A stretch of 49,037 nucleotides of DNA, from the NCBI GenBank assembly GCA_026692845.1, contig JAPLNM010000018.1:1-49037 (forward strand), written 5' to 3'. Positions 1 through 49,037 of the stretch are shown here, one piece after another (position 1 is the first letter of the stretch; each line of letters opens with the position of its first letter). The position numbers were made by a program, and so were the translations under genes. The stretch comes from Planctomycetota bacterium (GTDB taxonomy: Bacteria > Planctomycetota > Planctomycetia > Pirellulales > Pirellulaceae). The notes under the pieces were generated by a model, which was not told where the DNA came from, did not search any database, and was given only the letters and a program-made list of their open reading frames with translations.

Positions 1-46
1 AGGATCTGCTCCCTTCCATTCCGACTTTGGAACTATGCGATAAACC

Positions 47-67
47 TTCGCCGCACGACGCGGCGAA
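47..67. repeat. Small GC-rich hairpin
   Basis: An 8-bp perfect stem (TTCGCCGC / GCGGCGAA) encloses a 5-nt loop (acgac). No T-run follows on either strand, so it is not a convincing intrinsic terminator. The rest of positions 1-200 shows no gene; a GGAGG lies just before the GTG at 201. Confidence 0.4.
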
Positions 68-200
68 ATCCCCGTGCAGGATGCCTTCAAACTTCGTTAG
101 CTATGAGACCGTAGATTCCACTTGCCGGTGAACCAAAACATTTTCGCGGTTTAACGAAGTAACAACAAATCAGTTAAGCCACACACACGGAGGGTTTCAG

Positions 201-401
201 GTGAAGATAAGTTTCGCAAAACGTATCGATGCACGCAAGAAGCAAATCCTGAAAAGACTCGAAACCGCAAGAGAGAATCGATTCTCTCGTTGTACCTCGA
301 ATCCGAATCCCGTTCTCGCTTCGAATTCAGTCAAATACGAACTCGCTGATCGCGCTCAGGCCATCAGGCTTACTGGCGCACCCGAAACCACGGAAGCATG
401 A
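201..401 (+). pseudogene. IS1380-family transposase, N-terminal remnant
   Basis: A 66-codon frame opens with GTG about 8 nt after a GGAGG. Its start (SFAKRIDARKKQILKRLE, then RENRF, then SVKYELADRAQAIRLTG) resembles the beginning of IS1380-family transposases: a basic KR-rich helix followed by a YELADR-like segment. Family members run to roughly 430-450 residues with a DDE catalytic core; here the frame stops before any catalytic residue, so it cannot be active. It lies next to a recombinase-like fragment, suggesting an old insertion site. Recognition is from remembered family pattern, not from a search, and a short unrelated ORF remains possible. Confidence 0.5.
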
Positions 402-422
402 CATAACGATGTGAGGATTTAT

Positions 423-449
423 TTCCGTGTGTTCGGTGTATTCTGTGGT
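423..449. repeat. Three 9-nt imperfect tandem units
   Basis: Three consecutive 9-mers read ttccgtgtg, ttcggtgta, ttctgtggt. They share the pattern TTCnGTGnn. The tract sits between the IS1380 remnant and the recombinase-like remnant and is not inside a credible gene. Confidence 0.5.
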
Positions 450-462
450 TAAGAAAAACGGG

Positions 463-618
463 ATAGCGACTCAGCCCCAGGATCACTTGCCAGACCGGAT
501 TGGCCTTCTTCATCAGCTTGTCGACCGCATCGTGCATGAACTGCCGTGCGAATTGGATCCGTTTGTGGATCGTCGTCGTGGCCATCCCCTTGGCTTTGAG
601 TCGTAAGGTAACGTTGGG
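463..618 (-). pseudogene. Tyrosine-recombinase-like core-binding fragment
   Basis: The minus-strand frame that begins just after a TAG (619-621) reads LRLKAKGMATTTIHKRIQFA, then RQFMHDAVDKLMKKANPVWQ. This resembles the helical core-binding (SAM-like) domain of phage integrases, which typically reads TTxHKRxxFARQFFxDAVxxxLIxxNPF. The catalytic domain with its R-H-R-Y residues is missing. The following sequence runs into the 9-nt repeat tract. It is probably a relict of an integrase. The assignment rests on a 40-residue pattern only and could be coincidental. Confidence 0.35.
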
Positions 619-641
619 CTAAGAATTTCAAGCTAGCGAAG

Positions 642-1433
642 CTACGTTCCACTCTGCCGTATCTTTAAACTCCCCAACACCGCCGCCACACTGACGGCCG
701 TTTCGACACGAAGGATCCGTTCCCCTAGATCCAACAACAAGACACCTAGCTCGAGTGCCTCGGAAACCTCTCCTGCAGTAAAACCTCCTTCGGGACCTAC
801 CGCAAATACCATCCGCGTCCTCGATCCACTACAAGAGTCGTCAAGGGAGCGATCCTCGGCCAGCCATCGATCGCGTTGGACGATTCGCCCTCTGGAGGCT
901 GGATCCTCCAGGAGCGACTGCGGATGAAGCATCCAAAGACTCGACTCCTGGCATTGAACCGATCTTGCGAGCCAATCCCTTAAACCGCAGCACGGATCGA
1001 TCCGCATGAGCCGATTGCGTTGAGACTGCTTGCAGGCCTCGACCATGTAGCGTTTTAGTTTCTCGATCCCATCGGCATCGAGTTTCGATACACTCCGGTG
1101 GGTATCGATCGGGGTGAGTCGATCGACTCCAAGCTCGACGAGCTTTTCAATCACATTCCTCTGCCGATCCCCTTTGGGCATCCCGATGGCAAAGTGCAAT
1201 CGATCTTCGTGATCGCGAGGAGCAAAGGTTCGAGTTTGATAATTCACCCCAACGGTTTTTTTATCGACAGCCTCTAGCGTCCCATGGGATTCATGCCCAA
1301 GGCCATCGAAGACAACGCATCGATCACCGATCTGCAAGCGAAGGACCCGTGCGGCGTGGTGCGATTCAGATTCACCGAGCCATACGGTTCCATGCTCTTC
1401 GAGTCGGTCGACCAGGAAACGCGGAAGTCCCAT
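642..1433 (-). CDS. rsmE: 16S rRNA m3U1498 methyltransferase RsmE
   Basis: This 263-residue protein has the RsmE layout: an N-terminal PUA-like RNA-binding domain (MGLPRFLVDRL, then SHHAARVLRLQIGD) and a C-terminal SPOUT trefoil-knot domain. The knot contains the family signature FAVGPEGGFTAGE and, near the end, LGERILRVETAVS, which form the SAM pocket. It methylates N3 of U1498 in 16S rRNA. The ATG at 1433 was chosen because it aligns with the usual family start; the open frame continues upstream only as a shadow of the RND gene. It starts 2 nt after the RND stop codon, so it is probably translationally coupled as the last gene of the efflux operon, although its job is unrelated. Confidence 0.93.
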   Translation of the reverse strand: MGLPRFLVDRLEEHGTVWLGESESHHAARVLRLQIGDRCVVFDGLGHESHGTLEAVDKKTVGVNYQTRTFAPRDHEDRLHFAIGMPKGDRQRNVIEKLVELGVDRLTPIDTHRSVSKLDADGIEKLKRYMVEACKQSQRNRLMRIDPCCGLRDWLARSVQCQESSLWMLHPQSLLEDPASRGRIVQRDRWLAEDRSLDDSCSGSRTRMVFAVGPEGGFTAGEVSEALELGVLLLDLGERILRVETAVSVAAVLGSLKIRQSGT

Positions 1434-1435
1434 GA

Positions 1436-4400
1436 TTAGACCCCATCGGATTGGGGCTCGGGTTTGATTCGGAACAATAAAACATAAATGGCCGGTAGGT
1501 TGATCAACGTCAGGAACGTTGCGATCGAGAGTCCCCCCATGATGGCCATGGCCATCGGCCCCCAGAAGACGCTCGAGGTCAGCGGAATCATCGCCAAGAT
1601 CGCTGTAGCGGCTGTGAGTATCACCGGCCTGGCGCGTCGGACCGACGATTCGATGACCGCTTGCCATGGACTGAGCCCCTGGCGGATGTCTTGCTCGATC
1701 TGATCGACCAGAATCACTGAGTTTCTCATATCCATACCGGCCAAGGCGATCACACCCAGAAGTGCGACGAAACCAAACGGTGCATTGAAAATATGCAGCG
1801 AGGCGACAGCGCCGATAACCCCCAAAGGAGCAATTCCGAAGATGAGTAACATCTTGCGAAAGTTTTGAACTTGGGCCATCAGCAACGTGAGCATCGCAAG
1901 GATCATGATCGGAAACATCTCGAACAGCGCTCCGTTGGCTTTGTTGCTCTCTTCGATGCTACCCCCTAAATCGATGCGATATCCTGGGGGCAGCTCCGAT
2001 CGCAGGGTAGCAAGCTCCCGGTCGATCTGCTTGCTCACGTCCGGGGCTTGGACCCCATCGACGATATCGCAACGCACCGAGAGGATCTGTTCTTGATTGC
2101 GTTGCCAGACGATGGGGTTTTCCTGGGCGAATTCCAATTGTCCGATCTGTTGCAAAGGGACGCTTTTGCCCCCGAGCGTAAAGAGGGTAATGTCCTGGAA
2201 CTGGTCCAAGTCCAATCGTTCCTCGTCGACGGCTCTGGCAACGACCGGCAGTGTTTCGGTCCCCTCGCGATAAAACGAGACGGTCGATCCGCTCAAGAGC
2301 GTTTGAAGCCCCAACTCGATTTCCTGGGGCGAAAGCCCCAAAAGCCGCGCTCGGTCCTGATCGATTTTGACTTGGATGGTCTTGGCTGGCTCTTCATATT
2401 CGAGGTTGACGTCGACAGCCGATGGATTCCGACGCATGATCTCGCGGACTTTGTCGGCAAGTTGCCGAACCACTTTTTGATCGGGACCGACAATCCGGAA
2501 TTGAACTGGATATCCGACTGGAGGGCCAAAGTCCAGGCGAAGCACTCGCATGGAAGCCGAGCTGAACTCTGGATCGCTGCGAAAGGTCTCTTGGAGCGAT
2601 CGGCGAAGCCGCTCGCGAGATGCGATGCTCGAGGTTTGAATGACGATCTTGCCGAAACTTGGGTTCGGAAGATCCGGATTCAACGCCAGAAAGAAACGGG
2701 CTGCTCCTGCCCCCACATAAGACGTGTAGTATTGAACATCTCCAGCCAGCGCCATATCTATGCGATCTATGCGCGATGGACCTGAGGATGAATTCCCTGC
2801 CATAAGGGCCCCTGCCAAGGCCGATGGCTCAGAATGCTCGGGAGTCTTTCCAGGGGAGGCAACCCAAGGCTCGAGTTTCGCTTCGATCTTCGAGAGCATT
2901 TGCGATGTCGCTCCGATCGATGAGCCTTCGTTCATTCGCACATCGACCAATAGCTCGGGCCTGGAGGATTGTGGGAAAAATTGTTGCTGCAGTTGAGACA
3001 TCCCGTAAAGTGCAACGAGGAACAGGCCGAAGGTCGTCGCAATGACCAGCCAGGGCCGAACCACTGCGGATCGAATCATCCGACGCAGCACGCGATGAAA
3101 AGGGGTATCAAACACGTGATGATCGTCATGGCTAGTTCCAGATCCGGAGCCTGAGCTTGGAGGATTGGGTAACAACCTCATCCCCAACAAGGGAGTGAAA
3201 AGCACAGCGACGATCCACGAACAGATCAGCGTGATCAAGACGACCCAAAAAATCCCGCTGGCGTATTCGCCTGAGGTCGAGCGGGCAAAGCCCACCGGAA
3301 CAAATCCCGCCACGGTGATCAGAGTCCCAGAGAACATCGGGAACGCAGTGCTAGTCCAAGCAAAGGTGGCCGCGTCGAGCCGACTCCAACCTTGCTCCAT
3401 CTTCACGGCCATCATCTCCACAGCGATGATTGCATCGTCGACTAAAAGCCCTAGGGATAGGATCAAAGCCCCTAAGGTGATGCGATCGAGATTCATCCCC
3501 ATGCTGTGCATGATCACCAGGGACATCGAAAGGACCAGAGGGACGCTCAAGGCCACGACGATACCGGTCCGAAGTCCCAAGCTTAAAAATGACACGATCA
3601 AGACAATGATCAAGGCTTCGAAAAAAGTGTTTAAGAACTCACCGACCGACGCTTCGACGACCCGCGGCTGAAACGCGATGGTGTCGATTTGAACTCCCGA
3701 GGGGACTTCTCGGCGAACCAATTCCAATTCATGAATTAACGATTTTCCGAGCTCTAGGACGTTGCCTCCTTTGCGCATGACCACCCCGAGTCCAACGGCG
3801 GGTTTGCCATTGAACCGAATCAGAAAGGACGCAGGGGTCTCGTAGCTTCGAGTGACCTTGGCCACGTCCCCCAAACGAAACACGCGGCCCGAGGCTTCGA
3901 GCGGTACGGCTTCGATCTGTTGAATTCCTTCAAAATTTCTGTCCACACGCACATGGATGCGATCCTCGGAGGTGTCGATCGATCCGGATCGAAGCATCAC
4001 GTTTTGGCGAGCGATGCTATCGAAGATCTGCTGGGGAGTGATCCCCAGAGTAGCGAGTTTGCGATGGGAGAATTCCAGGAGGATTTGCTCCTGTTGATTC
4101 CCTAGTAGATCGACCTTCTCGACATCGTTGACCTTTAGAAGCCGCTTGCGAGCCTCCTGGCTCATCCTTTTGAGTTCTGCCAGCGAATAATCGTCTCCAG
4201 TAAATGCGTAGACAGCGCTGTAGACATCCCCGTACTCGTCGTCGACGGTCGGACCGATCAAGCTTGATGGCAACTCCCCACGAATGTCGTCGAGTTTTTT
4301 GCGAACTTGATACCATGTATCTGCAACATCCCGGCCGCGCACCGAGTCCTTGAGCTGCACGAGGGTCATCATCCGGTCGGCGATGCAGTAGGTCAGCAGA

Positions 4401-4696
4401 AAGTCGAGTTTGGGAGTTTCCCTGAGTTTGTCTTCGATGCGCCGAGCGACGTAGCGCTGCATCTCGTCGGCTGTAGCCCCTGGCCAAACCGCCCCGACGA
4501 GGACTGTCTTGATCGCAAACGTGGGGTCTTCGGCTCTCCCCATCTTCCAATAGGCGGCCAGGCCCGCAATGCTGCTGGCGATCATCAGAAACCAAACAAA
4601 CGCGGGATGGGTCACCGCCCAACGTGAGAGGTTCCATCTGAAATTGCTCTGAAGCAATTGGCTGCGATCCGAGTCGTGGTCTTCAGGTCTTAGCAT
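1436..4696 (-). CDS. RND-family efflux pump inner-membrane permease
   Basis: This 1086-residue protein has the AcrB/MexB-type RND architecture. There is an N-terminal transmembrane helix (about 31-49), a first periplasmic loop, helices 2-6, a second loop and a C-terminal helix bundle. The paired aspartates of the proton relay are present in LGLLVDDAIIAVE (D420/D421). The helix that holds a conserved lysine in AcrB (K940) here reads GMDMRNSVILVDQ, so the position appears to be arginine, as in some RND subfamilies. It should export small toxic compounds with the membrane-fusion protein encoded upstream. No outer-membrane channel gene lies in the operon. The substrate cannot be told from sequence. 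Confidence 0.93.
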   Translation of the reverse strand: MLRPEDHDSDRSQLLQSNFRWNLSRWAVTHPAFVWFLMIASSIAGLAAYWKMGRAEDPTFAIKTVLVGAVWPGATADEMQRYVARRIEDKLRETPKLDFLLTYCIADRMMTLVQLKDSVRGRDVADTWYQVRKKLDDIRGELPSSLIGPTVDDEYGDVYSAVYAFTGDDYSLAELKRMSQEARKRLLKVNDVEKVDLLGNQQEQILLEFSHRKLATLGITPQQIFDSIARQNVMLRSGSIDTSEDRIHVRVDRNFEGIQQIEAVPLEASGRVFRLGDVAKVTRSYETPASFLIRFNGKPAVGLGVVMRKGGNVLELGKSLIHELELVRREVPSGVQIDTIAFQPRVVEASVGEFLNTFFEALIIVLIVSFLSLGLRTGIVVALSVPLVLSMSLVIMHSMGMNLDRITLGALILSLGLLVDDAIIAVEMMAVKMEQGWSRLDAATFAWTSTAFPMFSGTLITVAGFVPVGFARSTSGEYASGIFWVVLITLICSWIVAVLFTPLLGMRLLPNPPSSGSGSGTSHDDHHVFDTPFHRVLRRMIRSAVVRPWLVIATTFGLFLVALYGMSQLQQQFFPQSSRPELLVDVRMNEGSSIGATSQMLSKIEAKLEPWVASPGKTPEHSEPSALAGALMAGNSSSGPSRIDRIDMALAGDVQYYTSYVGAGAARFFLALNPDLPNPSFGKIVIQTSSIASRERLRRSLQETFRSDPEFSSASMRVLRLDFGPPVGYPVQFRIVGPDQKVVRQLADKVREIMRRNPSAVDVNLEYEEPAKTIQVKIDQDRARLLGLSPQEIELGLQTLLSGSTVSFYREGTETLPVVARAVDEERLDLDQFQDITLFTLGGKSVPLQQIGQLEFAQENPIVWQRNQEQILSVRCDIVDGVQAPDVSKQIDRELATLRSELPPGYRIDLGGSIEESNKANGALFEMFPIMILAMLTLLMAQVQNFRKMLLIFGIAPLGVIGAVASLHIFNAPFGFVALLGVIALAGMDMRNSVILVDQIEQDIRQGLSPWQAVIESSVRRARPVILTAATAILAMIPLTSSVFWGPMAMAIMGGLSIATFLTLINLPAIYVLLFRIKPEPQSDGV

Positions 4697-4737
4697 CGTG
4701 GTTGTTGGGCTTGCACTAGTCCAAGGGCCTATAAGCT

Positions 4738-4773
4738 CTGTTTAGAAATCTGTTTAGAAATCCGTTTAGAAAT
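4738..4773. repeat. 12-bp tandem repeat, three copies, between MFP and RND genes
   Basis: Units ctgtttagaaat, ctgtttagaaat and ccgtttagaaat follow one another in the 81-nt gap between the two efflux genes, ending 4 nt before the MFP stop codon. One of many short tandem duplications in this window. Confidence 0.9.
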
Positions 4774-4777
4774 CGCA

Positions 4778-6019
4778 CTACGGGTTGTCCTGCCAAACGC
4801 GAACGCGGCACTGCGAATCGATTCGCTGGACCCCAGCGCTGACGATTAGGTCGCCGGGCCGCAAGGCACCCAGGACCGATGCACACTGGTTACCGTATTT
4901 GAGAATCTTGACCGAGACGGCTTGCACCTGGCCTTGTTCGCCGATTTTCCAGACGATCGGAGTGGATTGCGATTGGGCGATTGCCCCCATCGGGACCAAG
5001 AAGCCTTGGTCCTCCTGACGATCGATCACTACGTTGGCACTCATTCCAATAGCGAGATCCACGGGGGGATCGACCAGGGTGAATCTCGCATCGTAGGTCC
5101 TCGATGACGGGTCGGCGATCGGCGAGATCTCGCGCAGTGTGCACGCGACTTTGATTCCGGGGATCGACCAGAATTCGACGAATGCTTTGTTGTTTTGAAC
5201 CGAAGGTTGCATCGATTCGGGAATACTCACGGCCGCTTCGAGTTCGTTGCCATGGACCCACTGAAGCACACTTTGGCCGGGGGTAATGACTTGTCCTACC
5301 TCGGCCATCAATTGGGTGACCAGTCCGTCTTGATCGGTCGTGAGTTCTGAGTATTGACGCTGGTTTTTAGCGAGCGTCTCGCGGTTGCTGGCGGCTTGCA
5401 AACGAGACCTTGCGGTGTCGCGGGCTGCGACGGCTAGATCATGATCGGATTGACTTGTAGAACGGGTTTTGATCAAGTCCGCCAAGCGTTGCTCCTCGGC
5501 CTCGATCTGCACGAGTTGCGATCTAGCGGCGGCCAAGTCGGCTTGGGCGACCTGAAGCTGCAAGTCAAAGTCGGTCGGATCGAGTCGGAAGAGGATCTGG
5601 CCTTTTTTGACGTGCTGTCCGACTTCGACGAACCTCTCGACGATCTTTCCTGCCACTCGAAACCCCAAGAGGCTTTGGTAGCGGGCTTGAAGCGTTCCGG
5701 AAAAAGAACGTTGCCCAGAAAGCGTCAGGCTAGGGTCGGGAATTTGGTAGGCTCGAACCAACAGCTCGGTTCCGTTTTGCAAACCCGTAGTGACCGGATT
5801 TAGCGAGCCGAGGGGCTCGGCGGTTTTGTGCGAAAACAGCATGAAACCAGCCAGCAACGCCAAAAGCATTCCTGCAGCAGTCCATCGCATCCAACGACTC
5901 TCGATGATTCCGCTGGGACCAGGCGCAAGTTCTTTCGAATCGTACAAATCGCCGTAGACGAACTCGCGGGGCTCTGCTGGGGAATCGGCATCCTGGTTCA
6001 AAGGAAGCAGTTGGCTCAT
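4778..6019 (-). CDS. RND efflux periplasmic adaptor (membrane-fusion protein)
   Basis: This 413-residue HlyD/AcrA-type adaptor links an RND pump to an outer-membrane channel. A membrane anchor lies at about 46-64 (TAAGMLLALLAGFMLF) after a polar cytoplasmic leader; there is no lipobox. The barrel-sandwich (lipoyl-like) half motif GFRVAGKIVERFVEVGQHV lies at about 119-137. An alpha-helical hairpin (LQVAQADLAAARSQL onward) and beta-barrel strands follow (IGMSANVVIDRQ). The ATG at 6019 overlaps the tetR stop by 4 nt (ATGA), which fixes the start; the longer open frame upstream is a shadow of tetR. It is co-transcribed with tetR upstream and the RND permease downstream. Confidence 0.9.
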   Translation of the reverse strand: MSQLLPLNQDADSPAEPREFVYGDLYDSKELAPGPSGIIESRWMRWTAAGMLLALLAGFMLFSHKTAEPLGSLNPVTTGLQNGTELLVRAYQIPDPSLTLSGQRSFSGTLQARYQSLLGFRVAGKIVERFVEVGQHVKKGQILFRLDPTDFDLQLQVAQADLAAARSQLVQIEAEEQRLADLIKTRSTSQSDHDLAVAARDTARSRLQAASNRETLAKNQRQYSELTTDQDGLVTQLMAEVGQVITPGQSVLQWVHGNELEAAVSIPESMQPSVQNNKAFVEFWSIPGIKVACTLREISPIADPSSRTYDARFTLVDPPVDLAIGMSANVVIDRQEDQGFLVPMGAIAQSQSTPIVWKIGEQGQVQAVSVKILKYGNQCASVLGALRPGDLIVSAGVQRIDSQCRVRVWQDNP

Positions 6020-6750
6020 CGGTGCTCTCGCTGAATTTGTTCGAATTGAGGATAGAACTCGGCGGAAATCTCGTCGACCATCTCCAAATACTCGTCGACG
6101 GTGTGAATCGGTTGCCAGTCGAACCCGTTGAGCAACCGACAGCAATGAATCCTGGTCGATCGGATCGGATCGATGATGCCGAGGGCTCGGAGCGAGGGGC
6201 TGCTGGCCGTGAGGATTTGGGATCCAAAAGTGATCGCCCAAAGACCAAAAACCATTTCCTCCGGGGACATCCGCTCGACGGTCGGCAAGTCCCCGAGCGT
6301 TTGGCCCTCGCGGACCAACTCGCTGACGATTTGCATGCACCCAGCCTCGCAGTTGCGAATCAGCGTTTGGCAATCGGCCGAGGATTTATTCCAGATGTTC
6401 GATTGTCGCATCCACTGCTCGACCTGAAACTCCTCGGCGCAGCGTTGCGTGTAAAACTCGCTGGCCAGCCCTATGGTCATCAAACGCATTCGCGCGGGCC
6501 TGAGTCCGCTGGCGGCCTTTTCGAAGAGCTTGTGTCTCAGTCGCATCGCCTCGTGGGCCAGCGACAAGACAATCTCCTCTTTGTTCGAGAAGTGGCCATA
6601 GATGGTCCCTTTGGCATACTGCATCCGCGAGGCGACGCGATCCATCGTCAAGGCTTGGATCCCTTCGGCTAGCAAAATGGGCTTGGCCACGCGCAGGATC
6701 TCCCGCGTGCGCTCCTGAATTTCCCGCTGTTTGCGTGTAAGTTCGACCAT
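6016..6750 (-). CDS. TetR-family transcriptional repressor
   Basis: This 244-residue protein begins with a typical TetR DNA-binding domain: ILRVAKPILLAEGIQALTMD, then RVASRMQYAKGTIYGHFSNK, with the helix-turn-helix at about residues 31-53. A helical ligand-binding and dimerisation domain follows. The start at MVELTRKQRE (6750) fits the family; an upstream ATG at 6813 would add 21 residues and read through the operator. It is first in an operon with the MFP and RND genes and overlaps MFP by 4 nt, so it most likely represses its own efflux operon. The inverted half sites directly upstream support this. The inducer is unknown. Confidence 0.9.
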   Translation of the reverse strand: MVELTRKQREIQERTREILRVAKPILLAEGIQALTMDRVASRMQYAKGTIYGHFSNKEEIVLSLAHEAMRLRHKLFEKAASGLRPARMRLMTIGLASEFYTQRCAEEFQVEQWMRQSNIWNKSSADCQTLIRNCEAGCMQIVSELVREGQTLGDLPTVERMSPEEMVFGLWAITFGSQILTASSPSLRALGIIDPIRSTRIHCCRLLNGFDWQPIHTVDEYLEMVDEISAEFYPQFEQIQREHR

Positions 6751-6752
6751 TG

Positions 6753-6775
6753 CGTCAATTATTGACGTCGCGTCA
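6753..6775. promoter_or_regulatory. Probable TetR operator (three alternating half sites)
   Basis: CGTCAATTATTGACG (6753-6767) is a perfect 15-bp palindrome with 7-bp arms around one central base. Its right half TGACG also pairs with a third half site, CGTCA at 6771-6775, across 3 nt. The array begins 3 nt before the chosen tetR start codon. That leaves no room for a ribosome-binding site and suggests a very short leader or leaderless mRNA with an operator over the promoter. The inverted repeats are visible in the sequence; the function is inferred from position. Confidence 0.65.
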
Positions 6776-6950
6776 GATTTAACAAGTTCCAAATTGGCCA
6801 AGATTGTCCACAAAACAGAGAATACGTCTTGGGATTTCTGGGGTATAAAAAGGGGATCAGGCCTTATCCATGGGATCCTCGGTTCGCCTAACGATTCTGG
6901 TCGGCAATTGCTTGATTCAAAACATTCGCTTTATTCAGGGGTTTTCTGCG

Positions 6951-7916
6951 ATGAAACGTCCGTCCTATCCTGCTTTTCATGGCTGGCCCCAAGTTCTCTT
7001 GGGCGCGTTGTTCTTTGCCTCGGCAAGTGGGTCTGTTTTTCCGACAAGCGGTGCGCTAGGCCAGGAGACCAAGGAATCAACCGGCAAGGAGACCAAGGCC
7101 CAATCGGAAGAAAAGTCCCCCCTGTTCATGCGGGTAAGCCAGACCGATGCTGGTCAGCCCCAAGCTTTGGAATGTGCCGTAGCGAAGTACAAAATCGCCT
7201 CGGGGCCTTATGCTGGCGCGGTCGTCGACCTGATCGGAGCGGTGCATGTTGGAGAAAAATCGTACTATCAGCGTCTCAATAGCATGTTCAAGTCTTACGA
7301 AGCGATCCTTTATGAGCTGGTAGCCGAGTCGACCGACAAGCCCCAAAAATCCGAGCGTCGTCGCGGCGGCAATCCGATCAGTTCGATCCAAACAGGGATG
7401 AAAGATGCTCTGAAACTTTCGTTTCAGCTCGAAGAAATCGATTATCGAGCCAAAAACTTCGTCCATGCCGATATGAATCCGAGCGAATTCAGCGATGACA
7501 TGGCCAAGCGAAACGATGGGCTCTTGAGCATGGCCGCCCGACTCATGGGGGCAGGGTTCGCCTTGCAAGGCTCCAAAAAGAGCAACGATTCGCAGGCCGA
7601 GATGACGGCCGCGATGCTCAGCCGAAATCCATTGCGCATGAGGCGAGCGATGGCCAATCAATTCGAATCGCTGGACAATCAGATGGTTGGGATTGCGGAT
7701 AAAGACGGAAAGAGTACCCTTCTGACCGAGCGGAACGCCAAAGCGTTTTCGGTGCTCGAGGAGCAGCTCAAGGCTGGCAAACGCAAGCTGGGTGTCTTCT
7801 ACGGAGCAGGGCACTTTCCCGACATGCACGAACGTTTGATCAAGGACTTTGGTGCAGAACTCGTCGAAACCGATTGGGTTGAGGCGTGGAACCTACGCAC
7901 CGATGCAATCAAGTAA
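6951..7916 (+). CDS. Secreted TraB/GumN (TIKI)-like protein
   Basis: This 321-residue protein starts with a signal peptide (MKRPSY, then a hydrophobic stretch to about residue 38). The mature part carries the TraB/PrgY/GumN hallmarks: an early VVDLIGAVHVGEKSYYQRLN followed by AILYELV, and a late FYGAGHFPDMHERL. The paired GxxH motifs are thought to bind metal in the TIKI-type peptidase fold. Related proteins act in pheromone shutdown (TraB) or Wnt cleavage (animal Tiki); the role here is not predictable. The ATG at 6951 was preferred to 6870 because it gives a clean signal peptide. It stands alone between the divergent efflux operon and der. Confidence 0.75.
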   Translation: MKRPSYPAFHGWPQVLLGALFFASASGSVFPTSGALGQETKESTGKETKAQSEEKSPLFMRVSQTDAGQPQALECAVAKYKIASGPYAGAVVDLIGAVHVGEKSYYQRLNSMFKSYEAILYELVAESTDKPQKSERRRGGNPISSIQTGMKDALKLSFQLEEIDYRAKNFVHADMNPSEFSDDMAKRNDGLLSMAARLMGAGFALQGSKKSNDSQAEMTAAMLSRNPLRMRRAMANQFESLDNQMVGIADKDGKSTLLTERNAKAFSVLEEQLKAGKRKLGVFYGAGHFPDMHERLIKDFGAELVETDWVEAWNLRTDAIK

Positions 7917-7969
7917 TCGTGAGCCGTCGAGGCCTCCGCTGATCCCCTTTAACGATCCATGGTCTTTCG

Positions 7970-9694
7970 ATGGCTATTCCTCGCGTTGCAATTGTTGGCC
8001 GACCCAATGTCGGCAAAAGTTCGATCTTTAATTGGCTCGATGGTCGCCGCCTCGCGATCGTCGAAGACTTTGCCGGGGTGACCCGAGATCGCCTTGCGAC
8101 CCTGATCGAACATGAAGGTCGCCACTTCGAATTGGTCGATACCGGAGGAATCGGTATCGAGGACGTCGACAACCTGACCGATCAAGTCGAAATGCAGATC
8201 CTTACGGCCATCGAAGAAGCCGACGTGCTGCTCTTTGTCGTCGACTCTCGCAGCGGATTGGTCCCCCTGGACTCCGAAGTGGCCAATCGACTCCGAAAAG
8301 TCAACAAACCGATTTTGCTTGTTGCCAACAAAACCGACAGCCAAGCCCAAGACTCCAACGCCGACGAATTCCATCGCCTCGGATACGGCGATCTGATGCG
8401 CGTGAGTGTTCAGCAGAATCGATACAAGTCCGATCTGCTAGCCTGGATCATCGAGCACTTACCTGAATTCGACGCGTCGGCCGAGGAAATCGACCCCCCG
8501 ACGATGAAGGTCGCTATCGTCGGTCGACGAAACGTAGGCAAAAGTACCTTCGTCAATACGCTAGTCAACGAGGAACGATGCATCGTCAGCGAAGTCCCAG
8601 GCACGACTCGCGATAGCGTCGATGTGATGTTCGAACTCGATGCCCACAAATTCATGGCCATCGATACCCCAGGGCTACGCCGAAGCAAAAGCGTCAAAAC
8701 CAACATCGATTGGTATGGAACCCACCGTGCCCAACGCAGCATCCGACGCGCCGACGTGGTGCTCCTGTTCTTCGATTGCACCGAGCAGATGAGCAAAGTC
8801 GATAAACAACTCGCTCACTACATCCACGATGAGTTCAAACCCTGCATTTTCGTGATCAACAAATGGGACAAGCTCACCGGCCAAATCCCCACCGAGCGCT
8901 GGGTCGAGTACGTCCGCGAGAACTTTCCGACGATGGCCTACTGCCCGATCGCTTTTGTCACCGGACAAACAGGCAAAAACGTCAAAACCCTCCTGAACCA
9001 TGCTCAAATGCTCTTCAAGCAGTCGAAGGAACGGATCCCGACAAGCATGCTCAATAAGCTCGTTCAAGCCGCCCTGGAAAGGCATGAACCCCCACTCTAC
9101 CAACTCAATCGCCCCAAGATCTACTGCGCGACCCAAGTCGCTTCGCAACCCCCTACCATCGTTCTGGTTTGCAACCAGCCTCAAGGCTTCACAAACCAAT
9201 ACCGGAGGTACCTGCTGAACTTCCTCAGAGACCATCTCCCGTTTGGCGAAATTCCAATCAAACTCTTTCTGCAGCCTCGCAAAAGAGATGATGAACGGGA
9301 TGAAATCCAAACCCATCAACGTCCAAGTCGCAACGCCAAGGCCGGCGAGCAATGGGAAGGGGCCTTCGACGACCAAGAACTCGGGACGGGCTCCTACGGC
9401 GATTCGGGCTTCGAAGACGTCGATCTCGAAGATGCCGATCTTGAAGAAGATGAGCTTGAAGAAGATGAGCTTGAGGATGATGAGCTTGAGGATGATGAGC
9501 TTGAGGATGATGAGCTTGAGGATGATGAGCTTGAGGATGATGAGCTCGAAGAGGATGAGCTTGAGGATGATGAGCTTGAGGATGATGAGCTTGAGGATGA
9601 TGAGCTCGAAGAGGATGAGCTCGAAGAGGATGAGCGTGAAGAGGATCAAGCCATCGAAAATCCCAAGAAAAAGACTGACGGCACCCCAGAGTAA
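7970..9694 (+). CDS. der: Ribosome-assembly GTPase Der (EngA) with long acidic tail
   Basis: Der is an essential GTPase for maturing the 50S subunit. The 574-residue product has two G domains in tandem. Domain 1 shows GRPNVGKSSIF, DTGG and NKTD; domain 2 shows GRRNVGKSTFVN, DTPG and NKWD. A KH-like domain follows, including the region around YQLNRPKIYCATQVASQPPT. Typical Der proteins end near here at about 440-490 residues. This one continues with about 75 residues of repeated ELEDD/ELEED pentapeptides and a short basic end (NPKKKTDG). Everything up to the tail looks intact. Confidence 0.96.
   Translation: MAIPRVAIVGRPNVGKSSIFNWLDGRRLAIVEDFAGVTRDRLATLIEHEGRHFELVDTGGIGIEDVDNLTDQVEMQILTAIEEADVLLFVVDSRSGLVPLDSEVANRLRKVNKPILLVANKTDSQAQDSNADEFHRLGYGDLMRVSVQQNRYKSDLLAWIIEHLPEFDASAEEIDPPTMKVAIVGRRNVGKSTFVNTLVNEERCIVSEVPGTTRDSVDVMFELDAHKFMAIDTPGLRRSKSVKTNIDWYGTHRAQRSIRRADVVLLFFDCTEQMSKVDKQLAHYIHDEFKPCIFVINKWDKLTGQIPTERWVEYVRENFPTMAYCPIAFVTGQTGKNVKTLLNHAQMLFKQSKERIPTSMLNKLVQAALERHEPPLYQLNRPKIYCATQVASQPPTIVLVCNQPQGFTNQYRRYLLNFLRDHLPFGEIPIKLFLQPRKRDDERDEIQTHQRPSRNAKAGEQWEGAFDDQELGTGSYGDSGFEDVDLEDADLEEDELEEDELEDDELEDDELEDDELEDDELEDDELEEDELEDDELEDDELEDDELEEDELEEDEREEDQAIENPKKKTDGTPE
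9422..9646. repeat. 15-bp tandem repeat inside der (acidic pentapeptides)
   Basis: Fifteen consecutive 15-bp units encode DLEDA, DLEED, then mostly ELEDD or ELEED, ending in EREED. Several central units are identical or nearly identical (gagcttgaggatgat), pointing to recent slippage or unequal exchange. The repeat also keeps a long frame open on the opposite strand, which is an artefact. Confidence 0.95.
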
Positions 9695-9714
9695 GACGCA
9701 AAGGAGTAGGTTCC

Positions 9715-10584
9715 ATGTCCGCAGTCGCTGGACTCAAGATCGGATACGTCGGCTTGGGGAATATGGGAATGCCCGGCGCAGGGCATCTCTTCCGAGCCGG
9801 TGCGAATCTCAAGGTCTGGAATCGATCCGAAGGCCCTGCGATCGAGGCGCAGAAGGCTGGGTTAGCCCGAGCCTGTTCGCTCCAAGAACTGGCCGAACAT
9901 GCCACGGGGGGAATCCTTTGCTTGAACCTCGCAAATACCCAAGCCGTCGAGTCGGTCGTGTTTGGACTCGGTGGCCTTGCGCAGTTCTGCGATCGGGAAA
10001 CCCTATTCATCGACTTTGGAACCTCTAGTGTTCTTTCTACCAAAGAATTCGCAAAACGATTGCGCTGGGTAGACGCTCCCGTCAGCGGTGGGCAAACCGG
10101 GGCTCAAGCGGCGACGTTGTCGATCATGGCCGGCGGGGAACCTCAGAACTTCGAGCAGGCCCTACCAGTCCTGGAAACCGTCGGAAAACGCATCACCCAC
10201 CTCGGGCCCGCTGGCTCAGGTCAAGTCGCGAAACTTGCCAATCAATTGATTGTCGCTCAAACCATCGATGCGGTGGCCCAAGCCATCCGGCTAGCCGAAC
10301 TCGCCGGTGTCGATCCGAATCTACTCCGCGATGCACTGCTGGGCGGCTTTGCAGAAAGCCGAATCCTGCAGCTTCATGGCGACCGCATGATCCGTAGAGA
10401 CTTTCAGCCTGGAGGAAGGTCCGAACTGCAACTCAAAGATGTGCGACTGATCTGCGAATTGGCCGAAGATGTCGGACTGCAATCCGAAACGCTCGAGCAT
10501 TGCCGCAAGCAATGGGAACGGCTTGTCCATCAGCTCGGCTTCGGGCAACTTGACCACTCGGGATTGTTCAAGCTCTACGAATAA
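9715..10584 (+). CDS. NAD(P)-dependent beta-hydroxyacid dehydrogenase (3-hydroxyisobutyrate dehydrogenase family)
   Basis: This 289-residue protein has the family's N-terminal Rossmann motif (IGYVGLGNMGMPGAGHL). It also has the substrate-binding DAPVSGGQTGAQAATLSIMA (about 120-139) and the catalytic-lysine motif GSGQVAKLANQ (K173). The late segment RSELQLKDVRLICELAE matches the family's LKDLxLA helix. Members reduce or oxidise small beta-hydroxyacids such as 3-hydroxyisobutyrate, tartronate semialdehyde or gamma-hydroxybutyrate; the substrate here is not evident. AAGGAG lies upstream of the ATG. It follows der by 20 nt and may share its transcript. Confidence 0.88.
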   Translation: MSAVAGLKIGYVGLGNMGMPGAGHLFRAGANLKVWNRSEGPAIEAQKAGLARACSLQELAEHATGGILCLNLANTQAVESVVFGLGGLAQFCDRETLFIDFGTSSVLSTKEFAKRLRWVDAPVSGGQTGAQAATLSIMAGGEPQNFEQALPVLETVGKRITHLGPAGSGQVAKLANQLIVAQTIDAVAQAIRLAELAGVDPNLLRDALLGGFAESRILQLHGDRMIRRDFQPGGRSELQLKDVRLICELAEDVGLQSETLEHCRKQWERLVHQLGFGQLDHSGLFKLYE

Positions 10585-10641
10585 CGGCCCGAGAACCACT
10601 ATACTGGAACGCTCTTCCAGGAAATCTCGGGACGATCGACC

Positions 10642-11220
10642 ATGAAAAAAAACGCAATTCGTATTTTGGCTTTGCTGTTTTGCATCGGCGTGGCGATCGA
10701 CGCGATCCCCGAATCCTACTCGTGGGCCTCGGGCTTGAAGGCTTGGGTCCATCCGACCCTGAGGTCACTTGGGCTCTCCCAAGGAGATTGGCCCTTGTTT
10801 GCCCCCAATCCCGTGATCAATAACGGAGTTCTTGTCGCGGAAGTGACCGATGCTGCGGGCAAGCCCGGGACCTGGACGTCCATCGACTGGCAAACCGCTT
10901 CGGTGTGGACCAAGTTCCACCGGTTTCGACATATGAACTACTTGCAGCGACTGCCTCATAACCACTTGGCCGCAAACGATTTTGCTGACTATCTCCTCGT
11001 TTCGATCCCTGCGCGTGAGTCGGCAGTTGGCAGCGTCCGATGGGGGCCGGAGAATCAAATGCTCGATCCTGCGCCTCTGGAGTCCCCCATGCGCGATATC
11101 AAGCTTTACCACTATCGCAACACCATGGTAATCGAGCAAGGCCAGGAGCTTCCGGGATTGGATCAAACCCAATGGAGCACTCAGATTCGTTTCCTCATTC
11201 GACGTGAGGCGAAACCATGA
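10642..11220 (+). CDS. Membrane-anchored protein coupled to the HTTM gene
   Basis: This 192-residue protein has an N-terminal hydrophobic segment (IRILALLFCIGVAIDAI) and then a soluble domain. The soluble part is rich in aromatic and polar residues (WPLFAPNP, WTKFHRFRHMNYLQRL). Its stop overlaps the HTTM start by 4 nt (ATGA), so the two proteins are very likely made together. The FAPNP-type segment near the N-terminus recurs, as far as I recall, in small partners of HTTM proteins. I do not know a function. A TATACT box at 10600-10605 could serve as -10, giving the pair its own promoter. Confidence 0.7.
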   Translation: MKKNAIRILALLFCIGVAIDAIPESYSWASGLKAWVHPTLRSLGLSQGDWPLFAPNPVINNGVLVAEVTDAAGKPGTWTSIDWQTASVWTKFHRFRHMNYLQRLPHNHLAANDFADYLLVSIPARESAVGSVRWGPENQMLDPAPLESPMRDIKLYHYRNTMVIEQGQELPGLDQTQWSTQIRFLIRREAKP

Positions 11221-12098
11221 TTGGACTTGCCCAAGCATGGCTCCGAAGGTTGGATCGATTCTTATTCGAGTCTTGCGATCCTCAATTGGCACCGATCCTG
11301 CGCATCGGCTTTGCACTGCTCGTGTCGATTCAAACCTTGGTCGTCTGGCCCGATGCGGCTTATTGGTACTGCGACTCGGGAGTCTTGCGAAGCCAGACGG
11401 CCGCACAAATCCTTGGGCCTCGAGCTTGGTCCCTTTTGAACTGGCTACCGAGCGAGCCTTGGGCCGCTCGTTTGGGACTCCTATGCCTGGGGCTCCATAG
11501 CTTGCTGATGCTCCTAGGTTTTTACTCTCGTTTCCAAGTCGCAGCGATCTTTGTCTGGTTGGTCTCGTTTCAGAATCGCAATCCCCTGATCACCGACGGC
11601 GAAGACACCGTCTTTCGTATCTTAGCGTTTCTGTTGATCTGGCTCCCGTTGGATGCACGGTGGTCGGTCCGCTCGCTCGCAGGTTCGAAAAGTGCCGGCC
11701 AAGCTCCCTCGTCAAAGGACGCTTGGGCACTGCGCTTGATCCAATTCCAAATGACGGTCATCTATGCGTCGACGGCGTTGTGCAAGATGGAAGGTGAGAC
11801 ATGGCAGAATGGTTCTGCCGTGTGGTATGTCTCACGCATGACCGATAACTTCGGTAGATGGATCTCGCCCGAATGGTTCGATTGGCCCTGGGTCAGTCCA
11901 CTTGCGACATGGGGGACGCTGGCCGTTGAAGCCGTCTTGCCAATCGGATTGTGGATCCCCAAGACCCGTTGGGTAACGATCGTTCTTGCCGTCCTAATGC
12001 ACTTGGGAATCGAAGGCTCGATGAACCTATTCCTGTTTCAATGGATCATGCTCTTGGGATTGATCTCATTTGCAGGCAGGTCCAAGGTCGAGCTTTAG
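11217..12098 (+). CDS. HTTM-domain membrane protein
   Basis: This 293-residue multispanning protein matches the HTTM (horizontally transferred transmembrane) family, which is distantly related to vitamin K-dependent gamma-carboxylase. Seen in the sequence: ILRIGFALLVSIQTLVVWPD at the first helix, LLMLLGFYSR, the conserved polar segment SFQNRNPLITDGEDTVFRIL, and RLIQFQMTVIYASTALCKME. Several later hydrophobic helices end in LFLFQWIMLLGLISF. In other planctomycetes HTTM proteins are common and mostly uncharacterised. It is translationally coupled to the upstream anchored protein. Its stop overlaps the stop of the convergent DUF2834 gene. Whether it keeps any carboxylase chemistry is unknown. 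Confidence 0.82.
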   Translation: MIGLAQAWLRRLDRFLFESCDPQLAPILRIGFALLVSIQTLVVWPDAAYWYCDSGVLRSQTAAQILGPRAWSLLNWLPSEPWAARLGLLCLGLHSLLMLLGFYSRFQVAAIFVWLVSFQNRNPLITDGEDTVFRILAFLLIWLPLDARWSVRSLAGSKSAGQAPSSKDAWALRLIQFQMTVIYASTALCKMEGETWQNGSAVWYVSRMTDNFGRWISPEWFDWPWVSPLATWGTLAVEAVLPIGLWIPKTRWVTIVLAVLMHLGIEGSMNLFLFQWIMLLGLISFAGRSKVEL

Positions 12099-12469
12099 AG
12101 TTCCGATTCGGCCTTGCGATGCAGATAAGCTTCCCGGCGATAGAGGAACGTCGGCAAAGCGAAGCAGATTCCGACCAAGAAGATCGCAGCGAAATGCCAA
12201 GCAAACCCGCCGATCCCTAACCGCTTCGACTCGTGCGCCATCCAAATCGTGCAGGCCGTCGCAGTGAGCATCAAGTCCCAACTGAAGCCGGAGATCACCC
12301 AGGTTGCAAACGGTGCGGCAAAGAACTCAGGCCAAGCCTGCTGACCGGCCCTGGTAAAATGGAGCCCGAAGCAAACCATCGGCAGGATCAATCCAGCCAA
12401 GGCCAAAATCGCATAAACGTGTCGAATACCCACGGACGAGTCCCTTTCGAGCAAACGGTTCGGGTCCAC
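12095..12469 (-). CDS. DUF2834 small membrane protein
   Basis: This protein of about 124 residues has three hydrophobic helices and resembles DUF2834. Matching features are YAILALAGLILPMVCFGLHF, FFAAPFATWVISGFSWDLML, then ESKRLGIGGFAWHFAAIFLV and a final SFALP-like FALPTFLYRRE. No function is established for the family. The frame can start at GTG 12469 or at the GTG 13 codons later (VGIRHVYAIL). The first lies inside a 13-bp tandem repeat, so the later start is equally plausible. It converges on the HTTM gene, sharing 4 nt. Confidence 0.7.
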   Translation of the reverse strand: MDPNRLLERDSSVGIRHVYAILALAGLILPMVCFGLHFTRAGQQAWPEFFAAPFATWVISGFSWDLMLTATACTIWMAHESKRLGIGGFAWHFAAIFLVGICFALPTFLYRREAYLHRKAESEL

Positions 12470-12493
12470 GGTTCGGGCCCACGGTTCAGGTCA
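12455..12493. repeat. 13-bp tandem repeat, three imperfect copies
   Basis: Units acggttcgggtcc, acggttcgggccc and acggttcaggtca are contiguous across the possible start of the DUF2834 gene, making its 5' end ambiguous. Confidence 0.85.
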
Positions 12494-12526
12494 GTACCCG
12501 ACAACAGCGACCGCAACTGCTCAATC

Positions 12527-12550
12527 ACTGAATTACTGAATTACTGAATT
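12527..12550. repeat. 8-bp tandem repeat, three copies, at the DUF1501 stop codon
   Basis: actgaatt is repeated three times in a row and runs into the stop codon of the DUF1501 gene (12549-12551). Confidence 0.9.
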
Positions 12551-14015
12551 AGCTGCCAAAAAGTTCCATTCTCGCTTGTCCTTTGCCGTCTTCGGTGACA
12601 TAGAACGGCCTGCGTTCGACGTCGAAAACGGTTTTTGGACTGACCCCGAGTGCGGTAAGCAAGGTTGCGTGCAGGTCGGTCACACCGATGGGGTTTTCGA
12701 CGGCGATGCAAGGTCGCTCGGGGGCCGTTTTTCCGTAGAGGAACCCCTTCTTGACCCCACCGCCCCACATCACGACGCTCGATCCGGCCGTGAAGTGCCG
12801 ATGCAATCCGTAATGCTTCATCTCCGTCATCTTGTCGACCTTCTCGGCCTGGTCGGCTGCGTTTGAACCGGGTTGGCCTTCCATGATCATGTCCCGGCTG
12901 AATTCACTTGCCAGGACCACCAGCGTACGATCGAGCAAACCTCGGGACTCCAGATCGAGAATCAATTGAGCGATCGGGCGATCGATCTCCGACTTCATCC
13001 TTCGAAGTGTCGTATGCCCGTCGGCGTGTGTGTCCCAGTGTAGGAATGGAACGTATTCGGTGGTAACCTCGACATAGCGCGCACCGGCTTCGACCAATCG
13101 GCGAGCGAGTAAGCAGCCGCGTCCAAAGCGGCCCGTGTCGTACTTTTCGTAACTCTCTTTGGGTTCCAGGGTGATATCAAAGGCTTCGCGTTCCTTGGAT
13201 TCAAGCAATCGATAGGCTCCCTCCATTGAGCGGATCATCGAATCGCGATGGAAGTCGCTCATGGAATCGCGTTGGGGATGCGAGTCGGCGAGCTTACGGT
13301 AAAAACGATGCCGGTTTTGGAATCGTGCGAGTTCCATTCCCTTTGGGGGACGGACCGAGAGGGCCGCTTCCTCGGGGAAAGGCAAATTCATCGGCGCATA
13401 TTCGCTTCCAAAGAAACCTGCGGTGGTGAAGGCTTTGAGTTCTTCTTGTTCCCCGACCCCTTCGAGCCTCTGGCCGATGTTGATAAACGGAGGGATCACC
13501 GGATTGTTTGGGCCAAGCACCTTGGCGACCCAAGCCCCGATGTGGGGACAGGCGACGGTTTGAGGGGGAACATAACCAGTGTGCCAGTGATACTGGTGTC
13601 GGGAATGCAAGATGCTACCCAAGTCTGGCTGGACGTGAGAACGGATCAAGGTGGCACGGTCCATGACCTTGGCGACATTCTCGAGTCCTTCGCTGATTCG
13701 GATATTGTCGACAGCCGTCGGAATCGACGGGAAGGTACTGATTACCTGCGCGACCGGCTTGCCTACCTCAAAGGGCTCGTAGTGCTTTGGGTCGAACGTA
13801 TCTGGAGCCCCCATTCCACCCCCCATCCACAGCACGATGACCGCATCGGCTTTGGCTTTGGGATGGAGGATCTGGGTGCCATCGGACAGCGCATGGACGA
13901 GTCGAGGGCTACTGAGTCCGAGCGTCGCGGTCGCAGCGATCGAAAGTTGCTTGAGGAAATCGCGTCGAGCATGGGATCTCGGTGCGCTGGGGTCGACTTC
14001 AAAAGGGTGCATCAT
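12549..14015 (-). CDS. DUF1501 protein with twin-arginine signal (pair 1)
   Basis: This 488-residue protein begins with a Tat-type signal (SHARRDFLKQLSIAATATLG) and is expected to be exported folded. The body matches DUF1501, which has an alkaline-phosphatase/sulfatase-like fold. It has ADAVIVLWMGGGMGAPDTFD near the start and the late segment HAEGHTTLR-like HADGHTTLRRM, then LVVLASEFSRDM and DLHATLLTALGVSP. It sits 53 nt downstream of a PSCyt/DUF1553 gene, the standard planctomycete pairing. The biochemical role of such pairs is unknown; links to extracellular polymer breakdown have been proposed. Its catalytic metal residues cannot be confirmed here. Confidence 0.88.
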   Translation of the reverse strand: MMHPFEVDPSAPRSHARRDFLKQLSIAATATLGLSSPRLVHALSDGTQILHPKAKADAVIVLWMGGGMGAPDTFDPKHYEPFEVGKPVAQVISTFPSIPTAVDNIRISEGLENVAKVMDRATLIRSHVQPDLGSILHSRHQYHWHTGYVPPQTVACPHIGAWVAKVLGPNNPVIPPFINIGQRLEGVGEQEELKAFTTAGFFGSEYAPMNLPFPEEAALSVRPPKGMELARFQNRHRFYRKLADSHPQRDSMSDFHRDSMIRSMEGAYRLLESKEREAFDITLEPKESYEKYDTGRFGRGCLLARRLVEAGARYVEVTTEYVPFLHWDTHADGHTTLRRMKSEIDRPIAQLILDLESRGLLDRTLVVLASEFSRDMIMEGQPGSNAADQAEKVDKMTEMKHYGLHRHFTAGSSVVMWGGGVKKGFLYGKTAPERPCIAVENPIGVTDLHATLLTALGVSPKTVFDVERRPFYVTEDGKGQARMELFGS

Positions 14016-14068
14016 CGGTGCAATTCCATCGCTTGGGGATTCAAATTCGTTCCTACCATCGACATCGG

Positions 14069-16621
14069 TTAACGGACATACTGGAATTCAGGCAGCATCA
14101 CAACCGACCACAAGATATCCTCGAGTTCGGTCCGTTCCAACGTTGGTCCAATCATTTCATCGATGGTCTGGAGCTCCTCGGTCCGAGGATGCCGACTCAG
14201 GGCGTGCATGTAGATTCGATCGATCAGTTCGCGTGTTGGAGCTTCACGGGTTGGAGTTTCACGGATTGTTTGGGCGTCTGCATTGAGCGATGCTCGGCGC
14301 GCATTCCAAAGATCGGCCCCGTGCGCGAGCCAATCGGCAAGCGTTTGGCCGTTGGACAAGTCCATCGCTTCGAGCGTCGTGAGTTCCGTCGGTCGCATGC
14401 TGACGATTTGGTCACGGTTGGGTCGCCCGAGGCTTCGCATCAGCGGATCGGCCTTGATCAACGAAGCGCGTACCATTGGCCCGTCGAGTGGTCCGCGAGC
14501 CAGTCCCATCGCGATTTCGTTTTGCAAACGTCCAGCCCATGGCCCATTGGCGACGACCGCCTTCTTCCAATCGCTGATCCCGTCGGCGAGCTTGCCTTGG
14601 GCATCGAGGGCCGAGGTGCTATACGTCCATCGGTCGGAGGAAGCGATCGAGACGGTCCCCTGCGGATCGATGAGTTTCATCTCGAAATACAACGCGGCCG
14701 GGTTCGGGCCGCTCCCGCCGTTGGTCGCTTCGACCAGGACGACGTTTTGGCCGACTCGCAGAGCCGAAATTGCGTCGAAGCTCTCTAGGCTTTCCCAGTT
14801 TTTGTCTTCGGCAATCAATCGCTCGTTGATCCACAGACGGTATTCGTTGTCGCAGGTGATCACGCCGAAGGCTTGGCTCGGAAGCTTGTCGAGCGTAAAG
14901 CTCTGCTTGAGTGCGATTTTCTCGCCAGCGGGAGGACCGCTTGGCGATTGGACGGTATCCGACCAGATCCATGCTCCAATGGGATCCGTAGGTTTTGGAT
15001 TCCCAGCATCAAGCCCGATGGATTTGCCTCGCACAATGGGAGCATCGAACTTGCTCGGCGCCGCTCCGGTCAGTTGCCAGAGCGTATCGACAAACTGTTC
15101 GGCGGTCATCCTCCGTGCCCGGGGGCCTTGGTAGGCATAGGCCACCGAGGATTCCTTTTCCTCGAGCCGTTCGGACTCGGCTCGGTAAGCCTCCGAGGAG
15201 GCGATCGTAAAGAGTAGCTCCTTGAGGTTGTAGCCTTGATCGACAAAGTCGACGGCCAAGTGATCCAGCAGATCCTCGTTCCAAGGTTGAGTTTGCATCG
15301 CATCGGTGGGATGGACGATCCCGTGTCCCATCATGCGGTGCCAAAATCGGTTGACGATCGTTCTGGAAAATCGGCCGTTTTGAGGGTGGGTCATCAAGCC
15401 TGCGAGCTGCTTCAATCGCTCCGGTTGGGGTGCTTGGGCGTCGATATTTCCAAGCTCTTCAAAGAGCCAATTCGGACTTGCCGTTTGTCCAATCGGTTTA
15501 TCGCACCGATGGATCTGCAGAGGGGTGTTTGAATAGACAGCGGCCAGTCCATAAGCGTCCTTGAGGGTCCAGCGATCGATGAAGCTATCGTGGCAAGAGG
15601 CGCATTTGAGGTTGATCCCAAGAAACGTTTGTCCGAGACTCTGCGCGAACTGAATTTCGACCGTTTGCCCTGCGCTGACTTCACCACGCCACCGGATGCC
15701 GTTTGCAAAACCGGCACTTTCGCCAGACGCTGGGGCGATCAGCTCCCGGGTCATCGCATCGTAAGGCTTGTTGTGAATCAAAGCCTCGTAAAGCCACTTG
15801 GAGATTTGCGTCCGCCCCCCGGTGATAAAGCCGGTTCCGGAGTAATCGTTTCGCAGTTGATCGTTCCAGAACGTCAGCCAATGCTCGGTGTACTCGAGAT
15901 CCTTATTGAGCAAAGAGCGAATCAGTTTTGGACGCTTGTCAGCCGAAGGATCGGCGAGGAACTCTTCGGTCTGCTCGGGGGTGGGCAAGAGTCCAATCAG
16001 ATCTAGGTACACGCGGCGAACAAAGGCCTCATCCTTGATCGAGCGGAGCGGTGCAAGCGACCGAGCGGCTCGGTCGGCATCGAGGATACGATCGATCGGA
16101 TGGGTCCGATCAGGCGAACTCGGGGCAGGAAGCTCGGGGCGCCGAGGCAGCAGTGGAGGATCGTAGCTTTGGGCGCCAAACGAGAATCCTTGTTCCCAGG
16201 GTAGACCGGCCTGGACCCATTGCGCGACGTCGGCAATCTGCGATTCACTCAGCCCTGGACCCTCTGGGGGCATCCGCAGATCGGGATCCTTGGTACTGAC
16301 CCTAGAGAGCAATTCGCTCATGGACTTGTCGTTGCTGAGCACCTCGGCGCCGGATTCGCCTCCGGCGAGCATCGATTCTCGCGAGTTTAGCGACAGGCCA
16401 CCTTTCTTTTGATCCCCCGTATGGCACTCGGCGCAGTGTTTTTTCAAAACCGGCAGAATCTTGTGAGCGAAATCGAAAGGCTCCTGGCCGATCGCGGCGT
16501 TTGGCGTGAAGCCCAGCGTTAGCGTAAAGCCCAGCGTGAGCGTAAAGCCCAGCGTGAGCAAACAGCCCAGGGCAGTAGGCAGCAACAGAGCAAAAGGTCG
16601 GACGGTAATGGGTTTAAGCAT
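14069..16621 (-). CDS. PSCyt1/DUF1549/DUF1553 cytochrome-like protein (pair 1)
   Basis: This 850-residue exported protein has the order signal peptide, PSCyt1 cytochrome-like domain, DUF1549 (PSCyt2), a central region and DUF1553 (PSD1). The first CxxCH haem-type motif is KHCAECHTGDQKKGGLSLN (C63, C66, H67). A second lies in LKCASCHDSFIDRW. The DUF1549 start is RRVYLDLIGLLPTPEQTEEF and the DUF1553 part includes NRFWHRMMGHGIV and RRMTAEQFVDTLW. The signal peptide core is built from three LTLGFT repeats. It heads an operon with the DUF1501 gene. The electron donor, acceptor and substrate are unknown. A sharp -10 box lies about 115 nt upstream of its ATG. Confidence 0.9.
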   Translation of the reverse strand: MLKPITVRPFALLLPTALGCLLTLGFTLTLGFTLTLGFTPNAAIGQEPFDFAHKILPVLKKHCAECHTGDQKKGGLSLNSRESMLAGGESGAEVLSNDKSMSELLSRVSTKDPDLRMPPEGPGLSESQIADVAQWVQAGLPWEQGFSFGAQSYDPPLLPRRPELPAPSSPDRTHPIDRILDADRAARSLAPLRSIKDEAFVRRVYLDLIGLLPTPEQTEEFLADPSADKRPKLIRSLLNKDLEYTEHWLTFWNDQLRNDYSGTGFITGGRTQISKWLYEALIHNKPYDAMTRELIAPASGESAGFANGIRWRGEVSAGQTVEIQFAQSLGQTFLGINLKCASCHDSFIDRWTLKDAYGLAAVYSNTPLQIHRCDKPIGQTASPNWLFEELGNIDAQAPQPERLKQLAGLMTHPQNGRFSRTIVNRFWHRMMGHGIVHPTDAMQTQPWNEDLLDHLAVDFVDQGYNLKELLFTIASSEAYRAESERLEEKESSVAYAYQGPRARRMTAEQFVDTLWQLTGAAPSKFDAPIVRGKSIGLDAGNPKPTDPIGAWIWSDTVQSPSGPPAGEKIALKQSFTLDKLPSQAFGVITCDNEYRLWINERLIAEDKNWESLESFDAISALRVGQNVVLVEATNGGSGPNPAALYFEMKLIDPQGTVSIASSDRWTYSTSALDAQGKLADGISDWKKAVVANGPWAGRLQNEIAMGLARGPLDGPMVRASLIKADPLMRSLGRPNRDQIVSMRPTELTTLEAMDLSNGQTLADWLAHGADLWNARRASLNADAQTIRETPTREAPTRELIDRIYMHALSRHPRTEELQTIDEMIGPTLERTELEDILWSVVMLPEFQYVR
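14235..14264. repeat. 15-bp tandem duplication in the PSCyt gene (pair 1)
   Basis: gttggagcttcacgg is followed directly by gttggagtttcacgg. On the coding strand this gives RETPTREAPTREL, a short duplicated linker in the C-terminal part. Confidence 0.85.
16503..16568. repeat. 18-bp tandem repeat in the PSCyt signal peptide (pair 1)
   Basis: Three 18-bp units (16515-16532, 16533-16550, 16551-16568) plus a partial one encode the hydrophobic core as repeated LTLGFT on the minus strand. The repeat lengthens the signal peptide without breaking the frame. Confidence 0.92.
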
Positions 16622-16737
16622 TGGGTTGGCGGAAGCGTCGGATGTAGTTCAGCAGGAGTGGTTCGGGAGGAATAGTTCGAAAGCGATAGTCGCTCGCGTC
16701 GATAAGCAAGCGAGCTTGGACCTAAATCCTTTGGTGA

Positions 16738-16743
16738 ATTATA
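16738..16743 (-). promoter_or_regulatory. Extended -10 promoter element for the pair-1 operon
   Basis: On the minus strand TGCTATAAT (TG-n-TATAAT) lies about 115 nt before the PSCyt start codon. No good -35 hexamer is visible at 16-18 nt, which is acceptable for an extended -10 promoter. Confidence 0.5.
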
Positions 16744-16767
16744 GCACGAAGAGCGAGCTGACTACGA

Positions 16768-17097
16768 CTAAATCAAACCCAAGGGACTTGCACCGGGAAT
16801 CACCATGATCTTGCCGTCCCCCATGCGACCGGTCTTGCAGGTCGCCTCGAGCACTTCGAGCACCTCCTCGAGCCGCAGTGCATCGACCCAGATCGACAAT
16901 TCCACCTTGGGCAAAAAAGCCAGCTCAAAATCGCTGCCCGAATAGCGATCGAGCATGTTCTTCTGACGCCCAAATCCTTTGACTTCGTGGATCAAAAGCG
17001 ATTCGATCGGAGCGAGCTTCAGACTATCGAGCAAGGCCTCGACCAGATGGGGGCGGACAACCGCAAGAATCAGTTTCAACTTGCTTTCTTCTTGCAT
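16768..17097 (-). CDS. P-II family signalling protein
   Basis: This 109-residue protein is a GlnB/GlnK-type P-II trimer subunit, which senses ATP/ADP and 2-oxoglutarate to control nitrogen metabolism. The T-loop base HEVKGFGRQK and the tyrosine in MLDRYSG (Y52) align with the uridylylation site Tyr51 of GlnB. FLPKVEL and the B-loop TGRMGDGKI (89-97) are conserved. The C-terminus ends as VIPGASPLGLI, so the usual RxR arginines of the C-loop that touch the nucleotide phosphates are absent. No amtB or glnA neighbour lies in the window, and the gene stands alone. Binding behaviour may therefore differ from GlnB. Confidence 0.85.
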   Translation of the reverse strand: MQEESKLKLILAVVRPHLVEALLDSLKLAPIESLLIHEVKGFGRQKNMLDRYSGSDFELAFLPKVELSIWVDALRLEEVLEVLEATCKTGRMGDGKIMVIPGASPLGLI

Positions 17098-17329
17098 GAT
17101 TCAACTCCTAGCGAACTGCTGAGTGACCTGAAGCTCCCTACAACCTGCCCAAAGGCCCCAATCTGAATCCCTATTGGATAAGCCTTCCGGCCTTTCCATT
17201 TCGAATTCCTGCGGCTAACATCTTACCATCGTTTCCTGCGGTTCGACACACTCTGCAACCGACCCGATTGCAACGAATCCAAATCTGCGACCACTCTTCT
17301 ACGACGCTAGCCTCTCCGAGTCACCTGCC

Positions 17330-18322
17330 GTGCCTTACGCTCAGATCGGTCCCATCGCGGTCCACTTCCCCTCCGAAATCGAAACGGCCGAAGTGTGGGC
17401 AGCAGAACATCCTGAATGGCATATTGACGAACTGATCGAGAAAACGGGCATCCAGCAGCGATATATCGCCGCTCGCGACGAAACGGCCAGCGATTTGGCT
17501 TATCAAGCCTGCATCAAACTTTTTCAACAGCACAACATCGATCCGCAGTCGATCGACTACCTGATGCTGTGCACCCAATCGCCCGACTATCCGTTGCCCA
17601 CAACGGCTTGCCTGCTCCAAGATCGCCTCGGAATGCGAACCAATACAGGCGCCCTGGACTTTAACCTCGGTTGCTCGGGCTTTGTCTACGGACTCGGACT
17701 TGCCGAAGGCCTCATCGCAAGCGGCCAGTGCAAACGGATCCTCTTGGTAACGGCCGAAACCTATACCAAGTTCATCGATTCAGACGATCGGGCTCTGCGC
17801 CCAATCTTCAGCGATGCGGCCGCAGCGACCCTGATCGAATGCGCACCGACTCCCACCCTTTTGGGTTTTGAGTTCGGTACCGATGGTAAGGGTGCCAATA
17901 CGCTGATCGTCAACGACGGAGGATCCCGAAGTAGCGAGCAAGCGATCCAGCCCAAACGCCGCCGGCGTTGGAACAGCCGTTTGTACATGGATGGCCAGAG
18001 TTTGATGGATTTCTCCGTCGTGGCTATTCCCGATTTGGTCCGGAGCATTTTGTCCAAATCCCAGCTTTCACTCCCTGATATCCATCAACTCTTGATGCAT
18101 CAAGCGACCCGCAAAATGCTCGAAATGCTTCAACAAGCCCTCCAGGTCGATGAAACAAAGCTGCCGATTCGATTGTCGGATCGCGGAAACACCGTCTCGT
18201 CGACCCTGCCAATCCTTATCGATGACCTGCGTCGCGAAGGGGTCATCCAGGCCAACCAAAACCATTTGCTTGTCGGATTCGGTGTTGGTTGGTCCTGGGC
18301 TGGCTGCGTTTGGAAAACCTAA
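17330..18322 (+). CDS. 3-oxoacyl-ACP synthase III (FabH-like)
   Basis: This 330-residue thiolase-fold enzyme has a complete KAS III triad. Cys115 is in NLGCSGFVYGL, His257 in LLMHQATRKM and Asn287 in DRGNTVSSTLPI. The HQAT and GNT spacing is that of FabH-type enzymes, which condense an acyl-CoA starter with malonyl-ACP. Without acpP, fabD or fabG next to it, it may be a paralogue for a secondary lipid or polyketide rather than the housekeeping FabH. The start is GTG at 17330. It is followed by mqnA after a 119-nt gap holding a TATACT box (18327-18332). Confidence 0.87.
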   Translation: MPYAQIGPIAVHFPSEIETAEVWAAEHPEWHIDELIEKTGIQQRYIAARDETASDLAYQACIKLFQQHNIDPQSIDYLMLCTQSPDYPLPTTACLLQDRLGMRTNTGALDFNLGCSGFVYGLGLAEGLIASGQCKRILLVTAETYTKFIDSDDRALRPIFSDAAAATLIECAPTPTLLGFEFGTDGKGANTLIVNDGGSRSSEQAIQPKRRRRWNSRLYMDGQSLMDFSVVAIPDLVRSILSKSQLSLPDIHQLLMHQATRKMLEMLQQALQVDETKLPIRLSDRGNTVSSTLPILIDDLRREGVIQANQNHLLVGFGVGWSWAGCVWKT

Positions 18323-18441
18323 TGGTTATACTTACCCCCTAGCATGCGGTTGGACCCATAGGCTTCCTTGCTGTTCCAACTCCCATTGTCCAACGCGTGC
18401 ATTCCATGCTGACCACCGTACGAGCACCGACCGAGCCACTC

Positions 18442-19254
18442 ATGGTCACCAATGCGGTCGATTCGATACCAAAAAGCAATCTGAATCTCAGCGTCGGCGC
18501 GGTCGCTTATCTAAACACCAAGCCCCTGATTTATGACCTCGAAGACCGGTTAGAGGGCTTTGGGGAACTCCATTTGGCCCTCCCGAGTCAGTTGGCCACG
18601 CAAATGCAAAACAGGCTTTTGGACGTGGGTCTGATCCCCGTCGTAGAGTACCTGCGGAATCGCGATGACTATCGACTCATCAGCGATGCGGGGATCGCTT
18701 GCCGTGGTCCGGTCTGGTCGGTGCGAGTCTTGTTTCGGGTGCCGCCCGAAGAAGTCCGGTCGCTCGGGACCGATGAAGGGTCCCGAACCAGTGTTGCGTT
18801 GTCCCAGGTTCTCTTGGCAAGCCGCTTCGGTCGGCTCCCAGAACTCGTTGCGTTTCCGATCGACTCAGAGCCCAAAGATTGCCCGGCCGATGCGGTGCTT
18901 GTCATCGGCGATCGCGCGATGAACCCCGAGCGTTTCCGATCCGATTTCTTCCTCGACTGGGACCTCGGTCAGCAGTGGTACCTCGAGACCCGACTCCCAT
19001 TTGTCTTTGCGATGTGGGTCGCCCGAAAGACCGACCCGGTCGATCCGCGAATCGTCGAATCGCTCGAGGCGAGCCGAGATGCCGGTTGCGAGAATGTCGA
19101 AGCGATCATCGCCAAGTACGCCAAGAGCTACGGCCTGAGCGATGCGGCCTGCAGAGAATACCTCACGCACTTCCTTCGTTTCCGAATTGGAAGCCTTGAA
19201 CGTCAAGGCCTTGAAGAGTTTTCCCGCCGATGCACCCAGTTGGGGCTGGCTTGA
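18442..19254 (+). CDS. mqnA: Chorismate dehydratase MqnA
   Basis: MqnA removes water from chorismate to give 3-enolpyruvylbenzoate, the first step of the futalosine menaquinone route. The protein of about 270 residues has the periplasmic-binding-protein fold typical of MqnA. The N-terminal signature is LSVGAVAYLNTKPLIYDL, followed by LPSQLATQMQNRLLDVGLIP, SDAGIACRGPVWSVRVLFR, and DAVLVIGDRAM. The ATG at 18442 is preferred to 18397 because family members start just before the GAVxYLN strand. mqnC follows 44 nt downstream. Other steps (mqnB, mqnE, mqnD) are not in this window. Confidence 0.9.
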   Translation: MVTNAVDSIPKSNLNLSVGAVAYLNTKPLIYDLEDRLEGFGELHLALPSQLATQMQNRLLDVGLIPVVEYLRNRDDYRLISDAGIACRGPVWSVRVLFRVPPEEVRSLGTDEGSRTSVALSQVLLASRFGRLPELVAFPIDSEPKDCPADAVLVIGDRAMNPERFRSDFFLDWDLGQQWYLETRLPFVFAMWVARKTDPVDPRIVESLEASRDAGCENVEAIIAKYAKSYGLSDAACREYLTHFLRFRIGSLERQGLEEFSRRCTQLGLA

Positions 19255-19298
19255 AGTGGTACAATTCGCAGAAATTCCAAATTTCCACCCGGCAAAAC

Positions 19299-20471
19299 AT
19301 GATCGCAACATCCAACTCCAGCATCCGTTCGATTCTCGATAAAGCGGTTGCAGGCCAACGCATCTCCTGCCCCGAAGCGTTGGTGCTGCTCGAAAGCTCC
19401 GAACTCAGCGCCATCGGCCAAGCCGCACAGGCCGTGACCTCCCGACTGCACCCCGAAGGCTACCGAACCTACAACATCGATCGGAATATCAACTACACCA
19501 ACATTTGTACTGCGGTTTGCGACTTCTGCGCCTTTTATCGAACTCCCAAAAGCGGCGAAGGCTATGTTCTGGATCGCCAAGAGCTGCTCGAAAAAATCCA
19601 GGAAACAGTCGATCTTGGGGGCAACCAAATCCTGATGCAAGGAGGCTTGCATCCGCATTTCAAACTCGAGTGGTACGAAGAGCTATTGGGCGATATCAAG
19701 TCCAGGTTCCCCGACGTAAATATCCATGGGTTTAGCCCGCCGGAACTTCATCATTTCACCAAAATAAACAAGCTGTCGATCGAGACGGTTTTAGAGCGGC
19801 TCAAGCAGGCTGGACTAGGAAGCATTCCCGGGGGCGGAGCTGAAATTCTCGTCGACCGAGTTCGCTCGGAAATTACCCGTGGTAAGGTGATGAGCGACGA
19901 TTGGCTCAACGTCATGCGAGTGTGGCATCAAATGGGTGGGATCAGCTCTGCAACGATGATGTTTGGGCACGCAGAAACACTCGCCGAACGTATCGAGCAC
20001 TTGGACCGACTCCGGAGTCTTCAGGACCAGACCAAGGGCTTCACGGCCTTCATCTGCTGGACCTTCCAACCTGAGAACACCCAGATGAGCCACATCCCTG
20101 CGACCGGCTCGTTCGAGTACCTCAAGACCCAGGCCGTGGCGAGATTGTTCCTGGATAATATTCCCAATATCCAAAGCAGTTGGGTCACTCAAGGGCTCAA
20201 GATCGGGCAACTGGCACTGCTTTTTGGGGCCAACGACATGGGGTCGCTGATGCTCGAGGAGAACGTCGTAGCCGAAGCCGGCACGGTGCACTTTCTGACA
20301 CTCGACCAGATCCGCGCTGCGATCAGCGAACTGGGCTACGTCCCGCGTCAACGCGACGTATTCTACAAGCTCCTCGACGAATCGTTCGAACAAAAAGCGA
20401 TCGAAGCCAACCGGGCAAAAAACCCGATTGAAAAGCCTTTAACGACGCTCGCGCCGTTGGTCGATAAGTAG
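19299..20471 (+). CDS. mqnC: Cyclic dehypoxanthinyl futalosine synthase MqnC
   Basis: MqnC is a radical-SAM enzyme that cyclises dehypoxanthine futalosine in menaquinone synthesis. The 390-residue protein has the CxxxCxxC cluster motif NICTAVCDFCAFYR (C70, C74, C77). The family motifs LMQGGLHPHFKLEWYEEL, IHGFSPPELHHF, GSIPGGGAEILVDRVR and TAFICWTFQPENT follow. An upstream in-frame start at 19230 would overlap mqnA; the ATG at 19299 gives the normal MqnC N-terminus. It is the second gene of an mqnA-mqnC operon and indicates a menaquinone-based respiratory chain. Confidence 0.95.
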   Translation: MIATSNSSIRSILDKAVAGQRISCPEALVLLESSELSAIGQAAQAVTSRLHPEGYRTYNIDRNINYTNICTAVCDFCAFYRTPKSGEGYVLDRQELLEKIQETVDLGGNQILMQGGLHPHFKLEWYEELLGDIKSRFPDVNIHGFSPPELHHFTKINKLSIETVLERLKQAGLGSIPGGGAEILVDRVRSEITRGKVMSDDWLNVMRVWHQMGGISSATMMFGHAETLAERIEHLDRLRSLQDQTKGFTAFICWTFQPENTQMSHIPATGSFEYLKTQAVARLFLDNIPNIQSSWVTQGLKIGQLALLFGANDMGSLMLEENVVAEAGTVHFLTLDQIRAAISELGYVPRQRDVFYKLLDESFEQKAIEANRAKNPIEKPLTTLAPLVDK

Positions 20472-20476
20472 TCGTC

Positions 20477-20506
20477 CAGGCAACTTAGCCGCAGGCAACT
20501 TAGCTG
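20477..20506. repeat. 15-bp tandem duplication between mqnC and hisS
   Basis: caggcaacttagccg is followed by caggcaacttagctg. The second copy overlaps the 3' end of the convergent hisS gene and contributes its stop codon. Confidence 0.88.
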
Positions 20507-21846
20507 AGCATATTTTGAAGGCCCAGGACCGAATTCAGCGCGGCGAGAAATCCTTCGGGTTCCTTTTTCCAAGCCACTTCGGTGGCCGTCTGCGTGCGTA
20601 GGTCCTTGATCTGCACGAGCCCTTGATCGAGCTCGCGTGCTCCTGCGATCAAAGCGACTAAAAATCCACGCTGGTCAGCGTACTTCAGTTGCTGCCCGAG
20701 CTTCTTGGGTTCCGGATAGACTTCTGCGGATATTCCAGCCGAGCGAACCATCGCCGCGAGCGCAAAGTAATCGTTGATCCGATCGGGGTCAAAGAGTGGA
20801 ATGAAAACATCTGCGGCCCTTGGGGACTCCTGAAAACGGTCGAGTTTTTCCAAGGCAGCCAGCAAGCGGTCCAAGCCCAGAGAGGCCCCGATGCCAGGAA
20901 GAGGTTGCTTGGTGAAAAGTCCAGTAAGGTTATCGTACCGACCGCCGCTGCAGACGCTCCCGATGCGCGGTAGTTCTAGCAAGGTGGTTTCGAAAATGAT
21001 TCCCGTGTAGTAATCGAGTCCCCGAGCGATTGAGACATCGATTTCGAAACGCGAGGACGCAACGCCAGCGGCTTGCAAGGCGCGCGCCACGACCGATAGG
21101 CGTTCGATCCCTTGGCCGGCTAGTTCGTTGGTAGGAAGCATCGAAGCGAGGCTCGATAGAACCTCGTCGCAGGAGCCTTGGACCTGGGCGAACCTGAAGA
21201 TCGCTTCGGTTTGCTCCGTCCCGATGCCGGCTTGGGCCAGCTCCTTGGAAACCCCTTCTGGACCGACCTTGTCGAGTTTGTCCAGGGCTCGAAGCACGGC
21301 CGTCGATTGCCCTTGGAGATCCAGGGTTTCGAGCAGACCCGTCAGGATCTGTCGATTGTTGATTCGGATGCGAAAGTCTTGGATGCCTATTTCCAGGAGC
21401 AGTTCATGGATGACCAGCGCCGTTTCGATATCCGAGACGACTCCCGTCGTACCGATCGTATCGAAATCGCATTGGACAAATTCGCGAAATCGACCGTCTT
21501 GAGGGTTTTCGCCTCGCCACACCGGCGCGATATGGTAGCGCTTGAATGGGACCCCCAGCTCATGGATGTGCTGGGCGACAAAGCGGGCCAAGGGGACCGT
21601 CAGATCGAACCGCATTCCCACTTGCCGCCCCCCCGCATCGGTGAAGTGGTACATCTGGCGATCGGTTTCCTCGGAGCCTTTGCCCGTGAGGATTTCGAGG
21701 TATTCCAGAGCCGGCGTATCGATCGGCAGGAAGCCGTAGCGGCGATAGACCCGCTTGGCGATTTCCATGAGTTTTTCCCTCTGGACCATTTTGGCAGGAA
21801 GGAAATCGCGAAACCCCTTGAGGGTCCGAGGTTCGATAAGTGGCAT
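20500..21846 (-). CDS. hisS: Histidyl-tRNA synthetase
   Basis: This 448-residue class II synthetase charges tRNA-His. Motif 1 is in the N-terminal region (GFRDFLPAKMVQREKLMEIA). Motif 2 reads FKRYHIAPVWRGENPQDGRF and motif 3 includes IGASLGLDRLLAAL. The histidine-binding segment RGLDYYTGIIFE and the GGRYDNL loop are both present. The C-terminal anticodon-binding domain begins around ADVFIPLFDPD. The length is close to the usual 420-450. Its last codons sit in a 15-bp tandem duplication shared with the intergenic spacer to mqnC. No regulatory leader was recognised upstream. Confidence 0.96.
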   Translation of the reverse strand: MPLIEPRTLKGFRDFLPAKMVQREKLMEIAKRVYRRYGFLPIDTPALEYLEILTGKGSEETDRQMYHFTDAGGRQVGMRFDLTVPLARFVAQHIHELGVPFKRYHIAPVWRGENPQDGRFREFVQCDFDTIGTTGVVSDIETALVIHELLLEIGIQDFRIRINNRQILTGLLETLDLQGQSTAVLRALDKLDKVGPEGVSKELAQAGIGTEQTEAIFRFAQVQGSCDEVLSSLASMLPTNELAGQGIERLSVVARALQAAGVASSRFEIDVSIARGLDYYTGIIFETTLLELPRIGSVCSGGRYDNLTGLFTKQPLPGIGASLGLDRLLAALEKLDRFQESPRAADVFIPLFDPDRINDYFALAAMVRSAGISAEVYPEPKKLGQQLKYADQRGFLVALIAGARELDQGLVQIKDLRTQTATEVAWKKEPEGFLAALNSVLGLQNMLS

Positions 21847-22426
21847 TTGGGATGGATTTTTCGGTTCGGGAGTTTCGGATTCGTGGGCCTTCGAGGCCGA
21901 CGGCGATTATAGGAAAGAATCACCGAGAGGACCAAGCCTGTTTGGAAAAGCGATCCCACCGCCTCGCGTCGGGCTTGCCCCGGCGGAAGGCGGAACTAAT
22001 AGCTACAAGCCGACCAAGCCGGTGCTCGTCTGCAAAACCCCTCCATGCCTTTAATTATTCCAAGAGTTTTTCGAACTACCCCAACTTAGACACCTGGTTT
22101 TTGAGAGTGCAACTGCTGCCCAAAAAGCGAGCACCTTTAAAACACCCCCTGTTTTGGGCAGTGCGCGATTTATGGGCAGTGCTATCAAATAGGCGTAAGT
22201 TATTGCCAGCATTGATGTTGCGACAAGGGGCTTGCCCGCTGCGGCAGTATTGTCTCGAGTCCGCCGGAAGGAGCCTTGGGATTCGCTGAGCGAGCGAAAG
22301 AGGGGAGCCGTCAAGGTGGAGGATCGGTTCCCGCGTACGGTCGGCGGGGGCTTGGTCGCTCTCGACCAGAACTGACCTTGTCATTTGCAGCCATCGCACC
22401 GAGAGGTGCCAGGAAGGTAATTTGTT
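21847..22426. other. 580-bp region without a credible gene
   Basis: No frame here looks protein-coding. A 10-bp perfect inverted repeat CTGCCCAAAA / TTTTGGGCAG (22116-22125 and 22152-22161) encloses 26 nt. GGGCAGTGC is directly repeated at 22156-22164 and 22174-22182. The region could hold the hisS promoter on the minus strand, the promoter of the 22427 gene, or an unrecognised small RNA; none could be pinned down. Confidence 0.5.
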
Positions 22427-23056
22427 ATGAGCCAAGCAGCAAGCAACGGAATGTCGGATGCAGTATCGGCCGCAGGGGGAGAAAAGCTCGCAGCCGACAT
22501 GGTTGTATTTCAATCGGTGGCCGACGAGCTACGCGCCAAGAAATGCAATTCTGCCAAGTTCGAAGACCGATGCCATTGGGTTCAGCAAGTCGCCGCTGAG
22601 CTTTTCGGCGTGGCTCCTGCTTGGACCGCCTTTTACCGTGAAACCCTCGGGGTCGACGGAATCGCTCATAGCATCTTCGCCGATCCCCACGAGTACCGCC
22701 AATACGAAGCGACCGAGTCGCACTGCAAGGTCTTGGAAATGCTGACCGTCTTGCGTTCTCGCGATCTGCCCGAGTGCGATCCGAGCGAGGTGCTCCGGAT
22801 GATCACCGTTCGGATCCCAAAGAGCCTTCACGATCGGATTTGCAAGGAAGCCAACGAGCTGGACGTGAGCGTCAATAAGCTCTGCATTTCACGCTTGCTA
22901 CAAAAAGTCGAAACTTCGATGTTGCCGGTTTCGGCTAAAAAAAGGCGAGGAAGACGTCCAGGTGCCCAGTACCACAAAATGCCCAGCAACGAGCTTCAAG
23001 CCTCCCTGCTCGCCGTAGTTGCCCCGGGATGCGAAACGGCCAGTTCAACTCGCTGA
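22427..23056 (+). CDS. Ribbon-helix-helix DNA-binding protein upstream of rnpB
   Basis: This 209-residue protein contains a ribbon-helix-helix (Arc/MetJ/HicB-type) fold at about 125-160. A strand, ITVRIPKSLHDRI, is followed by helix-turn-helix-like NELDVSVNKLCISRLLQKVE. A basic patch KKRRGRRPGAQ (about 171-181) resembles an AT-hook. The N-terminal 120 residues are helical and match no family I know. AGGAAGG lies 10 nt before the ATG. It ends 28 nt before the RNase P RNA and is probably a DNA-binding regulator. Its target, and whether it affects rnpB, is unknown. Confidence 0.7.
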   Translation: MSQAASNGMSDAVSAAGGEKLAADMVVFQSVADELRAKKCNSAKFEDRCHWVQQVAAELFGVAPAWTAFYRETLGVDGIAHSIFADPHEYRQYEATESHCKVLEMLTVLRSRDLPECDPSEVLRMITVRIPKSLHDRICKEANELDVSVNKLCISRLLQKVETSMLPVSAKKRRGRRPGAQYHKMPSNELQASLLAVVAPGCETASSTR

Positions 23057-23071
23057 TCGGAGTCTCTGTGG

Positions 23072-23077
23072 TATAAT
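23072..23077 (+). promoter_or_regulatory. -10 box of the RNase P RNA gene
   Basis: A perfect TATAAT lies 7 nt before the first base of helix P1 (23085), the expected distance for a transcription start. No strong -35 is visible; the best alternatives are at unsuitable spacing. Confidence 0.7.
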
Positions 23078-23084
23078 TGTCTTG

Positions 23085-23490
23085 TCGGGAGGCTAGGCAA
23101 TCGCTCCTCGGACTGTTTCTTTGCGAAACGGCTCTCGGGGGGAGGAAAGTCCGGGCTCCAACGAGCAAGATGGTCGATAACGTCGACCGGTCGCAAGGCC
23201 AGGGAAAGTGCAACAGAAAGATACCGCCAGGGCCGCAAGGTTTTGGTAAGGGTGAAATGGTGGGGTAAGAGCCCACTAGGGGACGGGTGACTGTTCTCCT
23301 CGGCAAACCCCATCTGGAGCAAGATCCAACAGAGTGAGGCGCTCAGCGATGAGGGCCGCATCCGGCTCGTGATGCCAACACTCGGGTAGATCGCTTGAGC
23401 CGCCGAGCAATCGGCGGCCTAGATGAATGATTGCCCTTGGCGATCGAATCGCCATGACAGAACCCGGCTTACAAGCCTCCCGACTTTTTA
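23085..23490 (+). ncRNA. rnpB: RNase P RNA, bacterial type A
   Basis: This is the catalytic RNA that trims 5' leaders from tRNA precursors. The termini pair as helix P1 (TCGGGAGGCT at 23085-23094 with AGCCTCCCGA at 23474-23483). The conserved core elements are GAGGAAAGTCCGGGCTCC (23142-23159), AGATGAATGATTGCCC and ACAGAACCCGGCTTA (23457-23471). A CTTTTTA run follows P1 and may act as terminator. The gene lies between a ribbon-helix-helix gene and a CPBP protease gene whose ATG is only about 20 nt downstream of the P1 strand. Confidence 0.96.
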
Positions 23491-23505
23491 CCCCTTGCCG
23501 AGCCG

Positions 23506-24174
23506 ATGGCATCCCCTAAAAAATCTCCCTCTTTAGGCCCCATCGACTTAGGCCCCATCGACACCCCGTTGACCTATGCGGTCTTGCTGGAGCTCTCGCT
23601 CGGACTCGCTGCGATCTTGCTCGGCGCATTCCTGGGTATCAACCCCCGCCAACACTTACCTGCTTGGTGGGATTTTACGGGGATCCTTAAAAGTTTCGGG
23701 ATCGGGCTTACCGTCGGCTCGGTCCTGGCTCTTGGGATGGAGTTTGTCTCCAGGCTCCCGATCCGCTCGATTCAGAAACTCGATCGCGTGGTTCAGTCGC
23801 AGCTTCACATGCTGCTCGGACCGATGAGCATCCCGGAATTGGTCCTTTTATCGCTCAGCGCCGGGATCGGCGAGGAGTTGCTCTTCCGAGGGTTGATTCA
23901 AGGCTGGTGGATGTCGCTTTCCGAAACCCAAACGTCTTTAGAGGCGCTGCCTGGGATATTGCTATCGGCCGTCTGCTTTGGCTTTGCGCATCCTTTGAGT
24001 AAAGCCTATATCGCCATTGCCACTTTGGCCGGCATTTTGTTTGCCGTCCTGTACTGGGCGACCCGCGATTTGCTCGCGTGTGTCTTGGCGCATGCAATCT
24101 ACGATGCGATCATTTGCGTCTATTGGAAATGGACCCAAGCACAACTCGAGCGGAAGAATCGAACCGATGTTTAG
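23506..24174 (+). CDS. CPBP-family intramembrane metalloprotease
   Basis: This 222-residue integral membrane protein carries the CPBP (CAAX prenyl protease 2/Abi) motifs. These are IGEELLFRGLIQG (E123, E124, R128), a histidine in CFGFAHPLSKAY (H162) and a late histidine in VLAHAIYDAII (H196). These residues bind catalytic metal in Rce1-type enzymes. Around six hydrophobic helices are visible. Roles of bacterial members range from bacteriocin immunity to protein maturation; the substrate is unknown. The N-terminus contains a duplicated LGPID. It begins right after rnpB and overlaps the next gene by 8 nt. Confidence 0.88.
   Translation: MASPKKSPSLGPIDLGPIDTPLTYAVLLELSLGLAAILLGAFLGINPRQHLPAWWDFTGILKSFGIGLTVGSVLALGMEFVSRLPIRSIQKLDRVVQSQLHMLLGPMSIPELVLLSLSAGIGEELLFRGLIQGWWMSLSETQTSLEALPGILLSAVCFGFAHPLSKAYIAIATLAGILFAVLYWATRDLLACVLAHAIYDAIICVYWKWTQAQLERKNRTDV
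23533..23562. repeat. 15-bp tandem duplication in the CPBP gene
   Basis: ttaggccccatcgac occurs twice back to back, encoding LGPID LGPID just before the first transmembrane helix. Confidence 0.92.
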
Positions 24175-24880
24175 CGATATTTTCCCCGATCCGACGATGC
24201 TGTTCCGTTTCAAGATCGATGTGCAACGATTGCAAAACCAAGTCGTCGACTTCGCAGACGTCGATCGCTGGGGTTTGGACAGCCGGCATCGGATGCCACC
24301 GATCGAACGCCTAGGCGCAGAGCAAACCCCGATCGAGGCCAAACTCGCTTGGAACGAACAAGGCCTATTTCTGCAAATCGAAATGACGATCTGCGACGGG
24401 TATCCTGTCGATCTTTCCGAAAGGAACCATTCGGTTGGATTGATGGTCAACACGCGCTACAACCGCAAGATACAAAAGGAAAACGCCTTTTGTTCGACCT
24501 TCAATTTTTTCCGGGAACCGACCTTTCGGCGCACTTGGTATGCCGATCCTAAGAGCAACGCCGAACGCCTGATAGCGGGTGTGCTCAGCCCCCGACAATA
24601 CAGGGAGCAAACCGAAGATCCCAATCAAGCTGCGATCGTCGGTTGGGCCCGTGCATCGACGAACACGTTGACTTCGTGGATTCGCATCAGTCCTCAAGTC
24701 TTGCATGAATATAGGCCGGATGAGTTTCCCGACATCGGGCTTTACTTTCGCTGCCGGGTTTCGCTTCCCTACGTTGCTCCAGGCCAATTGGGATTGCGTC
24801 ACGAAGCGAGTATGGTCCACCGTCAAAAATTATCCGAGAGGGAGTCCCCAAGTCTCTATACCCATTGCCGATTGATCTAA
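24167..24880 (+). CDS. DOMON/CBM9-like domain protein, function unknown
   Basis: This protein of about 237 residues has no signal peptide. The stretch IEAKLAWNEQGLFLQIEM (about 60-77), followed by SVGLMVNTRYNRK and then AFCSTFNFF, resembles the beta-sandwich of CBM9/DOMON-like domains. In these a WNExGLYxxxEV strand precedes a DTRxxR-like strand. Comparable planctomycete proteins are usually listed as hypothetical. The ATG at 24167 overlaps the CPBP stop by 8 nt, which decides the start. Its own stop lies 16 nt inside the fhcC frame. The tight packing suggests co-translation with CPBP and FhcC, but no shared pathway is evident. Confidence 0.65.
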   Translation: MFSDIFPDPTMLFRFKIDVQRLQNQVVDFADVDRWGLDSRHRMPPIERLGAEQTPIEAKLAWNEQGLFLQIEMTICDGYPVDLSERNHSVGLMVNTRYNRKIQKENAFCSTFNFFREPTFRRTWYADPKSNAERLIAGVLSPRQYREQTEDPNQAAIVGWARASTNTLTSWIRISPQVLHEYRPDEFPDIGLYFRCRVSLPYVAPGQLGLRHEASMVHRQKLSERESPSLYTHCRLI

Positions 24881-25863
24881 AAACTCCAGACCCGAGAGAT
24901 GCTTTCCTGACTGCCATCTGCCTGACTTTACGCGAGACGAACCGAACCGCAGGACTGCATGTCGATGCCACTGCGCTGTCCTTGGATCGCTTGCGCGATT
25001 GTTCGAAACCACAAATCGCCCAAATCGTACTGGATTCGAACCTCGGACGGATCTGTCTGGGGGATCTATTCGCAATCGACCTGGATTCATCCCCTAGCGA
25101 TCCAGCGACCCAAGACCAATCCTGGAGCGGCGATGCGCTGATCCTGCGCGGTTGCTTGCGAAATTTTCGAGGGCTTTGCGCTTCGACCGCTTCGGGGACT
25201 ACCGTCATCCTGGGTGATGTGGGGGACGATTTTGCTCGGAGCCAACGCGGTGGCGTCCTTATCGTCGATGGCTCGGTCGGCCGTAGGGCATTGGCCGACA
25301 AACGCGATGGTTTGGCCTTGATTGGAGCCGATGCCGGTGAGCGCTTGGGTTGCCCCTTGCCCGGGAAACTCCAGGGTATCCAGGGTGGTGATTCGATCGT
25401 GCTGGGGAATCTCGGCGAGCGTGCTTGCCAGCGAATGCGGCGCGGCAGTCTGTGCGTTGCAGGAAACGTCGGCAACCATCTGGCGGATCATTGGATCGCC
25501 GGAACCATTTTGGCGATGGGACAGGTTGGTCCTCATTTCGGTACGCAAATGCGTCGCGGATCATTGATTCTCCCATCGACTCGACCCGCACAACCCGGTG
25601 CGACGCTCTCGGCCTACCGTCCTTTGGAACTGAGCTTTTTGCCGATCCTATGGCGGTATCTCCGAGGTTTGATCCGTCATGCTTCAAGCTGCCCGTGGTT
25701 AGACCAAGAACTCCAGTCTCGATGCATTCAGTTCGCTTCGAAAATCCCAACCTCCCGACACGTGCTTCGCTCCATCGGGGATCTGGAGTGCGATGGCCAA
25801 GGTGAAGTCCTGGTCCTTCAAGAGAATCCCAGTCGGATCGATGCGTACTCAAGGAATCCATAA
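24865..25863 (+). CDS. fhcC: Formylmethanofuran dehydrogenase/formyltransferase-hydrolase subunit C (FhcC-like)
   Basis: This 332-residue protein resembles FwdC/FhcC. It has an N-terminal LTLRETNRTAGLHVDATALS segment and LGDLFAID. A right-handed beta-helix built of GxGx-type repeats follows (VILGDVGDDFARSQRGGVLI, VDGSVGRRALADKRDGLALI, VLGNLGERACQRMRRGSLCV, AGNVGNHLADHWIAGTILAM). In methylotrophs and planctomycetes the Fhc complex moves formyl groups between tetrahydromethanopterin and a methanofuran analogue in formaldehyde oxidation. The A, B and D subunits are not adjacent. The frame starts at TTG 24865, which matches family N-termini but overlaps the upstream gene; an alternative start cannot be excluded. 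The C-terminal 70 residues are less conserved. Confidence 0.82.
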   Translation: MPIDLKTPDPRDAFLTAICLTLRETNRTAGLHVDATALSLDRLRDCSKPQIAQIVLDSNLGRICLGDLFAIDLDSSPSDPATQDQSWSGDALILRGCLRNFRGLCASTASGTTVILGDVGDDFARSQRGGVLIVDGSVGRRALADKRDGLALIGADAGERLGCPLPGKLQGIQGGDSIVLGNLGERACQRMRRGSLCVAGNVGNHLADHWIAGTILAMGQVGPHFGTQMRRGSLILPSTRPAQPGATLSAYRPLELSFLPILWRYLRGLIRHASSCPWLDQELQSRCIQFASKIPTSRHVLRSIGDLECDGQGEVLVLQENPSRIDAYSRNP

Positions 25864-25865
25864 GC

Positions 25866-26513
25866 ATGGCAGGTCGAAAAATCGGTATCTTCGGTGGCTC
25901 GTTCGATCCTATCCATCTGGGCCATCTATGGACCGCCGAGCAATTTTGCAGCGAACTTTCGCTGGATTTGGTCAAGCTCATCCCGGCGAAAATCTCTCCC
26001 TTCAAACTAGGGTATACCCCGACGGCCGATAAGCATCGTCTAGAGATGCTCAAGCTGGCCGTCGGTGCACACCCGAAGTTCGAGGTCGATGCGATTGAGC
26101 TCCAACGCGGTGGGGTAAGCTACACGATCGACACGATTTTGGACTTGCAGCGCGGCGAACCCGATGCGACTTGGTACCTGCTCGTCGGTGCCGATTCCCT
26201 CAAGGATTTCAAGAAATGGAAATCTCCAAACGAGCTTCTCAACACTGTTGCTTTGGTCGTTGCTCGGCGAGGCGGGTGCCCCGAGCCGGACTGGTCGCAG
26301 CTCGATGGATTGGCTTCCCCTGAGAGATTGCATGCCATCGAAAAACTTCGTTTGGACATCCCCGTCATAGAGATTTCCTCGACGCAAGTGCGCCAACGAA
26401 TCGAGCAAAATCGAAGCATCCGATACCTCGTCCCAGCAGCGGTCGAAGTCTACATTCAAGAGCATCAGCTTTATCAGCGATCGACCGATACCTCTGCGGC
26501 TCGACCGACGTAG
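25866..26513 (+). CDS. nadD: Nicotinate-nucleotide adenylyltransferase NadD
   Basis: NadD adenylates nicotinate mononucleotide in NAD synthesis. The 215-residue protein opens with the nucleotidyltransferase motif IGIFGGSFDPIHLGHL (H17 and H20 form HxGH). It also has the substrate loop LIPAKISPFK, VSYTIDTI, LLVGADSLKDFKKWK and the C-terminal ISSTQVRQRI signature. It follows fhcC after 2 nt and is probably co-transcribed. Its 3' end overlaps the convergent hpnDE gene by 40 nt, so the last 13 codons are coding on both strands. Confidence 0.95.
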   Translation: MAGRKIGIFGGSFDPIHLGHLWTAEQFCSELSLDLVKLIPAKISPFKLGYTPTADKHRLEMLKLAVGAHPKFEVDAIELQRGGVSYTIDTILDLQRGEPDATWYLLVGADSLKDFKKWKSPNELLNTVALVVARRGGCPEPDWSQLDGLASPERLHAIEKLRLDIPVIEISSTQVRQRIEQNRSIRYLVPAAVEVYIQEHQLYQRSTDTSAARPT

Positions 26514-28885
26514 TGCAATACTTGGTTGGCGGCAAGCGAACCGGACCGCAAGGCGCCTTCCATCGTCGCTGGCCAACCCGTCGCGGTCCAATCCCCTGCG
26601 AGAAACAATCCTTGTTCTCCAAAGGTGGCCGCCTCGAGCCTGCCCTGAGCATGCCCGCTCGATACGGAAAAGACCGACTGCGGATCGGTGACGACTTTAC
26701 CCCTGAGTAGCTTCGCTCCGGAATTTCGAAGCTCCTCAAATACCTCCCTGAGATCGTCTTCTACCAATCGCAAGACGGCTTGCGAATCTCCCTTGGGCAA
26801 ATCCCGCGATCCGCTGATGACGATCTGATAATAATGCTCGTCGGCATTTGGTTCCGATGCACTCTGGGTTTCGAGAGGTCCTGGGAATACCCATTGGCAA
26901 AGTCGATCGATCAAGATCGCGTGCGGATCGTTGAACCACTTCTTGGACCACCAAGTATGCACGCCAGTGATCGGCGCCGCGTCGAGGCCTTCGACATTGC
27001 TGAGCGATTCGGCGAGCTTCGGTAAGCTGCCGATGGACGCATCGCTCAGGATCATCCCTAAACGGTGCCAAGGAACGGCTAGGACGACAGCGTGGAATTC
27101 ATACGCCTCGGGGAGCAGACTGCTTGAGGTTTTCGTCGGGAGGCTCCAAGTCCCTGAGGGATTGCGTCGAAGCCCATCGATCGCTTGCCCAGCGACGATT
27201 CGAACGCCGATTTTAGCAAGGGATTCCTTAGAGGTCTGATCGATCAATTCCGAGAGACTCCGTTGAGGAACTAGCAGATGGTAAGCATCCTTGGTCGCTG
27301 CGAATCCGTCGATCATCACCTTGTGCACCGAGCCCATCGTGATCCTCGGGAGCTGCTCACCAAGGGCGCTTACCAAGATCGTGTTCCAAAAGCTGTCGAT
27401 TGCATTTTGAGGTTGCCGATGGCGCTTGAGCCATTCGATGGCCATTTGTTGATCGAAGTCTTTCGTCGGTCGGGTCCGAATGAGCTTACCGAGCGCCGCT
27501 GCGATTGCGATACGATCCAGAGGGCTCAAATCGGGCCACTTAAGCAATAGTCCTGAAAGGTGAAAGGGGGCAGGTAGGGGCCATGCTGCGGCGCGGAATG
27601 GTTTGCCTTCGCGGGAGCGGAACCAGAGGGTCGATTGCTCGTGCCAGAGATTTTTTTGGCCCGTATCCTCGATAAATCGGATGAGTTCGCCGCAGCATCG
27701 CATCCCAACATGTTGGCAATAGTCGATCGGTTGGCCGCTCTGAGGGTCGGTAAACGAGCCGACTCGGCCACCGAGCCGGCTGCGGGATTCGATCAACCAA
27801 GTTTGGCAACCGTGTTTCGCAAGATGCATTGCGGTCTGAATTCCAGCGAGTCCTCCGCCGACGACGGCGACCTTTGGGGCTCCATCCCACGAAGCATCCG
27901 AGCGGTAGGTCTTCGTCGGTACGCAAGTGGGCAAGGATCGAAACCACGGGGTGAAGGCGTGCGAAGCATAGAGCTTGAGTTTCTGAGGAAGACTCAACGA
28001 GGTCCGACGGACCAGTGGTGCCCATGGATCGCTTTGGATCTGCTGGAAAATCTGGTGGTAGGTCTGCCAGATCATCGCGAACATTCGCTGACCATCGGCA
28101 TCGAGCAAAGGGCCAAGACCCTGGGCGTGTCTGTAGCAACCCTCGGCGCGTTGCAAATAGAGCTCGAGGAGCCCTTGGTAGTCTCCAAGTTTCCCGACTG
28201 TTTCGCATCGAAGGCCCGGCTCATATCGAAGGCCCTGTTCGGTCCCGCGCAGAGCTTCGATCAGCGACTCACGTTGGAACCCAAACCGCGCGAGGTCTTC
28301 TTGAGCCAAGTACATCCGGCCGCGTTGGGCGTCTTCGACAAGATCGCGAAGGATGTTGGTCAATTGAAAGGCATGTCCGCAATGCACCGCCATGCGATGC
28401 TCGGGGGTGCCTGTGGCTGGAACTCCTTTGGTCGACCAGATCGCCGTGCAGCTTAATCCTACCGTACTGGCGACACGGTACATGTAGGCCTGGAGTTGGT
28501 CATAGCGATCGAGCACCTGGGGCCGGGAGTCTTGATCGACACCCAGGACGATTTGTTTCAGGAGGTCCTTGGGGATTGCAAAGCGTTCGATGGAGTCTGC
28601 GACTGCGGCGCGGATCGGTTCGAGGGGCTCCAAAGAGTTCGGGGATTGAATTTGGTCAAGTCCATCGATCCACGCGAGCCAATCGTCGGCAAGCCAATTT
28701 GCGGCAGGGGTTTTCGGGTCTGAATCTGCGTCGGTTGCGTCATCGGCAAGTCTTGAAAAGGCGTACAGGGCCGTCATCGCACGTCGGCGGTCGAATCGGA
28801 GGAAACCAAAGGCGCGGTAGAAGTTCGATCCGCTGGCCTGGGCGATCCTTTGGCAAGCGGCGTAGGAAGCATCGAGATCGATCAT
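26474..28885 (-). CDS. HpnD-HpnE fusion: presqualene diphosphate synthase plus squalene-forming flavoprotein
   Basis: This 803-residue protein joins two enzymes usually made separately. Residues 1 to about 290 are a squalene/phytoene-synthase domain (HpnD-like). Its two Asp-rich motifs are LYAFSRLADDATDAD (about 40-54) and NILRDLVEDAQRGRMY (177-192). From about 338 an amine-oxidase-type FAD domain follows (VAVVGGGLAGIQTAMHLAKH, then ESRSRLGGRVGSF). It ends with LFLAGDWTATGWPATMEGAL, typical of HpnE. HpnC, HpnD and HpnE together make squalene from farnesyl diphosphate. The start ATG overlaps the hpnC stop by 4 nt, so both proteins are made from one mRNA. The domains show no frameshift scar between them. 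A carotenoid role (CrtB/CrtI-like) is less likely given HpnC next door. Confidence 0.88.
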   Translation of the reverse strand: MIDLDASYAACQRIAQASGSNFYRAFGFLRFDRRRAMTALYAFSRLADDATDADSDPKTPAANWLADDWLAWIDGLDQIQSPNSLEPLEPIRAAVADSIERFAIPKDLLKQIVLGVDQDSRPQVLDRYDQLQAYMYRVASTVGLSCTAIWSTKGVPATGTPEHRMAVHCGHAFQLTNILRDLVEDAQRGRMYLAQEDLARFGFQRESLIEALRGTEQGLRYEPGLRCETVGKLGDYQGLLELYLQRAEGCYRHAQGLGPLLDADGQRMFAMIWQTYHQIFQQIQSDPWAPLVRRTSLSLPQKLKLYASHAFTPWFRSLPTCVPTKTYRSDASWDGAPKVAVVGGGLAGIQTAMHLAKHGCQTWLIESRSRLGGRVGSFTDPQSGQPIDYCQHVGMRCCGELIRFIEDTGQKNLWHEQSTLWFRSREGKPFRAAAWPLPAPFHLSGLLLKWPDLSPLDRIAIAAALGKLIRTRPTKDFDQQMAIEWLKRHRQPQNAIDSFWNTILVSALGEQLPRITMGSVHKVMIDGFAATKDAYHLLVPQRSLSELIDQTSKESLAKIGVRIVAGQAIDGLRRNPSGTWSLPTKTSSSLLPEAYEFHAVVLAVPWHRLGMILSDASIGSLPKLAESLSNVEGLDAAPITGVHTWWSKKWFNDPHAILIDRLCQWVFPGPLETQSASEPNADEHYYQIVISGSRDLPKGDSQAVLRLVEDDLREVFEELRNSGAKLLRGKVVTDPQSVFSVSSGHAQGRLEAATFGEQGLFLAGDWTATGWPATMEGALRSGSLAANQVLHYVGRAAEVSVDR

Positions 28886-29856
28886 GCTCTAAGTTTTGCC
28901 CCGTAGCGTTTCGGCGGTCCTAGAGCGGCCCAGACGGCAAGATTTATTTTCTGAAACTTGGTGACCTCCACAGGTTGACTCCAAACGTCGAAGCGGTTTC
29001 GAGCGATATTGTCAAGTATCTGGATGCCCCCTGCGATGAACAGTCTTACACTCCGCCGAAGCCAGTTCGGTCCGTGATCGGCAAGTCGAGCACCCGAGGA
29101 CAGATGATTCCGAGCCTGCTCGGTCCATGCTTCGAGAACCTTACGGGCCGGCTGGGAACCCTGGCCCCATTCGGATCGCGTGATCCGGCCTTGGTCCAAC
29201 CGTTCTTTGGGCAGATAGAATCGTCCCCGGGCCGCATCGAGCGATACGTCTTGGCAAAAGTTCGCTATTTGCAAACCTGTGCAGATCGAATCGGACCAAG
29301 CGAGAGCTTGGGGGGAGTTGGTCCTAGCAAGTCCAAGGATGATTCGCCCGACGGGGTTGGCCGATCGCCTGCAGTAGTCGAGAAGTTGCGGGTCATCTTC
29401 GTAGCTCGTGACCGTTTGGTCTTGGACGAACGCCGAGAGCAGATCGTCGAACGAATCGATGCTCAGCGAGAAAGTTTCGATCGTTTGATGCAGCGCGACG
29501 AAGACCGGGTGGAGCGAGTCGCCTTGGGGAGTTTTATGCAGTTCGCTGCGCCACCACTCGAGGAGTTTCACCGACCGAACGGGATCTGCGATTTCATCGG
29601 CAAGATCGTCGGACCATCGGCAATAGGCATAGACGGAGGCAAAATGGGCTCGCAGATCGCCAGGGAGCCACAGGTTGGTCACCGAGAAGTTCTCGTAGTG
29701 GTTTTTTGCTAATTTTTCGCAGTAATCGAAAGCTTGATCGAGTCCCCATCGAGGCAATTGACAGTCGGGGCCGCACCACTTCAGGTCGGCTAGCACCTGC
29801 TTGGAACCTGCTCGGACGGGTGTTTTCGGCGACTCAGGGGGGGGTAGGTTGGACAA
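28882..29856 (-). CDS. hpnC: Hydroxysqualene/squalene synthase HpnC
   Basis: This protein of up to 324 residues has the trans-isoprenyl diphosphate synthase (head-to-head) fold. The HpnC hallmark AKNHYENFSVTNLWLPGDLR (about 50-69) is followed by the first Asp-rich motif AYCRWSDDLADE (D83, D84, D87). The second, NFCQDVSLDAARGRFYLPKE, includes the DxxxD pair. HpnC acts on presqualene diphosphate in the three-enzyme HpnCDE route to squalene, the precursor of hopanoids or sterol-like lipids. The open frame begins at TTG 29856; the first 35 residues are poorly conserved and the true start may lie further in. It overlaps hpnDE by ATGA and diverges from ispH. Confidence 0.9.
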   Translation of the reverse strand: MSNLPPPESPKTPVRAGSKQVLADLKWCGPDCQLPRWGLDQAFDYCEKLAKNHYENFSVTNLWLPGDLRAHFASVYAYCRWSDDLADEIADPVRSVKLLEWWRSELHKTPQGDSLHPVFVALHQTIETFSLSIDSFDDLLSAFVQDQTVTSYEDDPQLLDYCRRSANPVGRIILGLARTNSPQALAWSDSICTGLQIANFCQDVSLDAARGRFYLPKERLDQGRITRSEWGQGSQPARKVLEAWTEQARNHLSSGARLADHGPNWLRRSVRLFIAGGIQILDNIARNRFDVWSQPVEVTKFQKINLAVWAALGPPKRYGAKLRA

Positions 29857-30005
29857 GGATTCGCAGTTCGGAGGATCCGGTGGTGATGCGGTGGCGGATT
29901 TTGATCGGTTGCTGTTTTTCGGGAGTCTTTCGCCTTCGCGGTAGCTTACCCAAGGAGTATGATTTTAGCAGTTCAAAGCGAATCCATGAACCTTAGAGCA
30001 AACCT

Positions 30006-30935
30006 ATGAAGATTTTACTTGCGGCTCCTCGAGGATTTTGTGCCGGGGTCAACATGGCGGTCAAAAGCCTGGACCTTGCCCTGAAGCATTTTGGTGCTCC
30101 GGTATACGTTTTCCACGAAATCGTTCACAACCAGTATGTCGTTCGATCGTTTGAGTCCAAGGGTGCGATTTTCGTGAATCATCTCGAGGAGATCCCTGCG
30201 AAATCGACGGTCCTTTTTTCCGCGCACGGTGTTTCGCCGGCAATTCGCAAATTGGCTCAGCAGCGAGAGCTTTTGGCGATCGATGCGACTTGCCCGCTGG
30301 TGACCAAGGTGCATTTGGAGGCGATCAAATTCGCCAAGGATCACTACACGATCATCTTGATCGGCCATCAGGGGCATGATGAAGTGATCGGAACGATGGG
30401 AGAAGCTCCCGAGGCGATTGTGCTGGTCGAATCGACCCAGGAGGTGGATCGACTCGAGTACCAACCGGGTACCAAACTGGCTTATTTGACCCAAACGACG
30501 CTCAGTGTCGACGATGCGAATCGGATCATCGAGCGACTCAAAACGAAGTTTCCTTGGATCGTCGGTCCGCCGAAAGAGGACATTTGCTATGCGACGCAGA
30601 ATCGGCAAGAGGCGGTTCGATCGATCGCGCCCGATGCGACCAAGGTGATTGTGCTGGGTTCTCAAAACAGCAGCAACTCGCAACGGCTCCGGGAGTTGGC
30701 CCAGGAGCAGGGCCGAAGGGCGTATTTGGTCGACGGTCCTGAGGATCTGTCGCTCGAGTGGTTTGAGCCTTCCGATGTGGTGCTGGTAACTGCAGGTGCG
30801 AGTGCTCCAGAAGAAGTCATTGCCAAGACGCTTGACTGGCTACAGAGCCATTTTCAAGCGGACCTTGAATTGCGTGAGGTTCGCAAGGAGGAGGTCCACT
30901 TTCCACTTCCTCGCACTCTTCGGATGCTCGATTGA
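30006..30935 (+). CDS. ispH: 4-hydroxy-3-methylbut-2-enyl diphosphate reductase IspH
   Basis: IspH is the last enzyme of the MEP pathway and releases IPP and DMAPP. The 309-residue protein keeps the three cluster-binding cysteines: C12 in APRGFCAGVNMAV, C96 in AIDATCPLVTKVH and C194 in DICYATQNRQ. The conserved HEIVHN, SAHGVSP, GHQGHDEVIGTMGE, VLGSQNSSNSQRL and TAGASAPE segments are also present. It is transcribed away from hpnC, 149 nt apart, so precursor supply and squalene synthesis sit side by side. A TATGAT at 29958-29963 could be its -10 box. Confidence 0.97.
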   Translation: MKILLAAPRGFCAGVNMAVKSLDLALKHFGAPVYVFHEIVHNQYVVRSFESKGAIFVNHLEEIPAKSTVLFSAHGVSPAIRKLAQQRELLAIDATCPLVTKVHLEAIKFAKDHYTIILIGHQGHDEVIGTMGEAPEAIVLVESTQEVDRLEYQPGTKLAYLTQTTLSVDDANRIIERLKTKFPWIVGPPKEDICYATQNRQEAVRSIAPDATKVIVLGSQNSSNSQRLRELAQEQGRRAYLVDGPEDLSLEWFEPSDVVLVTAGASAPEEVIAKTLDWLQSHFQADLELREVRKEEVHFPLPRTLRMLD

Positions 30936-31027
30936 GCGCCTTACCCGCTTGCAATCAACACGCAAGATAGGCTCCGCTTCGTCGCGATCCGGTGATAAGC
31001 GTTTTAGGGATGCGCGATCTAGGGATA

Positions 31028-31825
31028 TTAGAAGCGATGTCCAAGTTTCGGGCCGTTCGGGCAGGTTGTGAGGATTTCGGGTCCATGTTCGGTCATCAGA
31101 ATGGTGTGCTCGAATTGGGCCGATAGGCTTGCGTCTCGTGTACGGACAGTCCAGTTGTCGTTGGTATCGAGTTTGGTGAATCTTGCACCGGCATTGATCA
31201 TCGGTTCGATAGTAAAGCACATACCTGGGAGCAGATAGTCCTGGCGGCTTTTGCGATCGGGGAAGTGAGGGACGTTGGGATATTGGTGAAAGCGGCGTCC
31301 TAGCCCGTGTCCGACGTATTCGCGGACCACGGTAAATCCATACTTGTCGGCTTCGGCCACGACGCATTCACCGATGACGCTCACGGAGCATCCTGGAGTG
31401 AGTGCTTGGATGGCGCGATGCATTGCATCAAAGGCGCACTGGGTGACCGAACGGGCTTTTTCCGAAACGTTCCCGATAAGGAAGGTTTCGGATTGATCGC
31501 CGTGCCAGCCGTCGACGATCGAAGTGATATCGACATTGATGATATCGCCATCCTTGAGGGTGTAATCGCAGGGGATCCCGTGGCAGATCACGTCGTTGAC
31601 GCTTGTGCAACAGCTTTTGGTGTAGCCCAAATATCCGAGAGTCGCCGGGGTATGTTTGTTGGCGATGGTGTATTCGTGGATAAGCCGATCGATTTGTTCG
31701 GTAGAGATATCGGCCTTGATGAAATCGCGGATGTAGTCCATCAGTTGGGCGTTGAACCGGCCAGCCGCGCGCATCTGCTGTCGTTGAACTTCCGAGAGTT
31801 GGAGTTTTCGAAAATTCTGAAGCAT
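31028..31825 (-). CDS. map: Methionine aminopeptidase, type I
   Basis: This enzyme removes the initiator methionine from nascent proteins. The 265-residue protein has the pita-bread fold motifs and all metal ligands: D99 (INVDITS), D110 (WHGDQSETF), H173 (YVGHGLGRRFH), E207 (FTIEPMI) and E239 (QFEHTIL). The substrate-binding histidine lies in VICHGIP (H82). The N-terminus lacks the SEC-C-type zinc motif of some planctomycete and actinobacterial forms. No secY or infA neighbour is present, unlike in many bacteria. It lies convergent with ispH and divergent from the truC-like gene. Confidence 0.96.
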   Translation of the reverse strand: MLQNFRKLQLSEVQRQQMRAAGRFNAQLMDYIRDFIKADISTEQIDRLIHEYTIANKHTPATLGYLGYTKSCCTSVNDVICHGIPCDYTLKDGDIINVDITSIVDGWHGDQSETFLIGNVSEKARSVTQCAFDAMHRAIQALTPGCSVSVIGECVVAEADKYGFTVVREYVGHGLGRRFHQYPNVPHFPDRKSRQDYLLPGMCFTIEPMINAGARFTKLDTNDNWTVRTRDASLSAQFEHTILMTEHGPEILTTCPNGPKLGHRF

Positions 31826-31950
31826 GTTCGAAGCACGTAGCTACTTTCCGTCACTGAGGTCCCTTGCGGGAGTGAACAAGTCTGTACAATCCAACTTGAA
31901 AATCTGCGCGAAATTTTAACCAAACCTAGAGAAAAAAAAAGCCGCTCCGC

Positions 31951-32721
31951 ATGAGAGACTCCTCCGACTTTGTCGTCGAGAGCCTGACGTGTCCAATCCA
32001 GGTTGTTTACAGTGATGAGCATTTGGTAGCGGTCTTCAAGCCCGCCGGGCTAGTGGTCCATCGGGGGCCAAATACCCTCGAGAGCGAGCCGATCCTGCTG
32101 CAGACTCTGCGCGACCAGTTGCAGCAGTTTCTTTACCCTGTCCACCGACTTGATCGTCCAACGGCGGGCCTGATTCTCATGGCCAAGACCCCAGAGGTCG
32201 CGTCGAAGCTTGGTGAGATGTTCATGGCCCAGCAGGTCCAAAAGCACTACCAGGCCCTCGTACGCGGTTCGATGCCCCTGGAGTGTCGGGTCGATCGACC
32301 GCTGCTGCATCCGAAGTATTTCGAGGAGCGCTTGACGCACGCACACCCCGAGCAGTCGGCCACGACCCATTTCCGGTGCCTGCAGCGTTTCGAGGTCCCG
32401 TGGCCGGCCTCGGGGTTCCCCACGGCGCGGTTTTCGCTTTTGGAAATCCGGCCCGAGTCGGGTCGTTGGCATCAGATCCGGCGCCATTTGAACCACCTTG
32501 GACATCCGATTCTCGGGGACCATCGCCATGGAGACCATCGATGGAACCAGATGTTTTATCACAGAACGGGGATTTACCGGATGCTTCTGTCTGCGATGCG
32601 GTTGGATTTTCGCCACCCGCAGACCGACGAACCGATCTCGCTTTTGGTCCGTCGCGGGGAAGCCTTTGACCAAGCCTTAGGGTGTCTTAGGCAAGAGAAC
32701 TTGTGCCAGGAGAGCCATTGA
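31951..32721 (+). CDS. truC: RluA-family tRNA pseudouridine synthase, TruC type
   Basis: This 256-residue enzyme isomerises uridine in RNA. The catalytic aspartate is in VHRLDRPTAGLILMAK (D68), preceded by KPAGLVVHRG. The late motif GRWHQIRRHLNHLGHPILGD followed by HRHGDHRWN is characteristic of TruC, which modifies U65 in tRNA; RluA and RluD differ here. No S4 domain is seen. The upstream gap has TTGCGG (31864-31869), 15 nt and TACAAT (31885-31890), a plausible but short-spaced promoter. A stretch of nine A residues precedes the ATG. Substrate assignment rests on the motif only. Confidence 0.88.
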   Translation: MRDSSDFVVESLTCPIQVVYSDEHLVAVFKPAGLVVHRGPNTLESEPILLQTLRDQLQQFLYPVHRLDRPTAGLILMAKTPEVASKLGEMFMAQQVQKHYQALVRGSMPLECRVDRPLLHPKYFEERLTHAHPEQSATTHFRCLQRFEVPWPASGFPTARFSLLEIRPESGRWHQIRRHLNHLGHPILGDHRHGDHRWNQMFYHRTGIYRMLLSAMRLDFRHPQTDEPISLLVRRGEAFDQALGCLRQENLCQESH

Positions 32722-32777
32722 GCTTAGGAGGCAAAACCGTCTAGATGCATCCGCTGTATCACGATCACGTAAAAATA

Positions 32778-33740
32778 TCAAGTAAAAACCCTAACCATGA
32801 TCATGTATGCAGATGCTGCGAGGATGGCACCACAAGGCACCGTGCTGACCCAAGCAAGAAAGATTTCACCAACCTTGCGCCATTTCGCTTGACCTGTACT
32901 TGCACCCATACCAAGCAACGAACCAACGCTTACATGAGTGGTGCTCACTGGTAAACTGTGCAGACTAGCGGTTGCAACCAGACCTGCTGTTACAAGACTT
33001 GATGCGAATCCTTGGCCTGGATTCATGTCCGTAACCTTTTTCCCAAGCGTCTCGGCGACACGTTCTGCATCCAAAAGTCCACCCAATGCAATACTCACTG
33101 CGACGGCAAAGAAGCCCCAGCGAATGTCGATGATTGGAGCCACCATAAGCAACCCAGTCATTTTGGGCGTGTCATTGAGTCCTCGGGCGAAACTCGCTGC
33201 TCCAGTGCTGAGAAAATGGAATGCATCGAGAGTACGGCTGCGATCGTTGGGAGCCAATCGCATGGTTCTCAGCACCCAATAAACGACCGCGCCCAAAACC
33301 ATGGCAACCAGTGGGCTGAAAAACAGCGGGTAAAGAAAGTTCATTCCCAAAGACGAAATTTGCACGTCTGAACCGCTGCCGGCCAACCCCGCCCCGACTA
33401 ACGCTCCAACCAATGCATGCGTCGTTGAAACGGGGAAACCAAATCGAGTTGCAAGGAAACTTGTCATTGCGGCCCCGAACGCAACGGAGCTGACGAAGAC
33501 GGGCGAGTGAACCAACTCCTCAGATACCATTCCACGGCCGCTAAACTTCTTCGTCAGGCCATCGGAGAGAAAAAGTGCGGCTAAGGAGCCAGCAAATGTG
33601 GCTGCCGTTCCCCAATACAGAGCATAGCGGCGGGAAGTCGTTCCACTGCCATAAAGGGAAGCAACACCCTTGAAATTGGCATTGGCGCCATTGGTAAAGG
33701 CCACGAAGAAAACAGAGATGAGAAGGACTGCCGTGAGCAC
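32778..33740 (-). CDS. Pit-family anion permease (PHO4), phosphate or sulfate
   Basis: This 320-residue protein has about ten hydrophobic helices and the duplicated Pit signatures. The first copy is ISVFFVAFTNGANANFKGVA with GFPVSTTHALVGALVGAGL. The second is ARGLNDTPKMTGLLM with SLPVSTTHVSVGSLLGMG. Family members import phosphate (PitA) or sulfate (CysP). The start is GTG at 33740. It is 11 nt downstream of a rhodanese gene, and an ArsR-type regulator is encoded divergently. Both neighbours fit sulfur better than phosphate, but the sequence alone cannot settle the substrate. Confidence 0.88.
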   Translation of the reverse strand: MLTAVLLISVFFVAFTNGANANFKGVASLYGSGTTSRRYALYWGTAATFAGSLAALFLSDGLTKKFSGRGMVSEELVHSPVFVSSVAFGAAMTSFLATRFGFPVSTTHALVGALVGAGLAGSGSDVQISSLGMNFLYPLFFSPLVAMVLGAVVYWVLRTMRLAPNDRSRTLDAFHFLSTGAASFARGLNDTPKMTGLLMVAPIIDIRWGFFAVAVSIALGGLLDAERVAETLGKKVTDMNPGQGFASSLVTAGLVATASLHSLPVSTTHVSVGSLLGMGASTGQAKWRKVGEIFLAWVSTVPCGAILAASAYMIMVRVFT

Positions 33741-33751
33741 GTTGTTTTGCC

Positions 33752-34666
33752 TTATTTGGCCCTGTTTTCTGTAGTTTCAGCAGGGTGTTGCTTCAGTGAC
33801 GCATATTCCTTCCACGAGCCCTCGTACAACCTGACATTGGAGAACTTTGCGACATGCTTCAAATAGAATCGAAGCAAACTCCCCTCTCGCGAAGTTCCAC
33901 AATAGACGATGATCTCTCGGTCAGAAGTTAGCCCAGCGTCTTCGAGCACTGTCTTGACACGCTCCAATGGAAGGAATTCATGGGTGTTCTCCTTAGCCAT
34001 AAGCCGAGCCCAATGAAAGCTGATAGCGCCAGGAATATGGCCCTTCCTGAGCCAAACATCGTCTTCGCCAATGTACTCGTTGTGTGGGCGAGCATCGACA
34101 AGGACCACATTCGGATCGCTTTTACGCTCTAGCAACTCGTCAATCGAGATGCCGATTCCCTTGGTATCCTCTGTAGGCATCGTTCCTTGGGGATTACCAA
34201 AGTACTCCTGAGTTACAGGAAACCTCTCTTGCTGCCATTTCAGCAAACCGCCATCGACAATGCGGATGTCTTTTACGCCGTACTTCTCAAGCACGTAGGC
34301 AACCATACTCGCACTGAGGATTTCGTCGTTTGGAAGTTTGTCGCCGGTTGCATAAATCAAGTGTGTTCGCCTGCGGTCTACTCCCGCACGCATCAATAGC
34401 GCTTTGGTAATGTCGTCCGGAAGGTACTGAACAGGAATGCCGTTATCGGTGCCACGAAGCGTGTCAAAATTTAGGTGATGTGCTCTGGGCAGATGACTTC
34501 GAAAGTAGTCCTTGTAGCCTCCTCGGGTGTCAAGAACGATCGGTTTCTTGGACCCATCGGAAAGGTCAATCAGGCGGTGCGCTTCGGCGGGAGAAATGAT
34601 TCCGATCTGAGCACCAACCGTAGAAGTCCCAATCAAAACAATCATTACGGCAAGAAAACGCATCAT
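33752..34666 (-). CDS. Exported two-domain rhodanese (sulfurtransferase)
   Basis: This protein of about 304 residues has a signal peptide (MMRFLAVMIVLIGTSTVGAQ) and two rhodanese domains. The first (IVLDTRGGYKDYFRSHLPRA) has ATGDK where an active cysteine would be, so it is inactive, as usual in two-domain enzymes. The second (VVLVDARPHNEYIG, then KGHIPGAISFHWARL) carries the catalytic cysteine in IVYCGTSREGSLLRFY. Such enzymes move sulfane sulfur from thiosulfate or 3-mercaptopyruvate to an acceptor. The ATG at 34666 gives a clean signal peptide. It is followed at 11 nt by the Pit gene and lies divergent from arsR across an inverted repeat. Confidence 0.9.
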   Translation of the reverse strand: MMRFLAVMIVLIGTSTVGAQIGIISPAEAHRLIDLSDGSKKPIVLDTRGGYKDYFRSHLPRAHHLNFDTLRGTDNGIPVQYLPDDITKALLMRAGVDRRRTHLIYATGDKLPNDEILSASMVAYVLEKYGVKDIRIVDGGLLKWQQERFPVTQEYFGNPQGTMPTEDTKGIGISIDELLERKSDPNVVLVDARPHNEYIGEDDVWLRKGHIPGAISFHWARLMAKENTHEFLPLERVKTVLEDAGLTSDREIIVYCGTSREGSLLRFYLKHVAKFSNVRLYEGSWKEYASLKQHPAETTENRAK

Positions 34667-34771
34667 TTCTACATCGATCCTAAGGGTAACTGAAACACAA
34701 GCCAATCGCTTTCGCTAAGCTGCAAAACGGCACGGTTGTCGACACTGCATTGGGCGAGACATCCTGCACTA

Positions 34772-34795
34772 ACGCTCAAATGGATGTTTGAGCGT
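34772..34795. promoter_or_regulatory. Inverted repeat, probable ArsR-family operator
   Basis: ACGCTCAAA (34772-34780) and TTTGAGCGT (34787-34795) are perfect 9-bp arms separated by 6 nt. The repeat lies in the intergenic region between the rhodanese-Pit operon (minus) and arsR (plus). There is no T-run, so a terminator is unlikely. The imperfect-dyad form with inner CAAAT/TTTG fits ArsR/SmtB operators in general; binding is inferred. Confidence 0.65.
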
Positions 34796-34876
34796 ATGCG
34801 GGGCCCATGGTGTTGTCAAGCAGTCGAAATCAGCTTTGGCTTGCGTTGTTCTGCGCGATGCGGCGTTTCCGTCTGC

Positions 34877-34904
34877 TTGTGTGTTTTCGAGAATCAGAGA
34901 TAAT
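34877..34904 (+). promoter_or_regulatory. Possible sigma-70 promoter of the arsR gene
   Basis: TTGTGT (34877-34882), 16 nt, then GATAAT (34899-34904). The predicted start lies about 33 nt before the arsR ATG. Moderate match only. Confidence 0.4.
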
Positions 34905-34943
34905 CGGGTTTTAGGGATTGTTTTCCTTCTGACCCGGCACACG

Positions 34944-35261
34944 ATGGATCCTAGCAACTCTTCACTTCAGCAAGCAGAGCTTTGTGCCACATTTCTGAAG
35001 GCATTGGGAGACCCTGTTCGCCTGCAGATTGTCAACGCACTCCAATACTGTCCATTGACGGTCTCGGACTTGGTCGAATTATTGGATATCGAAATGCCGA
35101 ATGTTTCCCATCATTTGCGAGTACTTTTCCACGCCCAGTTGGTGACCATGGAGAAGGAAGGGAAGTTCAATTACTACCGTTTAAATCCAGCTTTCGCTTC
35201 TGGGCGATCGATCGCGAAATCACTTGACTTTGGTTGCTGCAAAATCAATCTACGAGGTTAG
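34944..35261 (+). CDS. ArsR/SmtB-family winged-helix regulator
   Basis: This 105-residue regulator has the ArsR layout: an N-terminal helix (AELCATFLKALGDPVRLQIV) and the recognition region LTVSDLVELLDIEMPNVSHH with LRVLFHAQLV. A wing follows (EKEGKFNYYRLNP). Cysteines are at ELC, YCPL and a C-terminal pair (DFGCCKINL). This family senses metals, arsenite or sulfane sulfur through such cysteines; given the rhodanese and Pit neighbours, a sulfur signal is a reasonable guess. The ATG at 34944 is preferred over a longer frame from 34788, whose extra residues look non-coding. It is transcribed away from the rhodanese-Pit operon. Confidence 0.87.
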   Translation: MDPSNSSLQQAELCATFLKALGDPVRLQIVNALQYCPLTVSDLVELLDIEMPNVSHHLRVLFHAQLVTMEKEGKFNYYRLNPAFASGRSIAKSLDFGCCKINLRG

Positions 35262-35339
35262 ATCCACCGGAATTGACGCTTCGATTACCTCCGGCTACTG
35301 GCAGGTTCCCTTCGGGATACCGATGCGGCCAGTGTAAAC

Positions 35340-35824
35340 CTAAGCCGATACGGCGGTGGGGTGGATGATCGAGTTCACCGGTAACTTGCGTATCCAAAAC
35401 ACCTTGTACAAGGAGAAAATGGCATAGACGATAGGTCCATACAAAAGAATGTCTTCCCCTAAATCGACTTGTTGTCCTTTGATCATCCGCAAGCACTCGA
35501 TGACAAAGGCACTTGCAACTAGACCACCATTGCGAGCCACAGGCCGCGAAGGAACCACTGTGGGACTCCGCGTCCGCGAAACAGAGAGGTTGATAGTAAT
35601 CCAAGGATGCATCCGGTCGCAACAACAGCAAGCAACGGAGCCAGCCATTGGAACTCTCCTCGGGCGATCGATTTGAGAATCCCCCCGGCCGCGAGCGAAA
35701 AGCCTACAGCCAAAAGTGCCAACGGGATCGCAAAAATCCTCTGCACCCAAAGGCCAACAACGCTGGGGCTACCTGAGATGGGCGGATGACTCACGTTTGC
35801 TTGTATCATGACACGAAGCCTCAT
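35340..35824 (-). pseudogene. Small multispanning membrane protein split by a frameshift
   Basis: Two minus-strand frames join into one plausible protein of about 160 residues. The first (up to 35519) reads VQRIFAIPLALLAVGFSLAA, then LAPLLAVVATGCILGLLSTS, ending LRGLWLAMVV-stop. The other frame continues at once with ASAFVIECLRMIKGQQVDLG, then LLYGPIVYAIFSLYKVFWIR. One extra base near 35518-35522 would restore a single frame with four helices. It may be a true pseudogene, programmed shifting (no slippery run seen) or a sequencing error. The family is unknown. It converges on arsR. Confidence 0.55.
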
Positions 35825-36051
35825 TGTCGTTCGTTCGGAGATCTACTGCCTGAGGAACTTTCAACTTACTCTGTTATGCAGCGATTCGGATTGGTTCTCC
35901 ACGGTTCTTCATCAATAAACGATGAATTTCTAGTGAAGGCTGTTCCTGGATGGGACGCTTCGTTACGCGCCGCCCGGAGGACGTGAAGCTTATGGTCGCA
36001 ATTTCAACCATTCTTGGTTTGAGATTAGCAACGGACGACCCTAATTCCACT
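35825..36051. other. Intergenic stretch without a supported gene
   Basis: A 66-codon frame (35786-35986) crosses the 5' end of the broken membrane gene, but it lacks a recognisable domain and a ribosome-binding site. I see no tRNA, terminator or mobile-element end here. Confidence 0.4.
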
Positions 36052-37146
36052 TCAATTTGAAAGACTATCCTTGGAGCCCATAGAGTCGAGTAAATCGATG
36101 AGCTCTTTGACTCCCGCTTCCTTCGAATTTAGCCTTGTTGCCCCGGCTGGAGACTTTAGTATCGTTTCCGTGATCCTTCCGCCTTTGCCCGAGTAGGTCT
36201 TCTCGCTTCTCTGTATGTCTTTGATTTTGCATGAATAAATCAACTGGTTTCTCGGTATGAATCCATTCAAGACATGGCAGTTGAAGAAATGGATCAACTC
36301 GTTCTCGTGATCCAAAATCAGCGCAGCATCAGCCCCAAACCAACTTCGTGGCATGATGGACGTACGGCCCGGGCAACGGGGCATCCATTCCAAGTCCAAC
36401 AGCTCGCGAGGGTCCGTAAATGCCAATCGGCTACTACGGATCAGAGACCAACCAAACCAAATGGGCATGGATGCGATCGCTATCATGAAGAAAAAAGCCA
36501 TGACCATGAGCGGGAAATCGCCCGGCCGATGAACTTCGGAGTTCGATTGAAAAAGAACGTACACGAACCAGCCGATCATCGCCGAACCCATCAGCATCAG
36601 CAGACCACCGTAGAACTGCAACCGCACGCGGGTTGACTGAGAGTTGATGAACCTAGTTAGAACAAACAAGCCTCCCGCAACCATCGCCAAGATTGAAAAC
36701 AAGTACTCATCGCCGTATCGATTAGGGATGACGATGCGTGATTTCTCGGGCGAGGATTTCAGATACTCCACGACGATTTCGTCATTGCTTTGCGGCTTGA
36801 AAGCAGAAGCACTGCTGGGCTTATGCCTCCAAGTTTTGACGGAGTCCTTGCCTTGGTGCGCCGCTCCACCTTCGACTTCATAACTGTAGTGGATGATTTG
36901 GGTCGTGTACGACTTCCCCTTCCTTGAACTCGTTTGCGTACTCGAGGAGGTGATGCGGCCTGTGGCATTGGCCCCTTCTCCAATGAACCGTATGTCTTGG
37001 TACAACCACCATCCGTACGATCCTATCCCTCCGAGAAAGAACAAGAGGGCCATTCGTAGGAACGATCTGCTCGTTGAACTTTTGTTCTCGGCCCTCAACA
37101 GCAATGCATTCTCGGGGATGAACTCGACCTCGTTTTTTGTTTCCAT
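36052..37146 (-). CDS. DUF3592-type membrane protein
   Basis: This 364-residue protein has a first helix at about 31-49 (LRMALLFFLGGIGSYGWWLY). An extracytoplasmic domain follows with the DUF3592-like features GRITSSSTQTSSRKGK, IIHYSYEVEGGAAHQGKDSV and DEIVVEYLKSSPEKSRIV. Then come helices near LFSILAMVAGGLFVLTRFI, FYGGLLMLMGSAMIGWFVYV and LMVMAFFFMIAIASMPIWFG, and a cytoplasmic C-terminal domain. DUF3592 has no defined function. The gene lies in a stretch that looks less GC-rich than its surroundings and has no obvious partner. The ATG at 37146 gives a normal N-terminus. Confidence 0.75.
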   Translation of the reverse strand: METKNEVEFIPENALLLRAENKSSTSRSFLRMALLFFLGGIGSYGWWLYQDIRFIGEGANATGRITSSSTQTSSRKGKSYTTQIIHYSYEVEGGAAHQGKDSVKTWRHKPSSASAFKPQSNDEIVVEYLKSSPEKSRIVIPNRYGDEYLFSILAMVAGGLFVLTRFINSQSTRVRLQFYGGLLMLMGSAMIGWFVYVLFQSNSEVHRPGDFPLMVMAFFFMIAIASMPIWFGWSLIRSSRLAFTDPRELLDLEWMPRCPGRTSIMPRSWFGADAALILDHENELIHFFNCHVLNGFIPRNQLIYSCKIKDIQRSEKTYSGKGGRITETILKSPAGATRLNSKEAGVKELIDLLDSMGSKDSLSN

Positions 37147-37276
37147 CTCGTTGACCTGTCCTCTTTATTAAAAGCTATTTTTTCTGCTCTCCCGCAGGAT
37201 TTGTGGGTTAAAAATAGTTTAAGTGCCCTGATCTATAGCATCTTCCTCGATTCCGATCCAGTTGTACGTTTGATCG

Positions 37277-37355
37277 CGTTTGACAGTTAGCCGAAGGCGT
37301 ACTGGCCGTCGAAGATGGCGATGAATCCAGTACGCCTTCGGCTGACTGTTAAACG
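37277..37355. repeat. Long perfect-stem hairpin (79 nt)
   Basis: Arms 37277-37305 and 37327-37355 pair over all 29 positions as RNA, 27 Watson-Crick and 2 G-U. The 21-nt loop is 37306-37326. The inner arm contains GCCGAAGGCGTACTGG. It lies alone in the 298-nt gap between two genes. No poly-T follows, so it resembles a REP or MITE-like palindromic element more than a terminator. Confidence 0.85.
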
Positions 37356-37444
37356 AAATCGGGTTCACTTGCCCGGCACCTGCCACTTTGCACCTGGCGA
37401 CCAAGCCAAAACGGATCCACACATTCTGCTGATGTCGCCATTTT

Positions 37445-38290
37445 TTAATCGTTGCGTAGCGTGACGTACAGCAATAATCCAGGAGCGACCGATGCACCGG
37501 CGAGCGTGCCTAGTAAGCTCGATAGGCCTCGCGTCAAGGAGTTGAGGCTCGTTTTCCCATCCATGACAATAGCGATATACGCGAAATTTATTCCGAAACT
37601 GATCAGCAGCAAAACAAAGTACATGGAAGCTGCGATCTGCCCAACGCTAATCGACCCTTCCTGATCGAGCAACAAGCCGATGCCAGCCACGAGGATGCCT
37701 ATGCAGACGAGGTAATTCGCTATGAACATCATGCCGCCGACGGAAAATATGGCTTTCGGTACTAGCGAAATCGCCATCGGGCTCAGGTATACGAGTCGAC
37801 TCAATCCGAACAGGATGCAAAGAATCGCTGTGATCAAGACGAGAGTATCCTGATTGAATTTCAGGGTTATTCCACTACGCTTTTCTGCGGAATCCTTTTT
37901 TGCTGCGGTTGCTTTGACGGGTGCTTGATAGGGTACATGAGTCGCGGTCGGAATCCCTAGTTCAGGAAAGTTTTGATCGAACAGGTTCGCCAGATTGTTG
38001 GATGGAAGATTCGAGCCGAACGGATCTAAATCGGCTTCTTTTGGTTGATTGCGATTGGGAATCGAAACCATCTTTTCGCAGGCGGAACATTTGAAAGATT
38101 TCCCGGACATCGATGACTTTGCCTGATACGATTTCCCGCACTGGCAGCGAATCGGAATCATCTCGGTTGGAATCGTAGGCTCTGCTACGGTGGAGACCTG
38201 AGAGCATTTAGGGCATTTGATTTTCCTTCCAGCTAGTTCGTCTTTGACTTTTAGCTTGGCTCCACAAGTGCATGCATGTTCGATTGGCAT
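37445..38290 (-). CDS. Membrane protein with two N-terminal zinc-ribbon-like domains
   Basis: This 281-residue protein starts with two similar cysteine modules. The first is HACTCGAKLKVKDELAGRKI with KCPKC (C7, C9, C26, C29). The second is IRCQCGKSYQAKSSMSGKSF with KCSAC (C49, C51, C68, C71). Each has the CxC-x16-CxxC spacing of small zinc ribbons. A polar linker follows to about 145, and then four hydrophobic helices (VLITAILCILFGLSRLVYL onward). Similar zinc-ribbon plus membrane proteins are frequent in planctomycetes and uncharacterised. The cysteine modules could bind zinc in the cytoplasm and recognise protein or nucleic acid. The function is unknown. Confidence 0.75.
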   Translation of the reverse strand: MPIEHACTCGAKLKVKDELAGRKIKCPKCSQVSTVAEPTIPTEMIPIRCQCGKSYQAKSSMSGKSFKCSACEKMVSIPNRNQPKEADLDPFGSNLPSNNLANLFDQNFPELGIPTATHVPYQAPVKATAAKKDSAEKRSGITLKFNQDTLVLITAILCILFGLSRLVYLSPMAISLVPKAIFSVGGMMFIANYLVCIGILVAGIGLLLDQEGSISVGQIAASMYFVLLLISFGINFAYIAIVMDGKTSLNSLTRGLSSLLGTLAGASVAPGLLLYVTLRND

Positions 38291-38599
38291 TTTAGTAAGT
38301 CCGAAAATTCAAAGGGAATTCGCGGGAACAACATCGTCCATCGAGATGATCCAAGATCGGTCCCGATTTCCGCCATTTAGTCATTGGCCAAAGCAGGTCC
38401 AAGATGTGGCGAGCAATATCGAAATTATTCGAAGAAATTTGAACGGACCGTTGGGTGGAGTTCGCGCAGGACCTGATTTTCATGCTGAATCGCTAGGAAC
38501 TCAAGCTTGTGGTTTTGATCGCCGAGCGGTTCTCGGGCCGATTAGGGCGTATAATGGGACTTAGGCTCTTGGACCCCAACCCCCTCCCTCCCCTGCTCC
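38291..38599. other. 309-bp intergenic region with the pair-2 promoter
   Basis: No coding frame is convincing. It separates the divergent zinc-ribbon gene and the second PSCyt gene. A TATAAT lies at 38550-38555; nothing else was recognised. Confidence 0.5.
38550..38555 (+). promoter_or_regulatory. -10 box upstream of the pair-2 PSCyt gene
   Basis: TATAAT lies 44 nt before the ATG at 38600, giving a leader of about 38 nt. A matching -35 hexamer is not obvious at 16-18 nt. Confidence 0.45.
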
Positions 38600-41512
38600 A
38601 TGTTCCACCTTCAATATCTTCCTCCGCACGCTTTTCGCATCGGGATCCTGTCCCCTGCTCTGCTGCTGCGTGCATCAATTCTCCTGCACCTGTTGGTTCC
38701 GGCCTCCGTTTTGGTTCCGGCCTCCGTTGCCGTGGGTCAAAGCCCGATTGCCCAAAACTCCGACGCGTTCGAAACCCATATCCGACCGCTCCTTGCCGAA
38801 AAATGCTTCTCCTGCCACGGACCGGTCAAGCAATGGTCCGGTCTGCGAGTGGACTCGGCACCAGCCCTGGCAAAAGGGGGGGAATCGGGCCCCGTTGTCC
38901 TTGCCAAACAACTCGAATCGAGCCCTCTGCTCGAACGCATCCTCTCGGATGACCCCGAGCTTCGGATGCCCCCGCCTGACTCGAAACTCACGCTGAGCCC
39001 CCCCGAAAAAGAATCTCTCAAAACCTGGATCCTCCAAGGTGCGTTCTTTCCTCCACAAACCAACCCGGACAACCCTCCCGAAAATATCCCCGATGCGATC
39101 CAAAAGAACGCCAAACTGCATTGGGCCTTTCAGCAACCCGTGCTCAAGCAACCCGTGCTCAAGCAACCGGTGCTCAATGAACCATCCAAAGACATATCGC
39201 GAAGCGAGCACTGGATCGATGCCTACCTCGATTCTTCGCTAGTGGACTTGGGTCTCGAACCCCTAGCATCGGCCGATCGACGCACGCAGCTTCGTCGCCT
39301 TCACCGTGTCGCGAGCGGATTGTCCCCCTCGTGGCAAGAAGTCCAGGATTTCCAAAACGACCAAACTTCGGACGCTTGGGAGAAAAACGTCGACCAGATC
39401 CTGTGCCAACCGAAGTACGCAGAAAAATGGGCCCGCCTTTGGATGGACATCGCTCGTTACTCGGATACCAAAGGCTACGTTTACGGACGCGAAGAGCGTA
39501 CCTTTGTCTTCTCACGAGCCTACCGCGACTGGCTCATCGAGGCTTTCCAATCCGATCTGCCCTACAACAGCTTCATCGAACTGCAATTGGCCGCCGATCA
39601 ACTCGTTCCTGCTGGCTCGAAGGACCTTGCGGCGATGGGATTCTTGACCCTTGGACGTCGCTTCCTGGCGATCCAATACGATATCATCGACGATCGGATC
39701 GATACGACCTTTCGCGCTCTGATGGGCCTGACCGTTCAGTGCGCCCGATGCCACGATCATAAATTCGATCCGATCAGCGCCCAGGACTACTATGCGTTTG
39801 CTGGGGTGTTTCAAAGCTGCATCGATCTTCGCGAGGAAATCCCAAACCACCTGCATCAGCAGACCCCTGCGTTTCAAGAAGGCCTCGCGCAGCGAAGAGC
39901 CAAGCTCCAAGAGCTCAGTGCCAAGCATCGCACCGAAGCGAACGATCGGATCCAAAAACGGTTTGCCGACTATCTCGAAACCCAAGTTCAAATCGAGAAG
40001 TACCCCGAAGGTAACTTCAACCAACTCTCGACCAAAGAGGACCTGATCCCGGCCTTGGTCCACCGCTGGGAATGGTACTTGGCCCTCGAACCGATCGCCA
40101 AGCACCCGGTCCTACGGATCTGGACCGAATTGTCGAAACTCCCCGAAACCGATTTTCCGAGCCGCGCTGCCGAAGTGCTCGCGATGCTCCGAGAGCAACC
40201 AGGAGCTTGCCACCCCGAAGTTCTCCAAGCCTTTGAATCTCTCCCGACGAGCCTCCGCGATGTCGCAGATCGCTATGGAGCCCTCGTCGAAAAAGCCTCG
40301 GTCCGATGGCAAGCCGAACTGGCCCAACCCGGCAGCAGTCCAGAGCGATCCCAAGACTCCTTGCTCGAACCCCTGCGGGCTGTGCTCCTAGACCGTCAGT
40401 CTGCCTTCTACATCCCCGACGAACCGATCGACAGCACCGAATGGCTCTGGGACAACGGCACGTGCGTCGAAATCTGGAAAGCCCAAGCCGATATCGATCA
40501 ATGGCTCATGCAAGCCAACGAGTTTCCCCCCGAACTGGGAATTCTCCGAGACCGCTCCCTGATCAGCGATGCGAGAATCCTCAAACGCGGTAACGCCAAC
40601 CTCAAGGCCGATGCGGTCCCCCGGAGTTTCTTCGAGTTCTTCGATTCCGATCCACCCGCCCCTTTCCAAAACGGAAGCGGTCGATTGGAACTGGCCCGAC
40701 GAATCGCCTCGAGCGACAACCCCCTGACGGCTCGCGTTTGGGTCAACCGTATTTGGCAAGAAGTCTTTGGTGAAGGGCTCGTCCAAAGCACCAGCGATTT
40801 CGGACTGCGTTCTGATTCACCCTCGCATCCCGAACTGCTCGACGCGCTGGCACTAGCGTTCATCGAACACGATTGGAGCACCCGATGGCTGATCCGCGAA
40901 CTGGTCACGACCGAAGCGTTCCGAAGACAATCCTTCGGTGTCAGCGCCCTGGCCCAGGAAATCGATCCTGCGAATCGAATGCTTTGGCGAATGAATCGCC
41001 ATCGACTCACTTGGGAGGAATCCCGCGACGCACTCGCGGGGCTGAGCGGAATGCTGATCCATCGCATCGGCGGCAAATCGGTCGATCCACTCGCGAGCGA
41101 CGAAACCGCATTGGCCCGACGCTCCCTCTATACGACCATCGACCGACAGTACTTGCCGATGACCCTGCAGAATTTCGACTTCGCAAACCCCGACATGCAT
41201 AACCCTAAACGCTCCGAAACCGTCGCGCCCCAACAGGCACTGTTTCTGCTGAACCACCCGATGCCCGCCCAAGCGGCCCGAAAACTCGTCGGACTCATCG
41301 AACGCTCCGATCCCTCCAAACCATCCGATTCCGACTTTATCACCGCCCTGCACCGACGGGTGCTGCAACGCGACCCGAGCCCCTATGAAATGGAACTGGC
41401 TCTGGAGTTCCTCAAACAAAACACCGAAGCGTCCGATCCAAAGTCCCTCTCGCCTCGCGATCAGTTGGCCCAAGTCCTACTGATTGGCAACGAGACGATC
41501 TACATCGATTGA
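38600..41512 (+). CDS. PSCyt1/DUF1549/DUF1553 cytochrome-like protein (pair 2)
   Basis: This 970-residue exported protein has the same domain order as the 14069-16621 gene. A signal peptide is followed by the CxxCH motif EKCFSCHGPVKQWSGLRVDS (C69, C72, H73) and the segment DDPELRMPPPDSKLTLSP. The DUF1549 part contains WARLWMDIARYSDTKGYVYG and a second haem-type motif, VQCARCHDHKFDPISAQDYY. The DUF1553 part contains ARVWVNRIWQEVFGEGLV and NRHRLTWEESRDALAGLSG. Compared with pair 1 it has a longer central helical insert (about 430-650). It heads an operon with the DUF1501 gene 19 nt downstream. The substrate is unknown. Confidence 0.9.
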   Translation: MFHLQYLPPHAFRIGILSPALLLRASILLHLLVPASVLVPASVAVGQSPIAQNSDAFETHIRPLLAEKCFSCHGPVKQWSGLRVDSAPALAKGGESGPVVLAKQLESSPLLERILSDDPELRMPPPDSKLTLSPPEKESLKTWILQGAFFPPQTNPDNPPENIPDAIQKNAKLHWAFQQPVLKQPVLKQPVLNEPSKDISRSEHWIDAYLDSSLVDLGLEPLASADRRTQLRRLHRVASGLSPSWQEVQDFQNDQTSDAWEKNVDQILCQPKYAEKWARLWMDIARYSDTKGYVYGREERTFVFSRAYRDWLIEAFQSDLPYNSFIELQLAADQLVPAGSKDLAAMGFLTLGRRFLAIQYDIIDDRIDTTFRALMGLTVQCARCHDHKFDPISAQDYYAFAGVFQSCIDLREEIPNHLHQQTPAFQEGLAQRRAKLQELSAKHRTEANDRIQKRFADYLETQVQIEKYPEGNFNQLSTKEDLIPALVHRWEWYLALEPIAKHPVLRIWTELSKLPETDFPSRAAEVLAMLREQPGACHPEVLQAFESLPTSLRDVADRYGALVEKASVRWQAELAQPGSSPERSQDSLLEPLRAVLLDRQSAFYIPDEPIDSTEWLWDNGTCVEIWKAQADIDQWLMQANEFPPELGILRDRSLISDARILKRGNANLKADAVPRSFFEFFDSDPPAPFQNGSGRLELARRIASSDNPLTARVWVNRIWQEVFGEGLVQSTSDFGLRSDSPSHPELLDALALAFIEHDWSTRWLIRELVTTEAFRRQSFGVSALAQEIDPANRMLWRMNRHRLTWEESRDALAGLSGMLIHRIGGKSVDPLASDETALARRSLYTTIDRQYLPMTLQNFDFANPDMHNPKRSETVAPQQALFLLNHPMPAQAARKLVGLIERSDPSKPSDSDFITALHRRVLQRDPSPYEMELALEFLKQNTEASDPKSLSPRDQLAQVLLIGNETIYID
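38693..38728. repeat. 18-bp tandem duplication in the PSCyt signal peptide (pair 2)
   Basis: ttggttccggcctccgtt occurs twice in succession, encoding LVPASV-type repeats at the end of the signal peptide. Confidence 0.93.
39134..39178. repeat. 15-bp tandem repeat, three copies, in the PSCyt gene (pair 2)
   Basis: caacccgtgctcaag, caacccgtgctcaag and caaccggtgctcaat encode QPVLK QPVLK QPVLN in the linker between the PSCyt1 and DUF1549 domains. Confidence 0.93.
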
Positions 41513-41531
41513 AACCCTTAGAGGCCACTCC

Positions 41532-42977
41532 ATGCACCCTCGGCACCCGCTCCATAGACTTGCCTCGCGACGCGACCTGCTCCGCTCCTCCGGGATGGGA
41601 TTGGGGATGCTCGGTCTAGCTCCGTTTCTCGACGAAATCTCTCAAGGGCCTCTTGCCCTAGGTCAAGAGCCACCAGTGCAAGAGCCCCAAGACATTCACG
41701 CGTCGGGCAATTCGCTCCGCGCTCGGGCTCCCCACTTTGCGCCGAAAGCCAAACGGATGGTCCATTTCTTCCTCAACGGAGGACCTTCCCACGTCGATAC
41801 CTTCGACCCAAAACCCAAACTCAAGGAGTATGCAGGCAAGCCCCTGCCGACGAGCTACCTTACCGAACGCCGCACCGGCGGAGCGCTGCCGAGTCCCTTT
41901 GCCTTCAAAAAGTATGGACAAAGCGGACTGGAGATCAGCGAGCTATTCGAAAAAACCGCCGCCCACGCCGACAACATCGCGGTGATTCGATCCATGGTCG
42001 CCCAAGTCCCCAACCACGAGCCCTCACTGATGCTCATGAACTGCGGCGACTCGGTGCAGTCTCGCCCGAGCCTCGGCTCGTGGCTGATGTACGGCCTAGG
42101 TACCGAAAACCAGAACTTGCCCGGCTTCCTTGCGATGTGTCCAGGCGGCTATCCGATCAAAGACACCGCAAACTGGCAAAGCGGGTTTCTCCCGGGTGCG
42201 TTCCAAGGAACCTTTGTCGACCCAAAGGGCTCTGATGTGGAAAAACTCATCGAGAATATCCGAAGTCCCCACGCCAATAGCGATGCCCAAGCCCGCCAAC
42301 TGAAATTGCTCAGACAACTGGCCATGCAAAATGCCGCTACCTCGGCCGACTCGCGACTCGAATCGCGGATCGAGTCCTTTGAACTCGCCTTCCGGATGCA
42401 GACCCAAGCCTCCGATGCATTCGATGTCTCGAAGGAACCCAAAGAGATCCGCGAGCTCTACGGCGATACGGTCCATGGACGCCAAACCCTCATGGCGCGA
42501 CGACTCCTCGAGCGAGGCGTGCGGTACGTGCAACTTTGGCACGGGGCCGGTCAACCTTGGGACCACCACGGCGATATCGAAAAAAACCTCCGCACCAACT
42601 GTGGCGAAATCGATCAACCCATCTCTGCGTTCCTGACCGACCTGAAGCGTCTGGGCATGCTCGACGATACCCTGGTGCTCTGGGGAGGCGAGTTCGGTCG
42701 CACTCCGGTTTCCGAAGGTGGCTCGGGGCGAGATCACAACCACTGGGGCTTCTCCGTATGGCTCGCCGGTGGCGGAATTCGCGGCGGAACGGTCCACGGA
42801 GCGACCGATGAGTTCGGCTTCCGAGCCCAAGAATCCCCCACGAGTGTCCATGACCTCCATGCGACGATCCTGCACCTGATGGGCTTCGATCACGAGAAAC
42901 TGACTTACCGGTACGCCGGCCGAGACTTTCGACTCACCGATGTTCACGGCCGAATCGTCCGCGAGATACTCGCCTGA
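41532..42977 (+). CDS. DUF1501 protein with twin-arginine signal (pair 2)
   Basis: This 481-residue protein begins LASRRDLLRSSGMGLGMLGL, a Tat-type signal. The body matches DUF1501: KRMVHFFLNGGPSHVDTFDP, the DNIAVIRSM strand, RGVRYVQLWHGAGQPWDHHG, LDDTLVLWGGEFGRTPVSEG and HDLHATILHLMGFDHEKLTY. The GEFGRTP and HDLHATILHL motifs are those of the sulfatase-like superfamily and may include metal ligands. The ATG at 41532 gives the RR signal; an upstream start at 41484 would overlap the PSCyt gene. It forms an operon with that gene and overlaps the convergent fliJ gene by 34 nt. Confidence 0.9.
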   Translation: MHPRHPLHRLASRRDLLRSSGMGLGMLGLAPFLDEISQGPLALGQEPPVQEPQDIHASGNSLRARAPHFAPKAKRMVHFFLNGGPSHVDTFDPKPKLKEYAGKPLPTSYLTERRTGGALPSPFAFKKYGQSGLEISELFEKTAAHADNIAVIRSMVAQVPNHEPSLMLMNCGDSVQSRPSLGSWLMYGLGTENQNLPGFLAMCPGGYPIKDTANWQSGFLPGAFQGTFVDPKGSDVEKLIENIRSPHANSDAQARQLKLLRQLAMQNAATSADSRLESRIESFELAFRMQTQASDAFDVSKEPKEIRELYGDTVHGRQTLMARRLLERGVRYVQLWHGAGQPWDHHGDIEKNLRTNCGEIDQPISAFLTDLKRLGMLDDTLVLWGGEFGRTPVSEGGSGRDHNHWGFSVWLAGGGIRGGTVHGATDEFGFRAQESPTSVHDLHATILHLMGFDHEKLTYRYAGRDFRLTDVHGRIVREILA

Positions 42978-43396
42978 ACCCCGCTCCATTCATCGAGAGA
43001 AGCTTGCTCGGCGGCCAATCGCTCAAGGCTCAGCGCCGATTCGGCATGCGCGATGAGCCTCTGGACTTGCTTGAGCTCCTTTTCATGCTCCAAGAGGACG
43101 GCTCGTTCCTGCTCAAGCCGCACTTGAAGAACGTCCAATTGGTCGACAAGCGTCCGTTTTCGATCGAGCAAAACGCTCCGATAAAGCTCGTTCTCTCTCC
43201 ATTGCTGAAGCTTCACGAGCCCTGCTTGCAAAGCCTTGCGAGCTTGGCTCCATTGGGAAATCGATTCGCTCAACGCGTCGATTCGCTCGACAAGAAATTG
43301 GATTTCCTGCTGGGTACTCTGGACCAAGGCCACCGACTGATCGCGCTGCCATCGGCGAATCTTGAGCAAACCGGAATGTGGATTTTCACGCGGCAT
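42944..43396 (-). CDS. fliJ: Flagellar export chaperone FliJ-like coiled-coil protein
   Basis: This 150-residue protein is helical almost throughout, with heptad-rich segments (QQEIQFLVERIDALSESISQ, then VDQLDVLQVRLEQERAVLLE). FliJ forms an antiparallel coiled coil that inserts into the FliI hexamer and FlhA ring, recycling chaperones. The sequence of FliJ is poorly conserved; the assignment rests on its length, coiled-coil character and position 14 nt after fliI in a fliG-fliH-fliI order. Its 3' end overlaps the DUF1501 gene by 34 nt. Confidence 0.75.
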   Translation of the reverse strand: MPRENPHSGLLKIRRWQRDQSVALVQSTQQEIQFLVERIDALSESISQWSQARKALQAGLVKLQQWRENELYRSVLLDRKRTLVDQLDVLQVRLEQERAVLLEHEKELKQVQRLIAHAESALSLERLAAEQASLDEWSGVQASISRTIRP

Positions 43397-43410
43397 CGAT
43401 TGGAGTGTTT

Positions 43411-44787
43411 CTAGTTACCGACCAAGATCCGCAATCGCTCCCACGAATCCTCCGAGTCCATGATCGACTCGAGAGATTGCGCAAGAAATGCATCGATGTT
43501 CGGCTTGATCGCAATCGCTCGATCGATTTGAGGGTTTGAACCAAAACGGTAGGCCCCGATCTGAATCAGTTCGCGATGCTCATCGTAGATCGAAAGCCAC
43601 TTGCGAAGCTCGTTGGCCAGGGCGATTTGTCGCGCGTCGAGCAACTGTTGCTGCAGTCGGCTCAAACTGCGCAAGACATCGATCGCAGGATACTGCCCAC
43701 CATCGGCAAGCGACTTCGAAAGGACGATGTGCCCGTCGAGAAACCCTCGAACCGCATCGCTGATCGGTTCGTTGTTGTCGTCTCCTTCGACCAAAACCGT
43801 ATAGATCGCCGTGATCGACCCGCGAGCGCTGTTGCCAGCGCGTTCGACCAAGTGCGACAACGAAGAGAACACACTCGTCGGATAGCCCCGGGTCGTGGGG
43901 GCCTCGCCCGCAGCAAGTCCGATCTCGCGCTGGGCCGTGGCAAAGCGCGTCAACGAGTCCATCAGAAGCAGAACCGATTTGCCTTGATCCCGAAGCGACT
44001 CGGCGATCGCCGTGGCCGTTTTGGCCGCAAGGATCCGTCTGGATGCCGATTGGTCGCTCGTAGCGACAACCGTAATCGATCGGGCTTGGCCCTCGGCGCC
44101 TAAGTCGTTCTCCAAAAAATCTCGGACTTCCCTGCCCCGCTCCCCAATCAATCCGATAACCACATAGTCCGCCTGCGTCCCTCGAGCAAGCATCCCGAGC
44201 AGTGTGCTCTTGCCCACTCCGGCAGCCGAAAAGATACCTACACGCTGGCCCTGGCCAATGCTCAGGAGCGTATCGATCGCCCGAACACCTGTCGGCAATT
44301 CGGTACGGATCGGCTTTCTCGATAACGGGGACACCGGCGGAGCATCGCAAAAGACGCGCCTGCCAGTGCCCATCGATCCTGCGTGGTCGATCGGGGTTCC
44401 CGTTGCGTCCAAGACCCGACCGCATAACTCCTCGGAGACTTTGATCGATCGGCAAGATTGCACCAGCTCCACAGGATCCCCGGCACGGACTCCCTCGAGG
44501 GAATCCAAGGCTGCCAGCAGAGTCCTGCCCTTATCGAACCCGATGACCTCGGCCTCTAAATCGCTATGCCCTTGGCGCACGATCCGCGTTACGGCGCCGA
44601 TGGCCAAAGGCAATCCATCGACAGCGATGATTCCGCCCTGAAGCAAGCACACACGGCCCTGGACTCGGTAGGGGATAAACCGTTGGATCGCTCCGTTCCA
44701 ATCCGAGCTTTTCGCAAGTCTCGGGAGCCTCGATGCGATCGCCGTAGATGGTGATTGCAGCGGTGTTTGCAGTGGTGTTTGTGTCAC
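43411..44787 (-). CDS. fliI: Flagellum-specific ATP synthase FliI
   Basis: FliI is the hexameric ATPase that energises flagellar type III export. The 458-residue protein has the F1-beta-like core: Walker A in GIFSAAGVGKSTLLGMLARG (about 184-203), LIGERGREVRDFLENDLG, Walker B in KSVLLLMDSLTRFATAQREI, and GEAPTTRGYPTSVFSSLSHL. The start is GTG at 44787, exactly adjacent to the fliH stop (TAAGTG). The N-terminus carries a duplicated TPLQ encoded by a 12-bp tandem repeat. Proteins of non-flagellar type III systems are similar, but the fliG neighbour argues for a flagellum. Confidence 0.95.
   Translation of the reverse strand: MTQTPLQTPLQSPSTAIASRLPRLAKSSDWNGAIQRFIPYRVQGRVCLLQGGIIAVDGLPLAIGAVTRIVRQGHSDLEAEVIGFDKGRTLLAALDSLEGVRAGDPVELVQSCRSIKVSEELCGRVLDATGTPIDHAGSMGTGRRVFCDAPPVSPLSRKPIRTELPTGVRAIDTLLSIGQGQRVGIFSAAGVGKSTLLGMLARGTQADYVVIGLIGERGREVRDFLENDLGAEGQARSITVVATSDQSASRRILAAKTATAIAESLRDQGKSVLLLMDSLTRFATAQREIGLAAGEAPTTRGYPTSVFSSLSHLVERAGNSARGSITAIYTVLVEGDDNNEPISDAVRGFLDGHIVLSKSLADGGQYPAIDVLRSLSRLQQQLLDARQIALANELRKWLSIYDEHRELIQIGAYRFGSNPQIDRAIAIKPNIDAFLAQSLESIMDSEDSWERLRILVGN
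44755..44778. repeat. 12-bp tandem duplication at the fliI N-terminus
   Basis: ttgcagcggtgt is followed by ttgcagtggtgt, giving TPLQ TPLQ on the coding strand. Confidence 0.85.
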
Positions 44788-45453
44788 TTAGGCTAGTTCC
44801 TGCTCCAAGCGTTCGAGTTGCGTGCGGAGCGAACGATCCAGGGTCGTATCGGGAGTCTGCAAAACCACACTGCAGTCCTCCAAGTTAGGATCGTCGATGA
44901 TCTGGAATTCCATTCCTGGAGACAACCGTTCGATCAATGCCGGTAGGGCGTCGGAAAGCTTCATCGCATCGGCCGAACTGAGTTTGATCGTCATTCGTCG
45001 TTGGCTTTGAACCAACCGGACCATCTCTTCGATCCATTGAAGCAAGATCGTCGGATCGCTTTCGATCTGACGGACGAGCAATTTTTCAGAGATCTTGATC
45101 GCCAGCGAGACCGTCTCGTGCTGCCACTCGCGAAGCCATTGCTGGGTCGCGTTCTCGAGTGCCAAGCAGATCGAATCTACCCGGGCGACGATGTCCGAGA
45201 TTTGCTCGTGAACGAGGGTTTCAGAACGCTGCTTAGCCAGTTGATCGATCACGGCCCTTCCCTCCTCGACGGCCTCCCTGCGGGTGGTTTCCCGCAATTG
45301 ATGGCAATCCCGCTGGCACTGTTCGAGGATCGCACGGGCTTGAGCCATCAACGGCTCTGTAGGGCTTGCGATGGGTTCAGCGGTTTTCGCATTGGGTTCG
45401 GGACCAGCAGGTCTGGAACCAAAAAACGACTTGGGTTTGAGGATCGATGCCAT
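44788..45453 (-). CDS. fliH: Flagellar assembly protein FliH
   Basis: FliH regulates the FliI ATPase and docks it to the C-ring. The 221-residue protein has a disordered Pro-rich N-terminus and a long helix with charged heptads (QARAILEQCQRDCHQLRETT, then REAVEEGRAVIDQLAKQ). The C-terminal domain (SLAIKISEKLLVRQIESDPT, then EFQIIDDPNLEDCSVVLQTP) resembles V/F-ATPase stator subunits. The GxxxG-type helix repeats of many FliH proteins are not conspicuous here. It lies 62 nt after fliG and directly abuts fliI. Confidence 0.85.
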   Translation of the reverse strand: MASILKPKSFFGSRPAGPEPNAKTAEPIASPTEPLMAQARAILEQCQRDCHQLRETTRREAVEEGRAVIDQLAKQRSETLVHEQISDIVARVDSICLALENATQQWLREWQHETVSLAIKISEKLLVRQIESDPTILLQWIEEMVRLVQSQRRMTIKLSSADAMKLSDALPALIERLSPGMEFQIIDDPNLEDCSVVLQTPDTTLDRSLRTQLERLEQELA

Positions 45454-45515
45454 GCCGAATACTCTAGTCCTGGAAGAAAAGGGTCAAAGGGCTCTACGGT
45501 CGGATGGGTGTGCTG

Positions 45516-46712
45516 CTAGGCAGGGATCCGTAGCGAAGTCTCGGGCTGCAATTCATGGGCGGTCTGTTCCATACGGCTAGCGATCTCTCGCCAAACCTTT
45601 TCCTCGACGATCGGTACGGCAGCCAACTCGCGCCGAAGTCTTTTCAGAGCGTCTGGAGCAGTGAGCTTCTCGATTCGCAATCGCATCGCCTTGTTCGCTC
45701 CTGCGAGAAATCGCTTGACGTCGTCGATGCTATGGCTGTAAAAAACGCGGAGCAAATCCAAATCATCGAGGCTCAGGAGTTGATCGAGCAATTCCTCGCG
45801 CCCCGTTTTGCGACGCAGCGGAATCACAAATGCTGGCACCGAATCCAAAGACGCCGGTCCTAGGCTAGAAGGGTTAGCCGAGAGAGCAAACGTTGAGGGT
45901 TGTCCTTCTGGACTTGCGTTGACGTTGGACATCTCGGTCCGTTCGACACCCTCGAAAAAACTCAAGGTCGTCGACTCGTCGGATACCTTTAGCACCGCGA
46001 GCAACTCGCGAACCTTCTCGTCCCTCTGATCCTTGCTCTGATTTGCGATGCTGACTTCTTGCACTTGAGACTCGATCCCCGAGAGAACCTCGCTGAGTAC
46101 CAATTCAGACGTCGGCGTTAACTTTGGGATCCAATCCAAGGCTTCCTTGGCCAGCCCGTGTTCGAGCCGTTGGACGATCGACTGACCAAGCCGACTAGGA
46201 ACATGCCTCAGGACCGTCGCAATGACGATGGGCCTTTGTTCACTCAATACGCTTGCAACGACCTCGATCGGCTGCGATTCAAGCAGGAGCGATCGTTCGG
46301 CTGAGTCTTTGGGCGGCAAACTGTGGGGTGCCTGCGGAACATCCACTGGCGTTTGCGCGAAATCCTGCGACGCTGAGACCTCTTGGAATTCGGAAATCCT
46401 TAGGGATTCGGGCTCAGGCTCCGACTCCATCAAGCCTTCGATCGTCTCCCAAGCCAAGCGGCGTTCTTGTTCCGAAACGTCCCCGAGATCTTCGATCTTG
46501 CGACGAACTTGAGTCGAAATCGATTCGGGCAAGCACTCGAGCAACAGCGCAGCATCCACCGTGTCCATTCCCTCGATGGCGATCGCAAGCAGGCGAATTC
46601 GATGTTCGGTCGAAGCTTCCATCAGCGACTTGCCGTCATGGCTCGTTGGGGGTTCGGATTCAAAAGATTCATCACGTATTTCATCGCTGCGTTTGTAGCG
46701 GAAATCCCCCAC
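45516..46712 (-). CDS. fliG: Divergent flagellar motor switch protein FliG
   Basis: This 398-residue protein matches FliG in outline. The N-terminal domain reads RIRLLAIAIEGMDTVDAALL. The middle domain reads VVASVLSEQRPIVIATVLRH, where the canonical EHPQ is EQRP. The C-terminal torque domain includes LDQLLSLDDLDLLRVFYSHS and LRIEKLTAPDALKRLRREL. The charged DD and R of the torque helix appear kept (SLDDLDLLRVF). A long low-complexity linker (about 110-150) and another near 270-310 separate the domains. The start is GTG at 46712, or possibly ATG at 46622 (MEASTEHRIRL). It is the first gene of the fliGHIJ cluster. Confidence 0.8.
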   Translation of the reverse strand: MGDFRYKRSDEIRDESFESEPPTSHDGKSLMEASTEHRIRLLAIAIEGMDTVDAALLLECLPESISTQVRRKIEDLGDVSEQERRLAWETIEGLMESEPEPESLRISEFQEVSASQDFAQTPVDVPQAPHSLPPKDSAERSLLLESQPIEVVASVLSEQRPIVIATVLRHVPSRLGQSIVQRLEHGLAKEALDWIPKLTPTSELVLSEVLSGIESQVQEVSIANQSKDQRDEKVRELLAVLKVSDESTTLSFFEGVERTEMSNVNASPEGQPSTFALSANPSSLGPASLDSVPAFVIPLRRKTGREELLDQLLSLDDLDLLRVFYSHSIDDVKRFLAGANKAMRLRIEKLTAPDALKRLRRELAAVPIVEEKVWREIASRMEQTAHELQPETSLRIPA

Positions 46713-46774
46713 GAAACGCTAGAGCGAATCTTGTTATGCTAGCTTTGAGTCTTGATCTGTGCGGGTCCTCTAGG

Positions 46775-46804
46775 CGGTTCTCCTGCATGCGGTCCTCCTG
46801 CATG
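46775..46804. repeat. 15-bp tandem duplication upstream of the OmpA-like gene
   Basis: cggttctcctgcatg is followed by cggtcctcctgcatg in the 144-nt divergent region between fliG and the OmpA-like lipoprotein gene. It could affect spacing of regulatory elements. Confidence 0.88.
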
Positions 46805-46856
46805 CGGTGGGCGGATTGGGGTTGCGAAAGGGTCGGCTTTGTTGCTATGCCACTGC

Positions 46857-48119
46857 ATGGCAAAAAACCAGAACGATGCACAACGAGCCGAGACCAGCCG
46901 GGCCCTTGATGGCTGTCGGGTTGGTCTTGCGTTTTTTCCAGCCTTGCACGTGCTGACTTTGTCTGGGTTGGTTTGCTTCTTTGGCCTGCTCGGCTGCCAG
47001 AAAAGTCAACCTTATTTGCTTGGAACTGCGCCGAGCTACCTACGTCCTTATAGCCCAGGCGCACCGCTGATCCTACCGGAGGGCGCACCGGTGGCTCAGA
47101 ATGGAGCTACGAGCCCCGCGCCCGTGGGGATGACACTGCCTTCGGTTGCATCCTCGTCGCCGTATTCCGCATCGCAGTCGACAGCACCACCATCTGCGGC
47201 CCCGGCGTCGATCGCATCGGCTTTTGGGTTCCCGAGTGGGTCTACAAATCCAACGAGCGACCCGGCTGGCTTTGGCTACGCAGCCCAGATTTCCGAGTTA
47301 GAGCGCAGAGCCAAGCTGCTTGACGAGAACAATCGCCAGCTTCACAGCCAGCTTGCTCAATCCCAGCAGCAAGTTCAAACCTACCGAGAGCGATCCGACC
47401 TGATGCAACAGCAGCTCGGGGATATGTCCGCACAGTTGCAACAAGCGCGGATTGCCGCGACGCGTCCAGCACCTTCGAATCCGACAATCGCAGGTCCGCC
47501 GACGTTACCCGGAGTCGGCTCCATGGCGACCACACGCCCTGCCCCAGCACCAACGAAGTACCCGTCCCAAACGCAGTACCCGGCTCAAACTCAAAACCTG
47601 GCCCAAACGCAAAACCCATCGCAACGCAGCGGTGCTCGACTCACGGCCAACACCAGTCGCCCCCCTGGATCGGGCAGTCCTTCTTCGATCGAACCGCTTC
47701 GTTCCTTGGGCTATCCGGTCGAAACCAACGGATCGAGCTTGCGCGTTCGCATACCGGCCGACCAGTTGTTCCAACCCGGTAGTTCGCAATGGACGGCCAG
47801 TGCAGGTTCTCTGTTGGAGCGAGTCAGCAATGCCCTTCGCACAGCGTCGCCCAACGCACAGCTTTTAATCGACAGCTACACCGATAATTCGACGTCGAAC
47901 CTCGCGACGGCAAGCAGCGCCGAGCAACTGACCTCCCAGCAAGCCGATTCGGTGATGCGATATTTCGTGTCGCGTGGTGGTTGGAATTCCAGCGGCGTGA
48001 CGATCCGCTCGAACGGTTCGGATGGACCGCTGATGGATAACCAGTCCCCGAGCGGTCGAGCCGCCAACCGACGCATCGAATTCCTCCTCAACGAGCCGCT
48101 CGCGAATGCGGATCGCTAA
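46857..48119 (+). CDS. OmpA-type lipoprotein (peptidoglycan-binding C-terminus)
   Basis: This protein of about 420 residues has a hydrophobic N-terminal segment ending in a lipobox (FFGLLGCQKS, C47). A Pro/Ser/Ala-rich low-complexity region follows, then a coiled coil (ISELERRAKLLDENNRQLHS, then QLAQSQQQVQTYRERSDLMQ). A degenerate YPSQTQ/YPAQTQ/NLAQTQ/NPSQ repeat comes next. The C-terminal OmpA domain includes SLRVRIPADQLFQPGSSQWT, LLIDSYTDN and QSPSGRAANRRIEFLL. It should sit in the outer or inner membrane and bind peptidoglycan. It is divergent from fliG, so a MotB-like or cell-wall role near the flagellum is possible but unproven. The ATG at 46857 was chosen to give the lipobox signal. Confidence 0.82.
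   Translation: MAKNQNDAQRAETSRALDGCRVGLAFFPALHVLTLSGLVCFFGLLGCQKSQPYLLGTAPSYLRPYSPGAPLILPEGAPVAQNGATSPAPVGMTLPSVASSSPYSASQSTAPPSAAPASIASAFGFPSGSTNPTSDPAGFGYAAQISELERRAKLLDENNRQLHSQLAQSQQQVQTYRERSDLMQQQLGDMSAQLQQARIAATRPAPSNPTIAGPPTLPGVGSMATTRPAPAPTKYPSQTQYPAQTQNLAQTQNPSQRSGARLTANTSRPPGSGSPSSIEPLRSLGYPVETNGSSLRVRIPADQLFQPGSSQWTASAGSLLERVSNALRTASPNAQLLIDSYTDNSTSNLATASSAEQLTSQQADSVMRYFVSRGGWNSSGVTIRSNGSDGPLMDNQSPSGRAANRRIEFLLNEPLANADR
47558..47617. repeat. Degenerate 15-bp repeat in the OmpA-like gene
   Basis: Successive units encode YPSQT, QYPAQT, QNLAQT and QNPSQ-like pentapeptides or hexapeptides in a linker. Copies differ more than in the other tandem repeats here, suggesting an older array. 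Confidence 0.65.
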
Positions 48120-48933
48120 CCTTGCGAACTTCCCCATGGAATCCAAAAAACCCGAGATCGATGCCCCGGCGTCGAAAATGCTAGGCAAACTGCAAGGCAA
48201 AGCGGACGAACAGGCCTACGATTACGATGTCGTATCGATCGGCGAGACGATGCTCCGCTTCTCCCCACCGATTCCCCTGCGGCTTGAACAGGCCAACGTG
48301 ATGGAATTGCATATCGGTGGAAGCGAATCGAACACGCTCGTCGGATTGTCCCGACTCGGGGCCAAAACATGCTGGATCTCCAGACTCCCGGACCATAGCT
48401 TGGGACAACAAGTCGCACGGCTCATCGCCATGCACGGTGTCGAAACATCGCATGTGGTTTGGACCTCCGAGGACCGATTGGGTGTTTACTTCTACGAGCC
48501 TGCATGTTTCCCGAGATCAGGGGAGGTCATTTACGATCGCAAGGATTCCGCATTTACAAAATTCACCTATCAGCAGATTCCTTGTCATCCTCTCGAATCC
48601 TGCCGTTGGTTTCATGCCACTGGGATTTCGCTGGCATTGAATCCTACGGTTCGCACGACCATGGAATTCGCTCGAGATTATGCGCGCAGGCATGGGGCAT
48701 GTGTCTCGTTTGATTTCAACTATCGGAGCAAGCTCTGGAGTATCGATCAAGCCCGAGTCGGATGCTTACCCTGGGTCGAATCCTCCGATTTGGTTTTTTT
48801 TGCTAAGCGCGATGCGATCGCGTTTCTGGAGCTCTCGGCGGATACAAGCGACCAGGATGTCGTCGAAGCCCTTGCGAAACTTCGCGGGGGGAAATGCTCG
48901 GTCGTTACGCTTGGCCAGCAATCTCATCGATGA
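48106..48933 (+). CDS. PfkB-family sugar kinase, C-terminally truncated
   Basis: This protein of about 275 residues resembles 2-keto-3-deoxygluconate kinase and other ribokinase-like enzymes. It has [67 protein letters not shown] and SVVTLGQQ. The frame then ends at SHR-stop. The expected last 80-100 residues, including the GAGD catalytic-base and anion-hole motif, are missing. A start at ATG 48136 would remove the overlap with the upstream stop and is equally likely. The downstream 104 nt do not restore the motif in any frame, so the gene looks broken or is truncated by an insertion beginning near 48925. Sequencing error is possible. Confidence 0.75.
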
Positions 48934-49037
48934 CTACCTGACTCACGAGTGCGCCCAACGTGTCAAAGACGGCCTGTGCCCACGGCGACATCTTCTCGCC
49001 CTCGCTACCAGGACGGCAGCCAAGCTCTTGCCCGCCG
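48905..49037 (-). CDS. Unidentified open frame entering from the right edge
   Basis: On the minus strand a frame with no start inside the window runs from the right edge to a TAA at 48905-48907. It includes [20 protein letters not shown]. It is antisense to the end of the broken PfkB gene. It may be the C-terminus of a gene, perhaps on an element that interrupted pfkB, or an artefact. I do not recognise a family. Confidence 0.3.

Follow-up and report, generated by a model that had tools for sequence, protein, structure and literature searches.

The question raised by this 49,037-nucleotide stretch of DNA, referred to here in its whole length as the window, is why so many short sequences lie duplicated back to back in its genes and spacers. 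A sequence-only reading had listed 13 such arrays as signs that this lineage tends to make and keep short tandem duplications, and all 13 are present. For counting, a strict rule was used, by which units of 8 to 11 bp had to be exact and units of 12 to 30 bp could hold at most one mismatch; low-complexity arrays (period 1 to 7) were excluded from every array count. Twelve of the 13 pass this rule, while 47558..47617 is a degenerate array, with matches at 33 of 42 positions for a period of 18 (TRF score 69). In total, the window contains 14 arrays, compared with 1.07 on average and at most 4 in 30 first-order Markov copies. These are the 12, one absent from the earlier list (2756..2773), and the array in the gene for GTPase Der scored twice, because it splits under the strict rule. 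Units of 15 bp occur in 7 of the 14, two of these being Der. The arrays are:

2756..2773: two exact 9-bp copies in an ORF for an AcrB-type transporter, amino acids 642-647
4738..4773: three 12-bp copies, intergenic; the orthologous site in relatives L111 and L224 has no array
9422..9646, plus strand: fifteen 15-bp copies encoding LEDDE-like repeats in the acidic C-terminal tail of GTPase Der
12455..12493: three 13-bp copies, intergenic
12527..12550: three 8-bp copies beside the stop codon of a DUF1501 gene and in contact with it
14235..14264, minus strand: two 15-bp copies with one mismatch, amino acids 786-796 of a PSCyt1/PSCyt2/PSD1 protein
16503..16568, minus strand: 3.7 copies of 18 bp encoding LTLGFT repeats in the N-terminal hydrophobic segment (amino acids 18-40) of the same protein as 14235..14264
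20477..20506: two 15-bp copies with one mismatch, located between hisS, whose last codons they cover, and a radical-SAM gene
23533..23562, plus strand: two exact 15-bp copies (LGPID twice), amino acids 10-19 of an Rce1-like protein
38693..38728, plus strand: two exact 18-bp copies (LVPASV twice), amino acids 32-43 of a PSCyt1/PSCyt2/PSD1 protein
39134..39178, plus strand: three 15-bp copies encoding QPVLK repeats, amino acids 179-193, between PSCyt1 and PSCyt2 domains
44755..44778, minus strand: two 12-bp copies (TPLQ twice), amino acids 4-11 of a FliI-type ATPase ORF with a putative start codon
46775..46804, plus strand: two 15-bp copies with one mismatch, amino acids 8-18 of an OmpA-family ORF with a putative TTG start
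47558..47617, plus strand: degenerate 18-bp repeat in the linker that precedes the OmpA domain of the protein carrying 46775..46804

As the earlier reading had noted, in-gene units are multiples of three, which holds for all 10 arrays wholly inside ORFs (nine listed ones and 2756..2773). Two arrays are intergenic (4738 and 12455), and those at 12527 and 20477 overlap a gene no further than its last codons or stop. The same reading had placed the arrays outside catalytic cores. Indeed, none of the 10 falls within the best Pfam stretch of the protein concerned, but the proteins carrying the arrays at 2756 and 14235 each have a second, unplaced stretch, and the latter array may belong to PSD1, in its C-terminal half. 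Its placement of arrays at protein ends was borne out for one end only. In the genome sample, the centres of 32 of 117 arrays fall within 40 amino acids of the N-terminus, where 13.3 are expected (p = 2.5e-6), while the 17 centres at the C-terminus are no significant excess (p = 0.31). Genes in the genome samples were called by an in-house ORF scorer, and some “N-terminal” arrays may be located upstream of the gene, as starts were set by the longest ORF.

The excess is genome-wide and is found in a freshwater Pirellulaceae genus related to Pirellula, most strongly in one subclade. The source genome holds 178 arrays in 689 kb of sampled DNA (25.8 per 100 kb). Sampled stretches were chosen by contig number, non-randomly. 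Six genomes of the same order outside the genus (GC 0.52-0.66) hold 40 arrays in 660 kb (range 3.7-8.8 per 100 kb), and Escherichia coli holds none in 100 kb. With the window left out, the source genome still exceeds these six (p = 2.9e-8, one-sided, 10-kb segments). The gap shrinks when 48 named planctomycete loci outside the genus are used instead (11.9 per 100 kb), a comparison in which some of the genus loci overlap the genome samples. Within the genus, densities of 20.6, 18.9, and 16.4 per 100 kb were found in genomes G017, G018, and G010. The excess is clear in four of the eight genus genomes with samples of at least 90 kb and weaker in the other four; densities in G001, G002, and G006 were not significantly above those of the outside genomes. 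One array listing, of 101 rows, still holds a masked run of N as well as a repeat of 5 bp that was scored at period 10. The count in genes exceeds that in shuffled controls: 117 arrays were found in predicted genes of the genome sample, compared with 32-41 after synonymous shuffling and 9-22 after shuffling codon order (five shuffles each). The outcome that would have refuted the earlier reading, a count no higher than in shuffles or in other planctomycetes of similar GC content, was thus not observed. Together with the contrast between genus and outside genomes, these controls bear out that this lineage tends to carry short tandem duplications.

The source genome and most of its relatives are draft metagenome assemblies, the only single-contig genus member considered here (G006) has just 9.3 arrays per 100 kb, and two G010 contigs disagree at one place, all of which could point to an assembly artefact. 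Such errors would ignore the reading frame, however, whereas 94% of coding units of at least 10 bp in the source genome are multiples of three, compared with 13 of 33 non-coding units. The arrays also recur in several independently assembled bins, and at 30-45 bp they are shorter than usual read lengths. An artefact is therefore very improbable. Genes retain almost only multiples of three, and they do so throughout: the in-frame share of coding units is 0.93-0.97 within the genus and 0.93 outside it.

The units also have a preferred length. Among exact duplications in genes of the genus, 48 have units of 15 bp, 14 of 12 bp, and 17 of 18 bp (15 over 12, p = 8.7e-6), in agreement with the earlier remark that many units are 15 bp; 8-bp units in genes are at chance level (20, with 26.3 in a non-adjacent control). 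A faint preference of the same kind is seen in genes of the outside genomes (3, 6, and 4 at 12, 15, and 18 bp). Outside genes, 26 exact duplications in the genus have units of 14-17 bp, compared with 12 of 10-13 bp (p = 0.017, with bins picked after the counts were known) and 7 of 18-21 bp. These counts of exact duplications exclude L222, L223, L226, L229, and L233, which overlap other samples, as well as L240 and L242. The 15-bp peak in genes, combined with the weaker 14-17-bp peak in non-coding DNA, suggests a length preference that is mutational in origin; outside genes, it is supported on small numbers.

This bears on the possibility that no special mutational process exists, and that ordinary duplications are merely kept more often in this genus under weak selection. 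The excess is only a relative one, as outside genomes carry such arrays too, and the sites involved are apparently dispensable. Weaker selection fits poorly, however, with a non-coding density about 7-fold above that of the six outside genomes (47.4 versus 6.8 per 100 kb), with the 26 non-coding duplications of 14-17 bp, of which outside genomes have only 3 in a similar amount of DNA, or with a frame filter that is equally strict inside and outside the genus. We consider this explanation fairly unlikely.

Close relatives differ in these duplications. Between G010 and G017, which are 93% identical, 24 clean indel sites of 8-45 bp were found (25 rows, one site appearing twice), 15 of which are tandem duplications. 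With the source genome as outgroup, two sites could be polarized, and both are gains. L224 does not count as an outgroup for this purpose, being about as far from G010 and from G017 as these are from each other. Array copy number varies among close relatives as well. The units of the Der tail are 18 bp in G010 and G017, and the array of the FliI-type ATPase is shorter in G010. In the G010/G017 duplications, mismatch between copies (33/198) exceeds divergence of the flanks (107/1164), suggesting that some duplications are old or were imperfect at birth.

The junctions themselves share little. Among simple two-copy duplications with 14-17-bp units, microhomology of at least 3 nt was found at 5 of the 16 in non-coding DNA and at 9 of the 20 in genes, where about one is expected in each set. 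In all, 14 of these 36 have such microhomology and 12 have none. Where microhomology reaches 8 or more, it may represent a partial third copy. That the units are unrelated, rather than copies of one dispersed repeat, is supported by the best shared 5-mer, CCCAG, being present in only 17 of 132 coding units. Enrichment is 3.9-fold for CCCAG in coding units and 3.3-fold for AGCCA in non-coding ones, which may reflect codon or spacer content. No strong junction consensus was detected, the only preference being C at position -4 (0.46 of 41 and 0.43 of 70). Hairpins at the duplicated site were considered but are not supported: mean folding energies, computed with RNA parameters, were -0.264 per nt at 73 empty sites and -0.280 in 219 random windows (p = 0.97).

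Junctions that lack microhomology would also be produced by end joining of staggered breaks with fill-in, whether through Ku or another route. One G010 duplication can be read in this way, as 16 bp with one extra junction base, or else as 17 bp with one substitution. No match to Ku was found in the 27 genus genomes searched, including the source genome, although drafts may miss genes; the 9 of 60 genomes in which Ku was found all belong to other families. End joining thus seems quite improbable.

A missing or altered mutS or mutL had been suggested as a cause, but both genes appear complete by length and motifs. MutS (871 aa) carries Walker motifs, and MutL (672 aa) carries ATPase and DQHAxxE motifs, all read by eye. 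Moreover, a 15-nt loop is much longer than those that mismatch repair mainly acts on. Evidence in favor of mismatch-repair loss was not found; at the level of gene presence it is rejected, and it seems extremely improbable.

Another candidate process is flap ligation, in which strand displacement raises a 5' flap of about 15 nt that is then joined by ligation rather than cut, so that its length is duplicated. Such duplication has been described for yeast lacking FEN1, and it would account for both the preferred length and the partial microhomology. Judging from its sequence, however, PolA of the source genome (986 aa) looks normal, with a 5'-nuclease domain (E = 1.9e-50) and, by eye, its acidic motifs; all 40 genomes searched for the domain, the source genome among them, have it. 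Loss of this nuclease is not supported, and flap ligation seems unlikely here. Loss of ExoVII was rejected, as its large subunit is present in 59 of 60 genomes and in 27 of 27 of the genus.

Among translesion polymerases, the 12 sampled genus genomes in which the IMS match is only weak have 22.4 arrays per 100 kb, compared with 11.7 in the 9 with a strong DinB match (p = 0.032, per genome, one-sided). Ten of these 21 samples are small (at most 12 kb, except two of about 33 kb), and the comparison omits G003, G008, G012, and G013, which have zero IMS match, and the unsampled G025 and G026. The absences lie mostly within one subclade of a single-gene Der tree, which omits G004, G019, and G021; G007 and G015 fall outside that subclade. 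Three outside genomes without a canonical DinB match are low in arrays (5.3 per 100 kb), which speaks against the link. The tie between DinB absence and the high-rate subclade is only a lead. Searches of that subclade gave no canonical DinB; what is left is at most a longer protein that we label ImuB-like. It is conceivable, but doubtful, that one subclade duplicates DNA through a distinct, error-prone pathway whose built-in step is about 15 nt, perhaps owing to a changed set of translesion polymerases. If so, copies would often be imperfect from birth, and the pathway would keep supplying pentapeptide insertions that stay in frame.

The best reading is that the arrays reflect a mutational habit of one genus, not a single element. 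Specifically, we favor lineage-specific replicative misalignment that yields duplications of about 15 nt, which are then filtered by selection, and assign this a probability of roughly 50%. We infer that during DNA synthesis the growing strand would misalign backwards by about 15 nt, so that a stretch is copied twice; any cause of the 15-nt preference would be inferred as well. The common step would be 14-17 nt, with a second class near 9, and short microhomology would be a frequent but dispensable aid. The loops may persist despite intact MutS and MutL because they exceed the size that MutS-type repair mainly handles. Selection would purge frame-shifting copies and leave in-frame ones, chiefly near N-termini and in linkers, tails, and spacers, and once two copies are present their number could shift further, as in the acidic tail of Der. 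Slippage, as originally suggested, is probably the most likely route, but perhaps not in its simple form, for which frequency should fall steadily as unit length grows; with their weak second peak at 14-17 bp in non-coding DNA, the counts do not appear to follow such a fall.

Short tandem duplications are one of the main routes by which codons are added with the frame kept intact. The genus could reveal what sets the size of slipped loops and why intact mismatch repair fails to help, and show at what pace N-terminal segments, linkers, and tails evolve. No report of a 15-bp duplication preference in planctomycetes was found among the titles and abstract openings searched.

Slipped-strand mispairing in bacteria resembles the present case in its adjacent copies, copy-number change, in-frame survival, and microhomology at some junctions. 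Instead of a few long-lived repeat loci, however, many two-copy duplications of unique DNA are found here, genus-wide and with a unit near 15 bp. Yeast lacking FEN1/Rad27 gains short tandem duplications with short flanking repeats, but PolA and its 5'-nuclease are present and normal-looking here. Fungal microhomology-mediated tandem duplications share duplication at microhomology; the present ones are bacterial, lack microhomology at many junctions, and have a length near 15. Close 10-mer repeats are mostly over-represented in prokaryote intergenic regions, and clustered octamers score high in Planctomycetes by our reading of the table columns (PMC4060949). The parts of that work consulted describe phylum-level patterns and do not single out 15-bp adjacent duplications. 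In the same phylum and habitat, lake Planctomycetota are reported to have disproportionately many structural variants, with non-coding deletions often linked to intergenic tandem repeats (Okazaki et al. 2022, PMC9426551). In the portions consulted, that study, unlike ours, gives neither unit length nor genus and includes no analysis of coding frame or survey of repair genes; the duplication habit described here may bear on the unusual structural variation that it reports.

Contig 18 of a draft genome (5.24 Mb, 182 contigs) makes up the window; the nearest relatives of this genome are for the most part bins from lakes or ponds, labeled Pirellula or planctomycete. Arrays, i.e., short back-to-back tandem duplications, were counted under a strict rule (units of 8 to 30 bp; units of 8 to 11 bp exact, units from 12 bp with at most 1 mismatch). 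This yielded 14 arrays in the window, counting the acidic-tail array of the GTPase Der twice, versus a mean of 1.07 and a maximum of 4 in 30 Markov copies. All 13 arrays listed by the sequence-only reading were found where it had placed them; 12 follow the strict rule, and the remaining one is degenerate. One of the 14 was absent from that list:

2756-2773, short tandem array

A short stretch at 21956-21997, perhaps a dispersed repeat, has matches at several scattered places in the related genomes G010 and G017 (89% to 94% identity across 31 to 37 bases).

The proposed tendency toward short tandem duplications is real and lineage-specific; array density in this genome exceeds that of six genomes outside the genus (the freshwater Pirellula-related relatives). 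Under the strict rule, stretches of this genome sampled beyond the window contained 61 arrays across 302 kb in one set and 103 across 343 kb in another.

Table. Arrays per 100 kb, with one-sided, uncorrected p-values from 10-kb segments compared to the six outside genomes.
This genome (178 arrays in 689 kb, window included, masked bases excluded): 25.8; p = 2.9e-8 (minus window)
G017: 20.6; p = 1.5e-5
G018: 18.9; p = 5e-4
G010: 16.4; p = 5e-4
G009: 14.4; p = 0.043
G001: 11.8; p = 0.18, not significant
G002: 11.5; p = 0.36, not significant
G006: 9.3; p = 0.066, not significant
Six outside genomes (40 arrays in 660 kb): 3.7 to 8.8 each
Escherichia coli K-12 (strict rule): 0 arrays in 100 kb

Ten more genus genomes, sampled by one 12-kb stretch each, gave 0 to 3 arrays, a range that applies to genomes without another locus in the count. 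Loci flanking Der, taken from 80 named records and binned by Der identity, agree in trend with the genome samples, with a narrower gap: 28.3 arrays per 100 kb at ≥95% identity (3 loci), 22.8 at 73% to 89% (17 loci), 9.1 at 66% to 71% (12 loci), and 11.9 at 58% to 66% (48 loci).

Codon usage does not explain the arrays, since the 117 in predicted genes of this genome dropped to 32 to 41 when synonymous codons were shuffled within each gene, keeping the protein, and to 9 to 22 when codon order was shuffled. The roughly one third that remains with the protein alone kept is expected if duplications also created protein repeats. Against a non-adjacent-repeat control, genes carry no more 8-bp units than chance predicts (20 versus 26.3), while their 9-bp units are in excess (28 versus 10.1).

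Exact coding units in the genus peak at 15 bp (48, versus 14 of 12 bp and 17 of 18 bp; 15 over 12 bp, p = 8.7e-6); the outside genomes gave 6, 3, and 4, respectively. Reading frame cannot act as a filter in non-coding DNA. There, exact duplications in the pooled genus sample (256 kb) numbered 12 at 10 to 13 bp, 26 at 14 to 17 bp, and 7 at 18 to 21 bp, compared to 6 at 10 to 13 bp and 3 at 14 to 17 bp outside (238 kb). The genus excess of 14 to 17 over 10 to 13 bp, in bins picked post hoc, has p = 0.017 (0.015 with gene-end-straddling arrays added), so that support for a length preference outside genes is modest. In this genome, 94% of coding units of at least 10 bp are multiples of 3, versus 13 of 33 non-coding ones. 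Given these counts and this contrast, the 15-bp peak is best interpreted as a mutational preference in length, viewed through a frame filter. Separate from the 14- to 17-bp class is a non-coding 9-bp peak of exact duplications (19 in the genus versus 0.3 in a Markov control; 5 outside).

Within proteins of this genome, the first 40 aa contain 32 of 117 array centers, against 13.3 expected (p = 2.5e-6), and 17 are near the C-terminus, no significant excess (p = 0.31); of the protein ends suggested, the N-terminal one shows the excess. As starts were taken from the longest ORF, part of this excess could be DNA upstream of genes. Of the 10 window arrays in genes, 8 fall in N-terminal segments of five ORFs (aa 4 to 43), in linkers joining PSCyt1 and PSCyt2 and preceding an OmpA domain, and in the Der tail. 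The idea that catalytic cores are avoided fits in part: all 10 lie outside the best Pfam stretch of their protein, though the other 2 are in proteins with a second one, which they may overlap. The Der tail of G017 and G010 has exact repeats of 18 bp rather than 15 bp, so this spot either expanded independently or was rebuilt. Tandem-like TAGF/PAGF repeats in the probable linker of MutL in this genome are a further case.

The duplication tendency is probably mutational in origin; weak selection is one of two main rival explanations. Junctions were examined in 150 simple two-copy exact duplications. Among those of 14 to 17 bp, microhomology of at least 3 nt was present at 5 of the 16 in non-coding DNA and at 9 of the 20 in genes (about 1 expected in each), with none at 12 of these 36; for 8- to 10-bp units in genes it showed little excess (7 of 59 versus 3.1 expected). 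Neither a strong junction consensus nor a hairpin excess was found at the duplications. The explanation that fits best is that the nascent strand would misalign backward by some 15 nt, in some cases at microhomology; flap ligation is the other main rival. PolA of this genome (986 aa) retains its 5'-nuclease motifs, as read by eye. No Ku match was found among 27 genus genomes, though those that are drafts may miss genes, and the ExoVII large subunit was present in all 27.

The suggestion of missing or altered mutS or mutL is not supported, as MutS (871 aa) and MutL (672 aa) have their full length and, as read by eye, their motifs. Elsewhere, no MutS_V match was found in G038 or G048, both of the same order and 99% complete; within the genus, G004 (83% complete) and G012 (76% complete) had a weaker-class match only. 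Ten genus genomes had a strong DinB match (PF00817); this genome and its subclade (G000, G010, G017, G018, G005, and others) had none, and any match there was weak, within a frame of some 600 aa, in drafts that may miss genes. Density was 22.4 per 100 kb without a strong match versus 11.7 with one (p = 0.032), which shared ancestry explains as well.

Turnover was followed between G010 and G017 (93.4% identity across 65.7 kb), which differ by 35 indel rows of 8 to 45 bp. Among the 25 clean rows (24 sites; flanks at most 20% diverged), 15 were tandem duplications with copies at most 34% mismatched, a level an unrelated insert would reach in 0.4% to 7% of cases, depending on length. A third genome was compared at 14 of 33 rows (13 sites). 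With this genome as true outgroup, 2 sites were polarized; in each, G017 gained the extra stretch (8 bp at one, 9 bp at the other). At 5 further sites, the extra stretch is absent from the third species (locus L224), which favors gain without proving it, because L224 is about as distant from both genomes as they are from each other; 6 received no direction. Copies mismatched more (33 of 198) than interspecies flanks diverged (107 of 1164), so some duplications are old or were imperfect from birth. Two G010 contigs, C49 and C194 (loci L111 and L164), differ in a 42- to 44-bp stretch near the same junction, which could be within-population variation or a mixed bin.

In lake Planctomycetota, many structural variants have been linked to intergenic tandem repeats (Okazaki et al. 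2022, PMC9426551). To that extent the phenomenon is already partly known; the present analysis adds the length preference, the genus distribution, the frame filter, and the intact repair genes.
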